This document shows positions 1 through 64,000 of a stretch of DNA of 64,000 bases, in pieces. The notes under the pieces are model-generated. The model made no database searches and was not told the DNA's origin. It worked only from the letters and a program-made list of their open reading frames with translations. Numbering within the stretch: the stretch's first letter is position 1; every line of letters begins with the position of its first letter. Source of the stretch: Nostoc sp. NOS(2021) (GTDB lineage: Bacteria; Cyanobacteriota; Cyanobacteriia; Cyanobacteriales; Nostocaceae); the NCBI RefSeq assembly GCF_017115025.1, contig NZ_JABXKM010000340.1:1-64000 (forward strand). Reading direction: 5' to 3'. The translations under genes were made by a program, and so were the position numbers.

Positions 1-56
1 CCCCCTTTATAAGGGGGGATTAAGGGGGGTAATTCGACTTGTGTGTACACCGTAGC
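1..56. repeat. Right end of a dispersed inverted-repeat element, cut by the window start
   Basis: Bases 36-56 (GACTTGTGTGTACACCGTAG plus C) match, with one change, the right terminal inverted repeat of the complete element at 50144-50316. The preceding G-rich stretch (GGGGGGATTAAGGGGGGTAA) is also shared with that copy. The left end lies outside the window. Confidence 0.7.
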
Positions 57-537
57 GGCGTAGCTCAGGGCATCGCTTCCGGCTTCCGACTTATTTAATT
101 TTCTCTTAGTCCAGGTCGGTGGACTTTGTTTGTATAGCCGCGACTTCCAGTCGTTTGGGCTTGGTGCAAAATGTTCCCTATGGGTGGTCTATATTTTATG
201 CAATTGAGAACCGCTATATATTCAAGAGCGCGACAAAATTGTACTTAACAGTACCTTTTTTTGTGCTAGATATTTTTAATATTGATAAGAGTACCTTATT
301 TAAGATCGAGTGTTTCTCCTAAATGTACTTATAGTAGTATTTCTGCTTACTTAAAATCAAATATCAGCCTTGCCTTGTGCTAGTTGAAACCTAGATATGA
401 AAAATCATCCTGAATACCGCTAATTTAGTTAGTATTTTGATTGAGATGTAATTAAATTAAGGCAGAAATTCCCTAAAACCAAATATATTTATTTAGCAGA
501 TTTTTTCATCCCTATTCCTGAGTGAACTCGATTAGTT
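57..537. other. Intergenic region, no gene recognised
   Basis: AT-rich leader of the ATPase gene at 538. The only open frame (119-322, plus) resembles nothing and has no clear ribosome binding site. I see no RNA gene or strong hairpin. Confidence 0.5.
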
Positions 538-1875
538 ATGCTCCTAGATTTAGAAAGATTTTATCAGGCTTGCAATCCCAGCAGACCTCTAATTATAGGA
601 AATGCCAGCGATCGCAGATACTATATCGATTTTGCTGCGGTGCGGGGTGGCAAAATCATTGAGGCTTTGCAACGCACGATCGCTCGCATCTCCCCGGATG
701 CTCCAACCTGTCAGCTATTTACAGGACATCTCGGCTGTGGAAAATCAACGGAGTTGTTGCGCCTCAAAGCTGAGTTAGAGGAACAGCAATTTCATGTAGT
801 TTATTTTGAGTCTACCCATGTCTTAGAAATGGCAGATGTGGATGTGACTGATATTTTATTAGCGATCGCTGGACAGGTAAGCGAAAGCCTAGAAGCGATG
901 AAAATTAGGTTTAAGCCTAGCTACTTTACTAAGTTATTTGGTGAACTCGTGGATTTCCTGCAAACGCCAATTGATCTTGGGGTAGAAGCAGAGTTGTCTG
1001 TGGGGATTGCCAAAATTACAGCTAAGGCTAAAGAAAGTCCTCAATTGCGGCGGCGGTTAAGAGATTACTTGGAACCGCGAACAGCAAATATTTTACAGTC
1101 AATTAATCAAGAATTGCTAGAACCTGCCACCAAGCAATTGAAAGCCAGGGGTAAAAAAGGATTGGTGGTGATTGTTGATAACTTGGATAGAGTTGCAATT
1201 CGACCTTTACCATCGGGGCGATCGCTGCCAGAATACTTATTTATTCAGCGTGGTGAACAGTTACGCAAACTAAATTGTCATGTAGTCTATACTATTCCCT
1301 TAGCGCTGACTTTCTCCAACGATAGCGCCGAACTTCAGCATCGTTTGGGGGGAGGAGTCGCGCCAAAAGTGTTACCGATGATACCTGTGCGTTTGCGCTC
1401 TGGGGAGATTTTCCCGCAAGGGCTAACAATGTTGCGGCAAATGGTACTAGCTAGAGCTTTTCCCGACATTTTGGCTAGCGATCGGTTAGGCTTAATTACA
1501 GAAGTGTTTGATAGTTTGGAAACCTTAGATCGATTGTGCCTGATTAGTGGTGGTCATGTACGCGACTTGCTAGGTTTGCTGTTTGACTGTCTGCGAGAAC
1601 AAGATCCACCCTTTGATCGGGAGTGTGTTGAATTGGTGATCCGAAGACAGCGTGATTACCGAACTAACGCTATCGACCCCAATGAGTGGGAATTAATCTT
1701 TCAGGTGGTGCAGCAGCAGAGAGTTAGAGGTGATATAGAATACTACACCCTATTGCGAAGTTTATTTGTATTTGAATACCGCGATCATCAGGGAGCTTGG
1801 TTTGCCGTCAACCCAGTTTTAGCAGAGACAGAAAAATTTAAATCATGGTTGAACGACACCCACAAGCAGATGTAA
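538..1875 (+). CDS. P-loop NTPase (AAA/KAP-like ATPase)
   Basis: A 445-residue protein with a Walker A motif GHLGCGKST at residues 63-71 and a Walker B strand near residues 206-216 (GLVVIVDNLD). No membrane segment or signal peptide is apparent. The rest is helical and charged, as in AAA or STAND-like regulatory ATPases, but I cannot name the subfamily. Its end overlaps the next gene by about 31 bases, so the two are probably cotranscribed and translationally coupled. That partner is a very large STAND/WD40 protein, suggesting a signalling or conflict-type pair (inference). The start is the first ATG of the frame; the upstream ribosome binding site is weak, so the exact start is uncertain. 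Confidence 0.75.
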   Translation: MLLDLERFYQACNPSRPLIIGNASDRRYYIDFAAVRGGKIIEALQRTIARISPDAPTCQLFTGHLGCGKSTELLRLKAELEEQQFHVVYFESTHVLEMADVDVTDILLAIAGQVSESLEAMKIRFKPSYFTKLFGELVDFLQTPIDLGVEAELSVGIAKITAKAKESPQLRRRLRDYLEPRTANILQSINQELLEPATKQLKARGKKGLVVIVDNLDRVAIRPLPSGRSLPEYLFIQRGEQLRKLNCHVVYTIPLALTFSNDSAELQHRLGGGVAPKVLPMIPVRLRSGEIFPQGLTMLRQMVLARAFPDILASDRLGLITEVFDSLETLDRLCLISGGHVRDLLGLLFDCLREQDPPFDRECVELVIRRQRDYRTNAIDPNEWELIFQVVQQQRVRGDIEYYTLLRSLFVFEYRDHQGAWFAVNPVLAETEKFKSWLNDTHKQM

Positions 1876-4800
1876 CAGCAGCTAACGAGCGTGCTTTACG
1901 GAGTTTGGGGAGAGCAATTGCCCTTTCTAACGGTCAATTCTCCCTGGTTTTGGTGTGCTGCAATTATCGAGTCTTGCAAGAGCAAATGCTGCAACGACTC
2001 GAAGAACTCTCTTCAGGAGTACACCAAATTCAAAAGGTAGTTTTGCCGCATAATGCTAGAAGTCTTTACACAAGTATTCATTTACAACTGCTAACCGAAA
2101 AGAATCCGCCATCGGCGTTGATGATCTTAGGTTTAGAGTTAGTAGATGGACTTGATGATTTACTTAGGTCTATCAATCATATTCGTGATGAATTTCGCAA
2201 ACGTCATCCGTTTCCGATGATTGTCTGGGTGAATGAGGAAGTGTTGCAAAAGGTAGTGCGTTTAGCACCAGATTTCGCTAGTTGGGCGGCGACACCGATT
2301 CAGTTTGAAATGACAACTGACTCATTACTGCAATTTCTGCAACAGGAAACTGATTCTTTGTTTGCCACGGTGTTACCAACCGATGCTGCACAACAGCAAC
2401 CTCCTGAAGTTGCAAAGCATTATTCCACTGTGGAGCAAGTCTGGAAACATAGCTATGAACTCCACTTTGCCATTAAAGAGTTACACAATCGTGGTATTAG
2501 CTTAGAGCCAGAATTAGACGCTAGTTTAGAATTTGTTTTTGGTCTAGATGATTATATTAGCGATCGCATTCATCCAGCTTTAAACCATTTTCAGCAAAGC
2601 TTGGAAGTTTGGCAAAAGTTGGCAAAAAGAAAGACTGGGGGGAATGAGGGGGATGAGGGGGTATTTTCTTTGCCTATGCCTCCTAGTCGGCCATCTCCTC
2701 TACTTTTGCGAGAGGGAATTTTACTGTTTTATATTGGGCTGTGTTATTGCCGTTTTGCAGAGCAAAATCAAACCGAAAACCGCCGCCATTGGTACACAGC
2801 TAAATCTTATTTTCAGCAATGCTTAAATGTTTTAGAAGTGGCTGGGCGTTTAGATATAGTTGCTGGATTTATCAATCAACTCGCTGAAGTTTTGCAATAT
2901 CTGCAAGAGTGGGAAGAGTTGCAGACGGTTGCTCAAAAGTCTCTGGAGTTACATCAAACTTATGGTACTCAAATTGAATTAGCTTGTGACTACGGTTTTC
3001 TGGCGCAAGTAGCCGTACAACAGTCGCGGTGGGTACAGGCGAGTATATTAGCACACGTATCACTGCTGAAATTAGGTGAGGCGCAAAAGCACAACGATCC
3101 TTACAACTGCTTATTTCCATTATTATTGGGGCAAATTTACTATTTAGTTTTGGCGAAAGCCCAACGAAATTTAGGTGAATTAGAAATTGCGCGTGAATAC
3201 CTGGATAAGGCGACAAAAGAACTACCAGCAGCTTTAGAAAGCAGCGCTCATCAATACGATGCCCATCGTTATATTCGCTTATTGCGGAGATTGCGATCGC
3301 TCTACTTTGAAGAAGGGCGCTATCTAGAAGCCTATTATATTCGACAGAAACGGCGTTCTGTTGAGCAACAGTACGGTTTTCGAGCTTTTATCGGTGCGGG
3401 ACGCTTGCAACCGCAAAGACAGGCGACAAACCCAGCATTGATGTCACCTTCTGGGAGTAGCAGCGTTGCTTTAGAAATTGCGGCTTCTGGTCGAGAGCGT
3501 GATATTAATAACTTAATTGGCAGAATCAGCCGCGCCGATCAAAAGCTGACGGTGATTCACGGTCAATCAGGGGTGGGTAAGAGTTCTACTGTGACGGCGG
3601 GTTTAGTTCCAGCATTGCAAAATCGAGCCGTTGGCGATCAAATAGCCGTACCTGTGGTGTTGCAAGTTTACACCGATTGGGCGCGAGAATTAGGGAAATC
3701 TTTAAGTGAGGCGATGTCTAGTGACGCATCCCTTGCGGTGTATGCTGATATCAAGTCAGAAGCAGCGATTGAATCGCAGGCTTTGGCTTACTCTGGCACA
3801 CCGATCACCATCGTTAGTATTTTACAACAACTAAAAGAAAATGCCGATCACCATTTGATCACAGTTTTAATTTTTGACCAGTTTGAAGAATTTTTCTTTG
3901 GTAATAGCGATCGCAATCAAAAGCAAGAATTTGATAAATTTATTAGTGACTGCCTCAAAATCCCCTTTGTCAAAGTCATTCTTTCCTTGCGAGAAGATTA
4001 TTTACATCGTTTATTAGACTTTAAACATCTTTCGGCACTGGAAGCGATTAATAATAATATTCTCGACAAGCATATTCGCTACCAGTTAAATAATTTTACG
4101 CCAGAATATGCTAAAGCAATTATCCGAAAATTGACAGAGCGATCGCAGTTTAATTTAGAACCTGCTTTAATTGATGCCTTAGTCGAAGATTTATCAACAG
4201 AATTTGGAGAAGTCCGCCCGATTGAATTACAAGTTGTGGGGGCGCAAATTCAAGATGAACGCATTACTACACTAGAAGAATATCAGCCATATCGACCTAA
4301 TAAACTCATTGAGCGATATATTAAGGAACTGATTAAAGACTGCGGCCCAGAGAATGAACGAGCCGCTTTAATCGTCTTATACTTATTAACAGATGAAAGT
4401 AACAACCGACCTTTTAAAACTCGTGCTGAGTTAGCGGTGCAGCTAGCAGAGTTGGACGATGCGAGTAACTTAGAGTTAGTTTTAGAGATTTTAGTTAGCT
4501 CCGGTTTAGTGGTACTATTCCCTGATGTACCAGAACGCTATCAACTGATTCACGATTATTTAGTAGAGTTGATTCGCTACCTGCAACAACAGGAATCGAG
4601 CTTACAGGTACAACTGAACCAGCTACGCCAAAAAGTAGAACAGAGTCAAGCTGAGATTGAGCGACTTAAGAGTGAACTTAGCCAAAATAAGCAGCGTTCT
4701 AAATTGGTAGATTCTCATCCCCAACCGGGTTTGGACTTATTAACAGAATTGCGAGAGTTACACAAGCGGGAAGAATTGAGTCAGTTAGAAATTGAACATT

Positions 4801-6992
4801 TGCGAGCTGAACTTAAAGAAAAAGAGTTAACAGCTAAACTCGCAGAAAGTCAAAAGAAACAAAGGCTCAGTGAAGCTCAATTAAATCGTTCGCTGAAAAT
4901 TGCCCTAACTGCTTGCGTTCTTGCCATATTAGGATTAAGTGTTTCTATAGTCACAGCAGTAGATAGCGAAATTAAAACTCTCAGTGCATCCAGTGAAGCC
5001 CTCTTTGCCTCCCAAAAAGGTATTGATGCTTTAATGGAAGCTTTAAAAGCGGGAAGAAAATTACAACAAACAGTCTGGGTAGATTCTTATACAAGAGAGC
5101 AAGTACAGACAGCACTCTATCAAGCAGTTTCCGGTGTAAGAGAGTATAACCGCTTAGAAGGGCATATCTCTGGGGTAAATAGTGTTACATTTAGTGGCGA
5201 TCGCTCTTTAATTGCTTCAGCTAGTGCGGATAATACAATTAAACTCTGGCATCCCGATGGTAGCTTGATCAAAACTTTGTCGGGGCATGAAGATGTAGTT
5301 AATAGCGTCAGTTTCAGTCCCGATAGTCAAATCCTTGCTTCCGCCAGTCAAGACAAGACAGTAAAACTGTGGAGTCGGGACGGTCAACTGCTTGCTACTC
5401 TATTAGGGCATCAAGCTGTAGTGAATAGTGTTAGTTTCAGCCCAGATGGTCAAATTATTGCTTCGGCGAGTACAGACAAGACAATAAAACTTTGGAGTCG
5501 GGATGGTAAGCTGCTCAAAACTTTGCAGGGACATAATGGTGCAATCTTAAGTGTTGCTTGGTCGCCTGATGGTCAAACTTTTGCTTCCGGGAGTGCTGAC
5601 AAGACAGTGAAATTGTGGAGTCGGGATGGTAAGCTGCTCAAAACTTTGCTCTTACATGAGGATGCAGTCAAAAGTATAGCTTGGTCGCCCGATGGAAAAG
5701 CGATCGCTTCTGCTAGTTTAGACCAAACAATCAAACTGTGGAATCTGGAGGGCAAGCTACTGCGAACCTTATCGGGGCATAGTGCTGGAGTTACCAGCGT
5801 CAGTTTTAGCCCTGATGGTAAGACGATCGCTTCCGCAAGTACCGATGAGACAATTAAACTTTGGAGTTCTGAAGGTGTGTTGCTCGGAACCCTGAAGGGA
5901 CATAATAATTGGGTGAATAGTGTCAGTTTCAGCCCAGACGGTCGCACCCTGGCTTCTGCAAGTCGGGACAAAACTATTAAACTTTGGCATTGGGATGATG
6001 TGCTGCTGCGAAAGCCCAAAGCCGATAATGATGACTGGGTAACTAGCATCAGTTTTAGTCCAGACGATCGCACCTTAGCAGCAGCGAGTCGAGACAAAAC
6101 TATAAAACTTTTCAGTCGAGACGGTAAACTAATCCGTACATTCACGGGGCATCAGGGTGAAGTTTGGGGCGTTAGTTTCAGCCCAGATGGTCAAGCGATC
6201 GCTTCGGCTAGTAAAGATAAAACGGTGAAGCTTTGGAGTCTCGACGGTAAATTACTCAACACCTTACAGGGTCATAATGATGCCGTCTTGGGTGTAGCTT
6301 GGTCGCCTGATGGTAAAGTAATAGCCTCGGCTAGTAAAGATAAAACAGTAAAACTTTGGAGTCGGGACGGTAAACTGCTTAACACCTTGCAGGGACATCA
6401 AGATGCGGTGAATTGGGTAAGCTTTAGCCCTGATGGCAAGTTGCTAGCCTCAGCCAGTGATGACAAAACCGTGAAAATCTGGAGTGTAGATGGTAAATTA
6501 CTATACACCTTACAGGGTCATAGTCGCCGGGTAAATGGGGTTGCTTGGACACCTGATAGTCAGGCGATCGCTTCAGTTAGTATTGATAGCACAGTGAAGA
6601 TTTGGAGCCGAGACGGTGATTTGCTAAATAATCTCGCTGGGGATGGTGATAGTTTCATTAGTGTCAGCTTTAGCCCCGATGGCAAGACTCTGGCAGCTAG
6701 CAGTGATGACAAAGTGAGGATTTGGAACCGAGAAGGGACGTTGCTGATTGCTTTGAAAGGTTATAAGGATGAATTAACCAGCGTCAGTTTCAGCCATGAC
6801 GGCAAAACTCTGGCTGCGGGTAGTGCTAACGGTACGGTGATTTTACAGAATTTGGCGGATATCCAACTGGAAAAATTACTTACACGGGGTTGCGATTTAC
6901 TACACGATTATTTGCAGACTAATCAGAAGGTAATGAAGAGCGATGGCTCCGCCAACGCCAGGGGCGAACGCGCCTTGTGTTCTGGTAGGTGA
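1845..6992 (+). CDS. TPR / STAND NTPase / WD40-repeat giant protein
   Basis: A 1715-residue multidomain protein. Residues 1-190 form an N-terminal domain I do not recognise. Residues ~190-520 look like TPR-type helical repeats. A STAND NTPase (nSTAND1-like) follows, with Walker A GQSGVGKSS near residue 572 and Walker B LITVLIFDQFEEF. Residues ~915-1012 form a charged coiled coil, then one predicted membrane segment at ~1018-1042. The C-terminal ~575 residues hold 14 WD40 repeats (GH...SVSFSPDG...ASAS.DKTVKLW), enough for two seven-bladed propellers. STAND/WD40 proteins are known signal-sensing switches. A low-complexity in-frame insertion sits at ~264-285 (2636-2690). The last ~17 residues are encoded by a dispersed repeat, so the original C-terminus was probably replaced. 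The gene starts inside the upstream ATPase gene. Confidence 0.85.
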   Translation: MVERHPQADVTAANERALRSLGRAIALSNGQFSLVLVCCNYRVLQEQMLQRLEELSSGVHQIQKVVLPHNARSLYTSIHLQLLTEKNPPSALMILGLELVDGLDDLLRSINHIRDEFRKRHPFPMIVWVNEEVLQKVVRLAPDFASWAATPIQFEMTTDSLLQFLQQETDSLFATVLPTDAAQQQPPEVAKHYSTVEQVWKHSYELHFAIKELHNRGISLEPELDASLEFVFGLDDYISDRIHPALNHFQQSLEVWQKLAKRKTGGNEGDEGVFSLPMPPSRPSPLLLREGILLFYIGLCYCRFAEQNQTENRRHWYTAKSYFQQCLNVLEVAGRLDIVAGFINQLAEVLQYLQEWEELQTVAQKSLELHQTYGTQIELACDYGFLAQVAVQQSRWVQASILAHVSLLKLGEAQKHNDPYNCLFPLLLGQIYYLVLAKAQRNLGELEIAREYLDKATKELPAALESSAHQYDAHRYIRLLRRLRSLYFEEGRYLEAYYIRQKRRSVEQQYGFRAFIGAGRLQPQRQATNPALMSPSGSSSVALEIAASGRERDINNLIGRISRADQKLTVIHGQSGVGKSSTVTAGLVPALQNRAVGDQIAVPVVLQVYTDWARELGKSLSEAMSSDASLAVYADIKSEAAIESQALAYSGTPITIVSILQQLKENADHHLITVLIFDQFEEFFFGNSDRNQKQEFDKFISDCLKIPFVKVILSLREDYLHRLLDFKHLSALEAINNNILDKHIRYQLNNFTPEYAKAIIRKLTERSQFNLEPALIDALVEDLSTEFGEVRPIELQVVGAQIQDERITTLEEYQPYRPNKLIERYIKELIKDCGPENERAALIVLYLLTDESNNRPFKTRAELAVQLAELDDASNLELVLEILVSSGLVVLFPDVPERYQLIHDYLVELIRYLQQQESSLQVQLNQLRQKVEQSQAEIERLKSELSQNKQRSKLVDSHPQPGLDLLTELRELHKREELSQLEIEHLRAELKEKELTAKLAESQKKQRLSEAQLNRSLKIALTACVLAILGLSVSIVTAVDSEIKTLSASSEALFASQKGIDALMEALKAGRKLQQTVWVDSYTREQVQTALYQAVSGVREYNRLEGHISGVNSVTFSGDRSLIASASADNTIKLWHPDGSLIKTLSGHEDVVNSVSFSPDSQILASASQDKTVKLWSRDGQLLATLLGHQAVVNSVSFSPDGQIIASASTDKTIKLWSRDGKLLKTLQGHNGAILSVAWSPDGQTFASGSADKTVKLWSRDGKLLKTLLLHEDAVKSIAWSPDGKAIASASLDQTIKLWNLEGKLLRTLSGHSAGVTSVSFSPDGKTIASASTDETIKLWSSEGVLLGTLKGHNNWVNSVSFSPDGRTLASASRDKTIKLWHWDDVLLRKPKADNDDWVTSISFSPDDRTLAAASRDKTIKLFSRDGKLIRTFTGHQGEVWGVSFSPDGQAIASASKDKTVKLWSLDGKLLNTLQGHNDAVLGVAWSPDGKVIASASKDKTVKLWSRDGKLLNTLQGHQDAVNWVSFSPDGKLLASASDDKTVKIWSVDGKLLYTLQGHSRRVNGVAWTPDSQAIASVSIDSTVKIWSRDGDLLNNLAGDGDSFISVSFSPDGKTLAASSDDKVRIWNREGTLLIALKGYKDELTSVSFSHDGKTLAAGSANGTVILQNLADIQLEKLLTRGCDLLHDYLQTNQKVMKSDGSANARGERALCSGR

Positions 6993-7153
6993 TAGCCCAA
7001 TACAGTTCAGTTAAGCATTTCTTCCTTATCTTCCTTATCTTCCTTTGCGTCCTTTGCGTCCTTTGCGGTTCGTTTTTAATCATCTTGTGAGACGATTAAA
7101 ACGCGATGTCTACGACGGGCGTAGCTGCGGCTCCTTGTGTTCTGGTAGGTGAT
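6942..7153. repeat. Dispersed palindromic repeat cluster with a 21-bp direct repeat
   Basis: The 21-base sequence beginning CCTTGTGTTCTGGTAGG occurs at 6973-6993 and again at 7133-7153. Between them lie CTTTGCGTCC tandem nonamers (~7020-7070) and one copy of the palindromic repeat GCGATGTCTACG..GGGCGTAGC (7103-7131). The first copy encodes the end of the WD40 protein. Confidence 0.65.
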
Positions 7154-7200
7154 GCAGAAGGGCGAATTACATCTTTTTGAAATTTCATTCAATATTCTTT

Positions 7201-7374
7201 TCAGGAATTGCCTTTTTGTGCAGCTTGTTTACGTTCCTGTTCTTCGCACCAGACAGCGATTAACTCTTTAGCAACACTGCTCATATCCGTTTCAGCCTGC
7301 ACACACAAGGACTTGAAACGGATTTTTAATTCTTTGCCAATAATCAGTTTGACTGTATCTTCGGGTTTTGCCAT
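7201..7374 (-). CDS. Small ribbon-helix-helix-like protein
   Basis: A 57-residue protein beginning MAKPEDTVKLIIGKELKIRF, ending in a basic KQAAQKGNS tail. The short beta stretch followed by two helices (KSLCVQAETDMSSVAKELI) looks like an Arc/CopG-type ribbon-helix-helix fold, which would bind DNA as a dimer (inference). I chose this ATG rather than an in-frame start 66 codons upstream because that extension crosses HIP1-rich DNA and reads as a membrane-like shadow of the opposite strand. It diverges from the small gene at 7524 with two GCGATCGC sites between, so it could act as a local regulator. Confidence 0.5.
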   Translation of the reverse strand: MAKPEDTVKLIIGKELKIRFKSLCVQAETDMSSVAKELIAVWCEEQERKQAAQKGNS

Positions 7375-7523
7375 CTCATTATTCTGACATGGCATAGAGG
7401 GAACAGAATCAATATTCCCCTGTTCCCCTGTTCCCCTAACACTGCTATACTCAAAAGCGATCGCTCCCAGAACCAACCGGAATAGCGATCGCTTTCTAAA
7501 CCCCCATATAGGGAGACAAATAA

Positions 7524-7751
7524 ATGATGACACAAGTAAAAGCCAAAATAGATGAAACTGACTTTCAAGCATCTCCAGAAAGAGAATGCATCAAACACAC
7601 ACTGATTGGTTCTGCCAAAGCTGTTACCAGTACTATTCGCGTTCTGCACCAACTTAGGTACGCTGACATTGGTGATTGGAGTCCTCTCTTGCCAACTGGC
7701 AACACAGGTGAGGTAATGAGCATTTTGATACGTTCGATTTTGATGCAATAG
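7524..7751 (+). CDS. Small conserved hypothetical protein
   Basis: A 75-residue protein. The frame is preceded by a good ribosome binding site (AGGGAG about 9 bases upstream of ATGATG) and followed within 10 bases by a strong intrinsic terminator, so it behaves like a real single-gene unit. The central part (HTLIGSAKAVTSTIRVLHQL and GDWSPLLPTGNTGEVMSIL) reads like a compact cyanobacterial family I have the impression of having seen, but I cannot assign a function. No motif, membrane segment or signal peptide is visible. Confidence 0.65.
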   Translation: MMTQVKAKIDETDFQASPERECIKHTLIGSAKAVTSTIRVLHQLRYADIGDWSPLLPTGNTGEVMSILIRSILMQ

Positions 7752-7759
7752 TTGTTTAC

Positions 7760-7787
7760 GCCCCCAAATTACAGGGGGCTATTTTTT
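7760..7787 (+). terminator. Intrinsic terminator
   Basis: Stem GCCCCC / GGGGGC (7760-7765 with 7774-7779), loop AAATTACA, followed by TATTTTTT. It lies 9 bases after the stop of the 75-residue gene. Confidence 0.8.
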
Positions 7788-7868
7788 GCCTGCTGGCGTT
7801 ATACCAATTCTCTAAAATCTCGCAACAAATCAATCTCCGCGTCTGGTGTCTCGTAGATGCAGAGCGCT

Positions 7869-7894
7869 TAGGCGTAGCCCGTCGTAGACATCGC
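7869..7894. repeat. Dispersed palindromic repeat (GTAGCCC-GTCGTAGACATCGC type)
   Basis: TAGGCGTAGCCCGTCGTAGA followed by CATCGC. Same family as copies at 7103-7131, 8751-8777, 15921-15948 and 40049-40078. Confidence 0.7.
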
Positions 7895-8020
7895 TTTCTG
7901 TTATCCAACCTCAAGCTGTTGTTTCAGAACTACGACAGGAAAATCAGTCAGGACTCATAGACAAAGCTGTACATCTTGGTAGCATTGAGTGAAGTACCCG
8001 TCAGCAAGGGAGCGAGGGCG

Positions 8021-8644
8021 ATGTATGCAACCGTCACACAACCACTGACTTTTGAAGAGTTTCTTGCCTGGGACGATGGTTCAGGCAGAGAGTTTGAGCT
8101 ATTGGATGGGATTCCCGTGCCATTATCAGAACCAAATGCAAATCATGAGGATTTGATCGAGCGACTGTGTGCCTACTTAGAAAATCACTGCCAAGAAAAT
8201 GACCTGCCTTACGTGTCGCGCCAGTCCAAGCAGGTTCAGCTCAAAACAGCACCAGCAGAAAAGGAAAAAAGCCGGAAAGCAGATATTGTCATATTTGCAA
8301 GAGTTGAATGGCAGAGGATGAAAACTAGCTCTAGTTCTGCTGCTGCATATATTCCACCACCCGGAATCATTGAGGTCGTTAGCAACAACTGGAAGGACGA
8401 CTATCTGACAAAACTTGCTGAATATGAAGACTTGGGCGTTTTGGAGTACATCATTGTGGACTATGCTGCTTTTGGTGGCATTCGGTTCATTGGCTCTCCC
8501 AAGCAGCCAACCATTACAATCTACCAACTTGAAGATGGAGAGTATTTACCCCCAAAGGTGTTTCGAGGGCAGGATCGAATTGATTTTAGATTGTTTCCGA
8601 ACATTCCCTTAACAGCTGAACAGATTTTTGCAATGAGTCGCTGA
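8021..8644 (+). CDS. Uma2-family restriction endonuclease-like protein
   Basis: A 207-residue protein of the Uma2 (DUF820) family, a PD-(D/E)XK-fold group greatly expanded in cyanobacteria whose biological role is unsettled. Family features are LTFEEFLAWDD..GREFELLDG near the N-terminus, RKADIVIF as the catalytic Asp strand, and PPPGIIEVVSNNW..DYLTKLAEYEDLGVLEYIIVD as the following E-x-K-like region. I start at ATG 8021, where GGGAGCGAGGGCG serves as ribosome binding site and the family's usual N-terminus begins, rather than at the TTG 15 codons upstream. Single-gene unit with no obvious partner. Confidence 0.85.
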   Translation: MYATVTQPLTFEEFLAWDDGSGREFELLDGIPVPLSEPNANHEDLIERLCAYLENHCQENDLPYVSRQSKQVQLKTAPAEKEKSRKADIVIFARVEWQRMKTSSSSAAAYIPPPGIIEVVSNNWKDDYLTKLAEYEDLGVLEYIIVDYAAFGGIRFIGSPKQPTITIYQLEDGEYLPPKVFRGQDRIDFRLFPNIPLTAEQIFAMSR

Positions 8645-8750
8645 TTAGCAACGAAGAAATTTATTCTTGTCGTCTTCTTGCCACGATCGCCCAACGGTAA
8701 TCAAATGTGGTGTAGCTAGCTACATTATTTACACAGGTTGTAGATTGAGG

Positions 8751-8777
8751 GATGTCTACGACGGGCGTAGCTGCGGC
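8751..8777. repeat. Dispersed palindromic repeat
   Basis: GATGTCTACGACGGGCGTAG plus CTGCGGC, the same sequence as 7104-7131. Confidence 0.65.
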
Positions 8778-8779
8778 AC

Positions 8780-9028
8780 TTATTGCATTCGAGTCTTTTT
8801 TAATACAGTAGATAATTGGCGCAAGCGATCGCTAACTTCTAAGTTTGACTCCTGCGATCGTAATTCTGGCGGTATCTCTGCCAACAAAAGCGGATTTTCT
8901 TGCAACCATTCATTATGGGCAATCCCCGTCCATGTGCCTTGCTTTTCTCTAAAACTATCAATCAAGCCCTTGAGTTCTTGAATGCAGTACGATTCAAAGC
9001 CTGCTGCTTCAAAAATTGCAGCACGCAA
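8780..9028 (-). CDS. Small ORF, probable gene remnant
   Basis: The frame is open from an in-frame TGA near 9130 down to 8780, with no ATG, only a TTG at 9028. The sequence (GFESYCIQELKGLIDSF, ENPLLLAEIPPELRSQES) has normal amino acid composition and looks protein-like, but I cannot name it. The missing start and the palindromic repeat abutting its 3' end suggest a truncated remnant. Its 5' part overlaps the leader of the gene at 9162. Confidence 0.3.
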   Translation of the reverse strand: MRAAIFEAAGFESYCIQELKGLIDSFREKQGTWTGIAHNEWLQENPLLLAEIPPELRSQESNLEVSDRLRQLSTVLKKTRMQ

Positions 9029-9161
9029 GTATTCTTCAAAAGCATTGATATCATTTTCAACTTCAAATATTACATCGTCTTGGGGAGATTTAAATTCGCT
9101 AGAAACATTCGATTTTGTTCTAAGATCGAATCAGAAATCGGATACAGAAAAGGTTGCTTCT

Positions 9162-9434
9162 ATGCCTTATCCCAACCTCAGCCGCGAAGAAATTGCTCAA
9201 CATGGGGAAGAACTTTACCAGCAGAGTATCCGTACCCAAGTCGAAACAGCAGATAATATCGGCAAAATCATTGCAATTAATATCACTACAGGTGATTACG
9301 AAATCGATGACGATTTCATCGTGGCTTGTCATCGGCTGCAAGCTAAACAGCCAAACGCAATCATTTGGACAGAGCGAATTGGCTATGATGCTGTTTATGC
9401 TGTCGGTGGTACATTGGTCAGGACAGCAAAGTGA
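9162..9434 (+). CDS. Conserved hypothetical partner of the clan AA protease
   Basis: A 90-residue protein beginning MPYPNLSREEIAQHGEELYQ. The start is the ATG at 9162, preceded by AAAAGG; the in-frame ATG at 8982 would add a low-quality extension. The body contains the pattern VETADNIGKIIAINITTGDYEIDDD and IIWTERIGYDAVYAVGGTL. Its stop overlaps the GTG start of the aspartic protease gene (GTGA at 9431-9434), so the two are translationally coupled. The arrangement resembles a toxin-antitoxin-like bicistron, but that is inference; no catalytic motif is visible. Confidence 0.7.
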   Translation: MPYPNLSREEIAQHGEELYQQSIRTQVETADNIGKIIAINITTGDYEIDDDFIVACHRLQAKQPNAIIWTERIGYDAVYAVGGTLVRTAK

Positions 9435-9799
9435 TACATGGAACAGTTGTTGGGCTTCAGGCAGGTATAAGTATCATTATTTGTCCTCCGGGGCGTGCAG
9501 AAGTAGAAATTGAATGTGTTGTCGATACAGGATTTGAAGGGTTTTTAACCTTGCCACCTACGGTAGTCACAGACCTTGATTTGCCTTACGTTGCGCCGAT
9601 TAAAGCGAACCTTGCGGACAACTCTCGTATAATAACCAACGTTCATCAAGCCACTATTTTGTGGAATGGCACAGAACGCGTGATTCCAGTTTTAGCGATG
9701 GGTCGTCGTCCCCTGATTGGCACAGCACTCCTGGAAGATTATCATCTCAGCATCGATTTTTGTGAGGGAGGGACAGTGCTGGTAGATGATATTATGTAA
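9431..9799 (+). CDS. Clan AA aspartic protease (retropepsin-like)
   Basis: A 122-residue protein with the single-domain aspartic protease signature VVDTGFEGFLTLP (D-T-G motif; the Asp would form the active site in a homodimer) and the later hydrophobic-hydrophobic-Gly pair LIGTALLEDYHLSIDF. Such small cytoplasmic retropepsin-like proteins are common in cyanobacteria and usually follow a short gene like the one at 9162. Translation starts at GTG 9431 inside the previous stop codon. A hairpin terminator follows at 9827. The natural substrate is unknown. Confidence 0.8.
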   Translation: MIHGTVVGLQAGISIIICPPGRAEVEIECVVDTGFEGFLTLPPTVVTDLDLPYVAPIKANLADNSRIITNVHQATILWNGTERVIPVLAMGRRPLIGTALLEDYHLSIDFCEGGTVLVDDIM

Positions 9800-9826
9800 T
9801 CCAACATTTTAGATGCTAAAAAATAA

Positions 9827-9870
9827 AATCCTTATGACCTGCTATTAGTCAAGGTCTTACGGATTTTTTT
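9827..9870. terminator. Bidirectional intrinsic terminator
   Basis: AATCCTTATGACCT pairs with AGGTCTTACGGATT (12 of 14 positions), loop of about 11 bases, with T-rich DNA on the plus side (GGATTTTTTT) and A-rich DNA on the other (AAAAAATAAAATCC). It lies between the protease gene (plus) and the tRNA gene (minus) and could serve both. Confidence 0.75.
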
Positions 9871-9875
9871 ACTTA

Positions 9876-9949
9876 CGGGACTAGTGCGGCTCGAACGCAC
9901 GACCTGACGCTTAGGAGGCGTCCGCTCTATCCAACTGAGCTACAGCCCC
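9876..9949 (-). tRNA. trnR: tRNA-Arg (anticodon CCU)
   Basis: Read on the minus strand, a 74-base cloverleaf is visible. The acceptor stem GGGGCTG pairs with TAGTCCC, the D arm is GCTC..GAGC, the anticodon stem GACGC/GCGTC encloses loop CTCCTAA with anticodon CCT, and the T arm GTGCG/CGCAC encloses TTCGAGC. The discriminator is G and CCA is not encoded. It reads AGG codons. No intron is present. Confidence 0.95.
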
Positions 9950-9982
9950 AAATAGGAAGCATATACAATCATAGCAGTAGTT

Positions 9983-11104
<1,122 letters not shown>

Positions 11105-11109
11105 TCAGT

Positions 11110-11721
11110 ATGCGCGATCGCCTCGATATCAATTATGCTTATGAAATTCTGGGGCTAGAACCTGGTGCATCGCCAGCACAAGTGAAGCGAGCTTACCGTA
11201 AACTGGTGAAAATTTGGCATCCCGATCGCTTTCTTGAGCCAAAGCAAAAGCAGGAAGCTGAGGAAAAAATCAAATCAATCAACGTAGCTTACAACAAGCT
11301 TAAATCCGAAAGTCCATCTGAGCCTCCCCCTAGCGAAAATCCATCCACATCTTCGCCTACAAATCCCCCAAAAATATCTGTCAATCGTTGGGATGCAGAA
11401 ACTTTCTATACTTTGGGAGTAGAGAATGCTACAAAAGAAAGATATGAGGATGCGATCGCAGATTTTACCCACGCAATTCGTCTCAATCCTCACTATATTG
11501 AGGCATACAAATATCGTGGGCTAGTTTGCTCTCAACTGGGATACGAATATAGAGCCGCTTCAGATTTAAATAAAGCCGCACAAATCGAACAAGAGTTAAG
11601 AAATCCGGGCGCTGCGCGTAAATCACGATCACCTAGATATACATCAAAACCTAGACCTCTGGTAAAAAGATTTTGTCATCGGATAAAAAGTTTATTGCGG
11701 CTAAATCGGCGTTGGAGATAA
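11110..11721 (+). CDS. J-domain protein with TPR repeats
   Basis: A 203-residue protein. Residues 7-65 are a J domain with the HPD motif (KIWHPDRF) needed to stimulate Hsp70 ATPase activity. A Pro/Ser-rich linker (~70-95) follows, then one or two TPR units (AETFYTLGVENATKERYEDA..DFTHAIRLNPHYIEAYKYRG) and a basic tail. There is no zinc finger or C-terminal substrate domain, so it is a class III (type C) co-chaperone that probably recruits DnaK to a TPR-bound client. It diverges from the tocopherol cyclase gene across only 29 bases, so promoters overlap. Confidence 0.85.
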   Translation: MRDRLDINYAYEILGLEPGASPAQVKRAYRKLVKIWHPDRFLEPKQKQEAEEKIKSINVAYNKLKSESPSEPPPSENPSTSSPTNPPKISVNRWDAETFYTLGVENATKERYEDAIADFTHAIRLNPHYIEAYKYRGLVCSQLGYEYRAASDLNKAAQIEQELRNPGAARKSRSPRYTSKPRPLVKRFCHRIKSLLRLNRRWR

Positions 11722-11737
11722 GAAGTCAACTTAAGTC

Positions 11738-11789
11738 AGGGCAAATGGAATTCGCGGCTACACAAACTCTCGTCCACCTCCGCTGACTA
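11738..11789. repeat. Dispersed repeat GAATTCGCGGCTACACAAAC
   Basis: GAATTCGCGGCTACACAAAC followed by GTCCACCTCCG..GACTAAGAG. The same sequence with minor changes occurs at 60561-60613. Here it directly abuts the left end of the mobile element at 11790. Confidence 0.65.
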
Positions 11790-12000
11790 AGAGGATGTTT
11801 GAAAAGTCCTCTTATCGGTAGCAAAAAGTTCTAGATCCCCCTAAATCCACGCCACGTGCTTCAAGTCGGGAAACCCGCCCAACGCAGTGGCTCCCCGATA
11901 AATTGGGGGACTTTGATTCCGGTTCCCCCCTTTTTAAGGAGGATTAGGGGGGATCAATAAGTGCCTAAAATTACAGCCAACCACTTTTCAAACAACCTCT
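11790..12000. mobile_element. Non-autonomous inverted-repeat element (AGAGG-ended MITE), copy 1
   Basis: A 211-bp element without coding capacity. Left end AGAGGATGTTTGAAAAGTCC, right end (reverse complement) AGAGGTTGTTTGAAAAGTGG. The interior contains GATCCCCCTAAATC, CCCGATAAATTGGGGGAC and CCTTTTTAAGGAGGATTAG, all shared with the second copy at 50069-50419. Its last bases form the stop codon of the small minus-strand gene at 11999. Confidence 0.75.
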
Positions 12001-12127
12001 AAGGATAGCCTTTAGAATTAGGGTCACGTTTGCTCATTAAAAAACGTAGAGCTTCAATGTCTTCATGGTTTTCCACAACGTAAGCTCTCAACTCTGTAAA
12101 ACTCATTTGCTCATAATTCTGGTTCAT
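11999..12127 (-). CDS. Small DUF6887-like protein, C-terminus set by a mobile element
   Basis: A 42-residue frame reading MNQNYEQMSFTELRAYVVEN, then HEDIEALRFLMSKRDPNSKGYP and a stop. The pattern (short leader, M-S-x-x-E-L-R-x-Y, then E-A-x-x-x-L-x-x-R) matches the DUF6887-type protein at 29860-30114, which starts NYDAMSNVELREYFLKH. The stop codon is formed by the junction with the inverted-repeat element ending at 12000, so the original protein may have been longer. Function unknown; in this family the gene often follows a DUF6888 gene, which is missing here. Confidence 0.55.
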   Translation of the reverse strand: MNQNYEQMSFTELRAYVVENHEDIEALRFLMSKRDPNSKGYP

Positions 12128-12416
12128 TGACAAAATCCCAAATAACCCTGTTTTATCACTCTCGGAAAACAATAATGGAAGCGAGATTCTGAAACTTTGA
12201 TTTAATCAAGCTTTGAGCTTTTATTTTCTAACAGTAACTAAAATTTCTGGCTTCAAAGTGGAAACTAAAGCCCCGAAAGGCTTTCAGCGATTTGGTTCTC
12301 CCAAACTGACAAAAGAGGGTTACCATTACTTGTTGTTGGTAAAATACTTGTACTGAGCTTTGCCGAAGTAAACGCTCCTCACTACTAATATAAGGTGAGC
12401 ATTGCCCACCCTAGTA
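12128..12416. other. Intergenic region with a GGTGGGCAATGCTCACC hairpin
   Basis: No gene recognised. Near 12391-12412 an inverted repeat (GGTGAGCATTGCCCACC) lies just downstream of the minus-strand GH57 stop codon. It lacks a T tract, so it is a poor terminator but could protect the 3' end. Confidence 0.4.
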
Positions 12417-14006
12417 CTACAACGGACGATAGACGCGATAGTTGATTTCGGGGAAAATATTATCCATTAACTCGACTTTTTCTAGCCAACCACTGTCAAT
12501 TTTGCCGATTTTCACGTCTTCGTAGAGCTTATTGAACCGCATCAAGTGCGATCGCGTCCGTCTGACTGCATAGGGTACCATAGTTCCCGTCCGCATAATA
12601 AATGCCCAGTCAGAAGATTGTGCTAATAACAATTCTCGCGCTGCTTGGTTCAATGCTCTCCACCCCAACTCATCCTCTGGTTCTAGGTGCGAGATTTCAA
12701 TCATGCGTTCTGCGGCTTTGTGCAAATGCGGATAAATCCACGCATTCGTTTCATTCAACCAATACTCGTGGAAACCCTTGAAACCCCAACTCGACTGCGA
12801 AGGACGACAGACTTGCTGCGTCGGCTGATCTCGCAAATAGTCTGCTAAATGGGTCATTTGATATGTTCCTTGGTCATACCACGACTTGCGGAATAGGTAA
12901 TCGATGAACCAAGGGCCTTCATACCACCAATGTCCAAATAACTCTGCGTCATAAGGCGAAACGATAATTGGCGGTCGCCCCATTAGAGCATGGAGATTCT
13001 CCGATTGCCGCTCTCGGTTATACATAAAGTTAGCAGCGTGTTCTGCTGCCTTTTCCCTAGCCCAATACGGATCATAGAGCGCCTTATCTGATAGACCTAA
13101 GCCACGTCCAGTAATTTTGTGATACTTAATGCCCGTATTTTTCCGCTGACCATTGGGCATGATATAGGGCTTGATGTACTCATATTCTGCTTCCCAGCCC
13201 AAATCTTTGTAAAATTCTCGATATTCCGCCGCCCCAGGATAGCCCACCTCAGAAGACCATACCTGTTGGGAAGACTCCTGATCTCGACCAAAGACAGCAA
13301 CACCAGTTTCTGTATAAATTGGGGCATAAGTGCCAAAGCGCGGACGGGGACGGGCGTAAAGGATGCCATGCCCATCAGTGAGGAAGTAGCGTAACCCCGC
13401 ATCGGCTAGCATCCGCTCTAAACCTTCATAGTAGGCGCATTCAGGCAACCAAATGCCTCTGGGTCTTTGTCCAAAGGTTTGCTCGTAATGTTCGCAGGCT
13501 ACCTGGATTTGCGCCCACACTGCTTCTGGATACATTTTCATCAACGGCAAATAACCGTGAGTAGCGCCGCAAGTGATGATTTCCAGGTTGTTACTGTCTT
13601 GGAACTTCTTAAAAGCTGTCACCAAGTCACCGTTGTAGCGTTTCCATAGCTGACGCGCTTCGCTAAACTCAGTAGTGTAATGTTCGGCTAAATAACGAAG
13701 ATGCCCGTTATTGACATTATGTTCTGCTTCTAGTTGTATAAGTTCTTCTAGTTGAGCTAAGTGTGCTTCATAGCGTTCTTGAAGCAGAGGATCACGAAGC
13801 ATCGACACTAGAGGTGGTGTCATACTCATCGTGATTTTAAAGTCGATACCGTCTCGCTTTAAGCCTTCAAATACTTTCAATAAGGGAATGTAGGTTTCTG
13901 TGATGGCTTCATAGAGCCATTCTTCCTCCAGCACGTAGTCACTTTCTGGGTGACGAACGAAGGGCAGATGTGCGTGGAGTACAAGCGCGACGTAGCCGAT
14001 AGCCAT
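12417..14006 (-). CDS. GH57 family 1,4-alpha-glucan branching enzyme-like protein
   Basis: A 529-residue cytoplasmic protein of glycoside hydrolase family 57 with the C-terminal DUF1957-type domain. Such enzymes form alpha-1,6 branches in glycogen. The catalytic nucleophile is visible as Glu189 in RGIWLPECAYYEG and the acid as Asp353 in SPYDAELFGHWW. The N-terminus VALVLHAHLPFVRHPE is the first conserved GH57 motif. Length and spacing match the Thermotoga/Thermococcus branching enzymes. It stands alone between repeat-rich spacers; no glycogen gene is adjacent. Confidence 0.88.
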   Translation of the reverse strand: MAIGYVALVLHAHLPFVRHPESDYVLEEEWLYEAITETYIPLLKVFEGLKRDGIDFKITMSMTPPLVSMLRDPLLQERYEAHLAQLEELIQLEAEHNVNNGHLRYLAEHYTTEFSEARQLWKRYNGDLVTAFKKFQDSNNLEIITCGATHGYLPLMKMYPEAVWAQIQVACEHYEQTFGQRPRGIWLPECAYYEGLERMLADAGLRYFLTDGHGILYARPRPRFGTYAPIYTETGVAVFGRDQESSQQVWSSEVGYPGAAEYREFYKDLGWEAEYEYIKPYIMPNGQRKNTGIKYHKITGRGLGLSDKALYDPYWAREKAAEHAANFMYNRERQSENLHALMGRPPIIVSPYDAELFGHWWYEGPWFIDYLFRKSWYDQGTYQMTHLADYLRDQPTQQVCRPSQSSWGFKGFHEYWLNETNAWIYPHLHKAAERMIEISHLEPEDELGWRALNQAARELLLAQSSDWAFIMRTGTMVPYAVRRTRSHLMRFNKLYEDVKIGKIDSGWLEKVELMDNIFPEINYRVYRPL

Positions 14007-14455
14007 AGTGATTTTGGGGTGATACTTGTAAGTTGAAGGTCGAGAGGTTTGGCAGAAATCAACAATATTTTAAGACTTTATGGGGATCGTAAGAGTAGTT
14101 TTATAGCAGTTTTCAATTGAGTTAAAAGCCTTGTGTCAATCTTTGGGCCCGTTATCATTCCTGTTCTAGTTGTTGGTTGGCTTGTTGCAGTAGAAAAATC
14201 GGGTTTCTAAGTTACAGTCCTTTTGTGACCTTTGCGCCTTGGCAGTTTAATAATTATTTTTGAGCCACGTTCGCCTAGCTTCAGTTTTAGTCAGCGTTTA
14301 AATCCACGTCTGAAATTTTCTTCTCTACAAAATGCTGTGCGTAGGTTGCTTCCCTGTAAGGGTACAATTTTAAATTTTTAATTGTTAATTTTGAATTTTT
14401 AATTGTTAATTTTGCCTTCTCCGGTGAACTTGAGTTTGAAAAGCGATCGCCAGAA
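14007..14455. other. Intergenic region with repeat debris
   Basis: No gene supported. At ~14161-14200 a fragment (GTTCTAGTTGTTGGTTGGCT) resembles the coiled-coil end of the Uma2 gene at 15069, so it may be a decayed copy. At ~14370-14415 there is a tandem AATTTTTAATTGTTAATTTTG repeat. Confidence 0.4.
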
Positions 14456-15025
14456 CTATCCAAAAAAACGCTGAACTCGAACGCCGAAACCTGGTAACAA
14501 TGGTGATGTAATTTCGTCATCAGCTAGCAAGGTTGCTATCAGTTTTAATTGGGCAACTTCTCGGCGATAAACTTCTAGCTGCTGTAATTGCCAATTTGCA
14601 ATCCAATATTCTTGGACTCCTGTGGATGAGTATAGTTTCAGCTTGGCTTCTCGATCTCGACGTTCGTTAGTTGTGCCAGGAGAAAGCACTTCCACAATCA
14701 GTTCTGGCGCTCCTCTCAAATGCCCTTCGTCATCTAGTAATTGTGCTAAACGCTCACGACTAATCCAAACTACATCGGGTATGACATTATCGGCATCTGT
14801 AAAAATTATACCGGGAGTTTGACGGGTTTCCCCCAGCCCACTAGAGCGAGACCAAATTTGTAACTCTAAGCAGATATTACCCGCAGTCCCTTGATGTCTC
14901 CAGTGAGGCGCTCTAGTCACAAATAGTTCTCCGTCAATAATTTCATAGCGCTTCCATTCGTCAGTTTGGAGTAATTCTAAGTCTGAGGTCGTCCAACGGA
15001 CTTGATCAGATATTGTTTGGTTCAT
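14456..15025 (-). CDS. Uma2-family endonuclease-like protein
   Basis: A 189-residue Uma2 (DUF820) protein of the PD-(D/E)XK superfamily. Diagnostic segments are YEIIDGELFVTRAPHWRHQ (residues ~27-45), NVIPDVVWISRERL (catalytic Asp strand), and LRGAPELIVEVLSPGTTNERRD followed by KLKLYSSTGVQEYWIAN (Glu and Lys of the active site). It starts at an ATG with the normal family N-terminus. It lies tandemly with a second Uma2 gene on the same strand. The role of these proteins is not established. Confidence 0.88.
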   Translation of the reverse strand: MNQTISDQVRWTTSDLELLQTDEWKRYEIIDGELFVTRAPHWRHQGTAGNICLELQIWSRSSGLGETRQTPGIIFTDADNVIPDVVWISRERLAQLLDDEGHLRGAPELIVEVLSPGTTNERRDREAKLKLYSSTGVQEYWIANWQLQQLEVYRREVAQLKLIATLLADDEITSPLLPGFGVRVQRFFG

Positions 15026-15068
15026 AGCACTATTTTTCCATGCCTAGTTTAGAGATAAAATTCTATTT

Positions 15069-15830
15069 TCAGAATATTTGCTCAGGATCAATACCTGCGG
15101 CTCGTAAGCGTTCTGCTAATATTGCAGCCCGTTGACGTTCTTGTTCTAGTTGTTGATTCGCTTGCTGTAACTGTTGATTTGTTTGCTGTAACTGTTGGTT
15201 TGCTTGCTGCAACTGTTGGTTTGCTTCTTCTTCTGGCAATATTACCAGATGCCCATCTGGGGTAAAAAAGCGTAATTTACCAGACTCAACTCCTAAATAC
15301 ATATCTAATTGCTGACTCCACAACCAACCCAACTCAGTGGGAGCAAGTTCTTGATATTGCCCATCAACTATGTGAAATCCCTGGAATTCTAAGTTATTTG
15401 GGTCAAACCAGAAGTAATCAGGAGTGCGAAATGTATTCTGGTATATTTGCTTTTTCAAACCTTTATCAACCGAGGCAGTAGAATCCGATAACATCTCAAT
15501 AATTACATTGGGATATTTACCATTTTCTTGCCACACAACCCAGCTTTTGCGGTCTTTTTTTTCTGTATCTAAAACCACAAAGAAATCAGGGCCTCGAAAT
15601 TCTGCTGATTTTTTCTGCTTGGGACTGAAATAGATCGTCAGGTTGCCGGTAGCATAAAAATCCTGACGATCGCGCCACCACCACTTAATCAGGCGAATAA
15701 GTAAATCGATTTGTTCGCGGTGTAAGTCAGATTCCAAGGGGGGTTCGTCACTATAGATGTCGCCTGGTGGGAAAATTATACTCTCAGTGACATCTTGTAA
15801 ACTAGGAGTGGTGGCAAGGGGCTGAGACAT
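15069..15830 (-). CDS. Uma2-family protein with C-terminal coiled coil
   Basis: A 253-residue Uma2 protein. The nuclease-like domain (FRGPDFFVVLD, KYPNVIIEMLSDSTASVDKG, KKQIYQNTFRTPDYFWFDP) is followed by heptads of the form (A/T)NQQLQQ and an EQERQRAAILAERLRAAGI tail. I chose the ATG of MSQPLATTPSLQD at 15830; the first in-frame ATG at 15881 would add 17 residues atypical of the family. The coil is encoded by near-perfect 21-bp units (15150-15235) that could expand or contract. The Uma2 genes at 14456 and 15069 are separated by 43 bases. Confidence 0.85.
   Translation of the reverse strand: MSQPLATTPSLQDVTESIIFPPGDIYSDEPPLESDLHREQIDLLIRLIKWWWRDRQDFYATGNLTIYFSPKQKKSAEFRGPDFFVVLDTEKKDRKSWVVWQENGKYPNVIIEMLSDSTASVDKGLKKQIYQNTFRTPDYFWFDPNNLEFQGFHIVDGQYQELAPTELGWLWSQQLDMYLGVESGKLRFFTPDGHLVILPEEEANQQLQQANQQLQQTNQQLQQANQQLEQERQRAAILAERLRAAGIDPEQIF
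15150..15235 (-). repeat. In-gene 21-bp tandem repeat encoding coiled-coil heptads
   Basis: About four units encoding (A/T)NQQLQQ (minus strand CAGCAAGCAAACCAACAGTT type) inside the Uma2 gene. Unit number may vary between strains by slippage. Confidence 0.7.
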
Positions 15831-15920
15831 ACAAGATACTTTTTCTATTTGTATCCATGCTATCGTGACAAACCTTTGCATAGAAGTGCGTCACCGATAG
15901 CGTAGCGTTAGCGACGCAGG

Positions 15921-15948
15921 AGCGTCATAGCCCGTCGTAGACATCGCA
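15921..15948. repeat. Dispersed palindromic repeat
   Basis: AGCGTCATAGCCCGTCGTAG followed by ACATCGC, next to GCGTAGCGTTAGCGACGC (15899-15917). It sits between the Uma2 gene and the rsgA stop codon. Confidence 0.65.
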
Positions 15949-15952
15949 CTAC

Positions 15953-17065
15953 TTATTCCTCATCCCGATATAACTCCTGCAAGTCCTGTAACTGAGTTTT
16001 CCGGGAAATCCGGCGATACTTCTTACTTTCTAACTTGGGTTCGTATTCACTCTGCCCTTTGCCTTTGCTTTTTAACTTCAAGGTGGATTCTGGATCAGCT
16101 TGTTGGTGCAGATGGGTTTCATGAGCGATCGCAGCGTCCAAAAATTCTAAATAATGTTCATATCGTTCCCAGTCTCCCCGCACCACACACTCAGGCTCAT
16201 CTCGATGCAGACAATCACTAAACCGACAGCTAGCAACTGCTAACCGCTCTCTTGCTTCTGGGAAATAACGGATTAATTCTTCTGGGTTACAATCCATATC
16301 AGGCTGATTAAAGCCCGGAGTATCAGCAAGCATTCCACCGCTAGGCAACTCAAATAATTCTATATGGCGAGTGGTATGACGACCACGAGCCAGTTTGCCA
16401 GAAACTTCTCCTACTCGCAGCTGAAGAGAGTCAATTAGCGTATTAATCAGACTGGATTTGCCAACGCCGGAAGGCCCAGCGATTACGGTAATTTTATGGC
16501 TCAAATATCTGGCTGCTTGGTCGGTATTTATGCCATCTTTAACACTGATAAATATCGGTTGATAGCCCCAACCGAGTAGGCGATCGCTAACTTTTTGCTG
16601 TTCTGGCGGTGAAATTAAATCACTTTTATTCAAGCATAAAAGCACATCCAAGCCAGTAGACTCAGCCTTAATCAGAAACCGACTCAGCTGATAAGGTTCC
16701 AAAGGTGGATCAGCGACGGCAAAGACCAAGAGGATTTGGTTCACATTGGCGATCGCCGGACGATCTAACTCACTTTGGCGGGGTAAAACCTCAGCGATCG
16801 CACCCCGTCCCCCAGCCCAATCTGGCTCTTCTACCACAACGCGATCGCCTACCATCACCTGTTGTCCGATTTTTTTTAGACGTGTTCTCCGGGTACAAAG
16901 CAGGAGAGGGGGATAAGGAAGATGAGGAGGTTCTTGCTCCCCCATCTCCTTTATCTCCCTCATCTCCTCATCCTCTTGATCCAGCTGTACTCGGTAAAAA
17001 TTAGCCTGTACAGCCACCACCGTACCCATTAATTGTCCAGTTGCGGCAAAATTTTCCCCTATCAT
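15953..17065 (-). CDS. rsgA: Ribosome small-subunit-dependent GTPase A
   Basis: A 370-residue circularly permuted GTPase (RsgA/YjeQ) that assists late maturation of the 30S ribosomal subunit. The N-terminal OB-fold region includes GDRVVVEEPD..GRGAIAEVLPRQSELDRPAIANVN. G motifs appear in permuted order: NKSD (G4), then VIAGPSGVGKSSLIN (G1), RHTT (G2) and ADTPGF (G3). The C-terminal zinc knuckle is CRFSDCLHRDEPEC. Residues ~29-54 are a low-complexity in-frame insertion (EDEEMREIKEMGEQEPPHLP) inside the OB region, encoded by an STRR-like purine-rich repeat. The start overlaps the stop of the TusA-like gene (ATGA), so the run dnaJ-tusA-rsgA is probably one operon. Confidence 0.93.
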   Translation of the reverse strand: MIGENFAATGQLMGTVVAVQANFYRVQLDQEDEEMREIKEMGEQEPPHLPYPPLLLCTRRTRLKKIGQQVMVGDRVVVEEPDWAGGRGAIAEVLPRQSELDRPAIANVNQILLVFAVADPPLEPYQLSRFLIKAESTGLDVLLCLNKSDLISPPEQQKVSDRLLGWGYQPIFISVKDGINTDQAARYLSHKITVIAGPSGVGKSSLINTLIDSLQLRVGEVSGKLARGRHTTRHIELFELPSGGMLADTPGFNQPDMDCNPEELIRYFPEARERLAVASCRFSDCLHRDEPECVVRGDWERYEHYLEFLDAAIAHETHLHQQADPESTLKLKSKGKGQSEYEPKLESKKYRRISRKTQLQDLQELYRDEE

Positions 17066-17322
17066 TGGCTAGCAAGTGGACGGCGCACTAACAGAGAAAA
17101 ATAACTAGTGCAGTCTGTAATTTGTTCCACTTGATAGCCTGCCATTGTCAGACTATCAGGAACCTGCTCAATCGGCTCACCTGGGTCTAGCCAGACTTCT
17201 AGTAAACCTCCCAATGGCATTTTCTCCAGACGTAGTTTTGTCCGCACGAAATTAATTGGGCAAGGGGTGCCGCGTAAATCAAGTTGAGCATCAGGAGTTA
17301 AAACAGAAGAGGGCTTCATCAC
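17062..17322 (-). CDS. TusA/SirA-like sulfurtransferase family protein
   Basis: An 86-residue protein with the TusA-fold signature [20 protein letters not shown], containing the single conserved Cys of the family's CPxP motif, though here it reads CPIN, so the second proline is missing. TusA proteins carry persulfide sulfur for tRNA thiolation and other sulfur-transfer steps; this paralogue's role is not known. It overlaps by four bases both dnaJ upstream (17319-17322) and rsgA downstream (17062-17065), strong evidence for translational coupling in one operon. Confidence 0.85.
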
Positions 17323-18449
17323 TTAAATAAATTTCCCAAGAATCCTTCTAAACCGCCTTTACCAGTACGATCTCCCTTAATTTTAGCCAGCTTCTCCAAC
17401 AGTTCCCTCTCCTCTGGGGTCACTTTATTGGGAATATCAATTAATACGGTCAGCATATGATCTCCTCGACTGACGGGATTACCCAAGCGGGGTACGCCGC
17501 GATTTTCCAACTTCATCACCGTATTGGGCTGAGTTCCAGCTGGAATGATCAGTTCCACTGGCCCATCTACCGTATCTACCTCAAACCGACAACCTAAAAT
17601 CGCTTGCAGGTAGCTAACTTTGATTTCCGAGAGAATATTAATGCCATCTCGTTGGAATTCCTCGTCCTCATTCACAAACAAGTAAACGTACAAATCCCCG
17701 GCAGGGCCACCACGTTGACCAGCATCTCCTTCACTAGAAATCCGCAAGCGTGTGCCATTATCCACCCCAGCGGGAATGGTAATTTTGAGTTTCTTTGTGA
17801 CTTGATTTGCGCCTTTACCATCACAGGCATCACACTTATCTTCAATTACCATCCCTGTCCCATTACAAGTCGGACAAGTCGAGACTTGGGTGAAACTGCC
17901 AAAGGGTGTTCTAGTGACACGGCGGACTTGACCCGATCCGGCACAAGTCGAACAAGTCCGAGGGCGGGTTCCTGGTTTAGCACCAGAACCGCTACAAACT
18001 TCACAATTTTCTAGATGCGAAATCCGAATTTCTTTTTCACCGCCAAAGACCGCTTCCCGAAAGTCTAACTTCAGGTCTAGGCGTAGGTCATCACCCCTCG
18101 CAGGCCCACTGCGCCGTCTTTGTTGCGTGGGACTACCCATACCGCCAGCAAAGCCACTAAAAATGCTTTCAAAGATATCGGCAAAACCGCCCATATCGCC
18201 GACATCTTGGAAGCCAGCGCCAGCAGCACCAGACACACCCTCTGGGCCAAAGCGATCGTAACGAGCGCGGGTTTCTGGTTCCGAGAGTACCTCATAAGCG
18301 CGGTTAATTTCTTTAAAGCGATCCTCCGCCCCCGGTTCTTTGTTCACATCTGGGTGATACTTCCGGGCTAAACGGCGATAGGCTTGTTTGATTTCTTCTT
18401 TGTCGGTGTCACGAGAGACACCCAGGATTTCATAATAGTCGCGGGCCAT
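17319..18449 (-). CDS. dnaJ: Chaperone protein DnaJ
   Basis: A 376-residue class I Hsp40. It shows a J domain ([17 protein letters not shown] in KYHPDVN), a Gly/Phe-rich linker, four CxxCxGxG zinc-finger repeats ([32 protein letters not shown]) and the C-terminal substrate-binding domain ending near EGFLGNLFK. The frame runs upstream to 18587, but those 46 extra residues are encoded by dispersed repeat DNA, so I start at MARDYY. It acts with DnaK and GrpE encoded just upstream in the same orientation, though separated from dnaK by ~750 bases. Confidence 0.95.
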
Positions 18450-19167
18450 ATAGCAAAGGTAAAAGTTAGAAGGAAGAAAGCAGAAGGTGAGCCTGCGCGG
18501 TCTTCTCCCTTGGCGTAGCCTCTCCCTTTGGGAGAAGGGGAGACGCCAAGGGCGATAGCGCAGCGTTAGCGACCTTAGGAGCGTCACCCGAAGGGCAGTA
18601 GAACGTCACTCACGGTCACTTGCTACCCTACGGGAAGGCGTATTTGCCTACAGCTCTGGAAGAGCAACGAAATGTCCTTCAGAGGGCAGCTTGCCGGAGG
18701 TCAGGCAGAAGATAAAATTAATTTTTGTTAATAACTGATTTTACCCTTTACCTTTTACAAAAATCACCGACAAATCTTGAGCAACAGGTGCTTTCCTCGT
18801 GGGAGACGACAAAAGCTATAGAAGTTAGGAGCTGGTTGTAAGCCTCTGCTCAGACTTCTCACTGCCGAGTCCGCTGTCTCTTTTACAATTGTGCTACGTA
18901 GGAGAGGAAAACCTCGCCCATCAACCAGAGGGGCTAGCCGCACCATTAGGTGTGGAAAACCACCCATATGCAATGGAAATGCATCTGAACTGGCACACTG
19001 CGTAACCCAAAGTAATTTGCTTCTACAATCTAGCAAACCGCTGGGGTCTTGTGAAACTTCACTAAATATTTAGATATATTAAAATGTCTTAATAAAAATT
19101 TACAACTTAGGGAGTGGGGGATGAGGAGCAGAGGAGCAGGGGGGACAAGGGAGACAAAGAGAATAAC
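18450..19167. other. dnaK-dnaJ intergenic region with repeats and a possible structured RNA
   Basis: 18480-18600 contains dispersed repeats (GGCGTAGCCTCTCCCTTTGG; AGCGCAGCGTTAGCGACC). 18770-19040 is GC-balanced and rich in short inverted repeats, for example ATGCA..TGCAT around 18968-18985 and GGTG..CACC around 18950-18965. A 90-codon open frame on the minus strand resembles no protein. 19110-19160 is a G-rich low-complexity stretch. Confidence 0.4.
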
Positions 19168-19202
19168 CAATGCCCAATGTCCAATGCCCAATGCCCAATC
19201 CC
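19168..19202. repeat. Heptameric short tandem repeat (STRR, CAATGCC x5)
   Basis: CAATGCC CAATGTC CAATGCC CAATGCC CAATCCC, abutting the dnaK stop codon. Such seven-base tandem repeats are typical of heterocystous cyanobacteria. Confidence 0.85.
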
Positions 19203-21160
19203 TAATCTATCGCCTCGTAATCAGCCTGTGCGGTACTTTCTTCGTCAAAATCAAAGTTGAATTGTGGTATTAGTGTGCCATTCATTGGTGAGTCCATTTC
19301 TGGCGTTAAGAGACTAGCTGAAGCCTCCTCAATCTCATCACTTTGGCTGTTAGCTCGATTGTAAACATCAGCACCAATTGCCAGCAGGGTTTGTTGGAAG
19401 TTGTCTAAGCGCTGCTTAAATTCCACAGTGGAAATACTGGAGTCAATCATGGCAGCTTGGAGTTGTGAAACTTTTTCACTGGCCAAGGTTTTCATATGCT
19501 CGCCGATAAAGTTGCCATTATCCTTGATGGTGGATTCGTAACTGAACAACAGATTATCTGCTTGGTTTTTGAGTTCAACCAGTTCTTTACGTCTTCTATC
19601 TTCTTCGGCAAACAGTTCAGCCTCTTGGCGCATCCGTTCAACTTCGTTGTTACTCAAGCCACCTGTATTGGTAATCCGAACACTCTGTTCTCTACCTGTA
19701 CCTTTGTCTTGGGCAGAAACCTTCAGGATGCCGTTGACATCGATTTCAAAGGATACTTCAATTTGTGGCACACCACGGGGCGATGGGGGAATTCCTGCTA
19801 GCAGAAACTTGCCGAGACTCTTGTTATCTCGTGACATTGCCCGTTCACCTTGGAGGATGTGAATTTCCACCGAGGTTTGCCCATCAACTGCTGTGGAAAA
19901 AACTTGTGACCTACTCGTAGGAATTGTGGTATTGCGTTCAATGATTTTGGTGAACACTTCACCCAAGGTTTCAATTCCCAACGACAGAGGGGTGACATCC
20001 AATAGTAAGAGATTATCGACTTCGCCACCCAACACACCTGCTTGGATAGCCGCTCCCAATGCTACGGCTTCGTCAGGGTTGATAGAGCGATCGGGAGCTT
20101 TGCCGTTGAAAAACTTAATTAGCGCGTTTTGGACTGCGGGAATACGGGTAGAACCACCTACCAAAATAATCCGATCTATGGCTGGTGGTTTGAGATCCGC
20201 ATCTTTAAGTGCTTGGATCATTGGTTCGATGGTCGCTTCAATTAATTTCCCTGCAAGTTCTTCAAATTTAGAGCGGCTGAGTTCCATCTCCAGATGCTTT
20301 GGCCCGGTGTCATCAGCCGTGATAAACGGCAAGTTGATGGAGGTATTCACCATGCTGGAGAGTTCAATTTTTGCCTTTTCTGCTGCTTCGCGCAGGCGTT
20401 GCAGTGCCATCTTGTCTTGGGAAAGGTTGATTTTTTCCTCTTGCTGGAAGCGTTCCATCATCCAAAGCACGATCGCATTATCAAAGTCGTCTCCACCCAA
20501 GTGGTTGTTACCACAAGTTGCTTTAACTTCAAAAACGCCATCCCCAAGTTGCAAGATCGATACGTCGAAGGTACCGCCTCCTAAGTCGAATACTAAAATT
20601 AGCTGCTCTTGGTCTTGCTTTTCCAATCCGAAAGCTAAAGCCGCAGCTGTTGGTTCGTTGATGATTCGCAGGACTTCTAGTCCAGCAATCGTGCCAGCAT
20701 CTTTAGTTGCTTGTCTTTGGGCATCTGTGAAATATGCGGGTACCGTGATCACTGCCTGAGTGACTTCCTCACCCAAAAAGTTTTCCGCATCCTGCTTGAG
20801 CTTTTGCAGGATCATGGCGGATAGTTCTTGTGGCGTGTAATTTTTTGAGCGGATTTGGACATCAACGGTATCGTCTCGACCTTTGACACAGTTGTAGGGA
20901 ACGCGATCGCGTTCTACTTCAGTGTCTTCCCAACGCCGGCCGATGAATCGTTTAATACTGTAAATTGTGTTTTCGGCATTGGTTACGGCTTGGCGCTTTG
21001 CCAATTGACCAACCAAGCGATCGCCACTCTTCCCAAATCCCACAATACTTGGAGTAGTTCGTCCACCTTCAGAATTGGAGATCACAAGTGGTTGACCGCC
21101 CTCCAAAACTGCGACGCAACTGTTAGTAGTGCCTAAGTCGATCCCAATAACTTTTCCCAT
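19202..21160 (-). CDS. dnaK: Chaperone protein DnaK (Hsp70)
   Basis: A 652-residue Hsp70. The nucleotide-binding domain begins [20 protein letters not shown] and contains the signatures [14 protein letters not shown] and [13 protein letters not shown]. The substrate domain has the conserved [27 protein letters not shown] region, followed by the helical lid. It folds nascent and stress-denatured proteins together with GrpE (21392-22138) and DnaJ (17319-18449). The start follows the family norm. Cyanobacteria have several DnaK paralogues; the grpE-dnaK-dnaJ order suggests the housekeeping or stress form (DnaK2 type), which is inference. No CIRCE operator is visible upstream. Confidence 0.96.
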
Positions 21161-21391
21161 ATTCGCCAGTATTTTTACTGAGTCTTTCTGCTGTAATATA
21201 TCGCGGACTAACTTTTCTGCTGCTATGAACCAAGGCTAGCGGATAACGTCTGTGGAACCCCTGTTGCTGGTAGCAACGCCAGCAGTTGAAACACAGAAAG
21301 TTATCCAAAGCCTTGTGCAAGTTTTAGGTACGCGATGCTCGTCCTTGCTAGAACCCAGGCACTTTTGGTCAGCGAGGCGAGCGATTACAGC

Positions 21392-22138
21392 TTAACTGAA
21401 GGCTTGACTCGACTGATCTTCTGGTGCAGAAGGTGTATCTTCCTTGGGAGCAGCTACTTTGACCATTGCATGGCGCAGCACGCGATCGCCCAAGTAATAT
21501 CCGCGCACTAACTCTTCTAACACTGTTCCCTCAGGATGTTCATCCGTAGGTTCCCGCATTACTGCTTCGTGCAGGTTAGGATCAAATTCTTGACCTTCAG
21601 GACGCATTGGTGATACACCCAAGCGCTTCAGGCTATCTACTAATTGTTTGTAAACGCCTTGGTAACTTTTGTGCATGGTCATTTCGCCATCAGATTGCGG
21701 TTTGAGGTGCGATCGCGCTCGCTCAAAATTATCGACCACTGGCAACAATTCCAAAATCGTGTTCCGCTTCATCTGCACCTCTAGCTCTTCTTTTTCTTTG
21801 CTAGTGCGTTTCCGATAATTCTCAAAATCAGCGGCAATCCGCATATATTGAGTACTACGCTCTTCTAGTTGCGTTTTGAGGGACTCGATTTGTTGAGTCA
21901 GTTCTGCCAAAGCTGCCGTTTCCACTCCAGTTTTCTCGGTTGCCGCGACGCTATTTTCTGAATTGAGAGTAGCCGGATCTCCCGATGCATTTGTTTGGGC
22001 TGCCACTTGCTCTGTAACCTCGCTACCAGATTCATTGAAATTAATTTGGGCTGGGGAGTCACTCTTCATTGCTTGCTTTACCTCTGTTGGTTCACCCAAT
22101 TGCTGGCTTGTGTTGTTTATCTGTTTATTTTCATCCAT
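21392..22138 (-). CDS. grpE: Nucleotide exchange factor GrpE
   Basis: A 248-residue protein. Residues 1-75 are a polar, disordered N-terminal extension longer than in E. coli but usual for cyanobacteria. A long dimerising helix ([40 protein letters not shown]) follows. The C-terminal beta domain contains [20 protein letters not shown] and [21 protein letters not shown], the GrpE family signature. It releases ADP from DnaK. It is the first gene of the grpE-dnaK run, 231 bases upstream of dnaK. Confidence 0.95.
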
Positions 22139-22638
22139 TATTGTCTACTCATTCCAGATGCTATTTATGGCAGTCTATCTCCACAGCTTGCAACCGTCGT
22201 CATCCACGACTTGCCACTGAGGCCGATTTTGTTGCCGACAAGTTCCTGGAAGTGATGTAACCGTCCTCTTATTGTGGCAAATGGTGAACACGTTAGCCCA
22301 GACGCCACTAAGGCGGGAACCCGAACGAGTAGTGTACCTCTAGGAGTAAGTAATTTGGAAGAGTGGCGCTGAATGTGATTCGCCCCTCATCTGATTCATG
22401 AGTCAGTTTTTTAAGGAATTACTACTTAAAATTTAACCATTTATCAAATATTGTCATTCCTTCGGGAGTGCTGAGTCAGATGTTTTGAATCTTGACTTTT
22501 CACATCATGTGGAAAAACTAACGCCAAACCTAACCGCGGATTCGGGGAAAATTCAAAGCCTTTTCCCTACTAGAGAGAGGTTTTGCAGATCAGAGTGAAA
22601 AGTCAGGTTCTGAGTCCTGGGTTGTACCCTCTGACTGA
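22139..22638. other. grpE-pilB divergent intergenic region
   Basis: Divergent promoters for grpE (minus) and pilB (plus) must lie in the 900 bases between the genes. I see no CIRCE-like GTTAGCACTC repeat and no confident sigma-70 boxes. The mobile element at 22639 lies inside the pilB leader, 215 bases before its ATG. Confidence 0.4.
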
Positions 22639-22823
22639 AATGGCACGCTTGTAAAGCCCAAAGGCTTGTGTAGCCTCGTTAAGAGCCTCCAGGCTGGGAA
22701 CGTATTCAAAAGAGGGCTGCTGCCTCTGGTCAAGCTACTGGAGGCTCCGCCTCCCTGACTGGTTAAGAGCCTATAAGCTCTTAACCAGTCAGGGCAAGGG
22801 CTGTATCTTTTCTTAGTGCCATT
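22639..22823. mobile_element. ~186-bp inverted-repeat element (AATGGCAC family), copy 1
   Basis: Ends AATGGCAC / GTGCCATT. The interior contains AAGCCCAAAGGCTTGTGTAG and AGAGGGCTGCTGCCTCTGG, shared with copies at 45387 and 54836. Flanked by direct repeats: CCCTCTGACTGAAA ends the left flank and recurs right after the right end (22825-22838). Confidence 0.85.
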
Positions 22824-23037
22824 CCCCTCTGACTGAAAGTTTGTGGATTGAGCGAGTCAGAAATTTCTATTTTCTTCACTACTACTTCTTTTTGACTCAG
22901 CATTTAGCGAGAACTCTAAGCAGCCCAAGCCACCGCTCAGAAGTTGGGTGACTCAGGACTTTTTTGGAAAATGAGAATTCTGTCTCACAGTACGGGAATA
23001 CTTTAAGCAGAGGTTTCCCCAAATCAATTGCTCATTT

Positions 23038-25047
23038 ATGAACTCGTCAGCACACCGGCGCAGTACCGCTCTAACTACCAGAACAGAGTTTTCGCCCTTC
23101 GGCAACAAGCTAGTACTATCTGGCTATGTCAATACCGAACAGATGAGGCAGGCACTAATTGAAAGCCGTAAATCTGGCAGACCCCTAACGGAAGTACTAG
23201 AGTCAATCACTGGTCAACAACTATCGCCTGAGTTACTCAGGCAATATAAAAAACAGCAGCTATTTGAACTGAAAATACTATACGGAGTTGAATTCCTCGA
23301 TCCCGAAGTCAACTCCGTTGGTAACACGATGATGGGGAACCTGATTGAAACTCTCATCCCAGTGGATATCTGTCGTCGCCATCGTTTAGTACCACTGTCG
23401 AAACACGAAGACCAAACCCCGCCCTCAGTTTTAGTGGCGATGGTCGCTCCAGATAATCTAGAGGCTTCCGATGACCTGAACCGCATCTTGCGCCCCCAAG
23501 GCTTGGCATTGCAGCGGATGGTAATTACACAGGAAGACTACCAACAGCTAATCAACCAATATCTGGATGAAATGGCTGTTAAGCAAAAGCACCTGGAACA
23601 AGAAAAGTTTACAGATATTAATCAGGATTTAGAAAATCTCGGAAATCTCGATCTTTCGGATGCTCCTGAAGAAATGGAGGCTGATCTAGGGGCAGCGATG
23701 AAGGGTGCAGAGGATGCCCCAGTCATCAACCTAGTCAACAGAATCCTAGCTAAAGCCTTGCATGAGGGCGTTTCTGACATTCATATCGAACCGCAAGAAG
23801 AAAACTTACGCATTCGCTTTCGGAAGGATGGGATACTGGTCGAAGCTTTCCCTCCCCTACCGAAAAAAATCATCCCGGCGGTGACAGCCCGATTTAAAAT
23901 CATCTCCAATCTAGACATTGCTGAACGGCGTATACCCCAAGATGGACGCATCCGGCGGCTGTTTGAGGGACGTAAAGTAGATTTCCGCGTCAGCACCTTA
24001 CCCAGTCGTTACGGGGAAAAGGTGGTGCTACGGATTTTGGATAACTCCTCTACCCAACTGGGATTGAATAAGTTAATTACCGATCCTGAGACTTTACAAA
24101 TTGTCCAGGATATGGTAAGCCGTCCCTTTGGTTTAATTTTGGTGACTGGGCCAACTGGTTCTGGGAAAACAACCTCGCTCTATTCTGCATTATCAGAAAA
24201 GAATGATCCCGGTATTAATATCAGTACTGTGGAAGACCCAATTGAGTATAGCCTTCCAGGGATTACTCAAGTACAGGTGATTCGGGAAAAAGGGCTGGAT
24301 TTTGCTACCGCTCTGCGGGCTTTCTTGCGGCAAGATCCAGATGTGTTGCTGGTGGGTGAAACGCGGGATAAAGAAACGGCAAAAACAGCAATTGAGGCTG
24401 CCTTGACTGGTCACTTGGTATTAACTACTTTACATACCAATGATGCCCCAGGAGCGATCGCTCGTTTGGGAGAAATGGGTATTGAGCCATTCATGGTTTC
24501 TAGTTCCCTAATTGGCGTTTTAGCTCAACGTTTGGTACGGCGTGTATGTCCTGAATGTCGCATTCCCTACACTCCTACCGTCCAGGAATTGGCTCGTTAT
24601 GGTCTATCAGCTTCCTCAGATATCGAAGTCACCTTCTATAAGGCTAACACCTTGACATTAGATGCGATCGCAGAAGCCAAAACCAAAAATCAGCTTTGTC
24701 CACTGTGTAATGGCGTCGGCTACAAAGGGCGTTGTGGTGTTTATGAAGTCATGCGAGTCACCGAAAACCTGCAAACTCTCATCAATGAAGATGCACCCAC
24801 GGAACGTATCAAGGAAGTGGCAATAGAAGAGGGCATGAAAACCTTGCTGTCTTACAGTTTGGACTTAGTGCGCCAAGGTTCTACCACCCTAGAAGAAGTA
24901 GAACGAGTGACGTTTACTGATACTGGTTTGGAAGCCGAGTTGAAAGCCAAACGCAAGACTGGTCTTACCTGCCTGACTTGCGATGCCACATTGAAACCAG
25001 AATGGCTGGATTGTCCCTACTGTATGACATCTCGGTTTCAAAAGTAG
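23038..25047 (+). CDS. pilB: Type IV pilus assembly ATPase PilB
   Basis: A 669-residue GspE/PulE-family ATPase that powers pilus extension at the inner membrane. An N-terminal MshEN-type region (~40-190) is followed by the secretion ATPase core: Walker A GPTGSGKTTSLYSAL near residue 370, Asp box, Walker B RQDPDVLLVGETRD and His box LTTLHTND. A tetracysteine zinc site (CPEC...CPLC) follows. The extra C-terminal zinc ribbon (CLTCDATLKPEWLDCPYC) is a feature I associate with cyanobacterial PilB. It heads a pilB-pilT-pilC cluster used for motility and, in filamentous cyanobacteria, hormogonium gliding. Confidence 0.93.
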   Translation: MNSSAHRRSTALTTRTEFSPFGNKLVLSGYVNTEQMRQALIESRKSGRPLTEVLESITGQQLSPELLRQYKKQQLFELKILYGVEFLDPEVNSVGNTMMGNLIETLIPVDICRRHRLVPLSKHEDQTPPSVLVAMVAPDNLEASDDLNRILRPQGLALQRMVITQEDYQQLINQYLDEMAVKQKHLEQEKFTDINQDLENLGNLDLSDAPEEMEADLGAAMKGAEDAPVINLVNRILAKALHEGVSDIHIEPQEENLRIRFRKDGILVEAFPPLPKKIIPAVTARFKIISNLDIAERRIPQDGRIRRLFEGRKVDFRVSTLPSRYGEKVVLRILDNSSTQLGLNKLITDPETLQIVQDMVSRPFGLILVTGPTGSGKTTSLYSALSEKNDPGINISTVEDPIEYSLPGITQVQVIREKGLDFATALRAFLRQDPDVLLVGETRDKETAKTAIEAALTGHLVLTTLHTNDAPGAIARLGEMGIEPFMVSSSLIGVLAQRLVRRVCPECRIPYTPTVQELARYGLSASSDIEVTFYKANTLTLDAIAEAKTKNQLCPLCNGVGYKGRCGVYEVMRVTENLQTLINEDAPTERIKEVAIEEGMKTLLSYSLDLVRQGSTTLEEVERVTFTDTGLEAELKAKRKTGLTCLTCDATLKPEWLDCPYCMTSRFQK

Positions 25048-25080
25048 TCATTGGTCATTGATCATTAGTCATTAGTCGAT
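25046..25080. repeat. Heptameric short tandem repeat (AGTCATT type x5)
   Basis: AGTCATT GGTCATT GATCATT AGTCATT AGTCGAT, starting inside the pilB stop codon. The oppositely oriented ACAAATGACAAATGACAAA at 25097-25116 could pair with it in the pilB-pilT spacer transcript. Confidence 0.8.
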
Positions 25081-25148
25081 GCTTAGTAACTTTAAACAAA
25101 TGACAAATGACAAAGAACAAATAACAAACATTAAAAGGAAGCAGAACT

Positions 25149-26276
25149 ATGGAAATGATGATTGAAGACCTGATGGAGCAGTTGATTGAAATGGGTGGCT
25201 CGGATTTGCATTTATCCGCAGGTTTGCCTCCCTACTTCCGCATCAGTGGCAAACTCACCCCCATAGGTGAGCATGTAATGACAGCTGATCAATGTCAAAG
25301 GCTGATTTTTAGTATGCTCAACAATACCCAGCGTAAAACCTTGGAGCAGAACTGGGAGTTGGATTGTTCCTATGGTGTTAAGGGTTTGGCTCGTTTCCGG
25401 GTCAATGTCTATAAAGAACGTGGTTCTTATGCTGCTTGCTTACGGGCATTAAGTTCTAAAATTCCTAACTTTGAAAAATTAGGTTTGCCAGATATCGTGC
25501 GGGAAATGACAGATAAGCCCAGAGGGCTAATTCTGGTGACAGGCCCCACAGGTTCAGGCAAGACAACTACCCTAGCGGCAATGATTGACTTGATTAACCG
25601 CACCAAGGCAGAGCATATTTTGACGGTGGAAGACCCGATTGAATTTGTCTACGAACCAATTAAAAGCTTGGTTCACCAACGGCAACTAGGGGAAGATACT
25701 AAGAGCTTTGCTAATGCCTTGAAAGCAGCTTTGCGGGAAGATCCAGATATTGTTCTGGTGGGGGAAATGCGCGATTTGGAAACGATTTCTTTGGCAATTT
25801 CCGCCGCAGAAACAGGACATTTGGTATTTGGCACGCTACACACCAGTTCCGCTGCACAGACAGTTGACCGGATTATTGACGTTTTCCCCCATGAAAGACA
25901 AACCCAAGTGCGGGTGCAATTGTCTAACTCCTTAGTGGCAGTATTTAGCCAAACCTTGGTGTCCAAGAAAAGCCCTAAACCCGGTGAATATGGTCGGGTG
26001 ATGGCTCAAGAAATTCTAATTGTCACTCCCGCTATTTCCAACTTGATTCGAGAAGGCAAAACAGCTCAAATTTACTCAGCTATTCAAACTGGCGGCAAAT
26101 TGGGAATGCAAACTCTGGAGAAGGTTTTAGCCGATATGTACAAAGCAGGAACGATCTCCTTTGAAGCGGCTATGTCTAAGACTTCCAAGCCAGATGAAAT
26201 CCAACGTCTCATCGGTACTTCTGTACCACCCCAGGCAGCAGGTGCAAAACCCGGTGCGGCTGCCAAAGCGCATTAA
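25149..26276 (+). CDS. pilT: Twitching motility/pilus retraction ATPase PilT
   Basis: A 375-residue secretion ATPase that depolymerises type IV pili. Walker A is GPTGSGKTTTLAAMID, the Asp box and Walker B are TVEDPIEF and REDPDIVLVGEMRD, and the His box is FGTLHTSSA. The PilT-specific segment AISNLIREGKTAQIYSAIQ corresponds to the family's AIRNLIRE motif, with Ser in place of its Arg. The C-terminus is Ala/Gly-rich and probably flexible. A strong ribosome binding site (AAGGAAG) precedes the ATG, which lies 101 bases after pilB. Confidence 0.94.
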   Translation: MEMMIEDLMEQLIEMGGSDLHLSAGLPPYFRISGKLTPIGEHVMTADQCQRLIFSMLNNTQRKTLEQNWELDCSYGVKGLARFRVNVYKERGSYAACLRALSSKIPNFEKLGLPDIVREMTDKPRGLILVTGPTGSGKTTTLAAMIDLINRTKAEHILTVEDPIEFVYEPIKSLVHQRQLGEDTKSFANALKAALREDPDIVLVGEMRDLETISLAISAAETGHLVFGTLHTSSAAQTVDRIIDVFPHERQTQVRVQLSNSLVAVFSQTLVSKKSPKPGEYGRVMAQEILIVTPAISNLIREGKTAQIYSAIQTGGKLGMQTLEKVLADMYKAGTISFEAAMSKTSKPDEIQRLIGTSVPPQAAGAKPGAAAKAH

Positions 26277-26410
26277 AGAAACTGGGGGGAAATCAATTCA
26301 AAATTCAAAATGACGCTCGCGGACTCGCTAACGCTGCGCTAACAAAATTAAAGAACTTCTGTCTCCTGCCTCTTGCCTCTTCTTTCCCAATGCCCATTTT
26401 GAATTAATTT

Positions 26411-27637
26411 ATGCCAAACTACGTTGCCCGTGTTCGCGATTCTCAAGGAAAATCCCGAACAGAAAAAGTTGTTGCCGAATCCTTGGTACAAGCTCGTACT
26501 AATCTCAGAGATCAAGGTTTTGTAGTCCAAGAACTCAAACAATCTCAAGGATTTCAACTAGATGTTGCCATAAAAAAATTCCAGAATTCCTTAGTTAAGG
26601 TTTCTGTGAAAGATAAAGCCGTTTTTTCCCGTCAATTTGCCGTTTTGATGAATGCGGGAGTTGCGATCGTTAGAAGTCTGGGGGTACTTTCTGAACAGTG
26701 TAGTAATCCTAAACTGAAACAAGCTCTTATAGAGATTAGCATCGATGTTCAAAGCGGAATGAATCTTTCAGAGTCAATGCGGAAGCATCCTGACTGCTTT
26801 GATGGATTATATGTGAGTATGATTCAAGCTGGCGAAGTTGGTGGTGTTCTAGACGAAGTATTGAATCGTTTAGCCAAGTTGTTAGAAGATGTTGCCCGCT
26901 TACAAAACCAAATTAAATCAGCATTGTCTTATCCAGTGGTCGTGGGTTTTATCGCAGTTGCTATCTTTCTCGGCATGACCATTTTTCTTATTCCCATTTT
27001 TGCCACGATTTTTGAACAAATTGGAATTACATTACCACCTCTAACGCAATTCTTGATGGATGCTAGTAAATTTTTGAGAAGTCCGAAGGCTGTCATCCTT
27101 CTCTTTATTATTGTCGGACTTAAATTTGCCTATGGACAATTCGGTAAAACTCCTGGTGGTCGCCTAACAATTGATCGTCTTTCCCTGAAGGTGCCGTTGT
27201 TTGGCGACTTAATTCAAAAATCTTCGGTCGCCCGCTTTAGCAGAACTTTTGGTTCTTTGACTCGTTCAGGTGTGCCAATTTTAACTTGCTTAGAAATTGT
27301 CCGAGATACATCAGGAAACCAAGTGATTGCCAATGCCATAGATGCAGCCCGCCTTGAGATTCAACAAGGAGGTATGATTAGCATTGCTTTACAACAAAGT
27401 GAAAGCGTTTTTCCGGCTATGGCAATTCAGATGATTAGTATCGGAGAAGAAACTGGAGAATTAGATGCAATGTTGATGAAAGTTGCTGATTTCTATGAAG
27501 ATGAAGTCGAGCAGGCAGTAAAAGCAATGACCAGTATTTTGGAACCAGTGATGATTGTAGTTTTGGGGGGAATGGTTGGAACCATTTTGCTAGCGATGTA
27601 TCTACCTATGTTTAAGGTATTTGAAACGTTGGGATAG
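26411..27637 (+). CDS. pilC: Type IV pilus inner-membrane platform protein PilC
   Basis: A 408-residue polytopic membrane protein with two T2SSF domains. The N-terminal cytoplasmic part contains FSRQFAVLMNAGVAIVRSL. Membrane segments are visible at about residues 176-200 (VVGFIAVAIFLGMTIFLIPI) and 375-400 (VMIVVLGGMVGTILLAMYLP). The second domain carries RFSRTFGSLTRSGVPILTCL and ISIGEETGELDAML. It couples PilB and PilT to the pilus fibre. It is the third gene of the cluster, 134 bases after pilT. Confidence 0.93.
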   Translation: MPNYVARVRDSQGKSRTEKVVAESLVQARTNLRDQGFVVQELKQSQGFQLDVAIKKFQNSLVKVSVKDKAVFSRQFAVLMNAGVAIVRSLGVLSEQCSNPKLKQALIEISIDVQSGMNLSESMRKHPDCFDGLYVSMIQAGEVGGVLDEVLNRLAKLLEDVARLQNQIKSALSYPVVVGFIAVAIFLGMTIFLIPIFATIFEQIGITLPPLTQFLMDASKFLRSPKAVILLFIIVGLKFAYGQFGKTPGGRLTIDRLSLKVPLFGDLIQKSSVARFSRTFGSLTRSGVPILTCLEIVRDTSGNQVIANAIDAARLEIQQGGMISIALQQSESVFPAMAIQMISIGEETGELDAMLMKVADFYEDEVEQAVKAMTSILEPVMIVVLGGMVGTILLAMYLPMFKVFETLG

Positions 27638-27648
27638 AAGATTAAAAG

Positions 27649-27669
27649 TTAGGAGTTAGGAGTTAGGAG
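27649..27669. repeat. Heptameric short tandem repeat (TTAGGAG x3)
   Basis: Three perfect TTAGGAG units after pilC. The complementary AACTCCT array occurs at 28397. Confidence 0.8.
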
Positions 27670-27750
27670 TTAAAACTTGTATTTCTAACTTCTAACTTCT
27701 AAAGTTTATTCTTAACTTATCACTTCTAACTACTCACTATTTAATAAATT

Positions 27751-28311
27751 ATGACTGTGCAAAAATCTCAGTACGAAGCGAGTTTGGCAGAGTACAGCAG
27801 TCATCTAGCTGCGATCGCCTTACTAAAGCAATATCGGCCATACTTGGAGATGATTCCCAGTTTGCGCCGTCCAGATGAAAGTGTGATCACGATTCCCTTG
27901 CCAATTGTCCGTCTTCGCAACACTGCTACAACAGCCCCACAAACGATTTGCTTACCCTGTGATGTGGCAATTTTGATGTGCGATCCTGAGTGGAAAGTCA
28001 AAACTGAAGCCGAAATTTTAGTCTTTATTCATCGCGCTCACGAAGACTTTTCTGATTTGTTAGGACGTTGGCGACAAACCCAAGTTTGGCTGGACAATGA
28101 TTATGAGTGGTTGATGCCTCTCCGCCACAGTCATATTTTGAGTGAGGGTTCTAATATCATATATCCTCTGTTTGTCGTTTTTAGTGATACTTTAGAACGC
28201 ATCCAAAGAGGTTTAGTGGGAGCCGAACTTCCATTTATTCTGCAAACACCAGATTCGCTGTTTGAGGAGAATTTCACAGATATTTTCTCTCCACAAATTC
28301 CACCAGATTAG
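27751..28311 (+). CDS. Conserved hypothetical protein downstream of pilC
   Basis: A 186-residue soluble protein I do not recognise. It has mixed alpha/beta character, no signal peptide and no membrane segment. Recurrent features are TICLPCDVAILMCDPEWKVK, a Trp-rich stretch (LGRWRQTQVWLDNDYEWLM), and a hydrophobic IIYPLFVVFSDTLERIQ helix near the end. It follows pilC by 113 bases in the same direction, but the spacer contains an STRR array, so cotranscription is uncertain. The start is an ATG with no strong ribosome binding site. Confidence 0.6.
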   Translation: MTVQKSQYEASLAEYSSHLAAIALLKQYRPYLEMIPSLRRPDESVITIPLPIVRLRNTATTAPQTICLPCDVAILMCDPEWKVKTEAEILVFIHRAHEDFSDLLGRWRQTQVWLDNDYEWLMPLRHSHILSEGSNIIYPLFVVFSDTLERIQRGLVGAELPFILQTPDSLFEENFTDIFSPQIPPD

Positions 28312-28396
28312 AAAAAGTTAGGAGTTAAAAGTAAGGAGTTAAGAGTTTTAAATTGCCAATTTTCAACAAAGCCAGAGATTTTTAAGTCTCAAGTTT

Positions 28397-28424
28397 AACT
28401 CCTAACTCCTAACTCCCCACTCCT
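28397..28424. repeat. Heptameric short tandem repeat (AACTCCT x4)
   Basis: AACTCCT AACTCCT AACTCCC CACTCCT, complementary to the arrays at 27649 and ~28318. It lies at the 3' ends of two convergent genes. Confidence 0.8.
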
Positions 28425-28429
28425 ACCTA

Positions 28430-29458
28430 TTACCTGACAAATTGGGGCATAATTTCAGCAGCAGTGAATATTCCATAAATGCCGCGTTGGTGCAATTGTT
28501 TACCAGCTTTGAGATAGCCAAAGGCAGGGCCGCAGACATTGGCTGCCATGCTGGTTTCATCTCCCAGAGTAAAGGTATGGGTAGAAATCTTGCCTTCAAA
28601 AGTGCGCCCTGTTACCTTAACGTTGGTACTGAGGGGCTTTTTGGGATTGCGAGTATCAACTACACCACCAACAGTAACGCGATCGCGATCGCAAATTCCC
28701 GCTACTTCTAGCATCACATCATCAGCGTGTTCCATATTCGTCAAGGTAAGCACGCCATTAGTTTTATCTAGTAGTGCTTCTACTTCCGCGTCAGTCATCG
28801 CCCTGGCAGTTTCCACTGTATAACCAGGCATATGACCAATGTCTTCTCGAACGGTGGCACGGTAAGCTTCCCAGTTAGCAATTCCCACCCCGAAGGTGAT
28901 TTCGACTTGATGAATTTCGGCGTAGCTTTGGGCGGCTAATGCGGCGGCGGCGGTTAACAATCCCGGTGTTGCACCACAGCCTGTCATGTAGGTAATCCCG
29001 GCTGCTTCTAGTTCTTCTTTCATCGCCAGTAGTTGTTCTACAGCAGTGGTGCGCTTAATCGCATCCACTAGCACCCCACGCCAACCAGATTTAATAAACT
29101 CCTTGGCTACAGTGGGAATAAAGTCATTTGGCAAGTTGGGTAAAGCCAGAAAATACCCATCCACAGGTTGAGCTATTTCGATTAAATCCTGAATACTTTG
29201 ATTTGTTAACGTACCAACTGGCTCTAAATGACCTAGCGAACCTTGGGACTGGTAGGTTGCAATGGATTCTTGAGTATTTAAACCTTCAGCAGCGTAAGCG
29301 TAGCCTTTTTGATCTGCTGCTGCGACTAAAATCATTTCCCGTTTGCCAGCAAGTAGCTTGGCGGCGGCTTGTCCTAGTCCGCCAAAACCTAGTACTCCCA
29401 CGCGGATAGCTGGCGAAATATTTAGAGAATTTTTGACTTTTTCGGAATTCATAGTCAA
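28430..29458 (-). CDS. Saccharopine dehydrogenase-like oxidoreductase
   Basis: A 342-residue protein with an N-terminal Rossmann fold ([19 protein letters not shown], residues ~18-36) and a saccharopine dehydrogenase / homoserine dehydrogenase-like C-terminal part ([39 protein letters not shown]). The nucleotide is NAD(P); the substrate is unknown. A decayed duplicate of its 5' end lies at 30459-30609. The start codon could be ATG 29458 or 29452; the duplicate begins MNTEQ, which matches MNSEK at 29452. Confidence 0.75.
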
Positions 29459-29675
29459 TTAGTTAAGTTGAATTAAAAGCCTTTAGCATTCGGCATCTCA
29501 GCCTCCAGCTTGGGACTGGTGGCTGATGGCTGATAGCTCAAAGCTATAGAGGTTAATTATGATTCATTATCTTGGGTTTTTTGGCTGACTGATGTTTTTT
29601 TTATGTAAGCTACTTGGACAGGATCAAAAATTAATTTTCATCAAACACTTGCTAGGATAGTCAATAGGTGAAGAA

Positions 29676-29873
29676 ATGTTCAGAATGCCTACTGCTGCCC
29701 AGCTAGAGAGTCTATACCGCATCGCCTATCAACTTACGTATGTTATGCTTCAGCCCATACATCTTGTTTGTGTTGATAATCGCACTTGCAATGTATATTT
29801 ATTAGCTGGCTATAGCGAAGAACTGGAGTTTCAAATTCTACCCAACGGGGAGTTTGCTGATGAGCCACGTTAA
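29676..29873 (+). CDS. DUF6888-like small protein
   Basis: A 65-residue protein with a ribosome binding site GGTGAAG before the ATG. The pattern AYQLTYVMLQPIHLVCVDNR, followed by VYLLAGYSEELEFQILPNGEF, fits my recollection of the cyanobacterial DUF6888 family. It overlaps the next gene by 14 bases, in the usual DUF6888-DUF6887 order. Function unknown; paired small genes of this kind may be a toxin-antitoxin-like unit, which is speculation. Confidence 0.65.
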   Translation: MFRMPTAAQLESLYRIAYQLTYVMLQPIHLVCVDNRTCNVYLLAGYSEELEFQILPNGEFADEPR

Positions 29874-30114
29874 CTATGATGCAATGTCTAATGTCGAGTT
29901 GAGAGAGTATTTTCTCAAACATCGTAAAGATGAAGCTGCATTTCAGGCGTATTTAAACAGAATTAACCAACGTCCACTCAGAATTATTGCATCTCTCAAT
30001 GACCCTGATTTTGATGAAAAGGTTCAGGTAGCTATTCGTCAAAAGTTAGAAGCTGCAAGAAATGGTAGCAACCAGCCGTCTAACACAGCATTGGAGCCGA
30101 AAGACCAAAAATGA
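29860..30114 (+). CDS. DUF6887-like small protein
   Basis: An 84-residue protein beginning MSHVNYDAMSNVELREYFLK, the same start pattern as the 42-residue gene at 11999. The remainder (FQAYLNRINQRPLRIIASLN; DEKVQVAIRQKLEAAR) is helical and charged. I use the ATG at 29860; a TTG two codons upstream is also in frame. It overlaps the DUF6888-like gene. Its stop codon directly abuts the stop of the converging UPF0175 gene. Confidence 0.65.
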   Translation: MSHVNYDAMSNVELREYFLKHRKDEAAFQAYLNRINQRPLRIIASLNDPDFDEKVQVAIRQKLEAARNGSNQPSNTALEPKDQK

Positions 30115-30360
30115 TCACAGTCTACCCATCGCCCGCAAGTTCTTGATATCTTGTTCAAAATCCTCGACCCCGTAATGCACTGAAATTTGACGACTTGCGA
30201 GTAGATGCTGAAATGCTATACGATTCATCCCTGCAAACCGACTGGCTTGAGCAAGGGTTAACTTTTCTTTTTGAAAGAGCATCACCGCAATTTCCTGCTT
30301 TATTTCGCCTTCAGTCATCCGAGTTGCGGTTAATATTTTATTAGGAATGACGACGCTCAT
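30115..30360 (-). CDS. UPF0175 family protein (antitoxin-like)
   Basis: An 81-residue protein with the UPF0175 pattern MTEGEIKQEIAVMLFQKEKL, TLAQASRFAGMNRIAFQHLL and VHYGVEDFEQDI. The middle is a helix-turn-helix-like segment, so it may bind DNA. Members are often annotated as antitoxins of PIN or DUF3368-type toxins. No toxin gene is adjacent here. The start is the ATG of MSVVIPN at 30360, not the longer frame from 30411. Confidence 0.75.
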   Translation of the reverse strand: MSVVIPNKILTATRMTEGEIKQEIAVMLFQKEKLTLAQASRFAGMNRIAFQHLLASRQISVHYGVEDFEQDIKNLRAMGRL

Positions 30361-30458
30361 AATTACAATCCCCTCTATCACTACTATTCTAAGCAGCTTG
30401 GCGATCACCAAGTAATAATCAGGTAAATTTGCAGTCAGTATTTAAACCATCACAAGGG

Positions 30459-30609
30459 TAAGCGTAGCCTTGATTGATCTGTGAGATTGATTTGCATCTA
30501 GCTAAAATCATTTCCGTTTACCACTAAGTACCTTGACGGTGGCTTGTCCTAATCCCCCAAAACTTAGTACACCGACACGGATTGTTTTGTTCGCTTGTTC
30601 TGTATTCAT
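30459..30609 (-). pseudogene. Decayed partial duplicate of the saccharopine dehydrogenase-like gene
   Basis: Read on the minus strand it begins ATG and encodes MNTEQANKTIRVGVLSFGGL, then GQATVKVLSGKRK and a stop. This matches the N-terminus of the intact gene ([20 protein letters not shown]). A one-base deletion at the AAACGG(G)AAATGATTTT site causes the stop. The 5' leader is duplicated too: AGAGGTTAATTATGATTCATT of the intact copy's leader recurs, slightly changed, at ~30676. Confidence 0.85.
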
Positions 30610-31020
30610 ACTCAATTTGTGGAGTTGAATCGAAAGCCTTCAGCATCTCAGCTTGTGGCTGATGGCTTTTAGCTATGGAGGTTAATTATCGTTCATTATC
30701 CTGGGTTATTCGATTCCTACAGTCGTTTTTTCCCGGAACTTCTTGGTTAGTGGTTTGGGCTTCCGCGATGGGGTATCAGTGGTAATACAGTGGTAATGTT
30801 ATTCATTAACTAAGTAAAATGTGTCAACTATAATACCTAGCTTATAGACGATATTAGATTATGAAATTTTTTGAAGGTAATTATAACTTTACAGCCCACA
30901 TTGCCATAATCTTGGAGCTTATGAACAGGCTCAAGCTGTATAAATAACATAACTAGAAAGCGATTGCATATTGTTTCATATTGAAAATAGAAAATTTATT
31001 CTTATGAAAGGATGATCTTT
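30610..31020. other. Intergenic: duplicated leader followed by AT-rich DNA
   Basis: 30610-30715 is homologous to 29460-29590, the leader of the intact oxidoreductase gene. From ~30780 the DNA is AT-rich and leads to the gene at 31021. No gene or RNA recognised. Confidence 0.55.
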
Positions 31021-32118
31021 ATGGGATGGTATTACGACGGTAGAGGGGGAGCAACGCGAGCCACAAGAGCAAGCAATTTAGCAGCCCGACGATTAGGCCA
31101 TGACATTATAAAGGGTCTGCGTCACCTAGAGAAAGTTCAACATCAACGGGAAGCAGAGCAACGTCGCCAGGAACGACAATCTGCAATTAAGATGAGAGAA
31201 CTTGCAAAAGAGGCAAAGCTGAGAGCAAAAATGCAAGAATTGGAACTCGCTGCATACGAAGTGCAAGTTTACGATAACCGTATAGATTGCCTTTTGTCAG
31301 TCCATAAAGAGTGTGGTGAACAATGGGAATGGTCTTTAATCCGTGATTCCCAACCACCAGTAAAGCCTGAGAAATTAAATGATAATGAACGTGCTGCTAA
31401 ACTTAAGTTATCTCAATTTAAGGCTACGCTTTGTGACAAGTTATTTAGACGTGTGAGAGCCAAGCAATCAGCCTTAGAGAAAGCAGTAAACGAAAGCAAA
31501 AAAACAGATATATTAAATTACCAAAATGCACTTTCAGAATATACTGAAGATTATAAAAATTGGCAAAGTCTAGTTGATTTATCAAAACAGATTATTGCCG
31601 GGGATATCGAAGCATATACCGATGTAATTGATATGGAGAGACCATTTGATGATATCAGCGAATTGGGAAGTCTGATTGAATTCGATCTTCTTGACAAATT
31701 TATTATGGGTGTTACAGTTCACGTTAATAGTGAAAAAGCTATTCCTTCAGAAATAAAAATTTTAAGCAAAACAGGTAAACTCTCAAGTAAACAAATGCCA
31801 AAAACAAAATTTTATGAGATATATCAAGATTATGTTTGCGGTTGTATATTACGCATAGCTAGAGAATTATTTGCACTTTTACCAGTTCAGACAGTTTTAA
31901 TCACAAGCATAGGTGAATTGTTTGATTCTCAAACAGGCCATATACAGCAAGAACCAATTTTATCAATTGTAATTTCTAGAAATATTCTGGAAAATCTTAA
32001 TTTTGATACACTTGATCCGTCAGATTCAATGTCTAATTTCCTGTGTAGAATGAAATTCCAAAAAACAAGAGGCTTTGCTCCAATACAGATAATACAGCTA
32101 TCAGATTTGAATAATTAA
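31021..32118 (+). CDS. Hypothetical protein with N-terminal coiled coil
   Basis: A 365-residue protein. Residues ~20-80 are a basic coiled-coil helix (LRHLEKVQHQREAEQRRQER and QELELAAYEVQ). The C-terminal part (~210-365) is mixed alpha/beta with strands such as FIMGVTVHVNS and EPILSIVISRN. I do not recognise the family. The ATG at 31021 has AAGGATG at a good distance; an in-frame ATG at 31012 is too close to it. The DNA is more AT-rich than the flanking housekeeping genes, which suggests acquisition by transfer (inference). Confidence 0.6.
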   Translation: MGWYYDGRGGATRATRASNLAARRLGHDIIKGLRHLEKVQHQREAEQRRQERQSAIKMRELAKEAKLRAKMQELELAAYEVQVYDNRIDCLLSVHKECGEQWEWSLIRDSQPPVKPEKLNDNERAAKLKLSQFKATLCDKLFRRVRAKQSALEKAVNESKKTDILNYQNALSEYTEDYKNWQSLVDLSKQIIAGDIEAYTDVIDMERPFDDISELGSLIEFDLLDKFIMGVTVHVNSEKAIPSEIKILSKTGKLSSKQMPKTKFYEIYQDYVCGCILRIARELFALLPVQTVLITSIGELFDSQTGHIQQEPILSIVISRNILENLNFDTLDPSDSMSNFLCRMKFQKTRGFAPIQIIQLSDLNN

Positions 32119-32234
32119 GTAATTACGATGGGCTACCCTGACGCACATAAATATAGAGAATCTAGCGATCGCTTATTGTATATTGTAGTTTTGAGAGCGA
32201 TACCAAGATAGATATAAAAATAAAAAGCAAAATA

Positions 32235-32489
32235 ATGCTAAAAACATTCAGAGCTTGGTTGAAAGGAAGTCGTTTAGAGTGGATTGATCATGTACCTACA
32301 TTGGAAGAGGAACAAATCCCAGTTCATGTTACATTCCTGGAAAATGAATCAGTTATAGATAAACAAGCACGGGGACGAAGAATGGCTGAAATATTAGAAA
32401 AACTTCCTGTGAGTCAAGCTTTGACTGATATTGAACCAGTTATTTGGCAGCAAGAAACCCGTCAAGACCTCCAACTTTCACCATATTAA
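32235..32489 (+). CDS. Small hypothetical protein, antitoxin-like
   Basis: An 84-residue protein beginning MLKTFRAWLKGSRLEWIDHV. The N-terminus (short strand, G-x-x-x-x-W, then VHVTFLEN) resembles small cyanobacterial antitoxin-like proteins with a beta-hairpin start and a helical C-terminal half (RGRRMAEILEKLPVS, W-Q-x-E-x-R-x-D). No toxin follows within 180 bases. Weak ribosome binding site. Confidence 0.5.
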   Translation: MLKTFRAWLKGSRLEWIDHVPTLEEEQIPVHVTFLENESVIDKQARGRRMAEILEKLPVSQALTDIEPVIWQQETRQDLQLSPY

Positions 32490-32676
32490 CAACTGTGATT
32501 TTTCACAAATGATTTAGGATTGCTATAGAAGCTAAAATTTGTTTGTGCGATCGCCTGTTGTAGTGTATAGAGCGATGTCTAAGTATCGCATTAAAAATTA
32601 TTGAAAAATTGAACGTTTGTTGACAAAATCCTTCTTAGTAATCACAATGTAATTACAATAAAGGAAAATTATCCTT

Positions 32677-32937
32677 ATGGGAACAGCAATTAGAACCCGT
32701 ATTGTTAAAATCGGGAACTCTCAAGGTATCCGCATTCCTAAACTTCTGCTGGAACAAAGTGGTATTGGTGAAGAGGTGGAAATTGAAATTCAAGATTGTT
32801 ACCTAATTGTCCGTGCTGCCTCTAAATCGCGTCAGGGGTGGGAGGAAGCATTTGCAACAATGGCGAAACAACACGACGATGCACTGCTCGATGATGCCGT
32901 AACTACAGAGTGGGAGCATCTAGAGTGGGAGTGGTAG
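32677..32937 (+). CDS. AbrB/MazE-family antitoxin
   Basis: An 86-residue protein with the SpoVT/AbrB swapped-hairpin fold: RTRIVKIGNSQGIRIPKLLL followed by GIGEEVEIEIQDCYLIVRA. The C-terminal acidic helix (GWEEAFATMAKQHDDALLDD) would wrap the toxin. It directly precedes and overlaps the MazF/PemK gene, making a complete type II toxin-antitoxin module that should autoregulate its promoter (family knowledge). Confidence 0.88.
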   Translation: MGTAIRTRIVKIGNSQGIRIPKLLLEQSGIGEEVEIEIQDCYLIVRAASKSRQGWEEAFATMAKQHDDALLDDAVTTEWEHLEWEW

Positions 32938-33254
32938 TCAATCGATTTGATGTGTTTTTGGTTAATCTCGACCCAACGATTGGCAGTGAGATTCAGAAGA
33001 CAAGACCCTGTGTAGTAATTTCACCAGATGAGATGAACAAATATATTGCCACGGTCATTGTTGCTCCGATGACAACTAAAGGACAGTCTTATCCGACTCG
33101 TGTTGCTTGTCAGTTTCAGGGCAAGGATGGGCAAATAGTTCTCGATCAAATTCGTACAGTTAACAAAACTCGATTAGTCAAAAAGCTAGGTCAGATTGAC
33201 TCTGATCAACAAAAAGCAGTTTTAGATACCTTGGCTGAAATGTTTGCTGAATAA
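32931..33254 (+). CDS. MazF/PemK-family endoribonuclease toxin
   Basis: A 107-residue toxin. Family motifs: FDVFLVNLDPTIGSEIQKTR, PCVVISPDEMNK, IVAPMTTKGQSYPTRV and ILDQIRTVNKTRLVKKLG (read VLDQIRTVNKTRL here). MazF toxins cleave mRNA at short sequences. Starts possible at GTG 32910, 32925 or 32931; I use 32931 because it gives the usual N-terminus VVNRFDVF and overlaps the antitoxin stop codon. Confidence 0.88.
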   Translation: MVVNRFDVFLVNLDPTIGSEIQKTRPCVVISPDEMNKYIATVIVAPMTTKGQSYPTRVACQFQGKDGQIVLDQIRTVNKTRLVKKLGQIDSDQQKAVLDTLAEMFAE

Positions 33255-33739
33255 TGTGCTTAACAATCACATACACCGGATAGTTATGAAAGATTAGTTG
33301 TGACGCAGAGGTTACTTACCACCGCGTACTCAAAAGGTATAGAGCAGCTAGTGCTACATCCAACCTAATTAGCAATCCTTGCTACAATAAGCTAAATCTA
33401 ATGGTAATGATGAAGTTTTTCAATAGATTTTATATTTTTATGAATTGTCTTGCTGGCTAGACTACGCCCTAATGCTTGTTTTTAGGACTTTTGCAGCTTA
33501 CTTAGCAACCTCAGTTGTTACCTTGACTAATCGATGAGGTTAAGAGAGACTAACTACATACTGATGTATATGCTTATAAAATTAATAATTTTTGTAAAGA
33601 TTCTGAGATATATATGTTGAAAGATGGAACATTAGTTAACAAATGTTTTGAGCTAAGTAAAAATGTTCCTACGGCTATATTTATAGCCTTCTGCTAAGGC
33701 AGTACAATTCAAGCGTACTTATCGTGGTTGGCCAAGAGC
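33255..33739. other. Intergenic region, no gene recognised
   Basis: AT-rich spacer between the toxin-antitoxin module and the conserved Ycf35 cluster. A short hairpin (CTATATTTATAGCC) is near 33673. I see no RNA gene. Confidence 0.5.
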
Positions 33740-33949
33740 ATGGAGACATTAGAGTTCATAATCTATCCAGACGGTCGGGTACAAGAAAAAGTCACTGGCA
33801 TTGTGGGTGCTTCTTGCGCTGAGGTTACAGCAGCAATAGAGGCACAGCTGGGGCAAGTACTTAATCATGAGCCAACCTCAGAGTATTTCGCCGCTAAGGT
33901 GCAGCAATCTAATGTGGCGAGTACACACACCACTTACAGCGATTGGTAA
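33740..33949 (+). CDS. DUF2997 family protein
   Basis: A 69-residue protein METLEFIIYPDGRVQEKVTG, with the conserved C-terminal half GASCAEVTAAIEAQLGQV. This matches DUF2997, which is regularly encoded beside ycf35 in cyanobacteria. I start at ATG 33740; a TTG four codons upstream is also in frame. It lies 39 bases before ycf35 and is probably in its operon. Function unknown. Confidence 0.8.
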   Translation: METLEFIIYPDGRVQEKVTGIVGASCAEVTAAIEAQLGQVLNHEPTSEYFAAKVQQSNVASTHTTYSDW

Positions 33950-33988
33950 GTTTTCAGAGTAGTTTAGTGTTATTAAATCAAAACCACC

Positions 33989-34375
33989 ATGTCACACTTT
34001 AGCCAAATTAAGACTCAAATCCGTAACCTTGATTCTTTGAAAGATGCTTTGACTGAATTGGGCGTAGACTGGAAACCAGGGCCACGGGAAGTACGTGGCT
34101 ATCGCGGTCAAACCCATCCTGCGGAAGTTAGTATTGAGCAGGAAAATGGCTACGATATCGGCTTTAGATGGAATGGCAAGGAATATGAACTGGTGGCTGA
34201 CTTGCAATATTGGCAGCAAGACCTGTCTGTAGATGGATTTTTGCGTCAGGTAACACAGCGCTATGCTTATCAAACTGTTGTGAAGGAAACTGCTCGTGTT
34301 GGTTTTCAAGTCTCTGAACAACAAAAAAATGAAGATGGTTCAATTCGCCTGGTAGTACAACGCTGGAGTGCGTAA
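33989..34375 (+). CDS. ycf35: Ycf35 (DUF1257) protein
   Basis: A 128-residue protein MSHFSQIKTQIRNLDSLKDA with the family pattern ADLQYWQQDLSVDGFLRQVT and YAYQTVVKETARVGFQV. Ycf35 is retained in some algal plastids and is universal in cyanobacteria; its role is not established. It sits between the DUF2997 gene and a ferredoxin gene, whose start overlaps its stop (ATG at 34375), so the three probably act together. Confidence 0.9.
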   Translation: MSHFSQIKTQIRNLDSLKDALTELGVDWKPGPREVRGYRGQTHPAEVSIEQENGYDIGFRWNGKEYELVADLQYWQQDLSVDGFLRQVTQRYAYQTVVKETARVGFQVSEQQKNEDGSIRLVVQRWSA

Positions 34376-34836
34376 TGGCTGATTTTTTGCCGTCGCCGGA
34401 AGAACAAGAAGATAATCGTTCGGGTTTGGAACCAGAATTAGGGGGTTTTTTACGGGATGCCCCAGAACGTTCTGGTTTAGAACCGGAATTGGGCGGTGTG
34501 CTGCGCCAAAATGGTGTTTATGTTGACGAACTCACCTGTATTGGTTGTAAGCACTGCGCTCATGTTGCGCGTAACACCTTTTACATTGAACCAGATTACG
34601 GGCGATCGCGCGTGGTTCGGCAAGATGGGGACGGTGAGGAAATTATCCAAGAAGCAATTGACACTTGTCCAGTTGATTGCATTCACTGGGTTGATTACAC
34701 TGAACTGAAAAAGTTAGAAGAAGAGCGCAAATATCAGGTAATTCCTGTAGTGGGTTATCCGGTAGAACATGCAGTGGCTGCTAGCGAACGTCGGCGTAAA
34801 AAGCAAAAGTTAAAGACCAAAAAATCCCGTTATTAA
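34375..34836 (+). CDS. 4Fe-4S ferredoxin-like protein
   Basis: A 153-residue protein with one [4Fe-4S] binding motif: CIGCKHC (three cysteines) and the distant Cys in CPVDCIHWVDYTEL. Residues 1-43 contain two copies of a RSGLEPELGG(F/V)LR unit, a small duplication at the N-terminus. The C-terminus is very basic (RRRKKQKLKTKKSRY). It is coupled to ycf35 by a one-base overlap and followed by an intrinsic terminator, so it ends the operon. It probably transfers electrons to an unknown partner. Confidence 0.9.
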   Translation: MADFLPSPEEQEDNRSGLEPELGGFLRDAPERSGLEPELGGVLRQNGVYVDELTCIGCKHCAHVARNTFYIEPDYGRSRVVRQDGDGEEIIQEAIDTCPVDCIHWVDYTELKKLEEERKYQVIPVVGYPVEHAVAASERRRKKQKLKTKKSRY

Positions 34837-34861
34837 GATAAAAACGTTAAATCAATATAAT

Positions 34862-34893
34862 AAAGGACTGGTATATCCAGTCCTTTTGTTTTT
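34862..34893 (+). terminator. Intrinsic terminator of the ycf35-ferredoxin operon
   Basis: Perfect 10-bp stem AAAGGACTGG / CCAGTCCTTT, loop TATAT, followed by TGTTTTT. Confidence 0.9.
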
Positions 34894-35280
34894 CGTCATA
34901 TAGGAATCCGGTTTGATTCCTGAATTTACTTGCGTGGACAGGAAACAGGGAAGAGGGGACAGGGAACAGAAAAAAAGGGATAGATACGTACTGAGTCTTG
35001 TTCAAAAATTAAATAGGAGTCCTATATCTATATATAGTTAATTTGTGATGCAGGGGTAATTATTAATTTTGTTAGCGCAGCGTAAAGCCTTCTCTTCTCC
35101 GTTGGCGCTAGCCTCTCCCAATGTGAGAAGGGGAGACGCACTCGCGTTCGAGTGGTATCAATAGTAAGACCAGTTTGGTAACTGGACTCCAAAAGGCAAG
35201 CTCAAGAGCAATTGGAGTAAATAGAAACTGGCACAATATTTGTACCAGTTTTACAAGTGGTATCAAACGGATTAGTTTAT
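34894..35280. other. Intergenic region with dispersed repeats
   Basis: ~35070-35152 carries a repeat of the type GCGCAGCGTAAAGCC..CTCTCCCAATGTGAGAAGG, related to 18500-18580. A direct repeat CCAGTTT..TACCAGTTTTACAAG occurs at 35169-35250. No gene recognised. Confidence 0.45.
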
Positions 35281-36894
35281 TTATTCATCTGGAAAAGTCT
35301 GTACCTTGCCATCAGGACTGAGAACAACTCGAATTCTGACATTTTGTCCGCGTTTATTGGCGGAAACAAAAGGTTTACCAACTTCAGGCATCCCAGCGCT
35401 ATCAACGAATTCTCTTGCTGCCTTATTAAGGGGAAAAATTCGTTCCACTGTGCCGTCAACACTGACTATCAAACTGTACTCTAATGTTTGTGCTAGTCCA
35501 GTGGGTGGTTGCCAACGCTTTATTAGGTATTCTCTAGCTTCTGCTACTTGAGGTGTATCAAATAATGTGCCAGTAGCTACTTCTGTGGATGTCGGGGTTT
35601 TGCGTCCGTCTCCTAATTGATCGATAAATGGATTATTATCGGCAGTTCTAGAGGAGGGAAGTTGTGAAGCAGGTTTCTCTCCAGGAGAAGGTGGCTGTAA
35701 GGAATTGATTCTTTCCTCTAGCTGCTGTTGTGAGTTTAGTGGGGAGGGTTGGGTAAGGGTATTACTAACACTATTATTGGGTATAGTGCCAAGAGACGGC
35801 GGGACTGCTGAGATATTAGTTGGTAAGCTGCTTGTGGTAGAAGATAGCCTGGGTGGTAAATTCCGCCGCTGAGGCAGAGCATCAGCTTGCGGACTTAACC
35901 CTGTAGGGTTCTGTCCAAGATTTGGTAATATGGCAATTTCCTGACCTGGGATTTTGCTGGATGGTGCTGCGATCGCTCGATTGGTGCGAAGGGTTGCAGT
36001 CGTTCCCTGAGGTATTGTCAGTGAATTATTTGGAAATAGAGGTGGCGGTGTAGAGAAACTGGAACTAGGGGCTGTTAGAGGTGCTTGGGGTAAACTGGAT
36101 GTGGGAAGTGGAGGGGTGGAACCTAGCAAATTATCTGATGGAGTGCTGAGTCCAGGTTCAGGCGTGGGAAAGTTTAGCGAGGATGAAGGTTGTAAAGCCT
36201 CCTTTACCGCTGCTGGATCTGCTGTTTTGGCTGTCTGCTGTTGCTTTTCCCTAATGTTGTTAGCATATTGCCAAGTAACTGGTAAAAAACCTACACCTAA
36301 TACTAATACTGCGGCAACAGGCGCCCAAGCAGGGAACCTTAGACTCGAACTCGTGCTGTTGAGAGTTGGGAGTGCCATAACATCAGTCGAGTATTCATCT
36401 AAAGCACTTGCCAAATCAAATAGTTGCAGCAGACTGAGTTGAATTATGGGGCCAGATGAGTGATTGGCGAGAGAACCGAGAAATAAGTTGTGAGTTAAAT
36501 AGCTACTTGGTTCTAAGTGGATATTTGCCCCGGAAATCTGGGTACTAAAGGAATTTAATGTTTTTATTGAAGACTTTAATTCCGGCTCATCCAGTGCTGT
36601 GCTTGAGTCCTGGGTACCGGAGAAACTGACCCAAAAGCTTTCTGGAGACTGTTGGAGGAATTGCTGTACGTAGCTTGTGACTGCATCACATAAGGCTTCG
36701 AGTTGATCGCGATCGCCCCGAATTGGAACTCTGTTTTCTTCTGGTAGTCGGGGATCATCAAAACGTAGCTCAAAGCTTAGGTGTTTGAGGACAGTTTTCC
36801 CCATCCAACGAGACAGAGGTGAGCTTTGCGCGAAGACTTCTAGCGTGCAAGTTGGAGGTGTGTAGCAACGAATGACAGAATTTGATAGAGGCAT
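35281..36894 (-). CDS. DUF4335 domain protein
   Basis: A 537-residue protein. The N-terminal ~175 residues (PLSNSVIRCYTPPTCTLEVF, RWMGKTVLKHLSFELRFDDP) are the cyanobacterial DUF4335 domain. One membrane segment is at ~190-210 (FPAWAPVAAVLVLGVGFLPV). A long Pro/Ser/Thr/Asn-rich region (~220-430) and a conserved C-terminal domain follow (YLIKRWQPPTGLAQTLEYSL, RIFPLNKAAREFVDSAGMP). The topology suggests a cytoplasmic head and an extracytoplasmic tail. It pairs with the DUF3038 gene upstream on the same strand. Function unknown. Confidence 0.85.
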   Translation of the reverse strand: MPLSNSVIRCYTPPTCTLEVFAQSSPLSRWMGKTVLKHLSFELRFDDPRLPEENRVPIRGDRDQLEALCDAVTSYVQQFLQQSPESFWVSFSGTQDSSTALDEPELKSSIKTLNSFSTQISGANIHLEPSSYLTHNLFLGSLANHSSGPIIQLSLLQLFDLASALDEYSTDVMALPTLNSTSSSLRFPAWAPVAAVLVLGVGFLPVTWQYANNIREKQQQTAKTADPAAVKEALQPSSSLNFPTPEPGLSTPSDNLLGSTPPLPTSSLPQAPLTAPSSSFSTPPPLFPNNSLTIPQGTTATLRTNRAIAAPSSKIPGQEIAILPNLGQNPTGLSPQADALPQRRNLPPRLSSTTSSLPTNISAVPPSLGTIPNNSVSNTLTQPSPLNSQQQLEERINSLQPPSPGEKPASQLPSSRTADNNPFIDQLGDGRKTPTSTEVATGTLFDTPQVAEAREYLIKRWQPPTGLAQTLEYSLIVSVDGTVERIFPLNKAAREFVDSAGMPEVGKPFVSANKRGQNVRIRVVLSPDGKVQTFPDE

Positions 36895-37107
36895 GGCAGG
36901 AACTGCGAGGAAGACTATTTGGGATTTTGCAAAAAGTTGAGCGAGTTGCTTGCAAAGAAAAGTTGAAACGGCGGATTCCTGTACTCAGAACTTTGTCAGG
37001 TTCCTTGTGTAGTGCATCGCCCAAGAGCTAACGACCATCAAAAGGGAATCCTTACCTAGCAAACAAATCACAAGCGAATTTTGGTTGAGGAATTTCAAAT
37101 CTAAAAT

Positions 37108-37713
37108 TTAAAATTTTGTTGAACGGTCTATAAGTGCTAGCCAGAGACGGCGATGCCCACCAGGAGCACTGTAAAAAAGTAAATCTACAAGCAGTTTTAG
37201 TGCCAGGTTGGTTAGTAAATCCGTTGAGATTTGCTCGTCCTCTTCCATCCGCTCTTGGTAGGTGTTGCAAAAAGCATCAATATAGTCTCCAAGTAAAGCA
37301 GCCTGGTGAGGTTCCCGGTTATTTTCTGCCATTTGTTCCAACAGGCCGACAGCGCGGCGAATCAATTCCTGGTGCTGTTTGGCTAGGTAGCAGATGATCA
37401 GAACAAGCGATCGCGCTTCTTCGACATCTAGCTTTTTTCGCCCTCCTTGACCTTTGCGTAGGGGATTTGATTGGCGCAGTCGCCATAAAGCTACGCGGTC
37501 TGGCACTCTTGACTCTAAATTCAGATCAGTTGCTGCCGAAAGCATTGCCTCTGAACCAATCCCAGTTAAGGTTTCTAGCGCCAACAGCACCAAGTCTAAT
37601 TGGGTTTTGATATTATCCCATTGGACTGTGTTTGGGGCTGGAAGCTTGATTAAATCCTCCCACTGGGAATTTGGAGTGGCTGAGTTGGCGGCCGAGTGCA
37701 TAACTTTTAGCAT
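37108..37713 (-). CDS. DUF3038 domain protein
   Basis: A 201-residue, mainly helical soluble protein: LDLVLLALETLTGIGSEAML, EARSLVLIICYLAKQHQELI and LLGDYIDAFCNTYQERM. It matches the cyanobacterial DUF3038 family, normally adjacent to DUF4335 as here (213-base gap). The start could be ATG 37713 or 37701 (MHSAANSATP). Function unknown; the adjacency suggests the two proteins interact. Confidence 0.85.
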   Translation of the reverse strand: MLKVMHSAANSATPNSQWEDLIKLPAPNTVQWDNIKTQLDLVLLALETLTGIGSEAMLSAATDLNLESRVPDRVALWRLRQSNPLRKGQGGRKKLDVEEARSLVLIICYLAKQHQELIRRAVGLLEQMAENNREPHQAALLGDYIDAFCNTYQERMEEDEQISTDLLTNLALKLLVDLLFYSAPGGHRRLWLALIDRSTKF

Positions 37714-38447
37714 AGGTGATCAAGCTGATAGAGGATGTTGCTGTTACCCATTTTGAAACCAGACTCTCAAGCGTCAAGCTTGGTTTCCCATAGCTATGAG
37801 CCAGAGGCTTCAGCTAGCTTTTTTCTATGTGGTAAACAGCAGGTATCTTTGTCCTACTCTAGATGAAAATTTATTTTGGACAAAGTAGAAAATTATCTAT
37901 TCGAGTTAAGGTTTACCCGACTTTCGCTGCTAGCTCCGTACAAGAGTATAAATAAACTATTGTTTTGAATGTTAACCGCTAATTATCGCTAACTAATTAT
38001 GTAGAATACCTCCTAATTTGTCTGCGGTTTTAAATTTTGAAATTTCTTGATGTTTATTACTTGCTCTTTATGTATACATAATTACTATACAAATCTTTTG
38101 CCTGTTTGCTAAAGACGCTTCTTGCTGCTGGACATCATCCCATCCCATTTTCCTTTGTGTGCAGCCTGTTATTTCAGCACAGACTGGGCAACATCAGGAC
38201 GATTGATGCCTCTATGAAAATTTGATCAAGTCAGCGTTTGAAGATGTTGGGCGATTGCTTATACCAATTAAGTTGGTATTATAACTCTAATCGCAAACCA
38301 CGCACATATCAGAACTCATTTATAGGAATCGTAAATTGTTTTTGAAAAAACCTCAGCAGTCTTGTAGGGTGTAGTTAGCGGAGCGTAACGCACCCTACGT
38401 GTATTTAAAAAATCAAATACTAGCCCTATATAAACACTCTATAATCA
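37714..38447. other. Intergenic region, mostly unassigned
   Basis: A dispersed hairpin repeat (TAGGGTGTAGTTAGCGGAGC..AACGCACCCTAC) is at 38356-38398. The rest is AT-rich with no recognisable gene or RNA. Confidence 0.5.
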
Positions 38448-39341
38448 TTACCAGGCTATTTCTAATGGTAAGTTGAAGACACTTTCAGGAAGATAATTTA
38501 GAGGATTTCCATAGAGAAGTATACTGTTCTTAAGTCTAGATAAATTCCCAATACTATCTGGTAATCCGGTTAGCTGATTGTTTATAAGCTCTAACTTTTC
38601 TAACTTAGTCAGGGCACCTATACTCCCTGGTAATTGAGTTAATTTATTGTCATTAATAATTAGTTCTCTAAGATTTCGCAATTCACCAATACTCTCTGGC
38701 AAAGAAGTTAAAAATCCCCTTTCAAGTATCATAACTGTTAATTGGTGTAATTTGCCAATAGTATCTGGTAACTGATGTAATTTGGGATTGCGGCTGATTT
38801 CTAAATAATCTAAATTACTAAGATTGCCTATAGTGTTGGGTAGTGACTGTATAGCTGTAGATGTAATTATCAGTTCTTTCAAAGAACTAAGCTGTCCAAT
38901 ATTGTCAGGTAAATTCTCAAAATTAGCAAGCGGTCTCATTGATTCCATTAACTCTAACCGCCTAAGATTTTTGAGTTTACCAATAGTATTTGGTATTGCT
39001 TTCAAACGTGAACAATCAGCAATGTGTAACACTTGTAAATTGGTAAGATTACCGATATTTTCAGGTAGATATTCTAATTCATATAAATCATAAATCTGAA
39101 GTATTTTCAAGTTAGTTAGTTTTCCAATCGTTGTTGGTATTTGTTCAATTCCATAAACTATATTGAGTGATTTACTATAAATTGTTAATTCTTCTAGGCT
39201 TGATATATCGCCGATAGAATCAGGAATAACAGAATCTCTATACTTATGAGAAAAACTCAAATCTAATCTCTTGACTTTGGCTCTAATGGCACTTTCAATT
39301 ACTGCTTCAGCTTCTTGTAAAGTTTCTATTTCTATATCCAT
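38448..39341 (-). CDS. Leucine-rich repeat protein
   Basis: A 297-residue protein made almost entirely of ~10 leucine-rich repeats of about 23 residues with consensus LP(D/N)(S/T)IG.L..L..L.I. A short capping N-terminus (MDIEIETLQEAEAVIESAIR) precedes them. No signal peptide, membrane segment or catalytic domain is visible, so it is a cytoplasmic protein-binding scaffold. No partner is adjacent. The DNA is AT-rich and, within the repeats, near-periodic. Confidence 0.85.
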   Translation of the reverse strand: MDIEIETLQEAEAVIESAIRAKVKRLDLSFSHKYRDSVIPDSIGDISSLEELTIYSKSLNIVYGIEQIPTTIGKLTNLKILQIYDLYELEYLPENIGNLTNLQVLHIADCSRLKAIPNTIGKLKNLRRLELMESMRPLANFENLPDNIGQLSSLKELIITSTAIQSLPNTIGNLSNLDYLEISRNPKLHQLPDTIGKLHQLTVMILERGFLTSLPESIGELRNLRELIINDNKLTQLPGSIGALTKLEKLELINNQLTGLPDSIGNLSRLKNSILLYGNPLNYLPESVFNLPLEIAW

Positions 39342-39508
39342 ATAATTTATGATATATCTTATTTAATTAGAATATTAATTTCTGGTAATCATAGCTATGA
39401 GATAAAAGCCGTCAAGCGTTTAGTTTGATAAGAGCTAAATAGCCAAATATCACTATTTTTATACCACTACCCACAAGCTTTTTGAGTAGCCAGTTCTAAC
39501 AATTTCAA

Positions 39509-40180
39509 CTAAATCGTGCTACTAATTTGCTGTCTTATCCACGCACGAAATGCTTTCATTGTTGCATTTCTGCCATTGGTTTTACTCAGCATAAAATATT
39601 CGGGAATTACTTGGTGAATTGGGAGATTTTGGAAAATAGAACTGGTATTTGATTCTACATATTTATCATCAAAAAACACGTTTATTTCCAACTTGCTTCC
39701 ATTCCATCGCCACAGTTCTGGTACTCTTAAGGCTTGATAATTATTAAAACGAGTACGGCAGGTAATATCAATTTCAAGAGCCAAATCTGGAGGCGGGTCG
39801 GTTTCTAAATTGATTCTATTTTTACCCCTAATTATAGCTTCATTTTGGATATAGAAACAATCATCGGGTTCTACCCCAGCGTCCATACTTTCCTGATCAA
39901 AAGTCGTAGAACCCAAACTCCAAAATTCCAGTTCGAGTTCTTCTAATAAAGCTTTTACCAAGTCCCCAATAATAACTTTAGCTACTTCATGCTCTGGTAA
40001 TGGAGCCATTATTTCCAGCATCCCTTGACTGTAACCTATCCTAGAACTGCGTAGGCGTAGCCCGTCGTAGACATCGCCCCCCAATTCTGCCAAAATACGT
40101 TTGTATGCCGACCAGGAAATATCTTTAATCAACAACTGATGACCGGCTCTAACAATTAGTTGATTGAGTTCAAGTAACAT
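39509..40180 (-). CDS. Uma2-family endonuclease-like protein with an in-frame repeat insertion
   Basis: A 223-residue Uma2 protein: IGYSQGMLEIMAPLPEHEVA, WSLGSTTFDQESMDAGVEPD (catalytic Asp region; GVEPDDCFYI) and DPPPDLALEIDITCRTRFN. A ribosome binding site AAGGAA precedes the ATG. Between AELG and SSRIGYSQG lie residues DVYDGLRLR, encoded by a full copy of the dispersed palindromic repeat (40049-40078) inserted in frame. The insertion falls in the variable loop before the first conserved strand, so the protein may still be active. Confidence 0.87.
   Translation of the reverse strand: MLLELNQLIVRAGHQLLIKDISWSAYKRILAELGGDVYDGLRLRSSRIGYSQGMLEIMAPLPEHEVAKVIIGDLVKALLEELELEFWSLGSTTFDQESMDAGVEPDDCFYIQNEAIIRGKNRINLETDPPPDLALEIDITCRTRFNNYQALRVPELWRWNGSKLEINVFFDDKYVESNTSSIFQNLPIHQVIPEYFMLSKTNGRNATMKAFRAWIRQQISSTI
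40049..40078. repeat. Dispersed palindromic repeat inside a coding region
   Basis: GCGTAGGCGTAGCCCGTCGT followed by AGACATCGCC, the same family as 7869-7894. It is read in frame on the minus strand as GDVYDGLRLR. Confidence 0.8.
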
Positions 40181-40343
40181 AGCAAATTTCCTTCTCTTTA
40201 TTGAACCTATCCCACTAATAATATTTGTGCTACAAAGCTTAAGCTTATTAAGAACTGAAAACTAAAAATCAAGATTTTCAAGTACATTTTACGAAAAAAA
40301 AGAAGTAGGAATTTTTAGAATAGTGGGATAGGTTTTTGCTACT

Positions 40344-42767
40344 TTATTTGATGTGAGCGACGGTAACACCACTGCCGCCATCTGCTTGTTCTGCTGGTTC
40401 GTAGTTGTTCACTCTGGAATGTTGTTGCAAAAAGGCGTGAACTCCTTGGCGCAGCTTACCAGTGCCGTAGCCGTGAATAATCCAGAGTGCGCTTGTAGCT
40501 TCCGAAATAGCTTTATCTAAAATGTATTCGGCATCAGCCACCCGTTTACCACGCAAATCGATGGTATTTTGGGAAGTCCGAATTTCTGGGATGCTTTGCG
40601 GTGGTGGGGTTACTGCTGCTGGGGCTGGTTTGGCTTTGACGACTGGTTCGGCTTTTTGACCATCTAGAGATTCTACGTCTTCCAATTTCACAGTCATTTT
40701 CATTAGCCCAAAGCGAACGCTTAACTCCCCATCTTGATCAGGGGCGGTGATCACTTCTGCTGTCTGTCCCAATTTGGGAACACGGAGACGATCGCCTACT
40801 TTGGGCATAAAGCCAACTTTTGGTTTTGCTGGCGTTGCTGGCTGATATTGCTGGCCAATTTGATTCAAAGCATTGGTGGCTTGCTGGGCCTCTTGGGCTG
40901 TGGGCGTACCTTTCTGTAAACGGCGGATTACTTGGGCAATTTCACCTTTTGCCTGAGCGATCGCTTGCTTTACCGCTACTTCCTGTGAAGCCCGCAAACT
41001 GCTTTCCCTCTCCTCCAAACTTGCGGCTTTTGCGGATACTTCTTTGTATAAACGTTCTGCTTGCTGCAACAAACTTTGGGCTTCCGCAGCTTTGGTTTCC
41101 TGGCGGCGGCGTTGCGCTTCTAAGCCAGCAATCACCTGGTTAACTTCATCTGTGGCCTCTCCCACTTGAGTTTTCGCCTCTTCTACCACTTCTGGTTTTA
41201 ATCCCAAGCGCAGGGCAATAGTTAAGGCGTTAGAACGTCCGGGTATGCCCCACAGTAGACGGTAAGTAGGCGACAGAGTACTTTCATCAAATTCTACAGA
41301 GGCATTTTCAAACCGCTCGTCTTCGTATTTTAGGGCTTTCAGTTCACCGAAGTGAGTGGTGGCAATCGTTAGCTGGGCGTGGTTGGCGAGATATTGCAAC
41401 AAGGCGATCGCTAAGGCACTACCTTCAACTGGATCTGTTCCTGCGCCGACTTCATCGAGTAAAACTAGGGAATTGGGCATAGGGCATGGGGCATTGAACT
41501 TTCCCTCATCTCCCTCATCTCCCTTACTCCCTAATGCCTCCAAAATCCGACTAATCCGGCGGATGTGTCCAGAGAATGTGGATAAACTTTGCTGCAAGGA
41601 TTGTTCATCGCCAATATCTGCCAGCACTTTATCAAACCAAGGTATTTCCACTGGTTCGCGGGCGGGGACAAATAAACCCACTTTGGCCATCAATGCGGCT
41701 AACCCCAAAGTTTTTAAGGTTACAGTTTTACCGCCAGTATTTGGCCCGGTAATTGTCACTACCCGAATTTGCGGACTGATCAGTAAATCTACAGGAACTA
41801 CTGGTTGCCCTTGTTCATGCTGTTGTTGCCACACTAACAGAGGATGCCGTAAGTTCCGCAAGGTAATGATTTCCTTATCTTCACGCTGGATAAATCGCGG
41901 GGGATTCGCTCCTAGCCAGTAACTATATCGTGATCTAGCGGTTGCCAAATCCAAAGTGGTAGCGATCGCTAACAACCTCTCCAAATCTGGTTTGACTGCG
42001 GCTACAAGTTCTGTCAAAACGCGGCGAACCGCTTCTTCTTCGGCTTGCTCTCTCCTGATGATCTGCCGCAGTTGGTTGCCTAGAGGTACTACTGAATTCG
42101 GTTCTACGTACAGCGTGGCACCACTGGTAGAGGTATCGTGGACAATACCGGGGATGGCATCTTTTTGGGGTGCTTTTACGGGGATGACAAAGCGATCGCT
42201 CCGTTGGGTAATTAGCTGTTCCTGAACTGCGCCAGATTTTGCCTGTAAGATATTTTGCAGTTTTTGAGTAATCTGAGTGCGTAATCGCCGCAAGTCTGTG
42301 CGAATTTCTCCCAGTTTTTGACTCGCGCGGTCAGTTACCTGGGCCCGTTCATCAATACACCGGTGAATTTCTTGTTCTAGTTCTGGATAAGTTCGCAAAT
42401 CGGCAACCAACTCAGTCAGTATGGGCAAATCTTCCTGATTGTCAATCACACGGCGCAAATTTCTGACACCCGCGAGGGTGGTAGCGATCGCTAACAGTTC
42501 ATCCCCTGTCAAAACTCCGCCGCGTTCTGCCCGTTCTAAGGAATCGCCAATATCTTGAATTCCCTCAAATGACAGCCCCGTGGTGAGGCGAGTTTCCAGT
42601 TGGTAGACTTCTTTAGTTTGCTCTAACAACTGTTCGCTTTCGGTCTGAGAATCAGGTATTTTCAGATGACGCGCAGCTGTCGCCCCCAGCTTAGTTGCCG
42701 CAAAGGTGGCAAGGTGCTGGCAGAGGCGATGCCATTCTAGTAGTTCTAAGGTTTCAGATTGGATCAA
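40344..42767 (-). CDS. mutS2: Endonuclease MutS2
   Basis: An 807-residue MutS2. The N-terminal core domain starts MIQSETLELLEWHRLCQHLA. The ABC-type ATPase has Walker A GPNTGGKTVTLKTLG near residue 340 and Walker B SLVLLDEVGAGTDPVEG near 437. A long coiled coil (~525-620) and a C-terminal Smr nuclease domain (IDLRGKRVADAEYILDKA, IIHGYGTGKLRQGV) follow. MutS2 acts in recombination suppression and ribosome-collision rescue in other bacteria. An in-frame low-complexity insertion (GSKGDEGDEGKFNAPCPMPN) lies immediately before Walker B, encoded by heptameric/purine-rich repeat DNA. Confidence 0.94.
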   Translation of the reverse strand: MIQSETLELLEWHRLCQHLATFAATKLGATAARHLKIPDSQTESEQLLEQTKEVYQLETRLTTGLSFEGIQDIGDSLERAERGGVLTGDELLAIATTLAGVRNLRRVIDNQEDLPILTELVADLRTYPELEQEIHRCIDERAQVTDRASQKLGEIRTDLRRLRTQITQKLQNILQAKSGAVQEQLITQRSDRFVIPVKAPQKDAIPGIVHDTSTSGATLYVEPNSVVPLGNQLRQIIRREQAEEEAVRRVLTELVAAVKPDLERLLAIATTLDLATARSRYSYWLGANPPRFIQREDKEIITLRNLRHPLLVWQQQHEQGQPVVPVDLLISPQIRVVTITGPNTGGKTVTLKTLGLAALMAKVGLFVPAREPVEIPWFDKVLADIGDEQSLQQSLSTFSGHIRRISRILEALGSKGDEGDEGKFNAPCPMPNSLVLLDEVGAGTDPVEGSALAIALLQYLANHAQLTIATTHFGELKALKYEDERFENASVEFDESTLSPTYRLLWGIPGRSNALTIALRLGLKPEVVEEAKTQVGEATDEVNQVIAGLEAQRRRQETKAAEAQSLLQQAERLYKEVSAKAASLEERESSLRASQEVAVKQAIAQAKGEIAQVIRRLQKGTPTAQEAQQATNALNQIGQQYQPATPAKPKVGFMPKVGDRLRVPKLGQTAEVITAPDQDGELSVRFGLMKMTVKLEDVESLDGQKAEPVVKAKPAPAAVTPPPQSIPEIRTSQNTIDLRGKRVADAEYILDKAISEATSALWIIHGYGTGKLRQGVHAFLQQHSRVNNYEPAEQADGGSGVTVAHIK

Positions 42768-43094
42768 GGTTTCAACATCTAATCTGAAATTATCGTAACA
42801 ATTCTAGCTCCTAGATGGATAAATCTTAAAGAAGAAAATTTTGCTTTAGTCAATAGTCGAGAGCTATTTTGCCCTTCATCTGCTTATACACTTATGTATT
42901 TTATGATACTTCAATATCAATTTAGTTTTTATCTCCAAAAAAAGTTAAACACTTTTGTTGACTCGATATAACCAGATCATGCGGCTGTATATCTGAAAAA
43001 AATAGAGGTTTTTAGTAATAACTGACACAACAAACCATATTTACTGATAAATTATTCTAACACCAACTGCGATCGAAAACAACACAGAAATTAA
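42768..43094. other. Intergenic region, no feature recognised
   Basis: AT-rich spacer between mutS2 and the DUF2288 gene; I see no hairpin terminator or RNA. Confidence 0.5.
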
Positions 43095-43394
43095 TTAAGC
43101 AGCAAATATTTCCTGCACCAAAACGTAAGGCTGGACGATGAGGGTATGAAATCGCTTACTGCGCTCAAGATTCCATTCTCCCACCTGTACTGTCGTGGGT
43201 TTGGTAATCAATAGCTCATCAATCCATTGTTGCACTGATGGAATGTGATCACTGGCGATCGCTACTCCAACATCCAGCAAGTTTAACTCAGGTACCACCA
43301 AAATTACTGCATCTCGTTGTACATGAGGAATTAGCCACTCCCACTCTGCCTCATCCAAAATTTCTGTTAATTCCGCTCTTAAATCCGACATCAT
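43095..43394 (-). CDS. DUF2288 family protein
   Basis: A 99-residue soluble protein that matches the DUF2288 family: LRAELTEILDEAEWEWLIPH, RDAVILVVPELNLLDVGVAI and RFHTLIVQPYVLVQEIF. The start may be ATG 43394 or the adjacent ATG 43391. Function unknown. It is the last housekeeping-type gene before the peptide biosynthesis region. Confidence 0.85.
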   Translation of the reverse strand: MMSDLRAELTEILDEAEWEWLIPHVQRDAVILVVPELNLLDVGVAIASDHIPSVQQWIDELLITKPTTVQVGEWNLERSKRFHTLIVQPYVLVQEIFAA

Positions 43395-43510
43395 TTCCCA
43401 ATTTGTCTTGGCTAATATCCTATTTTACAATAATTACTACTTCTTAACTCCTAACTAAATTTCTGATTTCATTTGATCGTGTATAAAGAGAAGATTTCAC
43501 AAATGATTAT

Positions 43511-43609
43511 TGGCAGTTAATTCACGATCGCCAGCAAAATAAGAATACAGCACAATCTCAAGAAGCCCAAGCATTAGGAAATTTAGGCAATGCTTATTAT
43601 GGATTATTT
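43511..43609 (+). pseudogene. TPR-protein remnant
   Basis: The plus frame reads WQLIHDRQQNKNTAQSQEAQ, then ALGNLGNAYYGLF. ALGNLGNAYY is the start of a Nostoc-type TPR unit. It has no start and is soon lost in repeat DNA, so it is a fragment of a former TPR gene. Confidence 0.6.
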
Positions 43610-43838
43610 TTCTCTCTCTTACTTGGTGTCCTTGGCGTCCTTGGCGGTTCGTAAAAAAAATTTAGGTATTCTTCTGGCGGCAAGGGAGTAATCAAGCGGA
43701 CATGATATAACATATAGCAATCCTATTTGAGTTGTAAAAATTATCGAACCGCCAAGCCGCCTTCTCTGCGAGAGGCTTCGCCAACGCGCAGCGTCTCGTA
43801 GAGAAGAGCGCCAAGGAAGAAGGAAAGAAGTTTACGAA
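43610..43838. repeat. Dispersed repeats (GGCGTCCTTGGCGGTTCG type)
   Basis: GTCCTTGGCGTCCTTGGCGG at ~43629 and an inverted counterpart GAACCGCCAAG..GCGCCAAGG at ~43744-43818, with the hairpin repeat TCTCTGCGAGAGGCTTCGCC between. Related sequences occur at 7040, 45600 and 54730. Confidence 0.55.
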
Positions 43839-45323
43839 TCATTTAGGACTGCTATATGGCCAAGATTGGTTTTGAACTACTCGCGCATCCTCTTGGGCAA
43901 AGGCCAGGGCATCTCCAGGGCGAAGCAAGCAAATTGATACAGGAGAAGCGATCGCTCCATCTTTGCGCGTTCCAGAGCGCACAGTCGCTACCTGACAAAC
44001 ATGCTCTGGGGTTGGATCAACTGCCATGATGTGTGCTTGTGATCCATCAAGACAAGGGCCAAGACCGCGCTGCCAAAACCAAGGCGCACCCCCATCGGAG
44101 TAGGGTACAATTCGTTTGGCATTCCAGATTTCCGCTACATCAATTAAATCATCGGCATCGCACATCATCTTTTGGCGGACTTGCCAGCTCTTCTCTGGCA
44201 CAAAAGGAAGATAGCGAGCGACTGATGAAAAGAGATACTGAATCGGATACAGTCCGAAACCTCGATATCCACCAAATAAAGTATCAAGGGAACCATAACG
44301 CTCTAAGGCTGTGGCTGCAAGTTTTTTGACATCTCCTAGACAGTCACTCCCTGAATCTGCTGTGAGCGCAACACGGCGATCGCAGTACTCAATTAGGTAG
44401 GTGTTGCCCTGATTGCGAATCTCTGGGTGGAGGGCTTGGGCAACCGTTGGCTGTTCCCCGTAGAATGGCAGGGCAATAACTCGCATCCCACCAATTCGAG
44501 TTTCGTCAAACCAGCGTAGTGTGTGAATATTCTCGAACCCAAGCTGACGCAGCCGCAACGCCATATCAATTGCCAGTACAGATTCTCGCTTAACTTCGGG
44601 AACGAAGATTGGTGTGTTAGCAACAACTCGCAGCAAGGTTCCTAAATCAAAATGATCGGGGTGAGCATGGGTGATAAATACGGCATCGGGTTGTCCCATT
44701 TCCTCTAAGCTGAGGGGTTGGTAGTTTGGCGGATAAACTTCAGACTTGGGCAACAGAAATGGATCGAAGAGAATACTAGAGTTGCCATCACTGAGCCGGA
44801 GGGTGGAGTGACCGACAAAAGTGGCATGGCCCAGTTGCGGCTTGACGGCTAGTTCGTTGACTTCAACCAGTGCGCCATAATCACTCAATGCGTTCCATAA
44901 CTCGCAAGCAATGGTCGTAGTGGGAGCATTACTTCCTTGTTGCCATTCCCCTAGATACAAAGCTAGGTCGGATATAAGATTGGGAGATAATTCTTGGATG
45001 ACGATAGTTTCGCCAATATTGCGTTCCAGCTCAAGCGCAACGGGTTTAACGGCTTTGCGATCGGGATATAGCCAATCTTCCCAGAGGACACTAGGACTCT
45101 GATACAAATCCGCCAGACCACCCGGAACCATTGTCGATGCCAGTAATTCCCGCGCATGAGCCACCACATCTGCAAGACCATATCGATTGCGGTGGGCTGT
45201 GATGCTGGCGCAGTAGCGACGGATTGTGGTGTCACATTGTCCAGTCACAGCACTACCAAACTTGGTTTCGTCCTGATAAATGAGTTGGAATTTAATGCTG
45301 CTGCTTAATCTTTGACGTATCAT
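43839..45323 (-). CDS. Metallo-beta-lactamase-fold protein with N-terminal extension (RiPP cluster)
   Basis: A 494-residue protein. Residues ~165-400 are an UlaG-like metallo-beta-lactamase fold with HAHPDH at 219-224 as zinc ligands, preceded by GHSTLRLSDGNSSILFDPF. Residues 1-160 are an extension I do not recognise. A later VPYSDGGAPWFWQRG segment is matched by FPYASGLCFSGRHAWFNRYA in the protein encoded at 48133, so the two are distant paralogues. The start is ATG 45323; a TTG two codons upstream is in frame. Two mobile elements separate it from the LanB-like gene upstream. Possible roles are hydrolysis of a peptide or ester intermediate, or self-protection (inference). Confidence 0.78.
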   Translation of the reverse strand: MIRQRLSSSIKFQLIYQDETKFGSAVTGQCDTTIRRYCASITAHRNRYGLADVVAHARELLASTMVPGGLADLYQSPSVLWEDWLYPDRKAVKPVALELERNIGETIVIQELSPNLISDLALYLGEWQQGSNAPTTTIACELWNALSDYGALVEVNELAVKPQLGHATFVGHSTLRLSDGNSSILFDPFLLPKSEVYPPNYQPLSLEEMGQPDAVFITHAHPDHFDLGTLLRVVANTPIFVPEVKRESVLAIDMALRLRQLGFENIHTLRWFDETRIGGMRVIALPFYGEQPTVAQALHPEIRNQGNTYLIEYCDRRVALTADSGSDCLGDVKKLAATALERYGSLDTLFGGYRGFGLYPIQYLFSSVARYLPFVPEKSWQVRQKMMCDADDLIDVAEIWNAKRIVPYSDGGAPWFWQRGLGPCLDGSQAHIMAVDPTPEHVCQVATVRSGTRKDGAIASPVSICLLRPGDALAFAQEDARVVQNQSWPYSSPK

Positions 45324-45386
45324 AAGCAAGTTAATAGTTAAAAATCAAAAGTATACAATAAGACTTATGTAATAATTTTCTGAAAC

Positions 45387-45572
45387 GAATGGCACTAAGA
45401 AAAGCCGAAAGGCTTGTGTAACCTCCTTCCCAGTTTGAAGACTGGGAATGTATTCCAAGAGGGCTGCTGCCTCTGGTCAAGAAAGAGGAGGCGGAGCCTC
45501 CCAGAATGGGTTCCCAGCCTAGAGGCTGGGAACGAGGCAATACAAGACTTTGGACTTATCTTAGTGCCATTC
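45387..45572. mobile_element. ~186-bp inverted-repeat element (AATGGCAC family), copy 2
   Basis: Ends GAATGGCACTAAGA / ACTTATCTTAGTGCCATTC. The interior is shared with copies at 22639 and 54836 (GAAGACTGGGAATGTATTC, GAGGGCTGCTGCCTCTGGTC). Flanks TTTTCTGAAAC and CTCTCTGAAAC form an imperfect 11-base direct repeat. Confidence 0.88.
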
Positions 45573-45637
45573 CTCTCTGAAACTCTTATTTCTTTGTGTC
45601 CTTTGCGTCCTTTGCGGTTCGTTTTTTCATTATTTTT

Positions 45638-45745
45638 AGGACTTACGCACAGGTAACGGAAAATCGAACCACAGAGGCACAGAGAACACAGAGGAATAAG
45701 AGTTTGAGAGGTATTTTGCGTAAGCCATGATTTTGTGTAAGTCCT
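45638..45745. mobile_element. Short inverted-repeat element (AGGACTTACGCA ends)
   Basis: A 108-bp segment with ends AGGACTTACGCAC and, in reverse complement, AGGACTTACACAA. The interior includes AACCACAGAGGCACAGAG. No coding capacity. Confidence 0.65.
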
Positions 45746-45817
45746 GTACAACTTAAAGTTACCCCTGGTCTAAAGCACGGATTTATGGCAGATGTGCGCC
45801 TGTTCCTCCTTTCTTTT

Positions 45818-48133
45818 TCAACCAGCTACCCTTGTAATCGATGTTTCATCTCTACGCGACGACCAACCATGTTCGGTGCGGGCAAAGGGTAAGGCAAGTT
45901 CTGCCATATAATGCTGCCCTTTGGAGTCTACTAGCCAAGGTTGATTGACTAACTCTTCTACAATTAACCATCGGGTATATTTTTGTAGGTCTTTTTTGAA
46001 AAAGGATTCAACGGCTAAAGGGCTGTCCCGATGTACAAGGAGTGAAGGCTTATCCTCTATTTGCAGATTGAGCAGCATCGGCCAGCCATACTCAGCAGCT
46101 AATTGCTGCCATCTGGCAAAGCGCTCTATTCCAGTCAATTTGGCAAGTTCTACTAAGACTTGCCCACTCAAAACTGTCCGCCGAGGACGTAAAATCGCTT
46201 CTTTTGGCAGCTGAATACGAGGAGTGAAACGAGGTGCAGTCAGTTCAATCGGCATCGGTACTGTGGCAGCGCGAAAGATCGCCATCGGGTTATCTTGAAA
46301 AGTAGTCCAAAGTAACTGCTCAGAAATGGGGTCACGGGCATTAACCGCAGCCATAGAAAACCAAAACACTGCAACAGGGTTGGGCGAAGCCGATCGCAGT
46401 TTTAAAAAAGGCAGCTGTGTTTTGGGATCTAGAAAGATTTCTGCATCAACTAGGGATAGACTATCTTGACTCGCGCCCCACAACTCAATGGGAAGAATGT
46501 TGAAATTGGGACGAGCTAGCACATTTGGGTTTGGCTCAAAGGGACTTTGTAATTCTGCAACCTGAATTTGATGTTGGCTTGCTAAACAGTCAAGCTTCTG
46601 TTGAAACCAAGAATGTAGTAAATTATTTCCATTGAATAAGTCTTGAAATCGGGCAAAGATTGGCACCGGATCGTCACTAATCCCGTGAACTACTAGTTGG
46701 AAAGACTCAAATAGACCTGCGAACAAGCAACCGAAAGGGGCTGTGGACAGAGCCGACTTTGGCGAATTACTGCTGGTTTCGAGAACGACTACCTCTTTAT
46801 TTTGCGACAGCGATCGCTCCCACGCCTCCAACCGGGTGATGACTTCAGGATGGCGATCAGCTGTTCTCATTTCGGAAGCCAGGGTGGATTTGAGATCGCC
46901 AAGTGCAATACCCGCCGCAAATTCCTGTTTCAGTCGCTCACGAAACGCCATCCGCATTGCCGAGGCTGGACTCGCACCCTGAATCCAGCAGCGCTCGTAA
47001 TCTGCAAGTGTTTGCAGCAAAATGTTTTGCTGCGCCTCATTGATGCCAATCCGAAACGGTAGCCCCAAATCACAGTGCAGCACTAGATCGGATAGCTCAA
47101 CGGGTGAAACACCAAGGGCTTGGGCGAGTTCTTGAATATAGGTCTTTGCTTGTTGTAGATAATCCGCAAGTGCATCCAGAGAGATGAAATCAAGCTTTGC
47201 TGCCAGAGTATCGCAAAGGGAATGCAGTTCTTGGATAGCACTGTTCCAAAGACCGCGATCCGGCTCAATCAGCTTGTCTGCCACAACTGCTAATGCTTCC
47301 CAACAATTTTCAAATCGCTGGGGCAGGTCGAGTCCGCCTAAAAGCACACCTCCATCAATGAAGAGATGTAGAATATCCTCTAGTCCGGCTGCATGGTTCC
47401 AGCGAGGTGAGGCTGCCACTGTTTTGGCTAGTTCGTCTAATGTCCCTAGATCCAATTTCGTCAGTTCTTCCAAGAGGATGTCTACAATTTCCTGAGACTC
47501 GATTTCACGCTGCTCAACTAACCCCTCTGGAGTGCGACCCCAAAAGCGCCAGGAACCATCTGCTTGTCGCCTCAAGGTAGGATTCAATCGCCAAGTTGCA
47601 CCTTGACGATAAATTGAACGTTGAGCTAGCGATCGCAATATTGTTTGAAAAGGACGGAGGTCAGGTGTAAATGAATACTGAGCCGCTGCCGACTCATGCT
47701 GCGCCGTCTTGGCAAACTCGACTAAACTCACACCAGCCCATAAACCATAAGGTGTCGTTCGTCCCGCAGCCCGCGCTAGATAACGATATAGCGCCGTCTC
47801 CAGATGCCGAATTTTTTTAGTTCGTTTTCCCTGCCTTTCTAAAGCTCCACACTGCACCTCCGTGACGAGGGACGGATTAGATAACAGCAGAGCTTTCATA
47901 AACCATGAGTCGGCTGCGGTCATCTGCCAAAGCCGTTCGCGATCGTCTTCATGCACCTGCTGATAGGCTGTGGTATATTCTTTCCAGATATGAGCATCGT
48001 TTGTATGACTCGCTGCTAACGCTAGGCTTGCGAGTTCTTGATTGCCAAAACCTTGAATAGTCTCAATTGGCCAAGCAGCAGCCCGCAAGATCCCAACGGG
48101 GGCAAGCTCAAATTGTTTACTGGGATAATTCAT
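45818..48133 (-). CDS. LanB-type dehydratase, glutamylation-type protein (split LanB)
   Basis: A 771-residue protein of the lantibiotic dehydratase N-terminal family, which uses glutamyl-tRNA to activate Ser/Thr side chains of a precursor peptide. The hallmark RYLARAAGRTTPYGLWAGV is at residues ~117-135. Other family segments are FAPNPNVLARPNFN-like (FEPNPNVLARPNFNILPIEL) and the C-terminal WLIVEELVNQPWL. It lacks the C-terminal SpaB_C elimination domain, which is encoded separately at 60748-61590. This is the split arrangement known from thiopeptides. Translation starts at the ATG overlapping the upstream stop (TGATG at 48131-48135), so it is coupled to the MBL-fold gene upstream. Confidence 0.85.
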   Translation of the reverse strand: MNYPSKQFELAPVGILRAAAWPIETIQGFGNQELASLALAASHTNDAHIWKEYTTAYQQVHEDDRERLWQMTAADSWFMKALLLSNPSLVTEVQCGALERQGKRTKKIRHLETALYRYLARAAGRTTPYGLWAGVSLVEFAKTAQHESAAAQYSFTPDLRPFQTILRSLAQRSIYRQGATWRLNPTLRRQADGSWRFWGRTPEGLVEQREIESQEIVDILLEELTKLDLGTLDELAKTVAASPRWNHAAGLEDILHLFIDGGVLLGGLDLPQRFENCWEALAVVADKLIEPDRGLWNSAIQELHSLCDTLAAKLDFISLDALADYLQQAKTYIQELAQALGVSPVELSDLVLHCDLGLPFRIGINEAQQNILLQTLADYERCWIQGASPASAMRMAFRERLKQEFAAGIALGDLKSTLASEMRTADRHPEVITRLEAWERSLSQNKEVVVLETSSNSPKSALSTAPFGCLFAGLFESFQLVVHGISDDPVPIFARFQDLFNGNNLLHSWFQQKLDCLASQHQIQVAELQSPFEPNPNVLARPNFNILPIELWGASQDSLSLVDAEIFLDPKTQLPFLKLRSASPNPVAVFWFSMAAVNARDPISEQLLWTTFQDNPMAIFRAATVPMPIELTAPRFTPRIQLPKEAILRPRRTVLSGQVLVELAKLTGIERFARWQQLAAEYGWPMLLNLQIEDKPSLLVHRDSPLAVESFFKKDLQKYTRWLIVEELVNQPWLVDSKGQHYMAELALPFARTEHGWSSRRDETSITRVAG

Positions 48134-49902
48134 CAATCGTTCATATCCCGTGGTGAGCGGGCATATCTAGCTGTAGCCACGCGGCGATGATTGGTGAGCA
48201 GTGGCTCAATCACCCTAGTGTAATGTTGCTCCAACTTCACTACTGCGGTGAAATCTCGCATCACGGCTGAGTATCCTTCAAGACTCAATCCTGCTTCCCT
48301 TAACCATTGCTCTGTATCTTGGTTATCGAGCAAATCAAACTGCTCTCGAAAGGAGTCAGACATTGTTTGAATTTCCGCATCAGAAATCTTCAGCCCCAAG
48401 CGCTCTGCTTCTTTAACTGCCAAATAAGCCAGTAGGACTTTTTTACTCATCACTTCTTCGTTCTCACCTAAGCGGGTGAGAATCTGAATATCATCGCTAC
48501 TTTCGGGGGAATTTGATGCTTTCTCCGACTGGCCATCAGCTAATTCCGGTTGAACGGGAGAAGTTTCTCCAGTCCCAAAATGACGGAGATAGTAAGTAAG
48601 TGGGTCTGATGGGAAATCTTCGGGTGTTTTCGGCCACTTAGGAGACTCGAAACGACCATTGCGTACACAAATGACCTTTTCATAACTACGAGCCTCACCC
48701 GCCAGCCAAAAAATTAGCCCCGGCATTTTACCCGTCATCACATCGTCAAGAGCTTGTCCGGCGACGTGGGTAAAGAAGTTTGCTTCTGGATGCTCACCCG
48801 CTAACACGGAAAAATCCTGTAAGCGAAAATCAATGGCATAATTTAGCCGTTCTCCATCTCCGGTATGAACCACCAACTGCCAAACAACCTGCTCGGCAGG
48901 GAAACTAGCCCAACTGCTGTCAGCTTGTTTGACCTTTTGTTTGAGCCAGGAAATAAAAGATCCTGCCAGGAATGTATCCAGTTTTTGTTGCAAGGTATAC
49001 CGATCTTCAAGTGTGGACAATCCTGTAAGAGTGCTGATATCGATTGGTTCCCAACGCAACTCAGGAGATGGCTTTTCCCGGACAAAATCGGATGACTGTT
49101 CATATCGCTGCGGGGACTGCCCAGATCGAAGCTCAATCATATCACCGGGACGCACCGTTATCGCTCGCTCTGGGGAACTAAGCCGACGTTGCAACAAGCG
49201 AACTGTTTCCTCTGAACTTAAGGGAAACGCATAGCGGTTAAACCAGGCGTGCCGACCACTAAAGCACAGACCGGAAGCGTAAGGGAAAACCAAAGCAGGG
49301 TTGCAGGCACATGCTGCTTCCAACCAACTAACTACCCCTTGTCTGTCAAAGGTTGCTCCCATACCGTGCAGATAGCCCATGCTGGCACGCACTACTGGCT
49401 GATACTTGGTTGAAATTAGATCGATAGCACCGTATTCTCGCGTGATTCGTTCGCCAATTTCCGCCGTCACTTCTGCATCTGCCATGTGCCAGAATGTGCC
49501 AGTTGCATCTCGAACTAACAGCCCAAACTCCGGTTCTTCGTGGTCTGAAGGCGTGGGGAGCAAGTAAGTTTGTCCAAGAGCGATCGCTTGCCAAGGTTGA
49601 CAGATGATTATTTTTGAGAACCCAATCTTTTGCAGCTGTTCGACTAGTGCCGGTTCATCCGCAGTAATTACGGGCAGTTCGCGCGGAAGTTTCTGGAGCG
49701 TTTCTAGATGAAAATGATCGAAGTGCCCATGAGTCACCACCAAAGCTGTCAAGTTTGGCAGTTTGTCCAACTCAAATACCCGACCAGGATAGTACGTAAG
49801 CGTGCCCCCGACGAGTGTATCCGAAAAGCATGGATCGAGCAAGATGCGTTGATCGGTAGTTTCAATGTATAAAGCAGCATGACCACAGATAGTGACACGC
49901 AT
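48133..49902 (-). CDS. Metallo-beta-lactamase-fold protein with C-terminal helical domain (RiPP cluster)
   Basis: A 589-residue protein. Residues 1-260 are an UlaG-like MBL fold: ICGHAALYIETTDQRILLDP, HGHFDH at 58-63 for zinc, and FPYASGLCF near 205. A middle domain (~290-440) is unknown. Residues ~480-575 (AERLGLKISDAEIQTMSDSF, WLREAGLSLEGYSAVMRDF) resemble the N-terminal helices of PpiC/SurA-type proteins seen in some Nif11/NHLP peptide clusters (tentative). GGAAAG lies upstream of the ATG. It is the first gene of a minus-strand run MBL-LanB-MBL. Confidence 0.78.
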   Translation of the reverse strand: MRVTICGHAALYIETTDQRILLDPCFSDTLVGGTLTYYPGRVFELDKLPNLTALVVTHGHFDHFHLETLQKLPRELPVITADEPALVEQLQKIGFSKIIICQPWQAIALGQTYLLPTPSDHEEPEFGLLVRDATGTFWHMADAEVTAEIGERITREYGAIDLISTKYQPVVRASMGYLHGMGATFDRQGVVSWLEAACACNPALVFPYASGLCFSGRHAWFNRYAFPLSSEETVRLLQRRLSSPERAITVRPGDMIELRSGQSPQRYEQSSDFVREKPSPELRWEPIDISTLTGLSTLEDRYTLQQKLDTFLAGSFISWLKQKVKQADSSWASFPAEQVVWQLVVHTGDGERLNYAIDFRLQDFSVLAGEHPEANFFTHVAGQALDDVMTGKMPGLIFWLAGEARSYEKVICVRNGRFESPKWPKTPEDFPSDPLTYYLRHFGTGETSPVQPELADGQSEKASNSPESSDDIQILTRLGENEEVMSKKVLLAYLAVKEAERLGLKISDAEIQTMSDSFREQFDLLDNQDTEQWLREAGLSLEGYSAVMRDFTAVVKLEQHYTRVIEPLLTNHRRVATARYARSPRDMND

Positions 49903-50068
49903 GAGAATTCTTTCCGTAGCTGGTACTGTCAGAAAATCCTAGCCGATTTAAACAGCAAAAGATGGAAATCTTTAAAGAATTTAAGAAGTAAAGATCAATT
50001 GCTAAGATTGGTAGCAAATAATTCCTAAATTCCATTAGGCTTGCATACTGTAATAGAGAGTATTACTG

Positions 50069-50419
50069 AGAGGTTGTTTAAAAAGTGTTTCGCTGTGACT
50101 TTAGGCACTTTTAGATTAGATCCCCCCTAACCCCCCTTAAAAAGCTACGGTGTATACACAAGTCTGAAATAGCTTCTTGAAATCTGGGTTTAGACTCTGG
50201 TTTTACCCCACCCTAACCCTCCCCATATGTATTGGGGAGGGAACTAGATTTTGGGTTTCCCCCCAATATATCGGGGGGATTAAGGGGGGTAATACGACTT
50301 GTGTATACACCGTAGCCGAAAAAAGGGGGGAACCGGAATCAAAGTCCCCCTATTTATCGGGGGATTTAGGGGGATCTAAAACTTTTGATCCCGACAAGAG
50401 GACTTTTCAAACATCCTCT
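50069..50419. mobile_element. AGAGG-ended inverted-repeat element, copy 2, carrying a nested element
   Basis: Left end AGAGGTTGTTTAAAAAGTG; right end (reverse complement) AGAGGATGTTTGAAAAGTCC, the same as copy 1 (11790-12000) in inverted orientation. The interior TTTAGGGGGATCTAAAACTT is shared. A second element sits inside at 50144-50316. It fills the space between the divergent MBL-fold gene and halogenase gene 1. Confidence 0.8.
50144..50316. mobile_element. Nested inverted-repeat element (CTACGGTGTATACACAAGT ends)
   Basis: A 173-bp element with perfect 21-bp terminal inverted repeats (core CTACGGTGTATACACAAGT). Interior: GGAGGGAAC, CCCCCCAATATATCGGGGGG. It interrupts the element at 50069-50419. 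The window's first 56 bases are the end of another copy. Confidence 0.85.
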
Positions 50420-50458
50420 GAGATTAGATAGTTTCATTAACATTTCTGAGTCATAGGT

Positions 50459-51961
50459 GTGGAAAAGCCAATACACAATGTTGTAGTTTTTGGCGGAGGG
50501 AGTGCTGGATTTCTCTCTGCCTTAGCGTTGAAGGTGAAAATGCCAGCTTTGAACGTGGTCGTAGTCCATTCCACAACCATTCCAATTATTGGAGTGGGTG
50601 AAGCGACTACCGCTTGGATACCTTGGTTTCTGCATAAGTACTTAGAATTAAATCGAGAGCAATTTTATGAAGAAACACAACCTATTTGGAAACTAGGAAT
50701 TAAGTTTATTTGGGGAGATTCTAGTCAGTCTCACTTCAACTATCCTTTTGTGACTCATCTGGCAGATAAACTCAGTGTTTTGAGCAAAAGCACTGCTTAC
50801 TATTGTCTTGATTCAACCACAGAATCTAGTATTTACTCACTGTTGATGGAGCAGTGCAAGTCGCCTTGCTTCCGTAGAGAAAATGGGGATTTCGTAGTTG
50901 ATGAACGCTTTGGATACCATATTGAAAATGTTAGTTTCGTTTCTTATTTAGAAAGAAGAGCAACCGAAATTGATATCAAGATTATTGATCAACCTGTTGT
51001 AAATATTGAAGTCGCCGAAAATGGCTATATTCGCCAACTGAAGTTTGATGATGGCACAATGTTGGCTGGCGATCTGTTTGTCGATTGTTCTGGTTTTCGC
51101 TCGGCGTTGCTAGGAGAGATTCTGCAAGAACCCTTTTGCAGTTTTGCCAACAGTTTGTTTTGCGATTCTGCTGTCACAGGCACATGGATGCGAGATGATG
51201 CAATCAACCCATTCACAACTGCCCAAACCATGCAGAGTGGGTGGTGTTGGCAAATTGATTTGCAGGATAAAGTCAACCGTGGCTATGTATATTCATCCGC
51301 TTTTATCAATGATGATGATGCTCTGCAAGAGATGAAAGGCCACAATCCTTTGATGAGCGATCGCCATAGTATTGTAAGATTCAAGTCAGGGCGACATCAA
51401 CGATTTTGGGTAAATAATGTAGTCGCTGTGGGCAACGCTTCCGGTTTCGTAGAACCTCTAGAATCAACAGGATTACACATGATTGGCGAAACCATCAAAT
51501 CTGTGTGCGATGTGTTGATTGATTCAGACCAGCAACCCACCCCAGCATTAATTAATCTTGCGAATCGAGCGATCGCCCAAAAGTGGGATGATATTCGTGA
51601 TTTTTTGTCGATTCACTTTAAATTCAATCGCCGAGTAGAATCAGAATTCTGGCGACACTGCTGGCATCAAACTGATATTGGTGATGCAGAAGCAGTAGTA
51701 GACTTTTTTCAAAACAATGGCCCATCAAGCATTGGTCAAATTCTGCTCCGCCCCAATAGTGTTTTTGGATACAACGGTTATCTGAATCTGCTCATCGGTC
51801 AACGAGTGGCTACGAAGTATCAAAGCTACAATGACACCTGGGATTTAGATCATTGGCGACAAGTCAAAAACTATTTCACGAAGCAGTGTGCTAACGCCTT
51901 ATCAATCCATGAGGCGATTCAGGTTGTTAAAGAAAGAAAATGTCAATGGCTGACTTCATAA
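50459..51961 (+). CDS. Flavin-dependent tryptophan halogenase-like protein 1
   Basis: A 500-residue protein with the tryptophan halogenase fold: FAD motif VVVFGGGSAGFLSALAL at 8-24, GVGEAT at 45-50, WKLGIKF with Lys78 (corresponding to the catalytic Lys of PrnA-type halogenases), GFVEPLESTGLHMI carrying the conserved Glu, and FKFNRRVESEFW. The WxWxIP motif reads GWCWQIDL, so the Pro is replaced by Asp. Such enzymes chlorinate or brominate Trp using FADH2, halide and O2, and need a flavin reductase, none of which is in the window. The start is a GTG just after a mobile element; the ribosome binding site is poor. It overlaps the next gene by 22 bases. Confidence 0.85.
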   Translation: MEKPIHNVVVFGGGSAGFLSALALKVKMPALNVVVVHSTTIPIIGVGEATTAWIPWFLHKYLELNREQFYEETQPIWKLGIKFIWGDSSQSHFNYPFVTHLADKLSVLSKSTAYYCLDSTTESSIYSLLMEQCKSPCFRRENGDFVVDERFGYHIENVSFVSYLERRATEIDIKIIDQPVVNIEVAENGYIRQLKFDDGTMLAGDLFVDCSGFRSALLGEILQEPFCSFANSLFCDSAVTGTWMRDDAINPFTTAQTMQSGWCWQIDLQDKVNRGYVYSSAFINDDDALQEMKGHNPLMSDRHSIVRFKSGRHQRFWVNNVVAVGNASGFVEPLESTGLHMIGETIKSVCDVLIDSDQQPTPALINLANRAIAQKWDDIRDFLSIHFKFNRRVESEFWRHCWHQTDIGDAEAVVDFFQNNGPSSIGQILLRPNSVFGYNGYLNLLIGQRVATKYQSYNDTWDLDHWRQVKNYFTKQCANALSIHEAIQVVKERKCQWLTS

Positions 51962-54606
51962 ATACCATTCCCCAGGTGCTTCGCGTTAACCCCAATGCCC
52001 ATTTAATCCTCAGTGAGACGGGTGAAGTTTGTAGCTGGGTGGGCAGCGAAGTGTTCGGACTCGAAGGCATTGGCCCTGGCACCATCCGCGAACTGCTGGC
52101 GCTGATCGATGGCGGGCGATCGCTTCAGGCAATTTATGCTGAACTTGCAGATTCTTACGATCGCAACTACTTACATGAGATCATCTTGGCTTTAACTAAG
52201 TTGCATGTCTTAGAGGAAGTAGTAACCGAAACTGCGCCCTCAAATTATGACTCGGAATTGCCAATCGTCCCTGAGCAAGTACACCAAAAGGCGATCGCTA
52301 TTTTAGGCAATCACCAGTTACTCGATACTCTCAATAAAACCTTTGCTACCGCAGGTTTTCAAAATCACCGCACTTTCTCCTTCAAAGATTTTGCTTCCTG
52401 TCAAACACCGGAATTTCTCGCTCTCCAGCAAGAACGGATACTCCTCAATGGTTCTTTCAAAGTGTCTGAAAATAGTCTAGACGCTGTGAGTGTTTCTGGG
52501 CTATGTGAACTCTTTCAAGAATTCGACTTTGTAATCTGTGCTTTGGAAGGTGTACCATATCAAGCCCTATTCGATATCAACAAGTCAGCCCTAGCCAGTG
52601 GCACACCGTGTTTATTTGTCACTGCCTCCCCAGAAACAGCACTCATCGGCCCAACAGTGATTCGGGGTGCAACCGCTTGTTTTGGTTGTCGAGTTCTCAC
52701 CTTGGAAGCTATTCCATCAGTTTTAAATCATATATTGCCGCAACTGTCAACCCCCATCCTTGCCCAGGCAGATAGTCCACTTTTGCCTTCCATAGCGCAG
52801 GCTTGTATTGAAGAAGCGATTGCCATTTTAGGTTTGAACTTAACAGCAACTCGCGCCACCAGCGTTGTGAAAATTAACCGGCAAGGCGATGCCTACGGCG
52901 GGCTATGCCTACGCACCGTCAAGCGGCTGCTTCCTAGTGGCGAATGTCAGCAGTGTACATCGCAATTAGATGAACCGCTGGGAGTGCTGCAACGAAATGC
53001 GATCGCGGCGGCGGCGGAAGAAATCGGTCGGATCTGGCCGAACTCACCCAATGCTACAATCCGTGCAGCAGCCGATCCTTACCAAACAGTAGGCATTTTG
53101 GGTGGTGGTACAGCTGGTTATCTGACGGCTTTAGCCTTTCGCGCTTTCAGACCAGACATCAAGGTGACTTTGCTGGAATCGAGTGCCATCCCGGTGATTG
53201 GTGTGGGCGAGGCAACTACTCCAGAACTCGTCAAGTTTCTCCATAGTCCCCGCTTTTTAGGGCTAGACATCGTTGATTTTTATCAGCGCGTGCTTCCTAC
53301 GTGGAAGTTGGGGATTAAGTTTCAGTGGGGACTGCCCGATGATTATGAATTTACGTTTCCGTTTCAGCGCGGACGCTTGCTAGAATCGCTTCTCTATGAG
53401 TCAACGCTAAACAATCAGTCATTAGGGGCAATGTTGATGAGTGGCGATCGCGCTCCCATTTTTGATCGGGGCGATGGTACTCCCTTGTCTCTACTTCACC
53501 AGATTCGCTGGGCGTATCACCTCGATAATCGGCGGTTTGTTCGTTATCTAAAAGAGGAAGCGATCGCTGCCGGCATACAGCATATTGATGTGCAAATTTC
53601 TGATGCCCAGATGTCTGCCGATGGTGAAACCATTAGCCATCTAATTACTGAGGATGGGCGTAAACTAACCTACGATTTATATATTGATTCTTCAGGCTTT
53701 CGCTCGTTGTTGCTAGAGCAAAAACTTGGCTCAAAATTCGTGAGTTACCAAGATACCCTCAGCACCGATCAAGCGATCGCTGCTACCGTCCCTCATAATG
53801 GCACCATTAAACCTTACACTCTCGCCGAAACCATGAACAATGGTTGGTGCTGGAATATTCCTTTTGAGGATGCCGATCATCGGGGGTATGTATTTTCTTC
53901 AGCATTTTGTAGTGTTGACCAAGCCCTAGAGGAAATGCGTGCCAAAAATCCGGGGATGGGTGATCCTTGGCTTGTGAAATTTCGTTCTGGGCGGCATGAG
54001 CATTTTTGGAAAGGCAACGTTGTGGCGATCGGCAATTCATACGGGTTTGTCGAACCATTAGAATCGACAGCGATTCACATGATCGTTCTCGAATTGGAAC
54101 TCCTACTGACCAACTTTCCCGCATCAAAGCAAGATGAGGGGGTGAAATCTGTACTCAACCGCAAAATTAGCGATCGTTGGGATGCCCTGCGTTGGTTTCT
54201 GGGAATTCACTACAAGTTCAATCGCCGTCTATCTACTCCCTTCTGGCAAGCAGCCAATAGAGACACAGATATCTCTGGCGCAGCAGAGCGATTAGCATTG
54301 TTTAGTGAGCGGGCGCCCTTATCTTATCGAAATTCCCTGTTTTATACACTGCATCCGCCAGAGTTTTTCTCTGACGATCACTCCTATGACACATTATTAG
54401 CTGGGCAACAGGTATCCGCCCGCTTTGTGGAACCCGTCGAAGATTTAGCCACTTGGCAACGCCAACTCGCAATTCTCAAAGGGCTGGCTAGCACTGCGAT
54501 GCCCCAACATCAAGCCCTCTCCTGCTTGCGTGAGAAACGGCAAGATTTGCTTTACGACTTCGTAAAGCGCCGAGATAGTTGGTTACACACCTGGCTTCCT
54601 GCCTAG
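51940..54606 (+). CDS. Fusion: E1-like/TOMM leader-binding domain plus tryptophan halogenase
   Basis: An 888-residue two-part protein. Residues ~12-95 look like a RiPP recognition element (PqqD-like winged helix). Residues ~110-370 are an E1/ThiF-like domain of the azoline cyclodehydratase type with a probable zinc site C247xxC250 and C336xxC339. Residues 381-888 are a flavin-dependent halogenase: VGILGGGTAGYLTALAF, TWKLGIKFQWG (catalytic Lys), NGWCWNIPFED (canonical WxWxIP) and FVEPLESTAIHMI. The fusion would bring the halogenase to the leader-bound precursor. Residues ~316-325 (GDAYGGLCLR) are encoded by a dispersed palindromic repeat inserted in frame (52885-52914). ATG 51940 and 51946 are both possible starts. 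Confidence 0.87.
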   Translation: MSMADFINTIPQVLRVNPNAHLILSETGEVCSWVGSEVFGLEGIGPGTIRELLALIDGGRSLQAIYAELADSYDRNYLHEIILALTKLHVLEEVVTETAPSNYDSELPIVPEQVHQKAIAILGNHQLLDTLNKTFATAGFQNHRTFSFKDFASCQTPEFLALQQERILLNGSFKVSENSLDAVSVSGLCELFQEFDFVICALEGVPYQALFDINKSALASGTPCLFVTASPETALIGPTVIRGATACFGCRVLTLEAIPSVLNHILPQLSTPILAQADSPLLPSIAQACIEEAIAILGLNLTATRATSVVKINRQGDAYGGLCLRTVKRLLPSGECQQCTSQLDEPLGVLQRNAIAAAAEEIGRIWPNSPNATIRAAADPYQTVGILGGGTAGYLTALAFRAFRPDIKVTLLESSAIPVIGVGEATTPELVKFLHSPRFLGLDIVDFYQRVLPTWKLGIKFQWGLPDDYEFTFPFQRGRLLESLLYESTLNNQSLGAMLMSGDRAPIFDRGDGTPLSLLHQIRWAYHLDNRRFVRYLKEEAIAAGIQHIDVQISDAQMSADGETISHLITEDGRKLTYDLYIDSSGFRSLLLEQKLGSKFVSYQDTLSTDQAIAATVPHNGTIKPYTLAETMNNGWCWNIPFEDADHRGYVFSSAFCSVDQALEEMRAKNPGMGDPWLVKFRSGRHEHFWKGNVVAIGNSYGFVEPLESTAIHMIVLELELLLTNFPASKQDEGVKSVLNRKISDRWDALRWFLGIHYKFNRRLSTPFWQAANRDTDISGAAERLALFSERAPLSYRNSLFYTLHPPEFFSDDHSYDTLLAGQQVSARFVEPVEDLATWQRQLAILKGLASTAMPQHQALSCLREKRQDLLYDFVKRRDSWLHTWLPA
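52885..52914. repeat. Dispersed palindromic repeat inside the E1-halogenase fusion gene
   Basis: GGCGATGCCTACGGCGGGCT followed by ATGCCTACGC, close to the family GCGATGTCTACGACGGGCGT. It is read in frame as GDAYGGLCLR, ten residues before the second CxxC. Confidence 0.7.
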
Positions 54607-54835
54607 TACAACAAGGCAAAAGTAATAAACCTTGGCTTGCATATTTGCGGGATGATTTAGCTCACACAGAGGCGCTCAGACGCAGAGAGTATAAGACAAT
54701 ACGGTTCACTTAAACATTTCTTCCTTCTCTTTGCGTCCTTCTCTAACGAGACGCTGCGCGAATGCGGTTCGTTAAAAAAAATTGATTTTGACAAAGAGTT
54801 TTAGCCTTAACCCAAGCGTATTGGAGTATAAGGAG
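54607..54835. other. Intergenic: dispersed CTTTGCGTCC-type repeat
   Basis: ~54695-54775 (ATACGGTTCACTTAAACATT and TTTGCGTCCTTCTC..TGCGGTTCGTT) is related to 6999-7075. No gene recognised. Confidence 0.5.
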
Positions 54836-55023
54836 GAATGGCACTAAGAAAAGCCCAAAGGCTTATCTAGCCTCGTTCCCAGTCTGAAGACTGGGAATGT
54901 ATTCAAAAGAGGGCTGCTGCCTCTGGTCAAGCCACTGGAGGCGGCAGCCCCCCAGGATGGGTTCCCAGCCTAGAGGCTCTTAACCAGTCAGGACAAGGGC
55001 TGTATCTTAACTTAGTGCCATTC
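54836..55023. mobile_element. ~186-bp inverted-repeat element (AATGGCAC family), copy 3
   Basis: Ends GAATGGCACTAAGAAAAGCC / CTTAGTGCCATTC. Flanked by a near-perfect 12-base direct repeat: GAGTATAAGGAG on the left and GAGTATTAGGAG on the right. Confidence 0.9.
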
Positions 55024-55093
55024 GAGTATTAGGAGTTTTAAATTTCAATACATAAAATTTTATCCCTTGATTCAGCAACGCCCTATTTCCTTT

Positions 55094-56311
55094 TCAAACA
55101 ATCGTTAACAATCCTTCTTTGAGCAAACGGCGTACCAACACGATCTTGCTATTGTCGCTGGCAAAATCGGGCAGCGATTTGATCTCAAATGCGGCTTCCG
55201 ACTCAGCAATGAAGCGGAAAGCTGGCTCGACATAGGCTGGCCCTTCAACTCGGTTTTGGGGAAATTGAATCATCACCACATCCCCTTTCCTGACGGTTGT
55301 ACAAATCATTCCTTGGCGTTTGACAACGTGGGTATCCAAGTCAATCTGTTGCAACTCGTCTAATTTACTGAAATGGCTATCTGCGAGTGGAGACAGTGAG
55401 CCAATGAACTTAATAGTCAGTCGTTCAACCGCATCGTCAATGTCGGCGCTACTAGCGAAGGTTTTGAGTAAATCTGTCAATTGATTTTTGGTCTGCGTCT
55501 TGGCATCATTGTCACGCAAAAAGCTAACGGGAACTGCTTTGCGAAATTCGACATTTTGCTGCACAATCGATATGAGAGCTTCCTGAATCAGGTCAATCCA
55601 GCGATAAACAGGGATACCTACGGTGATATGAAGTGAGGAAGTATCCAACGTCTTGGCTTCATGCACAAAACCACGCGGGATATATAACAGATCACCTGGC
55701 TTGAGTTCAACTTCATGAGTGGGTGCGTTCAGTTGCTCCCGTAGTACTTCTTGTGGTAATCGCCGAGCATCTTCTGGCATTGGCAAATCCCAGTAGGAAT
55801 CATAGGTGCGCCAAAGTTTAGTTCCCGAAAGCTGAAGAACAAAAACATCGTGTGTATCAAAGTGGGGAGGAAATCCTTGAGCAGTCTTAGGGGTCAGGTA
55901 AAGATTGACATTCGCTGGATGATTGAGATATTGTTCCAGATTTCTGCAAAGTGTGGCGATCGCTTCCCAGTGCTGTTGCAGATGAAATATACATAAGGTA
56001 TTGCCTTGATGATAGGCATCATAAAATTGATAAATACTAGGAGATGCATTGGGATCGATAGAGCCTTTCCCCCCTGATTTATTCGCTTGATTGGACAAAT
56101 CATCTGCCACTTTCGATACATTAAAGTCAGAATAGCGAATGCCACTAAAGCGAATGAGCGAGTCAAGGTCGTTCATGGAAAACAGACCGGAATAGTAATC
56201 TGTTTCTCCTCGTGAAACAACCAGGGACTGCCGCTCCCAGTATTCTTTGAAGAAGGTTACGGTATCGATAGGTTGAATTAATTTCTCAAAATCAAAGTTA
56301 GTGCTAAACAT
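55094..56311 (-). CDS. JmjC/cupin_4-type Fe(II)/2-oxoglutarate oxygenase (RiPP cluster)
   Basis: A 405-residue protein resembling bacterial ribosomal oxygenases (YcfD/RoxA) of the JmjC group. The N-terminus has the family pattern FFKEYWERQSLVV..GLFSMNDLDSLI. Fe(II) ligands are visible as H150-x-D152 in PPHFDTHDVFVLQLSGTKLW and H217 in YIPRGFVHEAKT. The C-terminal winged-helix-like part ends KIVLVRRLLKEGLL. Family members hydroxylate protein side chains, so a hydroxylation of the peptide is plausible. It is the last gene of the minus-strand run YcaO-TfuA-JmjC, 87 bases after TfuA. Confidence 0.85.
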   Translation of the reverse strand: MFSTNFDFEKLIQPIDTVTFFKEYWERQSLVVSRGETDYYSGLFSMNDLDSLIRFSGIRYSDFNVSKVADDLSNQANKSGGKGSIDPNASPSIYQFYDAYHQGNTLCIFHLQQHWEAIATLCRNLEQYLNHPANVNLYLTPKTAQGFPPHFDTHDVFVLQLSGTKLWRTYDSYWDLPMPEDARRLPQEVLREQLNAPTHEVELKPGDLLYIPRGFVHEAKTLDTSSLHITVGIPVYRWIDLIQEALISIVQQNVEFRKAVPVSFLRDNDAKTQTKNQLTDLLKTFASSADIDDAVERLTIKFIGSLSPLADSHFSKLDELQQIDLDTHVVKRQGMICTTVRKGDVVMIQFPQNRVEGPAYVEPAFRFIAESEAAFEIKSLPDFASDNSKIVLVRRLLKEGLLTIV

Positions 56312-56398
56312 TTTTGGAGTTCCCTAGATAAACAATGTAAAATTTCAACCAAAGAAACCCGCTGCTGTTCCGGCTTTTCCCTTCTGCCCCTCTGTCTT

Positions 56399-58108
56399 TT
56401 ACCTTATACTTAGTTCTTTCACAAATTCTTCTGGTTCGCTAAAATCTAGCCAAAAAGCCACTTGGGTAATGTTACATGCCTGCGGAAAGGCATTTACCTG
56501 ACGCCAGTTTCTCAGATCAGCTTCCCAAGAATAGCTTTGTGTTTGTTCAGATAACTGAACTCTTTTGCTTAAAATTGGATAAAATCCAGACAGCCTTAAG
56601 GCATCGGCAAGAAAGCACTCACTCACTGAGAAATAGTTGCTCATACCTCGCCCCCACCATCGGGGTACATTGACAAATCCCTCTAGCCGCGCGATCGCTT
56701 CCATCATCTGAGAAAATTCACCTTGAGTGAGGGAATTGCTGGATAGCCAAGCCGGAAATTCAGCCTCGTTAGTAACTCCCCTTTCTTGGAAAAAATGTTG
56801 CGTAATTTTTTGAGTAATGCTAATCCTCAAACTCGCTTCCGATTGGCTGTTTGTCTGTTCGGCTAAAGCCCAGAGGATGGCAACCTGACGATACAATCTA
56901 CATTCACAACTCGCTAATGCAGTAACAATATCTGTATCTGCGTTAGTTGTCTCTTCCTGATCTGAGGAGATATTCTTACCAACAATCATCAAGATAAATT
57001 GATGCAATTGCTCAACCTTTTTGGCAAAGGTATCGTATGCACTATGAAGTTTGAGCAATGCCTGAATACGACCCAAACGTTCAACTAAGACTGGTATTGC
57101 TGATGCATCCACATCTAACTCTAGTTCATTAACATCAGAACTCGAACCCAATATTTGAGAACTGTAAACGTCAGTTAAATCAGCAGCCGAGGGTTGCAGA
57201 TTTTGGTGTTGGGCTACAGCATCACACCAACGAATTAGCCCAGCGAGATTACGCAATTGAATGTAAACCCTGCCTAGAAATCGGGCTTCTTGGGATACTT
57301 TTTCAGTCAGAGGCAACCAGGAATATGCTGTCCGTATTGGACGGATAGCAACTCTAGCCTGAAGTTCTTCTATGAAAATGGACTTGTTGAGTTGAAAGTT
57401 TACCTGCTTATTGGCAGCAGTACCACCACTTTCTCCAACCATAGCGGCCAGATGTTTCAGCAGTTCAATGGCATCTGACTGTTTCTGATCCACATACCCG
57501 CCATTTTGCACAAATTCCCAAAACTGGGCTAAAATCTGGCGATCGCCCCCCTGCACCTCGGCATCAGCCACTGCTTGGCTCAAATGTCGTTGACTGAAGA
57601 ACTGCCGTTTGGCACAACTGATAATTAAATTAGCGATCGCCGGATCAATAATATTTTTGTCTACCGCCAGCTGAACTGTAGCGCGGATGTTTACTAAGGC
57701 ATCGGTTAAGGGTTGGTATTGGAACTGAGGATTGCTATGTAAAATTGCCACTTCATCATCCCCGATGTACCGTTTTTCTTGGTAGGCTGCAAAAATAGCT
57801 CCAAATCCCTCCATGCCAAAGGCTTCCAGTTCAGCGGCTCGGAGCGCACCCATGCTACTTGCCCCAAATACCCGCACTCCTGCTTCTAATGCCCAGAGAA
57901 TCTCCTTATGCCAAACTGAAGCGCTGCGGTCAAAAAAACCGTCAATAATGGCAATTACACGCGGCTGTAACCGCAGACAGGCAAGAATATCACCACAACG
58001 GACAGGAGCAAGGTAACGGGCCGGTAAAATTTGACTGGCTTGGGTAACGGCTAGGGTGGGGCCAAGAAAGACGATAATTTGACTAGGTTCCAAAGAATTC
58101 GAGTGCAT
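56399..58108 (-). CDS. TfuA-domain protein (YcaO partner)
   Basis: A 569-residue protein. The N-terminal ~130 residues are a TfuA domain: IIVFLGPTLAVTQASQILPA, VIAIIDGFFDRSASVWHKEI, GVRVFGASSMGALRAAELEA and DDEVAILH. TfuA proteins accompany YcaO enzymes and supply or process sulfur for peptide thioamidation (known for methyl-coenzyme M reductase and thioamitides). The C-terminal ~430 residues are helical and not recognised; the TfuA proteins I know are much shorter. The start lies 8 bases after the ycaO stop codon, indicating cotranscription. Confidence 0.87.
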   Translation of the reverse strand: MHSNSLEPSQIIVFLGPTLAVTQASQILPARYLAPVRCGDILACLRLQPRVIAIIDGFFDRSASVWHKEILWALEAGVRVFGASSMGALRAAELEAFGMEGFGAIFAAYQEKRYIGDDEVAILHSNPQFQYQPLTDALVNIRATVQLAVDKNIIDPAIANLIISCAKRQFFSQRHLSQAVADAEVQGGDRQILAQFWEFVQNGGYVDQKQSDAIELLKHLAAMVGESGGTAANKQVNFQLNKSIFIEELQARVAIRPIRTAYSWLPLTEKVSQEARFLGRVYIQLRNLAGLIRWCDAVAQHQNLQPSAADLTDVYSSQILGSSSDVNELELDVDASAIPVLVERLGRIQALLKLHSAYDTFAKKVEQLHQFILMIVGKNISSDQEETTNADTDIVTALASCECRLYRQVAILWALAEQTNSQSEASLRISITQKITQHFFQERGVTNEAEFPAWLSSNSLTQGEFSQMMEAIARLEGFVNVPRWWGRGMSNYFSVSECFLADALRLSGFYPILSKRVQLSEQTQSYSWEADLRNWRQVNAFPQACNITQVAFWLDFSEPEEFVKELSIR

Positions 58109-58116
58109 GTTGAATT

Positions 58117-59301
58117 TTACAAAGAGGAAGGGAGATGCATACCCGGTATAATCACATGCACCACTGGAATACCATACTCCGGTCGCGTATGATTGACAAA
58201 GACAGCTTGCTTAAATCCCTGAGTACTCAGACAACTGAGAATTTGTTGAATTTCTTCTGCAAACGTTGGGGTAAAGGCTAGTTCAGGCTGAGTTTCAAAA
58301 TCAATCAGGGTAGCGATCGGTCTTTTGCTGCTAGACTTCATCGCTGGGCTACCTGGCATCCTGATACGTCCAAGGGCATAACTATCTGGATGAATGTCAT
58401 CCCGACTACCCGCAATAACCGTTACTCGTGACTGAGCCGCTTCAGTGATCGCCCGTGCTAGGGCAATTTCTTTGGAACTGTGGCATCCCCACCCGGCTGC
58501 TGTCGGTCGTCCATGCCAGTTTTCCTGATCACTAATCAAGCATTTATAGGTAGGTATCCCGATAGTTGAGCTTAAGTCAGTAATCACGGCTGTCGCCCCG
58601 GCAAGTCTCACTTGATAGAGTAAAGATTGCAAAAGCGGAGACTGGATGGTTTGACTATCAACCAAGCAGTTAATCCGTTCTTCCAGAGGAAAGCGCCACC
58701 AACGCCACTCAGCTTCCCGCTCAATGACTTCAAACAATCCATGAGCGATCGCTTCTAGTAAATGGTTTCCTGATGCTAGTCCATTACTAGAAGTGCTGAA
58801 CAGATAAGTATCACATTTTTCTGTTGTGGTGTCTAAATCAAGATACGCCTGTGGTACGTAAACAGGTTCACCCGTAAATAGATCGGTTCCACAAATCCAA
58901 TCTAGCACTCTAGCAGGATAATAGGACTGCGATCGCTTACCTGGCTCTAAAACGCTAGGATCAATTGCCTGGTGATGTCGGCAGACTTCCTCATAAGAGG
59001 CAACCATCTCTGGCTGTGGGAGGTTTTCTGCATGATAAGACTCCACAGATTCCATCGCTGCCGAGATCATCGCCAGCAAAAGTGAAATTCCCTTGCCTTG
59101 AGAACCAGAAAAGGCTTTTCCGTTAGGACGAATCGCTTGAGCAACAGGAATACCAATGCAGTCAAGACCAGTAATGTCTGCAACACGCGTGATGCCAAAA
59201 GCACTCAGAAGTCCTTGTAGTTTCTCCCAAGTAGAATTGGGTTCTTCTGTCCGAAACGTGCCATTAAGATTCAGCTTAGGAGCATTCAGATTTTGCCACA
59301 T
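58117..59301 (-). CDS. YcaO-domain enzyme (thioamide/azoline forming)
   Basis: A 394-residue YcaO protein that would activate backbone amides with ATP. ATP-binding motifs are visible: SQGKG at 67-71 with E84 and E87 in SAAMESVESY, NGLASGN at 173-179 followed by E183, E191 and E194, and SRVTVIAGSRDD. The C-terminus (MHLPSSL) lacks the PxPxP end typical of azoline-forming enzymes. With the adjacent TfuA gene this favours thioamidation, but the E1-like domain encoded at 51940 leaves azoline formation open. I start at ATG 59301 (MWQNLNAPKLN); the frame extends to 59397 through poor sequence. A mobile element separates it from the precursor gene. Confidence 0.88.
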   Translation of the reverse strand: MWQNLNAPKLNLNGTFRTEEPNSTWEKLQGLLSAFGITRVADITGLDCIGIPVAQAIRPNGKAFSGSQGKGISLLLAMISAAMESVESYHAENLPQPEMVASYEEVCRHHQAIDPSVLEPGKRSQSYYPARVLDWICGTDLFTGEPVYVPQAYLDLDTTTEKCDTYLFSTSSNGLASGNHLLEAIAHGLFEVIEREAEWRWWRFPLEERINCLVDSQTIQSPLLQSLLYQVRLAGATAVITDLSSTIGIPTYKCLISDQENWHGRPTAAGWGCHSSKEIALARAITEAAQSRVTVIAGSRDDIHPDSYALGRIRMPGSPAMKSSSKRPIATLIDFETQPELAFTPTFAEEIQQILSCLSTQGFKQAVFVNHTRPEYGIPVVHVIIPGMHLPSSL

Positions 59302-59418
59302 TCGCTTGTTTCTTTCCCTAACTATTGCTGCGAGTAATAATAAATACTCGCTCTTTAACGCACTTAAGTGTTTCTTAATGTGTTGTATTAAGCACACGAC
59401 ACATTACGTTATTAATTA

Positions 59419-59754
59419 GGGACTTCCAACAAATAAATTACCACTACTTGTGGGGTGGGCCGAAAAGCCATTGGTGTCAAGTTAAGCCAAAACCCTTTTA
59501 AAACCTCGTTTCCAGCCTCTGGCTGGAAATGCACCTCATCGCGGCTCTGCCGCAAGTCTTGAGGCGGAGCCTCGCATTAGGCATTCCCAGTCGGAGACTC
59601 TTAACGAGACAAACGAGACAATCTTTAAAAGCTTGTTCTAGACTGGCTTTCACCTGAAGTTGACACCAATGGCATCTTGCCCGCCCTTGTATACCGGCTC
59701 TCGTGTCGCCCACCCCACAAGAAATAGTTGAGTATTTTTTTATTTGGAAGTCCC
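59419..59754. mobile_element. 336-bp inverted-repeat element between precursor and ycaO
   Basis: The ends GGGACTTCCAA / TTGGAAGTCCC, extended by CTTGTGGGGTGGGC / GCCCACCCCACAAG, give an imperfect ~45-bp inverted repeat. Flanked by TTA on both sides. Internal hairpins: TTTCCAGCCTCTGGCTGGAAA and an inverted pair CCATTGGTGTCAA / TTGACACCAATGG. No transposase frame. Confidence 0.82.
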
Positions 59755-59878
59755 TTAGCGCCTTTGAAAATTGCGATATCAAAATACAGAAAAAGGTTAG
59801 CGTCGCAATTTAGCAACGCCTTCCCTTCAGTCACGACGTTCATTCGTACTGACACTGCACGCAAGCCTGAAATCAAGG

Positions 59879-60241
59879 CTACCAGCAACACATGACTGTC
59901 TCTTTAACTACGGATGAAGCCATTCCACCAGCTACACTTTCTAACTCATTTTCTGACAATTCTCGGTTAGCTGGTCTTGCTTTAATACCGTTAACGCTAT
60001 CAATAGACCGGATATTCACAGATGGAGAAGCAGTTGACAAACCTAGAACCTTTCTTTCAGCAGAAACCATCACGGCTTTCACGTCATCAGTGTTAAAATC
60101 AAAACCGTTTGTCTGGCCTTGTTCAACAGCGATTCTTGCAAACTCACCTGCTTCAGTAGCATCCAACGCTTCACGCAGCGGCGAATTGGCTGGTTGGCCT
60201 AAAAAATTTTCATAGTATTCGACAAAACTTTGCTGAGACAT
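59879..60241 (-). CDS. Nif11-leader RiPP precursor peptide
   Basis: A 120-residue precursor. Residues 1-60 follow the Nif11-type leader (SFVEYYENFLGQPANSPLRE; FARIAVEQGQTNGFDF). The leader ends LSENELESVAGG with the double Gly at 105-106, the expected cut site of a C39-peptidase exporter. The core is the last 14 residues, MASSVVKETVMCCW, with two Ser, one Thr, two Cys and one C-terminal Trp. Leaders of this type bear cores handled by many enzyme classes. A textbook ribosome binding site (AAGGAG, 60250-60255) lies 8 bases before the ATG. It is the only precursor I can find in the window; others could lie beyond 64000. Confidence 0.9.
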   Translation of the reverse strand: MSQQSFVEYYENFLGQPANSPLREALDATEAGEFARIAVEQGQTNGFDFNTDDVKAVMVSAERKVLGLSTASPSVNIRSIDSVNGIKARPANRELSENELESVAGGMASSVVKETVMCCW

Positions 60242-60249
60242 TTTGAACT

Positions 60250-60255
60250 CTCCTT
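60250..60255 (-). promoter_or_regulatory. Ribosome binding site of the precursor gene
   Basis: AAGGAG on the minus strand, 8 bases before the ATG at 60241. It is the clearest Shine-Dalgarno sequence of the cluster and fits high expression of the peptide. Confidence 0.8.
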
Positions 60256-60369
60256 AAGATAAGATACTTAGTCTTTACCTTGAATAGGTAACTAAATCTG
60301 AAGCCAGGTGATTAACCTCAAAAGTATTGTTCCCGAATCGCTAGGCATCAGATCAATCACCTAAGTTTT

Positions 60370-60390
60370 AGTATTGTTCAATACAATACT
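60370..60390. promoter_or_regulatory. Inverted repeat upstream of the precursor, possible operator
   Basis: AGTATTG-TTCAATA-CAATACT: 7-base arms with a 7-base spacer, about 130 bases upstream of the precursor ATG. AGAATACAAA near 60467 resembles a half site. Confidence 0.4.
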
Positions 60391-60540
60391 TGCTTGAAGT
60401 ATGCTCTAATGTCCAGATCGTTTTGGTGACATTTTGTAACTAATACAACATTATTTTTGTATATTAGAATACAAAAATTCACATTGGAGTTATATCATGT
60501 CCGGGTAAGATGCAATACGCGCTTTGGGCGCACAGTTGTC

Positions 60541-60613
60541 ATTGGTGTCAACTTAGAGCCAGGGCGAATAGAATTCGCGGCTACACAAACAAAGTCCACC
60601 TCCGTGGACTAAG
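60541..60613. repeat. Dispersed repeat (ATTGGTGTCAACTTAGAGCC and GAATTCGCGGCTACACAAAC)
   Basis: The second half matches 11738-11789. The first half resembles the internal CCATTGGTGTCAA of the element at 59419-59754. It lies in the long spacer upstream of the precursor gene. Confidence 0.6.
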
Positions 60614-60636
60614 AGAAAATCAAGCTTTTATAGCAA

Positions 60637-60659
60637 GGGACTGGGGACTGGGGACTGGG
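60637..60659. repeat. Heptameric short tandem repeat (GGGACTG x3)
   Basis: GGGACTG GGGACTG GGGACTG GG, the complement of the CCCCAGT-type STRR of heterocystous cyanobacteria. Confidence 0.85.
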
Positions 60660-60747
60660 TTGAAAGTCTGTTTGTATATAGGTTTTATCATCAGTTAATG
60701 TCCTAACCTCCTTGTCCGTTGCTATATATAGCAAGACTGTAGGAATT

Positions 60748-61590
60748 TCATCTTCTTGCATTCTTTCCCTCAAGGGTTCGGATTATAGCTTCAATTAGCC
60801 TTCCTGAACGATGCGAATCAAACCCGTGGCGGTGAAAATTGAACATTGCGACTGCGGCCAGTATGTCAACCAAATCCTGAGTCAATTGACCAAGATGCTG
60901 GAGATTAACTAATTCCTTTGCAAGCATGTCGTTAGCTGTTGCATATTTTTGCAATATATCTGCTTCTAGAGATTCATCCAAAGTTTCGAGAGAAAGTAGT
61001 TCAACTGTTGGAATTGTGGCTTCAGGAGGTGTGGGAATCAAAGCCGCTAAACTGTGCCAGGTTGCGAGAATAGATACCCGATCTGACAGAGTGCGGGTAA
61101 AGAGATCGTGCAACACAGTTGGCAGAAGTAAGTCTTTGGAGACAACATCAAGGTTATGTTGTTCAAGATGGTCAAGCATGAGCCATATTGAAGTGTCTGC
61201 GTCGAAGTGCTGATGAACCGACTTCATGGCTTGCAGCCCCCCAAATCGTTCAGTTTCAGGCTCATAGTCACTAAAGAAAAATAAATTAATCAAATTCTCA
61301 CGCTCAAGAGCATACATGAGATCGGAAATATCTGCGATCGCTTGTTGCCGATCCACTGTTGTAAAAAAGCGCACCCGGACATCTGGCGGCTTTCTCATAA
61401 AGAAGAAACAGCGCAACAACTCATTACTCCGCCAGTGAGTAACCAACGGTTCGAGGCGGGCAAAGAGGGCACGCGCACTTGATAGTGCATTACCCTGATG
61501 CCTGACGAGTCCCACATTAAGTTGCACCCAATCGCCGTTTTCCCAGTCCTGACTACTAGATTGTGTAGTTGAAGTTGATTCGTCGGTCAT
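60748..61590 (-). CDS. SpaB_C / thiopeptide-type dehydratase C-terminal protein (split LanB)
   Basis: A 280-residue protein of the SpaB_C (thiopeptide-type bacteriocin biosynthesis) family. Diagnostic segments are WVQLNVGL at 21-28, FFFMRKPPDVRVRF at 62-75 and YEPETERFGG at 109-118. In split systems this domain eliminates glutamate from glutamylated Ser/Thr to give dehydroamino acids; relatives instead catalyse pyridine-forming cycloaddition. It complements the LanB protein at 45818, 13 kb away. The start is ATG 61590; the frame extends to a TTG at 61662. It diverges from the cupin gene at 61695. Confidence 0.85.
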   Translation of the reverse strand: MTDESTSTTQSSSQDWENGDWVQLNVGLVRHQGNALSSARALFARLEPLVTHWRSNELLRCFFFMRKPPDVRVRFFTTVDRQQAIADISDLMYALERENLINLFFFSDYEPETERFGGLQAMKSVHQHFDADTSIWLMLDHLEQHNLDVVSKDLLLPTVLHDLFTRTLSDRVSILATWHSLAALIPTPPEATIPTVELLSLETLDESLEADILQKYATANDMLAKELVNLQHLGQLTQDLVDILAAVAMFNFHRHGFDSHRSGRLIEAIIRTLEGKNARR

Positions 61591-61694
61591 GAAATGTCTT
61601 TTACCACAGTTCAATGATGTTAAATCAAGAAAAGAAAGGTTGACAATAGAAGCTGGCTTCAAGCAGCATTACGGCATGTTAGCAATAAAAAAAC

Positions 61695-62702
61695 GTGGTT
61701 CTCGACAACATCGACCGTATCGAAGCACCTCCAGCAGATGTGTTTTACCGAGAGTATATTCTGCCCCAGCGTCCAGCGATCATCACCAATCTCTTTGAAA
61801 ATTCATCACTGCGTCCGATGGATACCCTTGAAAAGGTAAAAACAGGGCTGACTGACATCCCAGTTCAAATCTGTCCAAATTACATCGCTCATCTGCTAAA
61901 TTCGACATCAGCTGATGTTCCCCGAATGATCAATTTAGGTGCATATCTTGACTTCCTACAAGCACAACCCACAAGTCTTGATATCTGTGTTGAGTATCCT
62001 ACGCCCCAAAAGCTACTTCAGTTATTGCCCCTGAATTCATACCAACATTTAAATGATCAGAGCGACCTATACTCGAATATGTTTGTCGCTGCCAGCAATA
62101 ATTATGCTCATTTGCACTATGATGCCGATCAACGTAATGTTTTGTTGTTTCAAGTTTTTGGCACAAAGCGATTTGTATTGATTCATCCGCGTGAAACTCA
62201 AAAGCTAGATGCGATCGATCAGCCTAATCTCTGCCGTACCAGTGGCATCTTCCTGGAAAATCTCTTAGAAGCTGAGAAAACGGATTTTCTCCGATATACC
62301 AACGCTTATGATGCGGTACTTTATCCTGGTGAAACTATTTTCATGCCCATGATGATCTGGCACTACATTGAGTACTTGGAACCGGCCATGTCAATTGCTT
62401 ATCGTTTGGGACGCAACGCTTATAATCGGCGATTGGCTAAACTTTTTCCAGCCCCTTCGGTTGATGTTCAGTCCTTGTCGCTGTTGCTGCAAGATGAGAC
62501 AGAAGCACAATCACATCATCTAGAATGGTTAAATAAACTAGAGGCTGTAAGCGATTCATTATCGGGGAGTGAAAGCGATCGCAGGGACACTTTGAACTAC
62601 CTTTCCCTAAGAATTCGGGGGCAATATCTTGGTCTTGAGCCGATCAAGAATATTCGAGAGTTGAGAAGACGTGAAGCGATGCTAAACACTTGCCTGTTCT
62701 GA
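61695..62702 (+). CDS. Cupin-like/JmjC-type oxygenase 2 (RiPP cluster)
   Basis: A 335-residue protein of the cupin-8/JmjC type. Fe(II) ligands are H141-x-D143 in AHLHYDADQRNVLLFQVFG and H223 in MPMMIWHYIEYLEPAMSI, within the fold GTKRFVLIHP..YPGETIFMP. The N-terminus FYREYILPQRPAIITNLF is typical of peptide and protein hydroxylases of this group. It differs from the JmjC protein at 55094 in length and overall sequence, so the two probably have separate substrates or sites. It starts with GTG. Its 3' end overlaps the converging ABC transporter gene by 21 bases. Confidence 0.85.
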   Translation: MVLDNIDRIEAPPADVFYREYILPQRPAIITNLFENSSLRPMDTLEKVKTGLTDIPVQICPNYIAHLLNSTSADVPRMINLGAYLDFLQAQPTSLDICVEYPTPQKLLQLLPLNSYQHLNDQSDLYSNMFVAASNNYAHLHYDADQRNVLLFQVFGTKRFVLIHPRETQKLDAIDQPNLCRTSGIFLENLLEAEKTDFLRYTNAYDAVLYPGETIFMPMMIWHYIEYLEPAMSIAYRLGRNAYNRRLAKLFPAPSVDVQSLSLLLQDETEAQSHHLEWLNKLEAVSDSLSGSESDRRDTLNYLSLRIRGQYLGLEPIKNIRELRRREAMLNTCLF

Positions 62703-64000
62703 CCGAATCAACCGTGCATAGGAACCATCAAGCTGCGACATTTCTTTGTGGGTACCGCGTTGCACTACTTTACCCTTTTCTAGAACAATAATTTCATCAC
62801 AGTCGCGGATGGTACTGAGACGGTGAGCCACAATAATGCAAGAACAGCCTCGATAGCGCAGATTTCGGTCAATAATTTTTTCCGTCTCTGCATCTAAGGC
62901 ACTGGTTGCTTCGTCCATGATCAGAATTGTTGGATCGTTGACTAATGCACGGGCAATTTCTAAACGCTGGCGCTGTCCTCCACTGAAATTAGCAGCACCC
63001 TCAAGTAAATTACCTTCATACCCTTTAGGTAAAGCTAAAATCACATCATGAATAACAGCATCTTTGCAAGCTCGGACTAATTGAGAATTAGATACTGTAT
63101 CATCCCATAAGGTCAAGTTATCTCGGACAGTGCCGGCGAACAGAAAAATTTCCTGTTCTACCATTGCCAAGGAATTAGAAAGTATTGCCCTAGTAATTTG
63201 CTCTCTGGGGATACCATCAAAGAGAATTTCTCCCGACCAAGGTTGATACAGCCCCGCTACCAATTTGGCAACTGTTGATTTACCAGAACCACTACTACCA
63301 ACTAGGGCTACCCGCTGTCCTGGTTTCAGTTGAAAACTCAGGTCTTGAATTAGAGGCCCATCTGTGCGTGAGTAGCCAAATGTGACATTTTTTAATTCTA
63401 CATATCCCTTAAGTTCGCAGGCTGAAGCAGACTGTGAGGTATGTAAATTATGACTATCCAATTCTGAATCGGTTGAGTTTTGCAACACATCATCCAGGCG
63501 ATTTAAGTCTCCTTCTAGTTCCTGTAAGGTACTGCCGAAATTGACTAGAGAGTTGACTGGAGTCAAAAAGCTAGTCATTAAACTTTGGAAAGCAATCAAC
63601 ATCCCAATGCTGAGATGCCCATCCATGACTCGTAGACCACCAATAACTAAAACTGATAGGGAGCTTAAACTAGTTAAGAAAACAGGTACAACGCCTAGTA
63701 CTTGATTAGTAACACCTAACTCTTGCTGACCGTTGATAAATTTTGTATAGTAACCTGACCAACGGGAGAAGTAATCAGATTCCAAGGCTGATGCTTTGAG
63801 GGTTTCCATACTCTGAAGGGCAGCAATTTCTGTACCTGCAACCTTGCCCCGATCTTGGATGATTCGCATATAAATATCTGTGCGCTGGCGGGAAATCCAC
63901 TGCAAAGTCAAGATATTAATCGCAGCAAAACAGATACCGATCGCAGTCAGCACTCCATCATAAGCAAACATCACTAAGGCATAAAATACCACCATGACGG
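62682..64000 (-). CDS. ABC exporter permease-ATPase, 5' end outside the window (peptide export)
   Basis: The visible 437 codons cover the last membrane segments (MVVFYALVMFAYDGVLTAIG; VFLTSLSSLSVLVIGGLRV) and a complete ATPase: Walker A LVGSSGSGKST, signature FSGGQRQRLEIARA and Walker B ILIMDEATSALD. The frame stays open to the window end, so the start lies beyond 64000. The sequence resembles the NHLP/Nif11-type bacteriocin exporters whose N-terminus carries a C39 peptidase that cuts after GG. That peptidase would lie outside the window and is not seen. It would export and mature the peptide. Confidence 0.88.
   Translation of the reverse strand, partial: VMVVFYALVMFAYDGVLTAIGICFAAINILTLQWISRQRTDIYMRIIQDRGKVAGTEIAALQSMETLKASALESDYFSRWSGYYTKFINGQQELGVTNQVLGVVPVFLTSLSSLSVLVIGGLRVMDGHLSIGMLIAFQSLMTSFLTPVNSLVNFGSTLQELEGDLNRLDDVLQNSTDSELDSHNLHTSQSASACELKGYVELKNVTFGYSRTDGPLIQDLSFQLKPGQRVALVGSSGSGKSTVAKLVAGLYQPWSGEILFDGIPREQITRAILSNSLAMVEQEIFLFAGTVRDNLTLWDDTVSNSQLVRACKDAVIHDVILALPKGYEGNLLEGAANFSGGQRQRLEIARALVNDPTILIMDEATSALDAETEKIIDRNLRYRGCSCIIVAHRLSTIRDCDEIIVLEKGKVVQRGTHKEMSQLDGSYARLIRSEQASV

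Follow-up and report, generated by a model that had tools for sequence, protein, structure and literature searches.

The closest characterised system to the cluster described here is srp, whose SrpE core LCCCW bears a brominated C-terminal Trp. In srp the CCC stretch is converted to thiazolines by SrpC, and the Trp receives its bromine from SrpI (PMC10858898). SrpI and MppI are both peptide brominases for Trp residues of proteusin or Nif11-like substrates, SrpI via an LxxxxL motif (PMC10858898, PMC11791876). An earlier count of TfuA clusters already took in Nostoc, Anabaena and Bradyrhizobium, some of those clusters having Nif11- or CCRG-2-like precursors (PMC8120280); the words 'halogenase' and 'lactamase' have no occurrence in the main text of that paper, and the very loci studied here may be listed in its supplement. 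In the passages available from PMC9248904, CmlA-like genes are tied to NRPS-type pathways.

We analysed a 64,000-nucleotide stretch of Nostoc DNA (hereafter the window), which lies at the start of contig C302. A RiPP cluster of ~30 kb, reaching C302:73714, has its larger part at positions 43839-64000. It is likely that this is a working cluster of a family undescribed in the literature searched, marked by the C-terminal core [S/E]T[V/I/T]MC[C/P/A][W/F]. The cluster encodes a Nif11-like precursor, YcaO, TfuA, a split LanB, two PF04820 flavoproteins, two JmjC/cupin proteins, two MBL-fold proteins and a complete NHLM exporter. We set its span at ~C302:43839-73714, having read the exporter gene and the downstream contig genes, because the exporter is followed outside the window by genes for an NHLM HlyD protein (C302:64964-66406), a cyc_nuc_ocin protein (C302:66503-67543, above cut-off) and an NHLM ABC2 protein (C302:71039-73714, above cut-off). 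The exporter itself, an NHLM C39-peptidase/permease/ATPase, occupies 62682-63998 on the minus strand and runs on to C302:64943; the export models (TIGR03796, 1176.8 bits, and the set TIGR03794, TIGR03896 and TIGR03797) all exceeded their cut-offs.

NCBIfam scans covered 20 cluster and neighbour proteins and Pfam scans 11, ORFs shorter than 84 aa lying mostly outside both. A first-pass annotation from the letters alone had named YcaO, TfuA, a LanB split over two genes, two Trp-halogenase-like proteins, two JmjC/cupin candidates, two MBL-fold proteins, a Nif11-type precursor and an 'exporter ATPase', and all of these genes were recovered with matches to the corresponding Pfam or NCBIfam profiles. 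The last is the C-terminal part of the NHLM peptidase/permease/ATPase. Both MBL-fold proteins match Lactamase_B_2, their CmlA-like nature having been overlooked. The precursor is present and matches the Nif11 leader model TIGR03798 (E 3.7e-5), but at 23.9 bits against a curated cut-off of 32.3, and so we call it Nif11-like. The annotation also missed a leader-binding-like domain on the second halogenase and the conserved C-terminal heptapeptide.

The 120-aa precursor (59879-60241, minus strand) adjoins the NHLM exporter and has a leader with an LSENEL (LxxxxL) motif and a GG, followed by the tail MASSVVKETVMCCW, with ETVMCCW at its C-terminus. Orthologues occur in six further Nostocaceae, and all seven Nostoc-type precursors seen end in Trp. 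Precursors ending in [SE]T[VIT]MC[CPA][WF], 19 in number, were found in 18 genomes of Nostocaceae, Bradyrhizobium, Gammaproteobacteria and Myxococcota, and their leaders differ; the search pattern, T-x-M-[CS]-x-[WFY]-stop, misses other tails and partly builds in the Thr, the Met and the aromatic end. Among the best 80 of 227 TfuA relatives, the tail stands in seven of the eight TfuA loci with LanB/SpaB_C/MBL1 relatives, the eighth being cut by its contig end, and in none of the other 72. A chance origin was rejected, with seven matches in 1.46 Mb against two in total over 20 mononucleotide shuffles of that sequence. A literature search, with subscription journals mostly and supplements outside its scope, found no published description of the tail. 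A near-identical heptapeptide in some proteobacteria and myxobacteria thus points to a natural-product family for which no description was found, and its near invariance from cyanobacteria to myxobacteria, despite differing leaders and tailoring enzymes, suggests a conserved binding partner for the product.

Two Trp_halogenase-family genes lie side by side. The first, trpH1 (50459-51961, plus strand; PF04820, 1.2e-108), keeps GGGSAG, the K78 motif and PLES. Halogenases usually carry WxWxIP, and as WCWQID replaces it here the activity of trpH1 is less sure. The second gene (51940-54606, plus strand; PF04820, 1.2e-109) overlaps trpH1 by 22 nt and encodes an E1-like, probable RRE region (residues ~1-377) fused to a flavin-dependent halogenase (~384-835). 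With GGGTAG at 388, K456, WCWNIP at 636 and a Trp in the core, the fusion protein has the FAD motif, catalytic Lys, WxWxIP and substrate residue of SrpI/MppI-type Trp halogenases, a set from which trpH1 deviates. Its N-terminal region gave profile matches to MccB, LynD, TruD and PaaA (E 0.001-0.54), a PqqD-model match at E 0.08 and a weak match aligned with the RRE part of LynD. TIGR03882 was matched at E<=1 by all eight such N-terminal regions (best 6.7e-8, the window copy only 0.018). An AlphaFold model showed strands followed by three helices, at a pLDDT of about 35-57 there; since its mean pLDDT is 32, the RRE reading rests on weak sequence matches. One halogenase is fused to an E1-like leader-binding domain that probably bears an RRE. 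A plasmid search with the fusion returned 90 records, each covering less than 80% of the query; the best of them lies beside NRPS genes.

The tfuA gene (56399-58108, minus strand; PF07812, 1.6e-44; NF033432, 3.1e-59, below cut-off), which has a long C-terminal extension, adjoins ycaO (58117-59397, minus strand; PF02624, 1.1e-74), with the precursor next to them, the arrangement of the YcaO-TfuA class. The YcaO is closest to the thioamidation type, matching the McrA-glycine model TIGR03266 at 1.3e-62 (below cut-off) against 5e-36 for the SagD type. The latter match, the TOMM-like character of the fused leader-binding region and the resemblance of the CCW end to LCCCW of SrpE would fit a YcaO that works with TfuA or the E1-like domain to make thiazolines from Cys, as in srp. 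We regard this as somewhat unlikely: the thioamidation model fits better and TfuA adjoins, 11 of the 19 tails have a single Cys, and YcaO-TfuA is retained in several relatives without the fusion.

The LanB is split. Its first part, lanB-N (45818-48136, minus strand), encodes a glutamylation-type domain (Lant_dehydr_N, PF04738, 1.3e-21) whose R-x3-R-TTPYGLW region aligns with NisB and 5ehk. The second (60748-61662, minus strand) is a SpaB_C-type elimination domain (Lant_dehydr_C, PF14028, 7.1e-19; TIGR03891, 1.3e-19) whose profile matches the C-terminal, elimination part of NisB (1.2e-6); a phmmer search of the PDB with SpaB_C alone gave no lead, nor did a plasmid search with the Bradyrhizobium LanB give any match. 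Together the two genes supply both domains of LanB-dependent dehydration, their profiles matching N- and C-terminal parts of NisB and 5ehk. PEARLs are peptide aminoacyl-tRNA ligases that extend a peptide C-terminus, and LanB-N, which has no fused elimination domain, could be imagined as one whose added residue is halogenated and excised as a small molecule, in keeping with conservation confined to a C-terminal stub that mostly ends in Trp. This is improbable, since SpaB_C, with its NisB-like elimination profile, was found in all 16 genomes where LanB-N was seen, and the core Thr is in 19 of 19 tails (being part of the search pattern). A class I lanthipeptide, in which Dhb and Cys would be joined into a methyllanthionine ring by a cyclase, either the MBL proteins or some other enzyme, is equally hard to credit: the LanB is split, Thr and Cys stand three residues apart in the core, and a CmlA-like relative in Streptomyces sp. 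ADI95-16 adjoins LanB and LanC, but no LanC cyclase, as expected for that class, was found among the 20 NCBIfam-scanned or 11 Pfam-scanned proteins, within the ORF-size limit given above. A thiopeptide was rejected, as the same scans held no second SpaB_C-type (cycloaddition) protein, with a single PF14028 match among the 11 and a single TIGR03891 match among the 20.

MBL1 (43839-45329, minus strand; PF12706, 3.5e-11) combines the MBL fold with HAHPDH at 221-226, E292 in the column of CmlA E377, and D325, and the CmlA ligand columns are conserved in every aligned MBL1 row that covers them. Its best PDB profile matches are FrsH (8a90, 2.5e-17) and CmlA (4jo0, 1.3e-15), and Foldseek, run with a model of pLDDT 64, returned the same two (CmlA 9.9e-20, FrsH 1.2e-19) at moderate agreement (TM 0.54-0.60, rmsd 9-11 A). 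As diiron beta-hydroxylases give its best matches both by profile and by fold, MBL1 is unlikely to be a hydrolase, and we rejected ordinary hydrolases or resistance genes for the MBL proteins on these matches and on the Glu ligand kept in MBL1. Known CmlA/FrsH enzymes serve NRPS-type pathways. MBL2 (48133-49902, minus strand; PF12706, 5.5e-14), whose ORF overlaps lanB-N by 4 nt, is a weaker relative (best match FrsH, 7e-11); the Glu position is kept in Nostoc and gammaproteobacterial rows but not in all relatives, and its C-terminal, PpiC-related region matches TIGR04500 at 2.2e-6, far under the cut-off. MBL1 is missing from the stretches of the three Bradyrhizobium and of G517, whose contig ends, and forms one ORF with SpaB_C in the myxobacterium G1240.

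Two further oxygenase candidates of the Fe(II)/2OG type are encoded: cup1 (55094-56311, minus strand; JmjC_2, PF08007, 7.9e-30), found among the Nostocaceae stretches compared only in the window, N. calcicola and G486, and cup2 (61695-62702, plus strand; Cupin_8, PF13621, 9.5e-18; JmjC-like), with a relative in G1240 (35%).

LanB-N occurs in 8 of 217 Nostocaceae genomes, the window's own included, and long TfuA in all eight. N. calcicola (G467) keeps every cluster gene in one locus; all but cup1 share one locus in G422, in the order of the window, and in G340, with blocks rearranged, so that the genes do stand together around one precursor, as the label 'hybrid RiPP cluster' had it. The dispersal in relatives that would have spoken against that label is seen in one, G486, with genes at three distant sites of one contig, trpH1 truncated and cup2 incomplete in the short stretch seen. 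G024 holds two blocks on different contigs. Gene decay in the window was rejected, as 13 cluster genes compared with N. calcicola gave dN/dS values of 0.10-0.32, well under 1. The permuted, separated or distant blocks of G340, G024 and G486 might be taken for two independent clusters that are neighbours by accident, one of them with YcaO, TfuA, precursor and exporter and the other with MBL proteins, LanB and halogenases. This is most improbable, given that the same eight Nostocaceae genomes hold LanB-N and long TfuA, the blocks adjoin in G422 and N. calcicola, and in the gammaproteobacterial L059 and G1018 the same core is accompanied by LanB-N, SpaB_C, both MBL types, YcaO and TfuA.

Across the 18 tail genomes no tailoring enzyme is universal. 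LanB-N is present in 15 (absent genome-wide in G563 and from the stretches of G1130 and G1401) and TfuA in 16 (G1001 and G1401 have none, and in G1383 and G1240 it lies on a separate contig), and G563 (L105) and G1130 have an aligned SpaB_C-like protein without a Pfam Lant_dehydr_C match. Some kin with the same core have no halogenase, LanB-N or TfuA, and halogenation and cupin chemistry are lineage-specific. Absences refer to the stretches read, except for genome-wide checks of LanB-N and long TfuA in Nostocaceae, LanB-N in G563, TfuA in G1001, G1401, G1383 and G1240, and G486; kin outside cyanobacteria were located via TfuA, SpaB_C or MBL1, so that the presence of those genes in them partly reflects the search.

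The likely product of the window cluster is a small peptide with heavy modification; a halogenated, thioamidated, dehydrated and hydroxylated product is a reasonable prediction from these families. The leader, with its LxxxxL and GG, would be recognised by the E1-like/RRE region and by further enzymes; LanB-N, by Glu-tRNA-dependent glutamylation, and the separate SpaB_C, by elimination, would dehydrate the Thr of the core and any Ser in it; YcaO-TfuA may install a thioamide in the tail; and one or both CmlA/FrsH-like enzymes, whose fold and ligand positions are those of the class, could beta-hydroxylate a core residue. In the Nostoc type the invariant C-terminal Trp would be halogenated by the fused halogenase; more oxidation or halogenation might come from trpH1 and from the cupin enzymes. 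The NHLM peptidase-exporter would cut after GG and export the peptide, with more trimming probably giving a very short product, as conservation is limited to the last 6-7 residues. A bolder version, speculative and distinctly unlikely as a whole, pairs the CmlA-like diiron enzyme with the LanB elimination domain: the former would beta-hydroxylate Val/Ile, Met or Trp, although such a residue is unactivated, and the latter would remove the new hydroxyl, giving dehydrovaline-like or dehydrotryptophan-like residues otherwise out of LanB's reach. In this version the C-terminal heptapeptide alone would be the product of a new RiPP family with members in at least four lineages of bacteria, and the terminal Trp would be tagged in the Nostoc branch by a halogenase with its own leader-binding domain.

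The tail is a defined, searchable signature for a seemingly uncharacterised RiPP family with two unusual enzymes. One is a candidate diiron beta-hydroxylase in a ribosomal pathway; the other, a halogenase that seemingly has its own leader-binding domain, could be retargeted for late-stage labelling of other peptides. Like srp of sponge symbionts (SrpE/SrpC/SrpI; PMC10858898), the cluster has a long protein-like leader with LxxxxL, a YcaO, a core that is Cys-rich, very short and closed by a Trp (LCCCW; here TVMCCW), and a flavin halogenase for which this C-terminal Trp is the target in srp and the predicted one here. In srp, however, SrpI has no RRE and there is no RRE gene, the leader is of the proteusin type and the products are thiazolines; TfuA does not occur in the main text, and the accessible passages name neither LanB nor CmlA-like enzymes. 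The mpp cluster of Moorena producens (MppE/MppM/MppI; PMC11791876) is likewise cyanobacterial, with a Nif11-like leader, a Trp flavin brominase and an oxygenase gene, but it encodes a LanM lanthipeptide with the core ACWRWSG, and YcaO-TfuA and LanB are not among the genes it lists. The first-pass annotation knew of no characterised product with all of these genes and we found no described family, but YcaO-TfuA with a split LanB is already known from the thioamidated thiopeptides saalfelduracin and thiopeptin (PMC8120280), which differ in the second SpaB_C-type cycloaddition enzyme, not found among the scanned proteins of the window cluster. The NHLM/NHLP Nif11 export system (TIGR03794/03796/03797) is matched in all three components and cyc_nuc_ocin, above cut-off and with no notable difference. 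Finally, MBL1 shares HxHxDH, the E377-equivalent and the Asp columns with CmlA and FrsH (PDB 4jo0, 8a90), but stands in a RiPP cluster and is fused in one genome to the LanB elimination domain.

Family scans recovered in the window all the genes named by the first-pass annotation, which had proposed a hybrid RiPP cluster for a halogenated, sulfur-modified and dehydrated peptide. The window covers the first 64 kb of a contig (C302) of 85,933 bp, in a genome of 7.6 Mb whose relatives are Nostoc and Trichormus. The cluster starts at position 43839, with a short ORF and one of 807 aa (MutS2-like by eye) in front of it, and it runs beyond the window: NHLM ABC1 with its C39 peptidase (62682-64943) is followed by NHLM HlyD, cyc_nuc_ocin, a 256-aa protein, a CHASE2/cyclase-type protein (assigned by eye) and NHLM ABC2, which ends at C302:73714. 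The gene trpH1 overlaps the halogenase fusion gene (51940..54606, + strand) by 22 nt and lanB-N overlaps mbl2 by 4 nt, suggesting that translation may be coupled within each of these pairs. Two tandem paralogous giant genes, kinase/histidine-kinase-like by eye, lie directly downstream of the cluster (C302:74939-85917; stretches L002 from 14939 and L003), and an ORF resembling them adjoins the cluster in the Nostocaceae genome G024 (L023:2003-7456). At 1845-6992 of the window lies an ORF of 1715 aa in which numerous WD40-like repeats and an ATPase-like region were recognised by eye; its neighbour is an ATPase-like ORF of 445 aa.

Among 217 Nostocaceae genomes, LanB-N was found in 8 (that of the window counted), all eight of which also encode a long TfuA. 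In a phylum-wide sample, 10 of 386 genomes had a match to the fusion (E <= 1e-10), and the match extended to its N-terminal part in just three of these: the window genome, G340 and G024. The clustering described by the first-pass annotation holds in three relatives. G340 has every gene but cup1 within ~27 kb, with the block from mbl1 through lanB-N, mbl2 and trpH1 to the fusion on the opposite side of the exporter block compared with the window; G422 keeps the order of the window without cup1 and with cup2 inverted; and Nostoc calcicola FACHB-3891 (L038/G467) retains everything from ABC2 to MBL1, including cup1, with extra ORFs between cup1 and the fusion. Against this reading, the genes are scattered in G486, near 0.89, 6.76 and 7.22 Mb of a single contig, with a truncated trpH1 and just a piece of cup2 in the short stretch read at the third site, and they form two blocks on separate contigs in G024, where the fusion gene is interrupted. 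Frame changes break that gene at L023:7522-10198, in a Pro/His/Thr-rich stretch, and also LanB-N of Nostoc sp. CMAA1605 (L041:8047-10529); either assembly error or decay may account for them. Nei-Gojobori dN/dS ratios, calculated with our own script for 13 of the 17 cluster genes, were 0.10-0.32 against G467 (13 genes), 0.095-0.42 against G422 and 0.087-0.26 against G340 (12 genes each, cup1 having no counterpart in the latter two). The cluster is real and conserved, and it is apparently under selection.

In the Nostoc precursors, a long leader carrying L-x4-L and a GG is followed by a spacer that varies and an end, T-[VI]-MCCW, that does not. We searched genome contigs by TfuA alignment and compared the best 80 of 227 relatives, eight of which (L038-L041, L053, L058, L059 and L105) also had relatives of LanB-N, SpaB_C or MBL1. 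A precursor ending in T-x-M-C-x-[WF] occurred in seven of these eight loci, the remaining one (L041) starting ~0.2 kb before tfuA so that its precursor would fall off the contig, and in none of the other 72 of those best 80. Shuffling the entire 1.46 Mb by mononucleotides 20 times produced two tail matches in total. Further searches with SpaB_C in 242 Bradyrhizobium genomes (the genus of L058) yielded three matches, including the known L058 and L053 genomes, and those with MBL1 yielded three in 321 gammaproteobacterial genomes (the class of L059) and seven in 282 genomes of the myxobacterial phylum (that of L105, a member of Myxococcales), the starting locus being among them in each case. These searches added loci to the comparison.

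Altogether, we found the tail in 19 precursors from 18 genomes (7 Nostocaceae, 3 Bradyrhizobium, 3 gammaproteobacterial and 5 of the myxobacterial phylum). The search pattern, T-x-M-[CS]-x-[WFY]-stop, partly builds in the Thr, the Met and the aromatic end; with it, the endings were CCW in 8 precursors, CPW in 9 and CAF in 2, the Thr was preceded by Ser in 16, the other three (window, G467 and G486) having Glu there, and the residue after it was Val in 12, Ile in 6 and Thr in 1. Both loci of G1394 and the single locus of G1388, where the match consisted of no more than an MBL1 relative at 28-31%, lacked the tail within the stretches read. By eye, the leaders fall into several kinds: those of Nostoc, gammaproteobacteria and the myxobacterial G1240 are Nif11-like (in G1001, a gammaproteobacterium, also by tblastn), Bradyrhizobium has another type, that of L105 is short, and the myxobacterial G1130 has one whose start is Tat-like. 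Since nothing but the tail is common to all these precursors, it is probably the product-forming part. The precursor of G1130 (L175:13307-13714) ends in STTMCPW and starts MNRRVFIKQAA, and this Tat-like N-terminus suggests that some myxobacteria may use a different export route.

The tailoring genes are distributed unevenly. For the relatives outside cyanobacteria, the searches with TfuA, SpaB_C or MBL1 partly build in the sharing of these three. LanB-N occurs in 15 of the 18 tail genomes; it is absent from the whole G563 genome and from the stretches read of G1130 and G1401. SpaB_C accompanies it in 16 of 16 genomes with LanB-N, G553 included, and the proteins of L105 and G1130 that are SpaB_C-like by alignment had no Pfam match to that family. 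TfuA is present in 16 of 18: in 14 it lies close to the precursor or elsewhere on the same contig, and in G1383 and G1240 on a different contig; genome-wide searches found none in G1001 and G1401. MBL1 was found in 14 of the 15 tail genomes outside Bradyrhizobium (the exception being G517, where the contig ends) and in none of the three Bradyrhizobium ones. The halogenase fusion occurs in all seven CCW Nostocaceae, interrupted in G024, and in G1240, the eighth CCW genome, where cup2 adjoins it; cup2 was also seen in the CCW Nostocaceae, as just a piece in G486. Among the CPW and CAF genomes, the stretches compared contained a halogenase in G1001 only. Bradyrhizobium also carries B12-type radical SAM genes, which tblastn detected in G1018, G1383 and G1130 as well. 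These counts therefore leave no tailoring enzyme universal among the 18 tail genomes.

The N-terminal, E1-like region of the fusion matched the TOMM leader-binding model TIGR03882 at E <= 1 in all eight copies (best 6.7e-8, window copy 0.018), and its profile retrieved MccB, LynD, TruD and PaaA among its PDB matches (E from 0.001 to 0.54), with the RRE part of LynD also aligned. Because the fusion also occurs in G1001 (48%) and twice in G1240 (51% and 40%), this putative architecture is not a local accident. The two halogenases would act as tailoring enzymes. YcaO fits the McrA-glycine thioamidation model better than the SagD type, with a score under the cut-off of the former, and both dehydratase halves match NisB and 5ehk. 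The halogenated, sulfur-modified and dehydrated product is a prediction.

Other cyanobacterial TfuA-YcaO loci differ in content. L033 (G019 C26:236001-256000) is a different cluster, with a Nif11-like precursor ending in SSCSQW, again with a C-terminal Trp, a halogenase-family relative, an MBL2-like protein and two further proteins that by eye are radical SAM-like and a 2OG-type oxygenase, respectively; LanB-N was not matched within the stretch. YcaO-TfuA pairs in L035 (G129) and L036 (G008) adjoin LanM-like proteins of >1000 aa (by eye) and C39-type exporters.

The MBL1 profile, built from six orthologues, matched FrsH (8a90; 2.5e-17) and CmlA (1.3e-15). HxHxDH, the metal motif of CmlA (PMC9248904), GE and D[SA] were kept in every row covering them in a set of 19 additional ORFs, which includes both halves of a single gene and two rows from the same strain. 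In the column of E292, CmlA has Glu and its deposited E377D mutant (5kil) Asp. The top five fold matches of the AlphaFold model (pLDDT 64, pTM 0.74) were all CmlA or FrsH (9.9e-20 to 3.2e-17, TM 0.53-0.60, rmsd 9-11 Å), the first hydrolase following at 4.1e-12. The best match of MBL2 is likewise FrsH (7e-11), its Glu column being less constant than that of MBL1. MBL1 is a candidate CmlA-type enzyme and MBL2 a less certain one. A single 754-aa ORF of MBL1 and Lant_dehydr_C in G1240 links the putative hydroxylase with the dehydratase. MBL1 relatives also occur elsewhere. One on a Streptomyces sp. ADI95-16 plasmid (L193, NZ_CP033582.1:13901-24618; 38.6% over 96%) neighbours LanB, LanC, a thiopeptide-type protein and GrrM, with the string TTMC in a small protein. 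Another, on a Pseudanabaena galeata plasmid (L194, NZ_CP112877.1:2345-11382), lies beside LanM and two 2OG oxygenases, along with a Nif11 precursor terminating in Trp (PPIKW), a further pairing of an MBL1-type enzyme with a C-terminal Trp.

Targeted open-access searches and searches with tail strings returned no description of this peptide family: TVMCPW, TIMCPW, TIMCCW and TVMCCW did not occur in the papers searched, two pentapeptide strings matched only papers unrelated by title, and TfuA, YcaO, halogenase and cyanobacteria were not found in combination. The portions consulted of PMC12615548 (RRE 0, YcaO 0), PMC7470986 (halogenase 0) and PMC12710340 (halogenase once, inside a reference) contain no RRE-halogenase fusion, and PMC13060819 has no CmlA, YcaO or TfuA. 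SrpI and MppI are covered in PMC10858898 and PMC11791876, and PMC9248904 deals with NRPS lipopeptides. The main text of PMC8120280 mentions neither halogenase nor lactamase; its authors counted clusters with TfuA among Nostoc, Anabaena and Bradyrhizobium and described the combination of split LanB and TfuA. The window cluster belongs to a wider family than the first-pass annotation could see.
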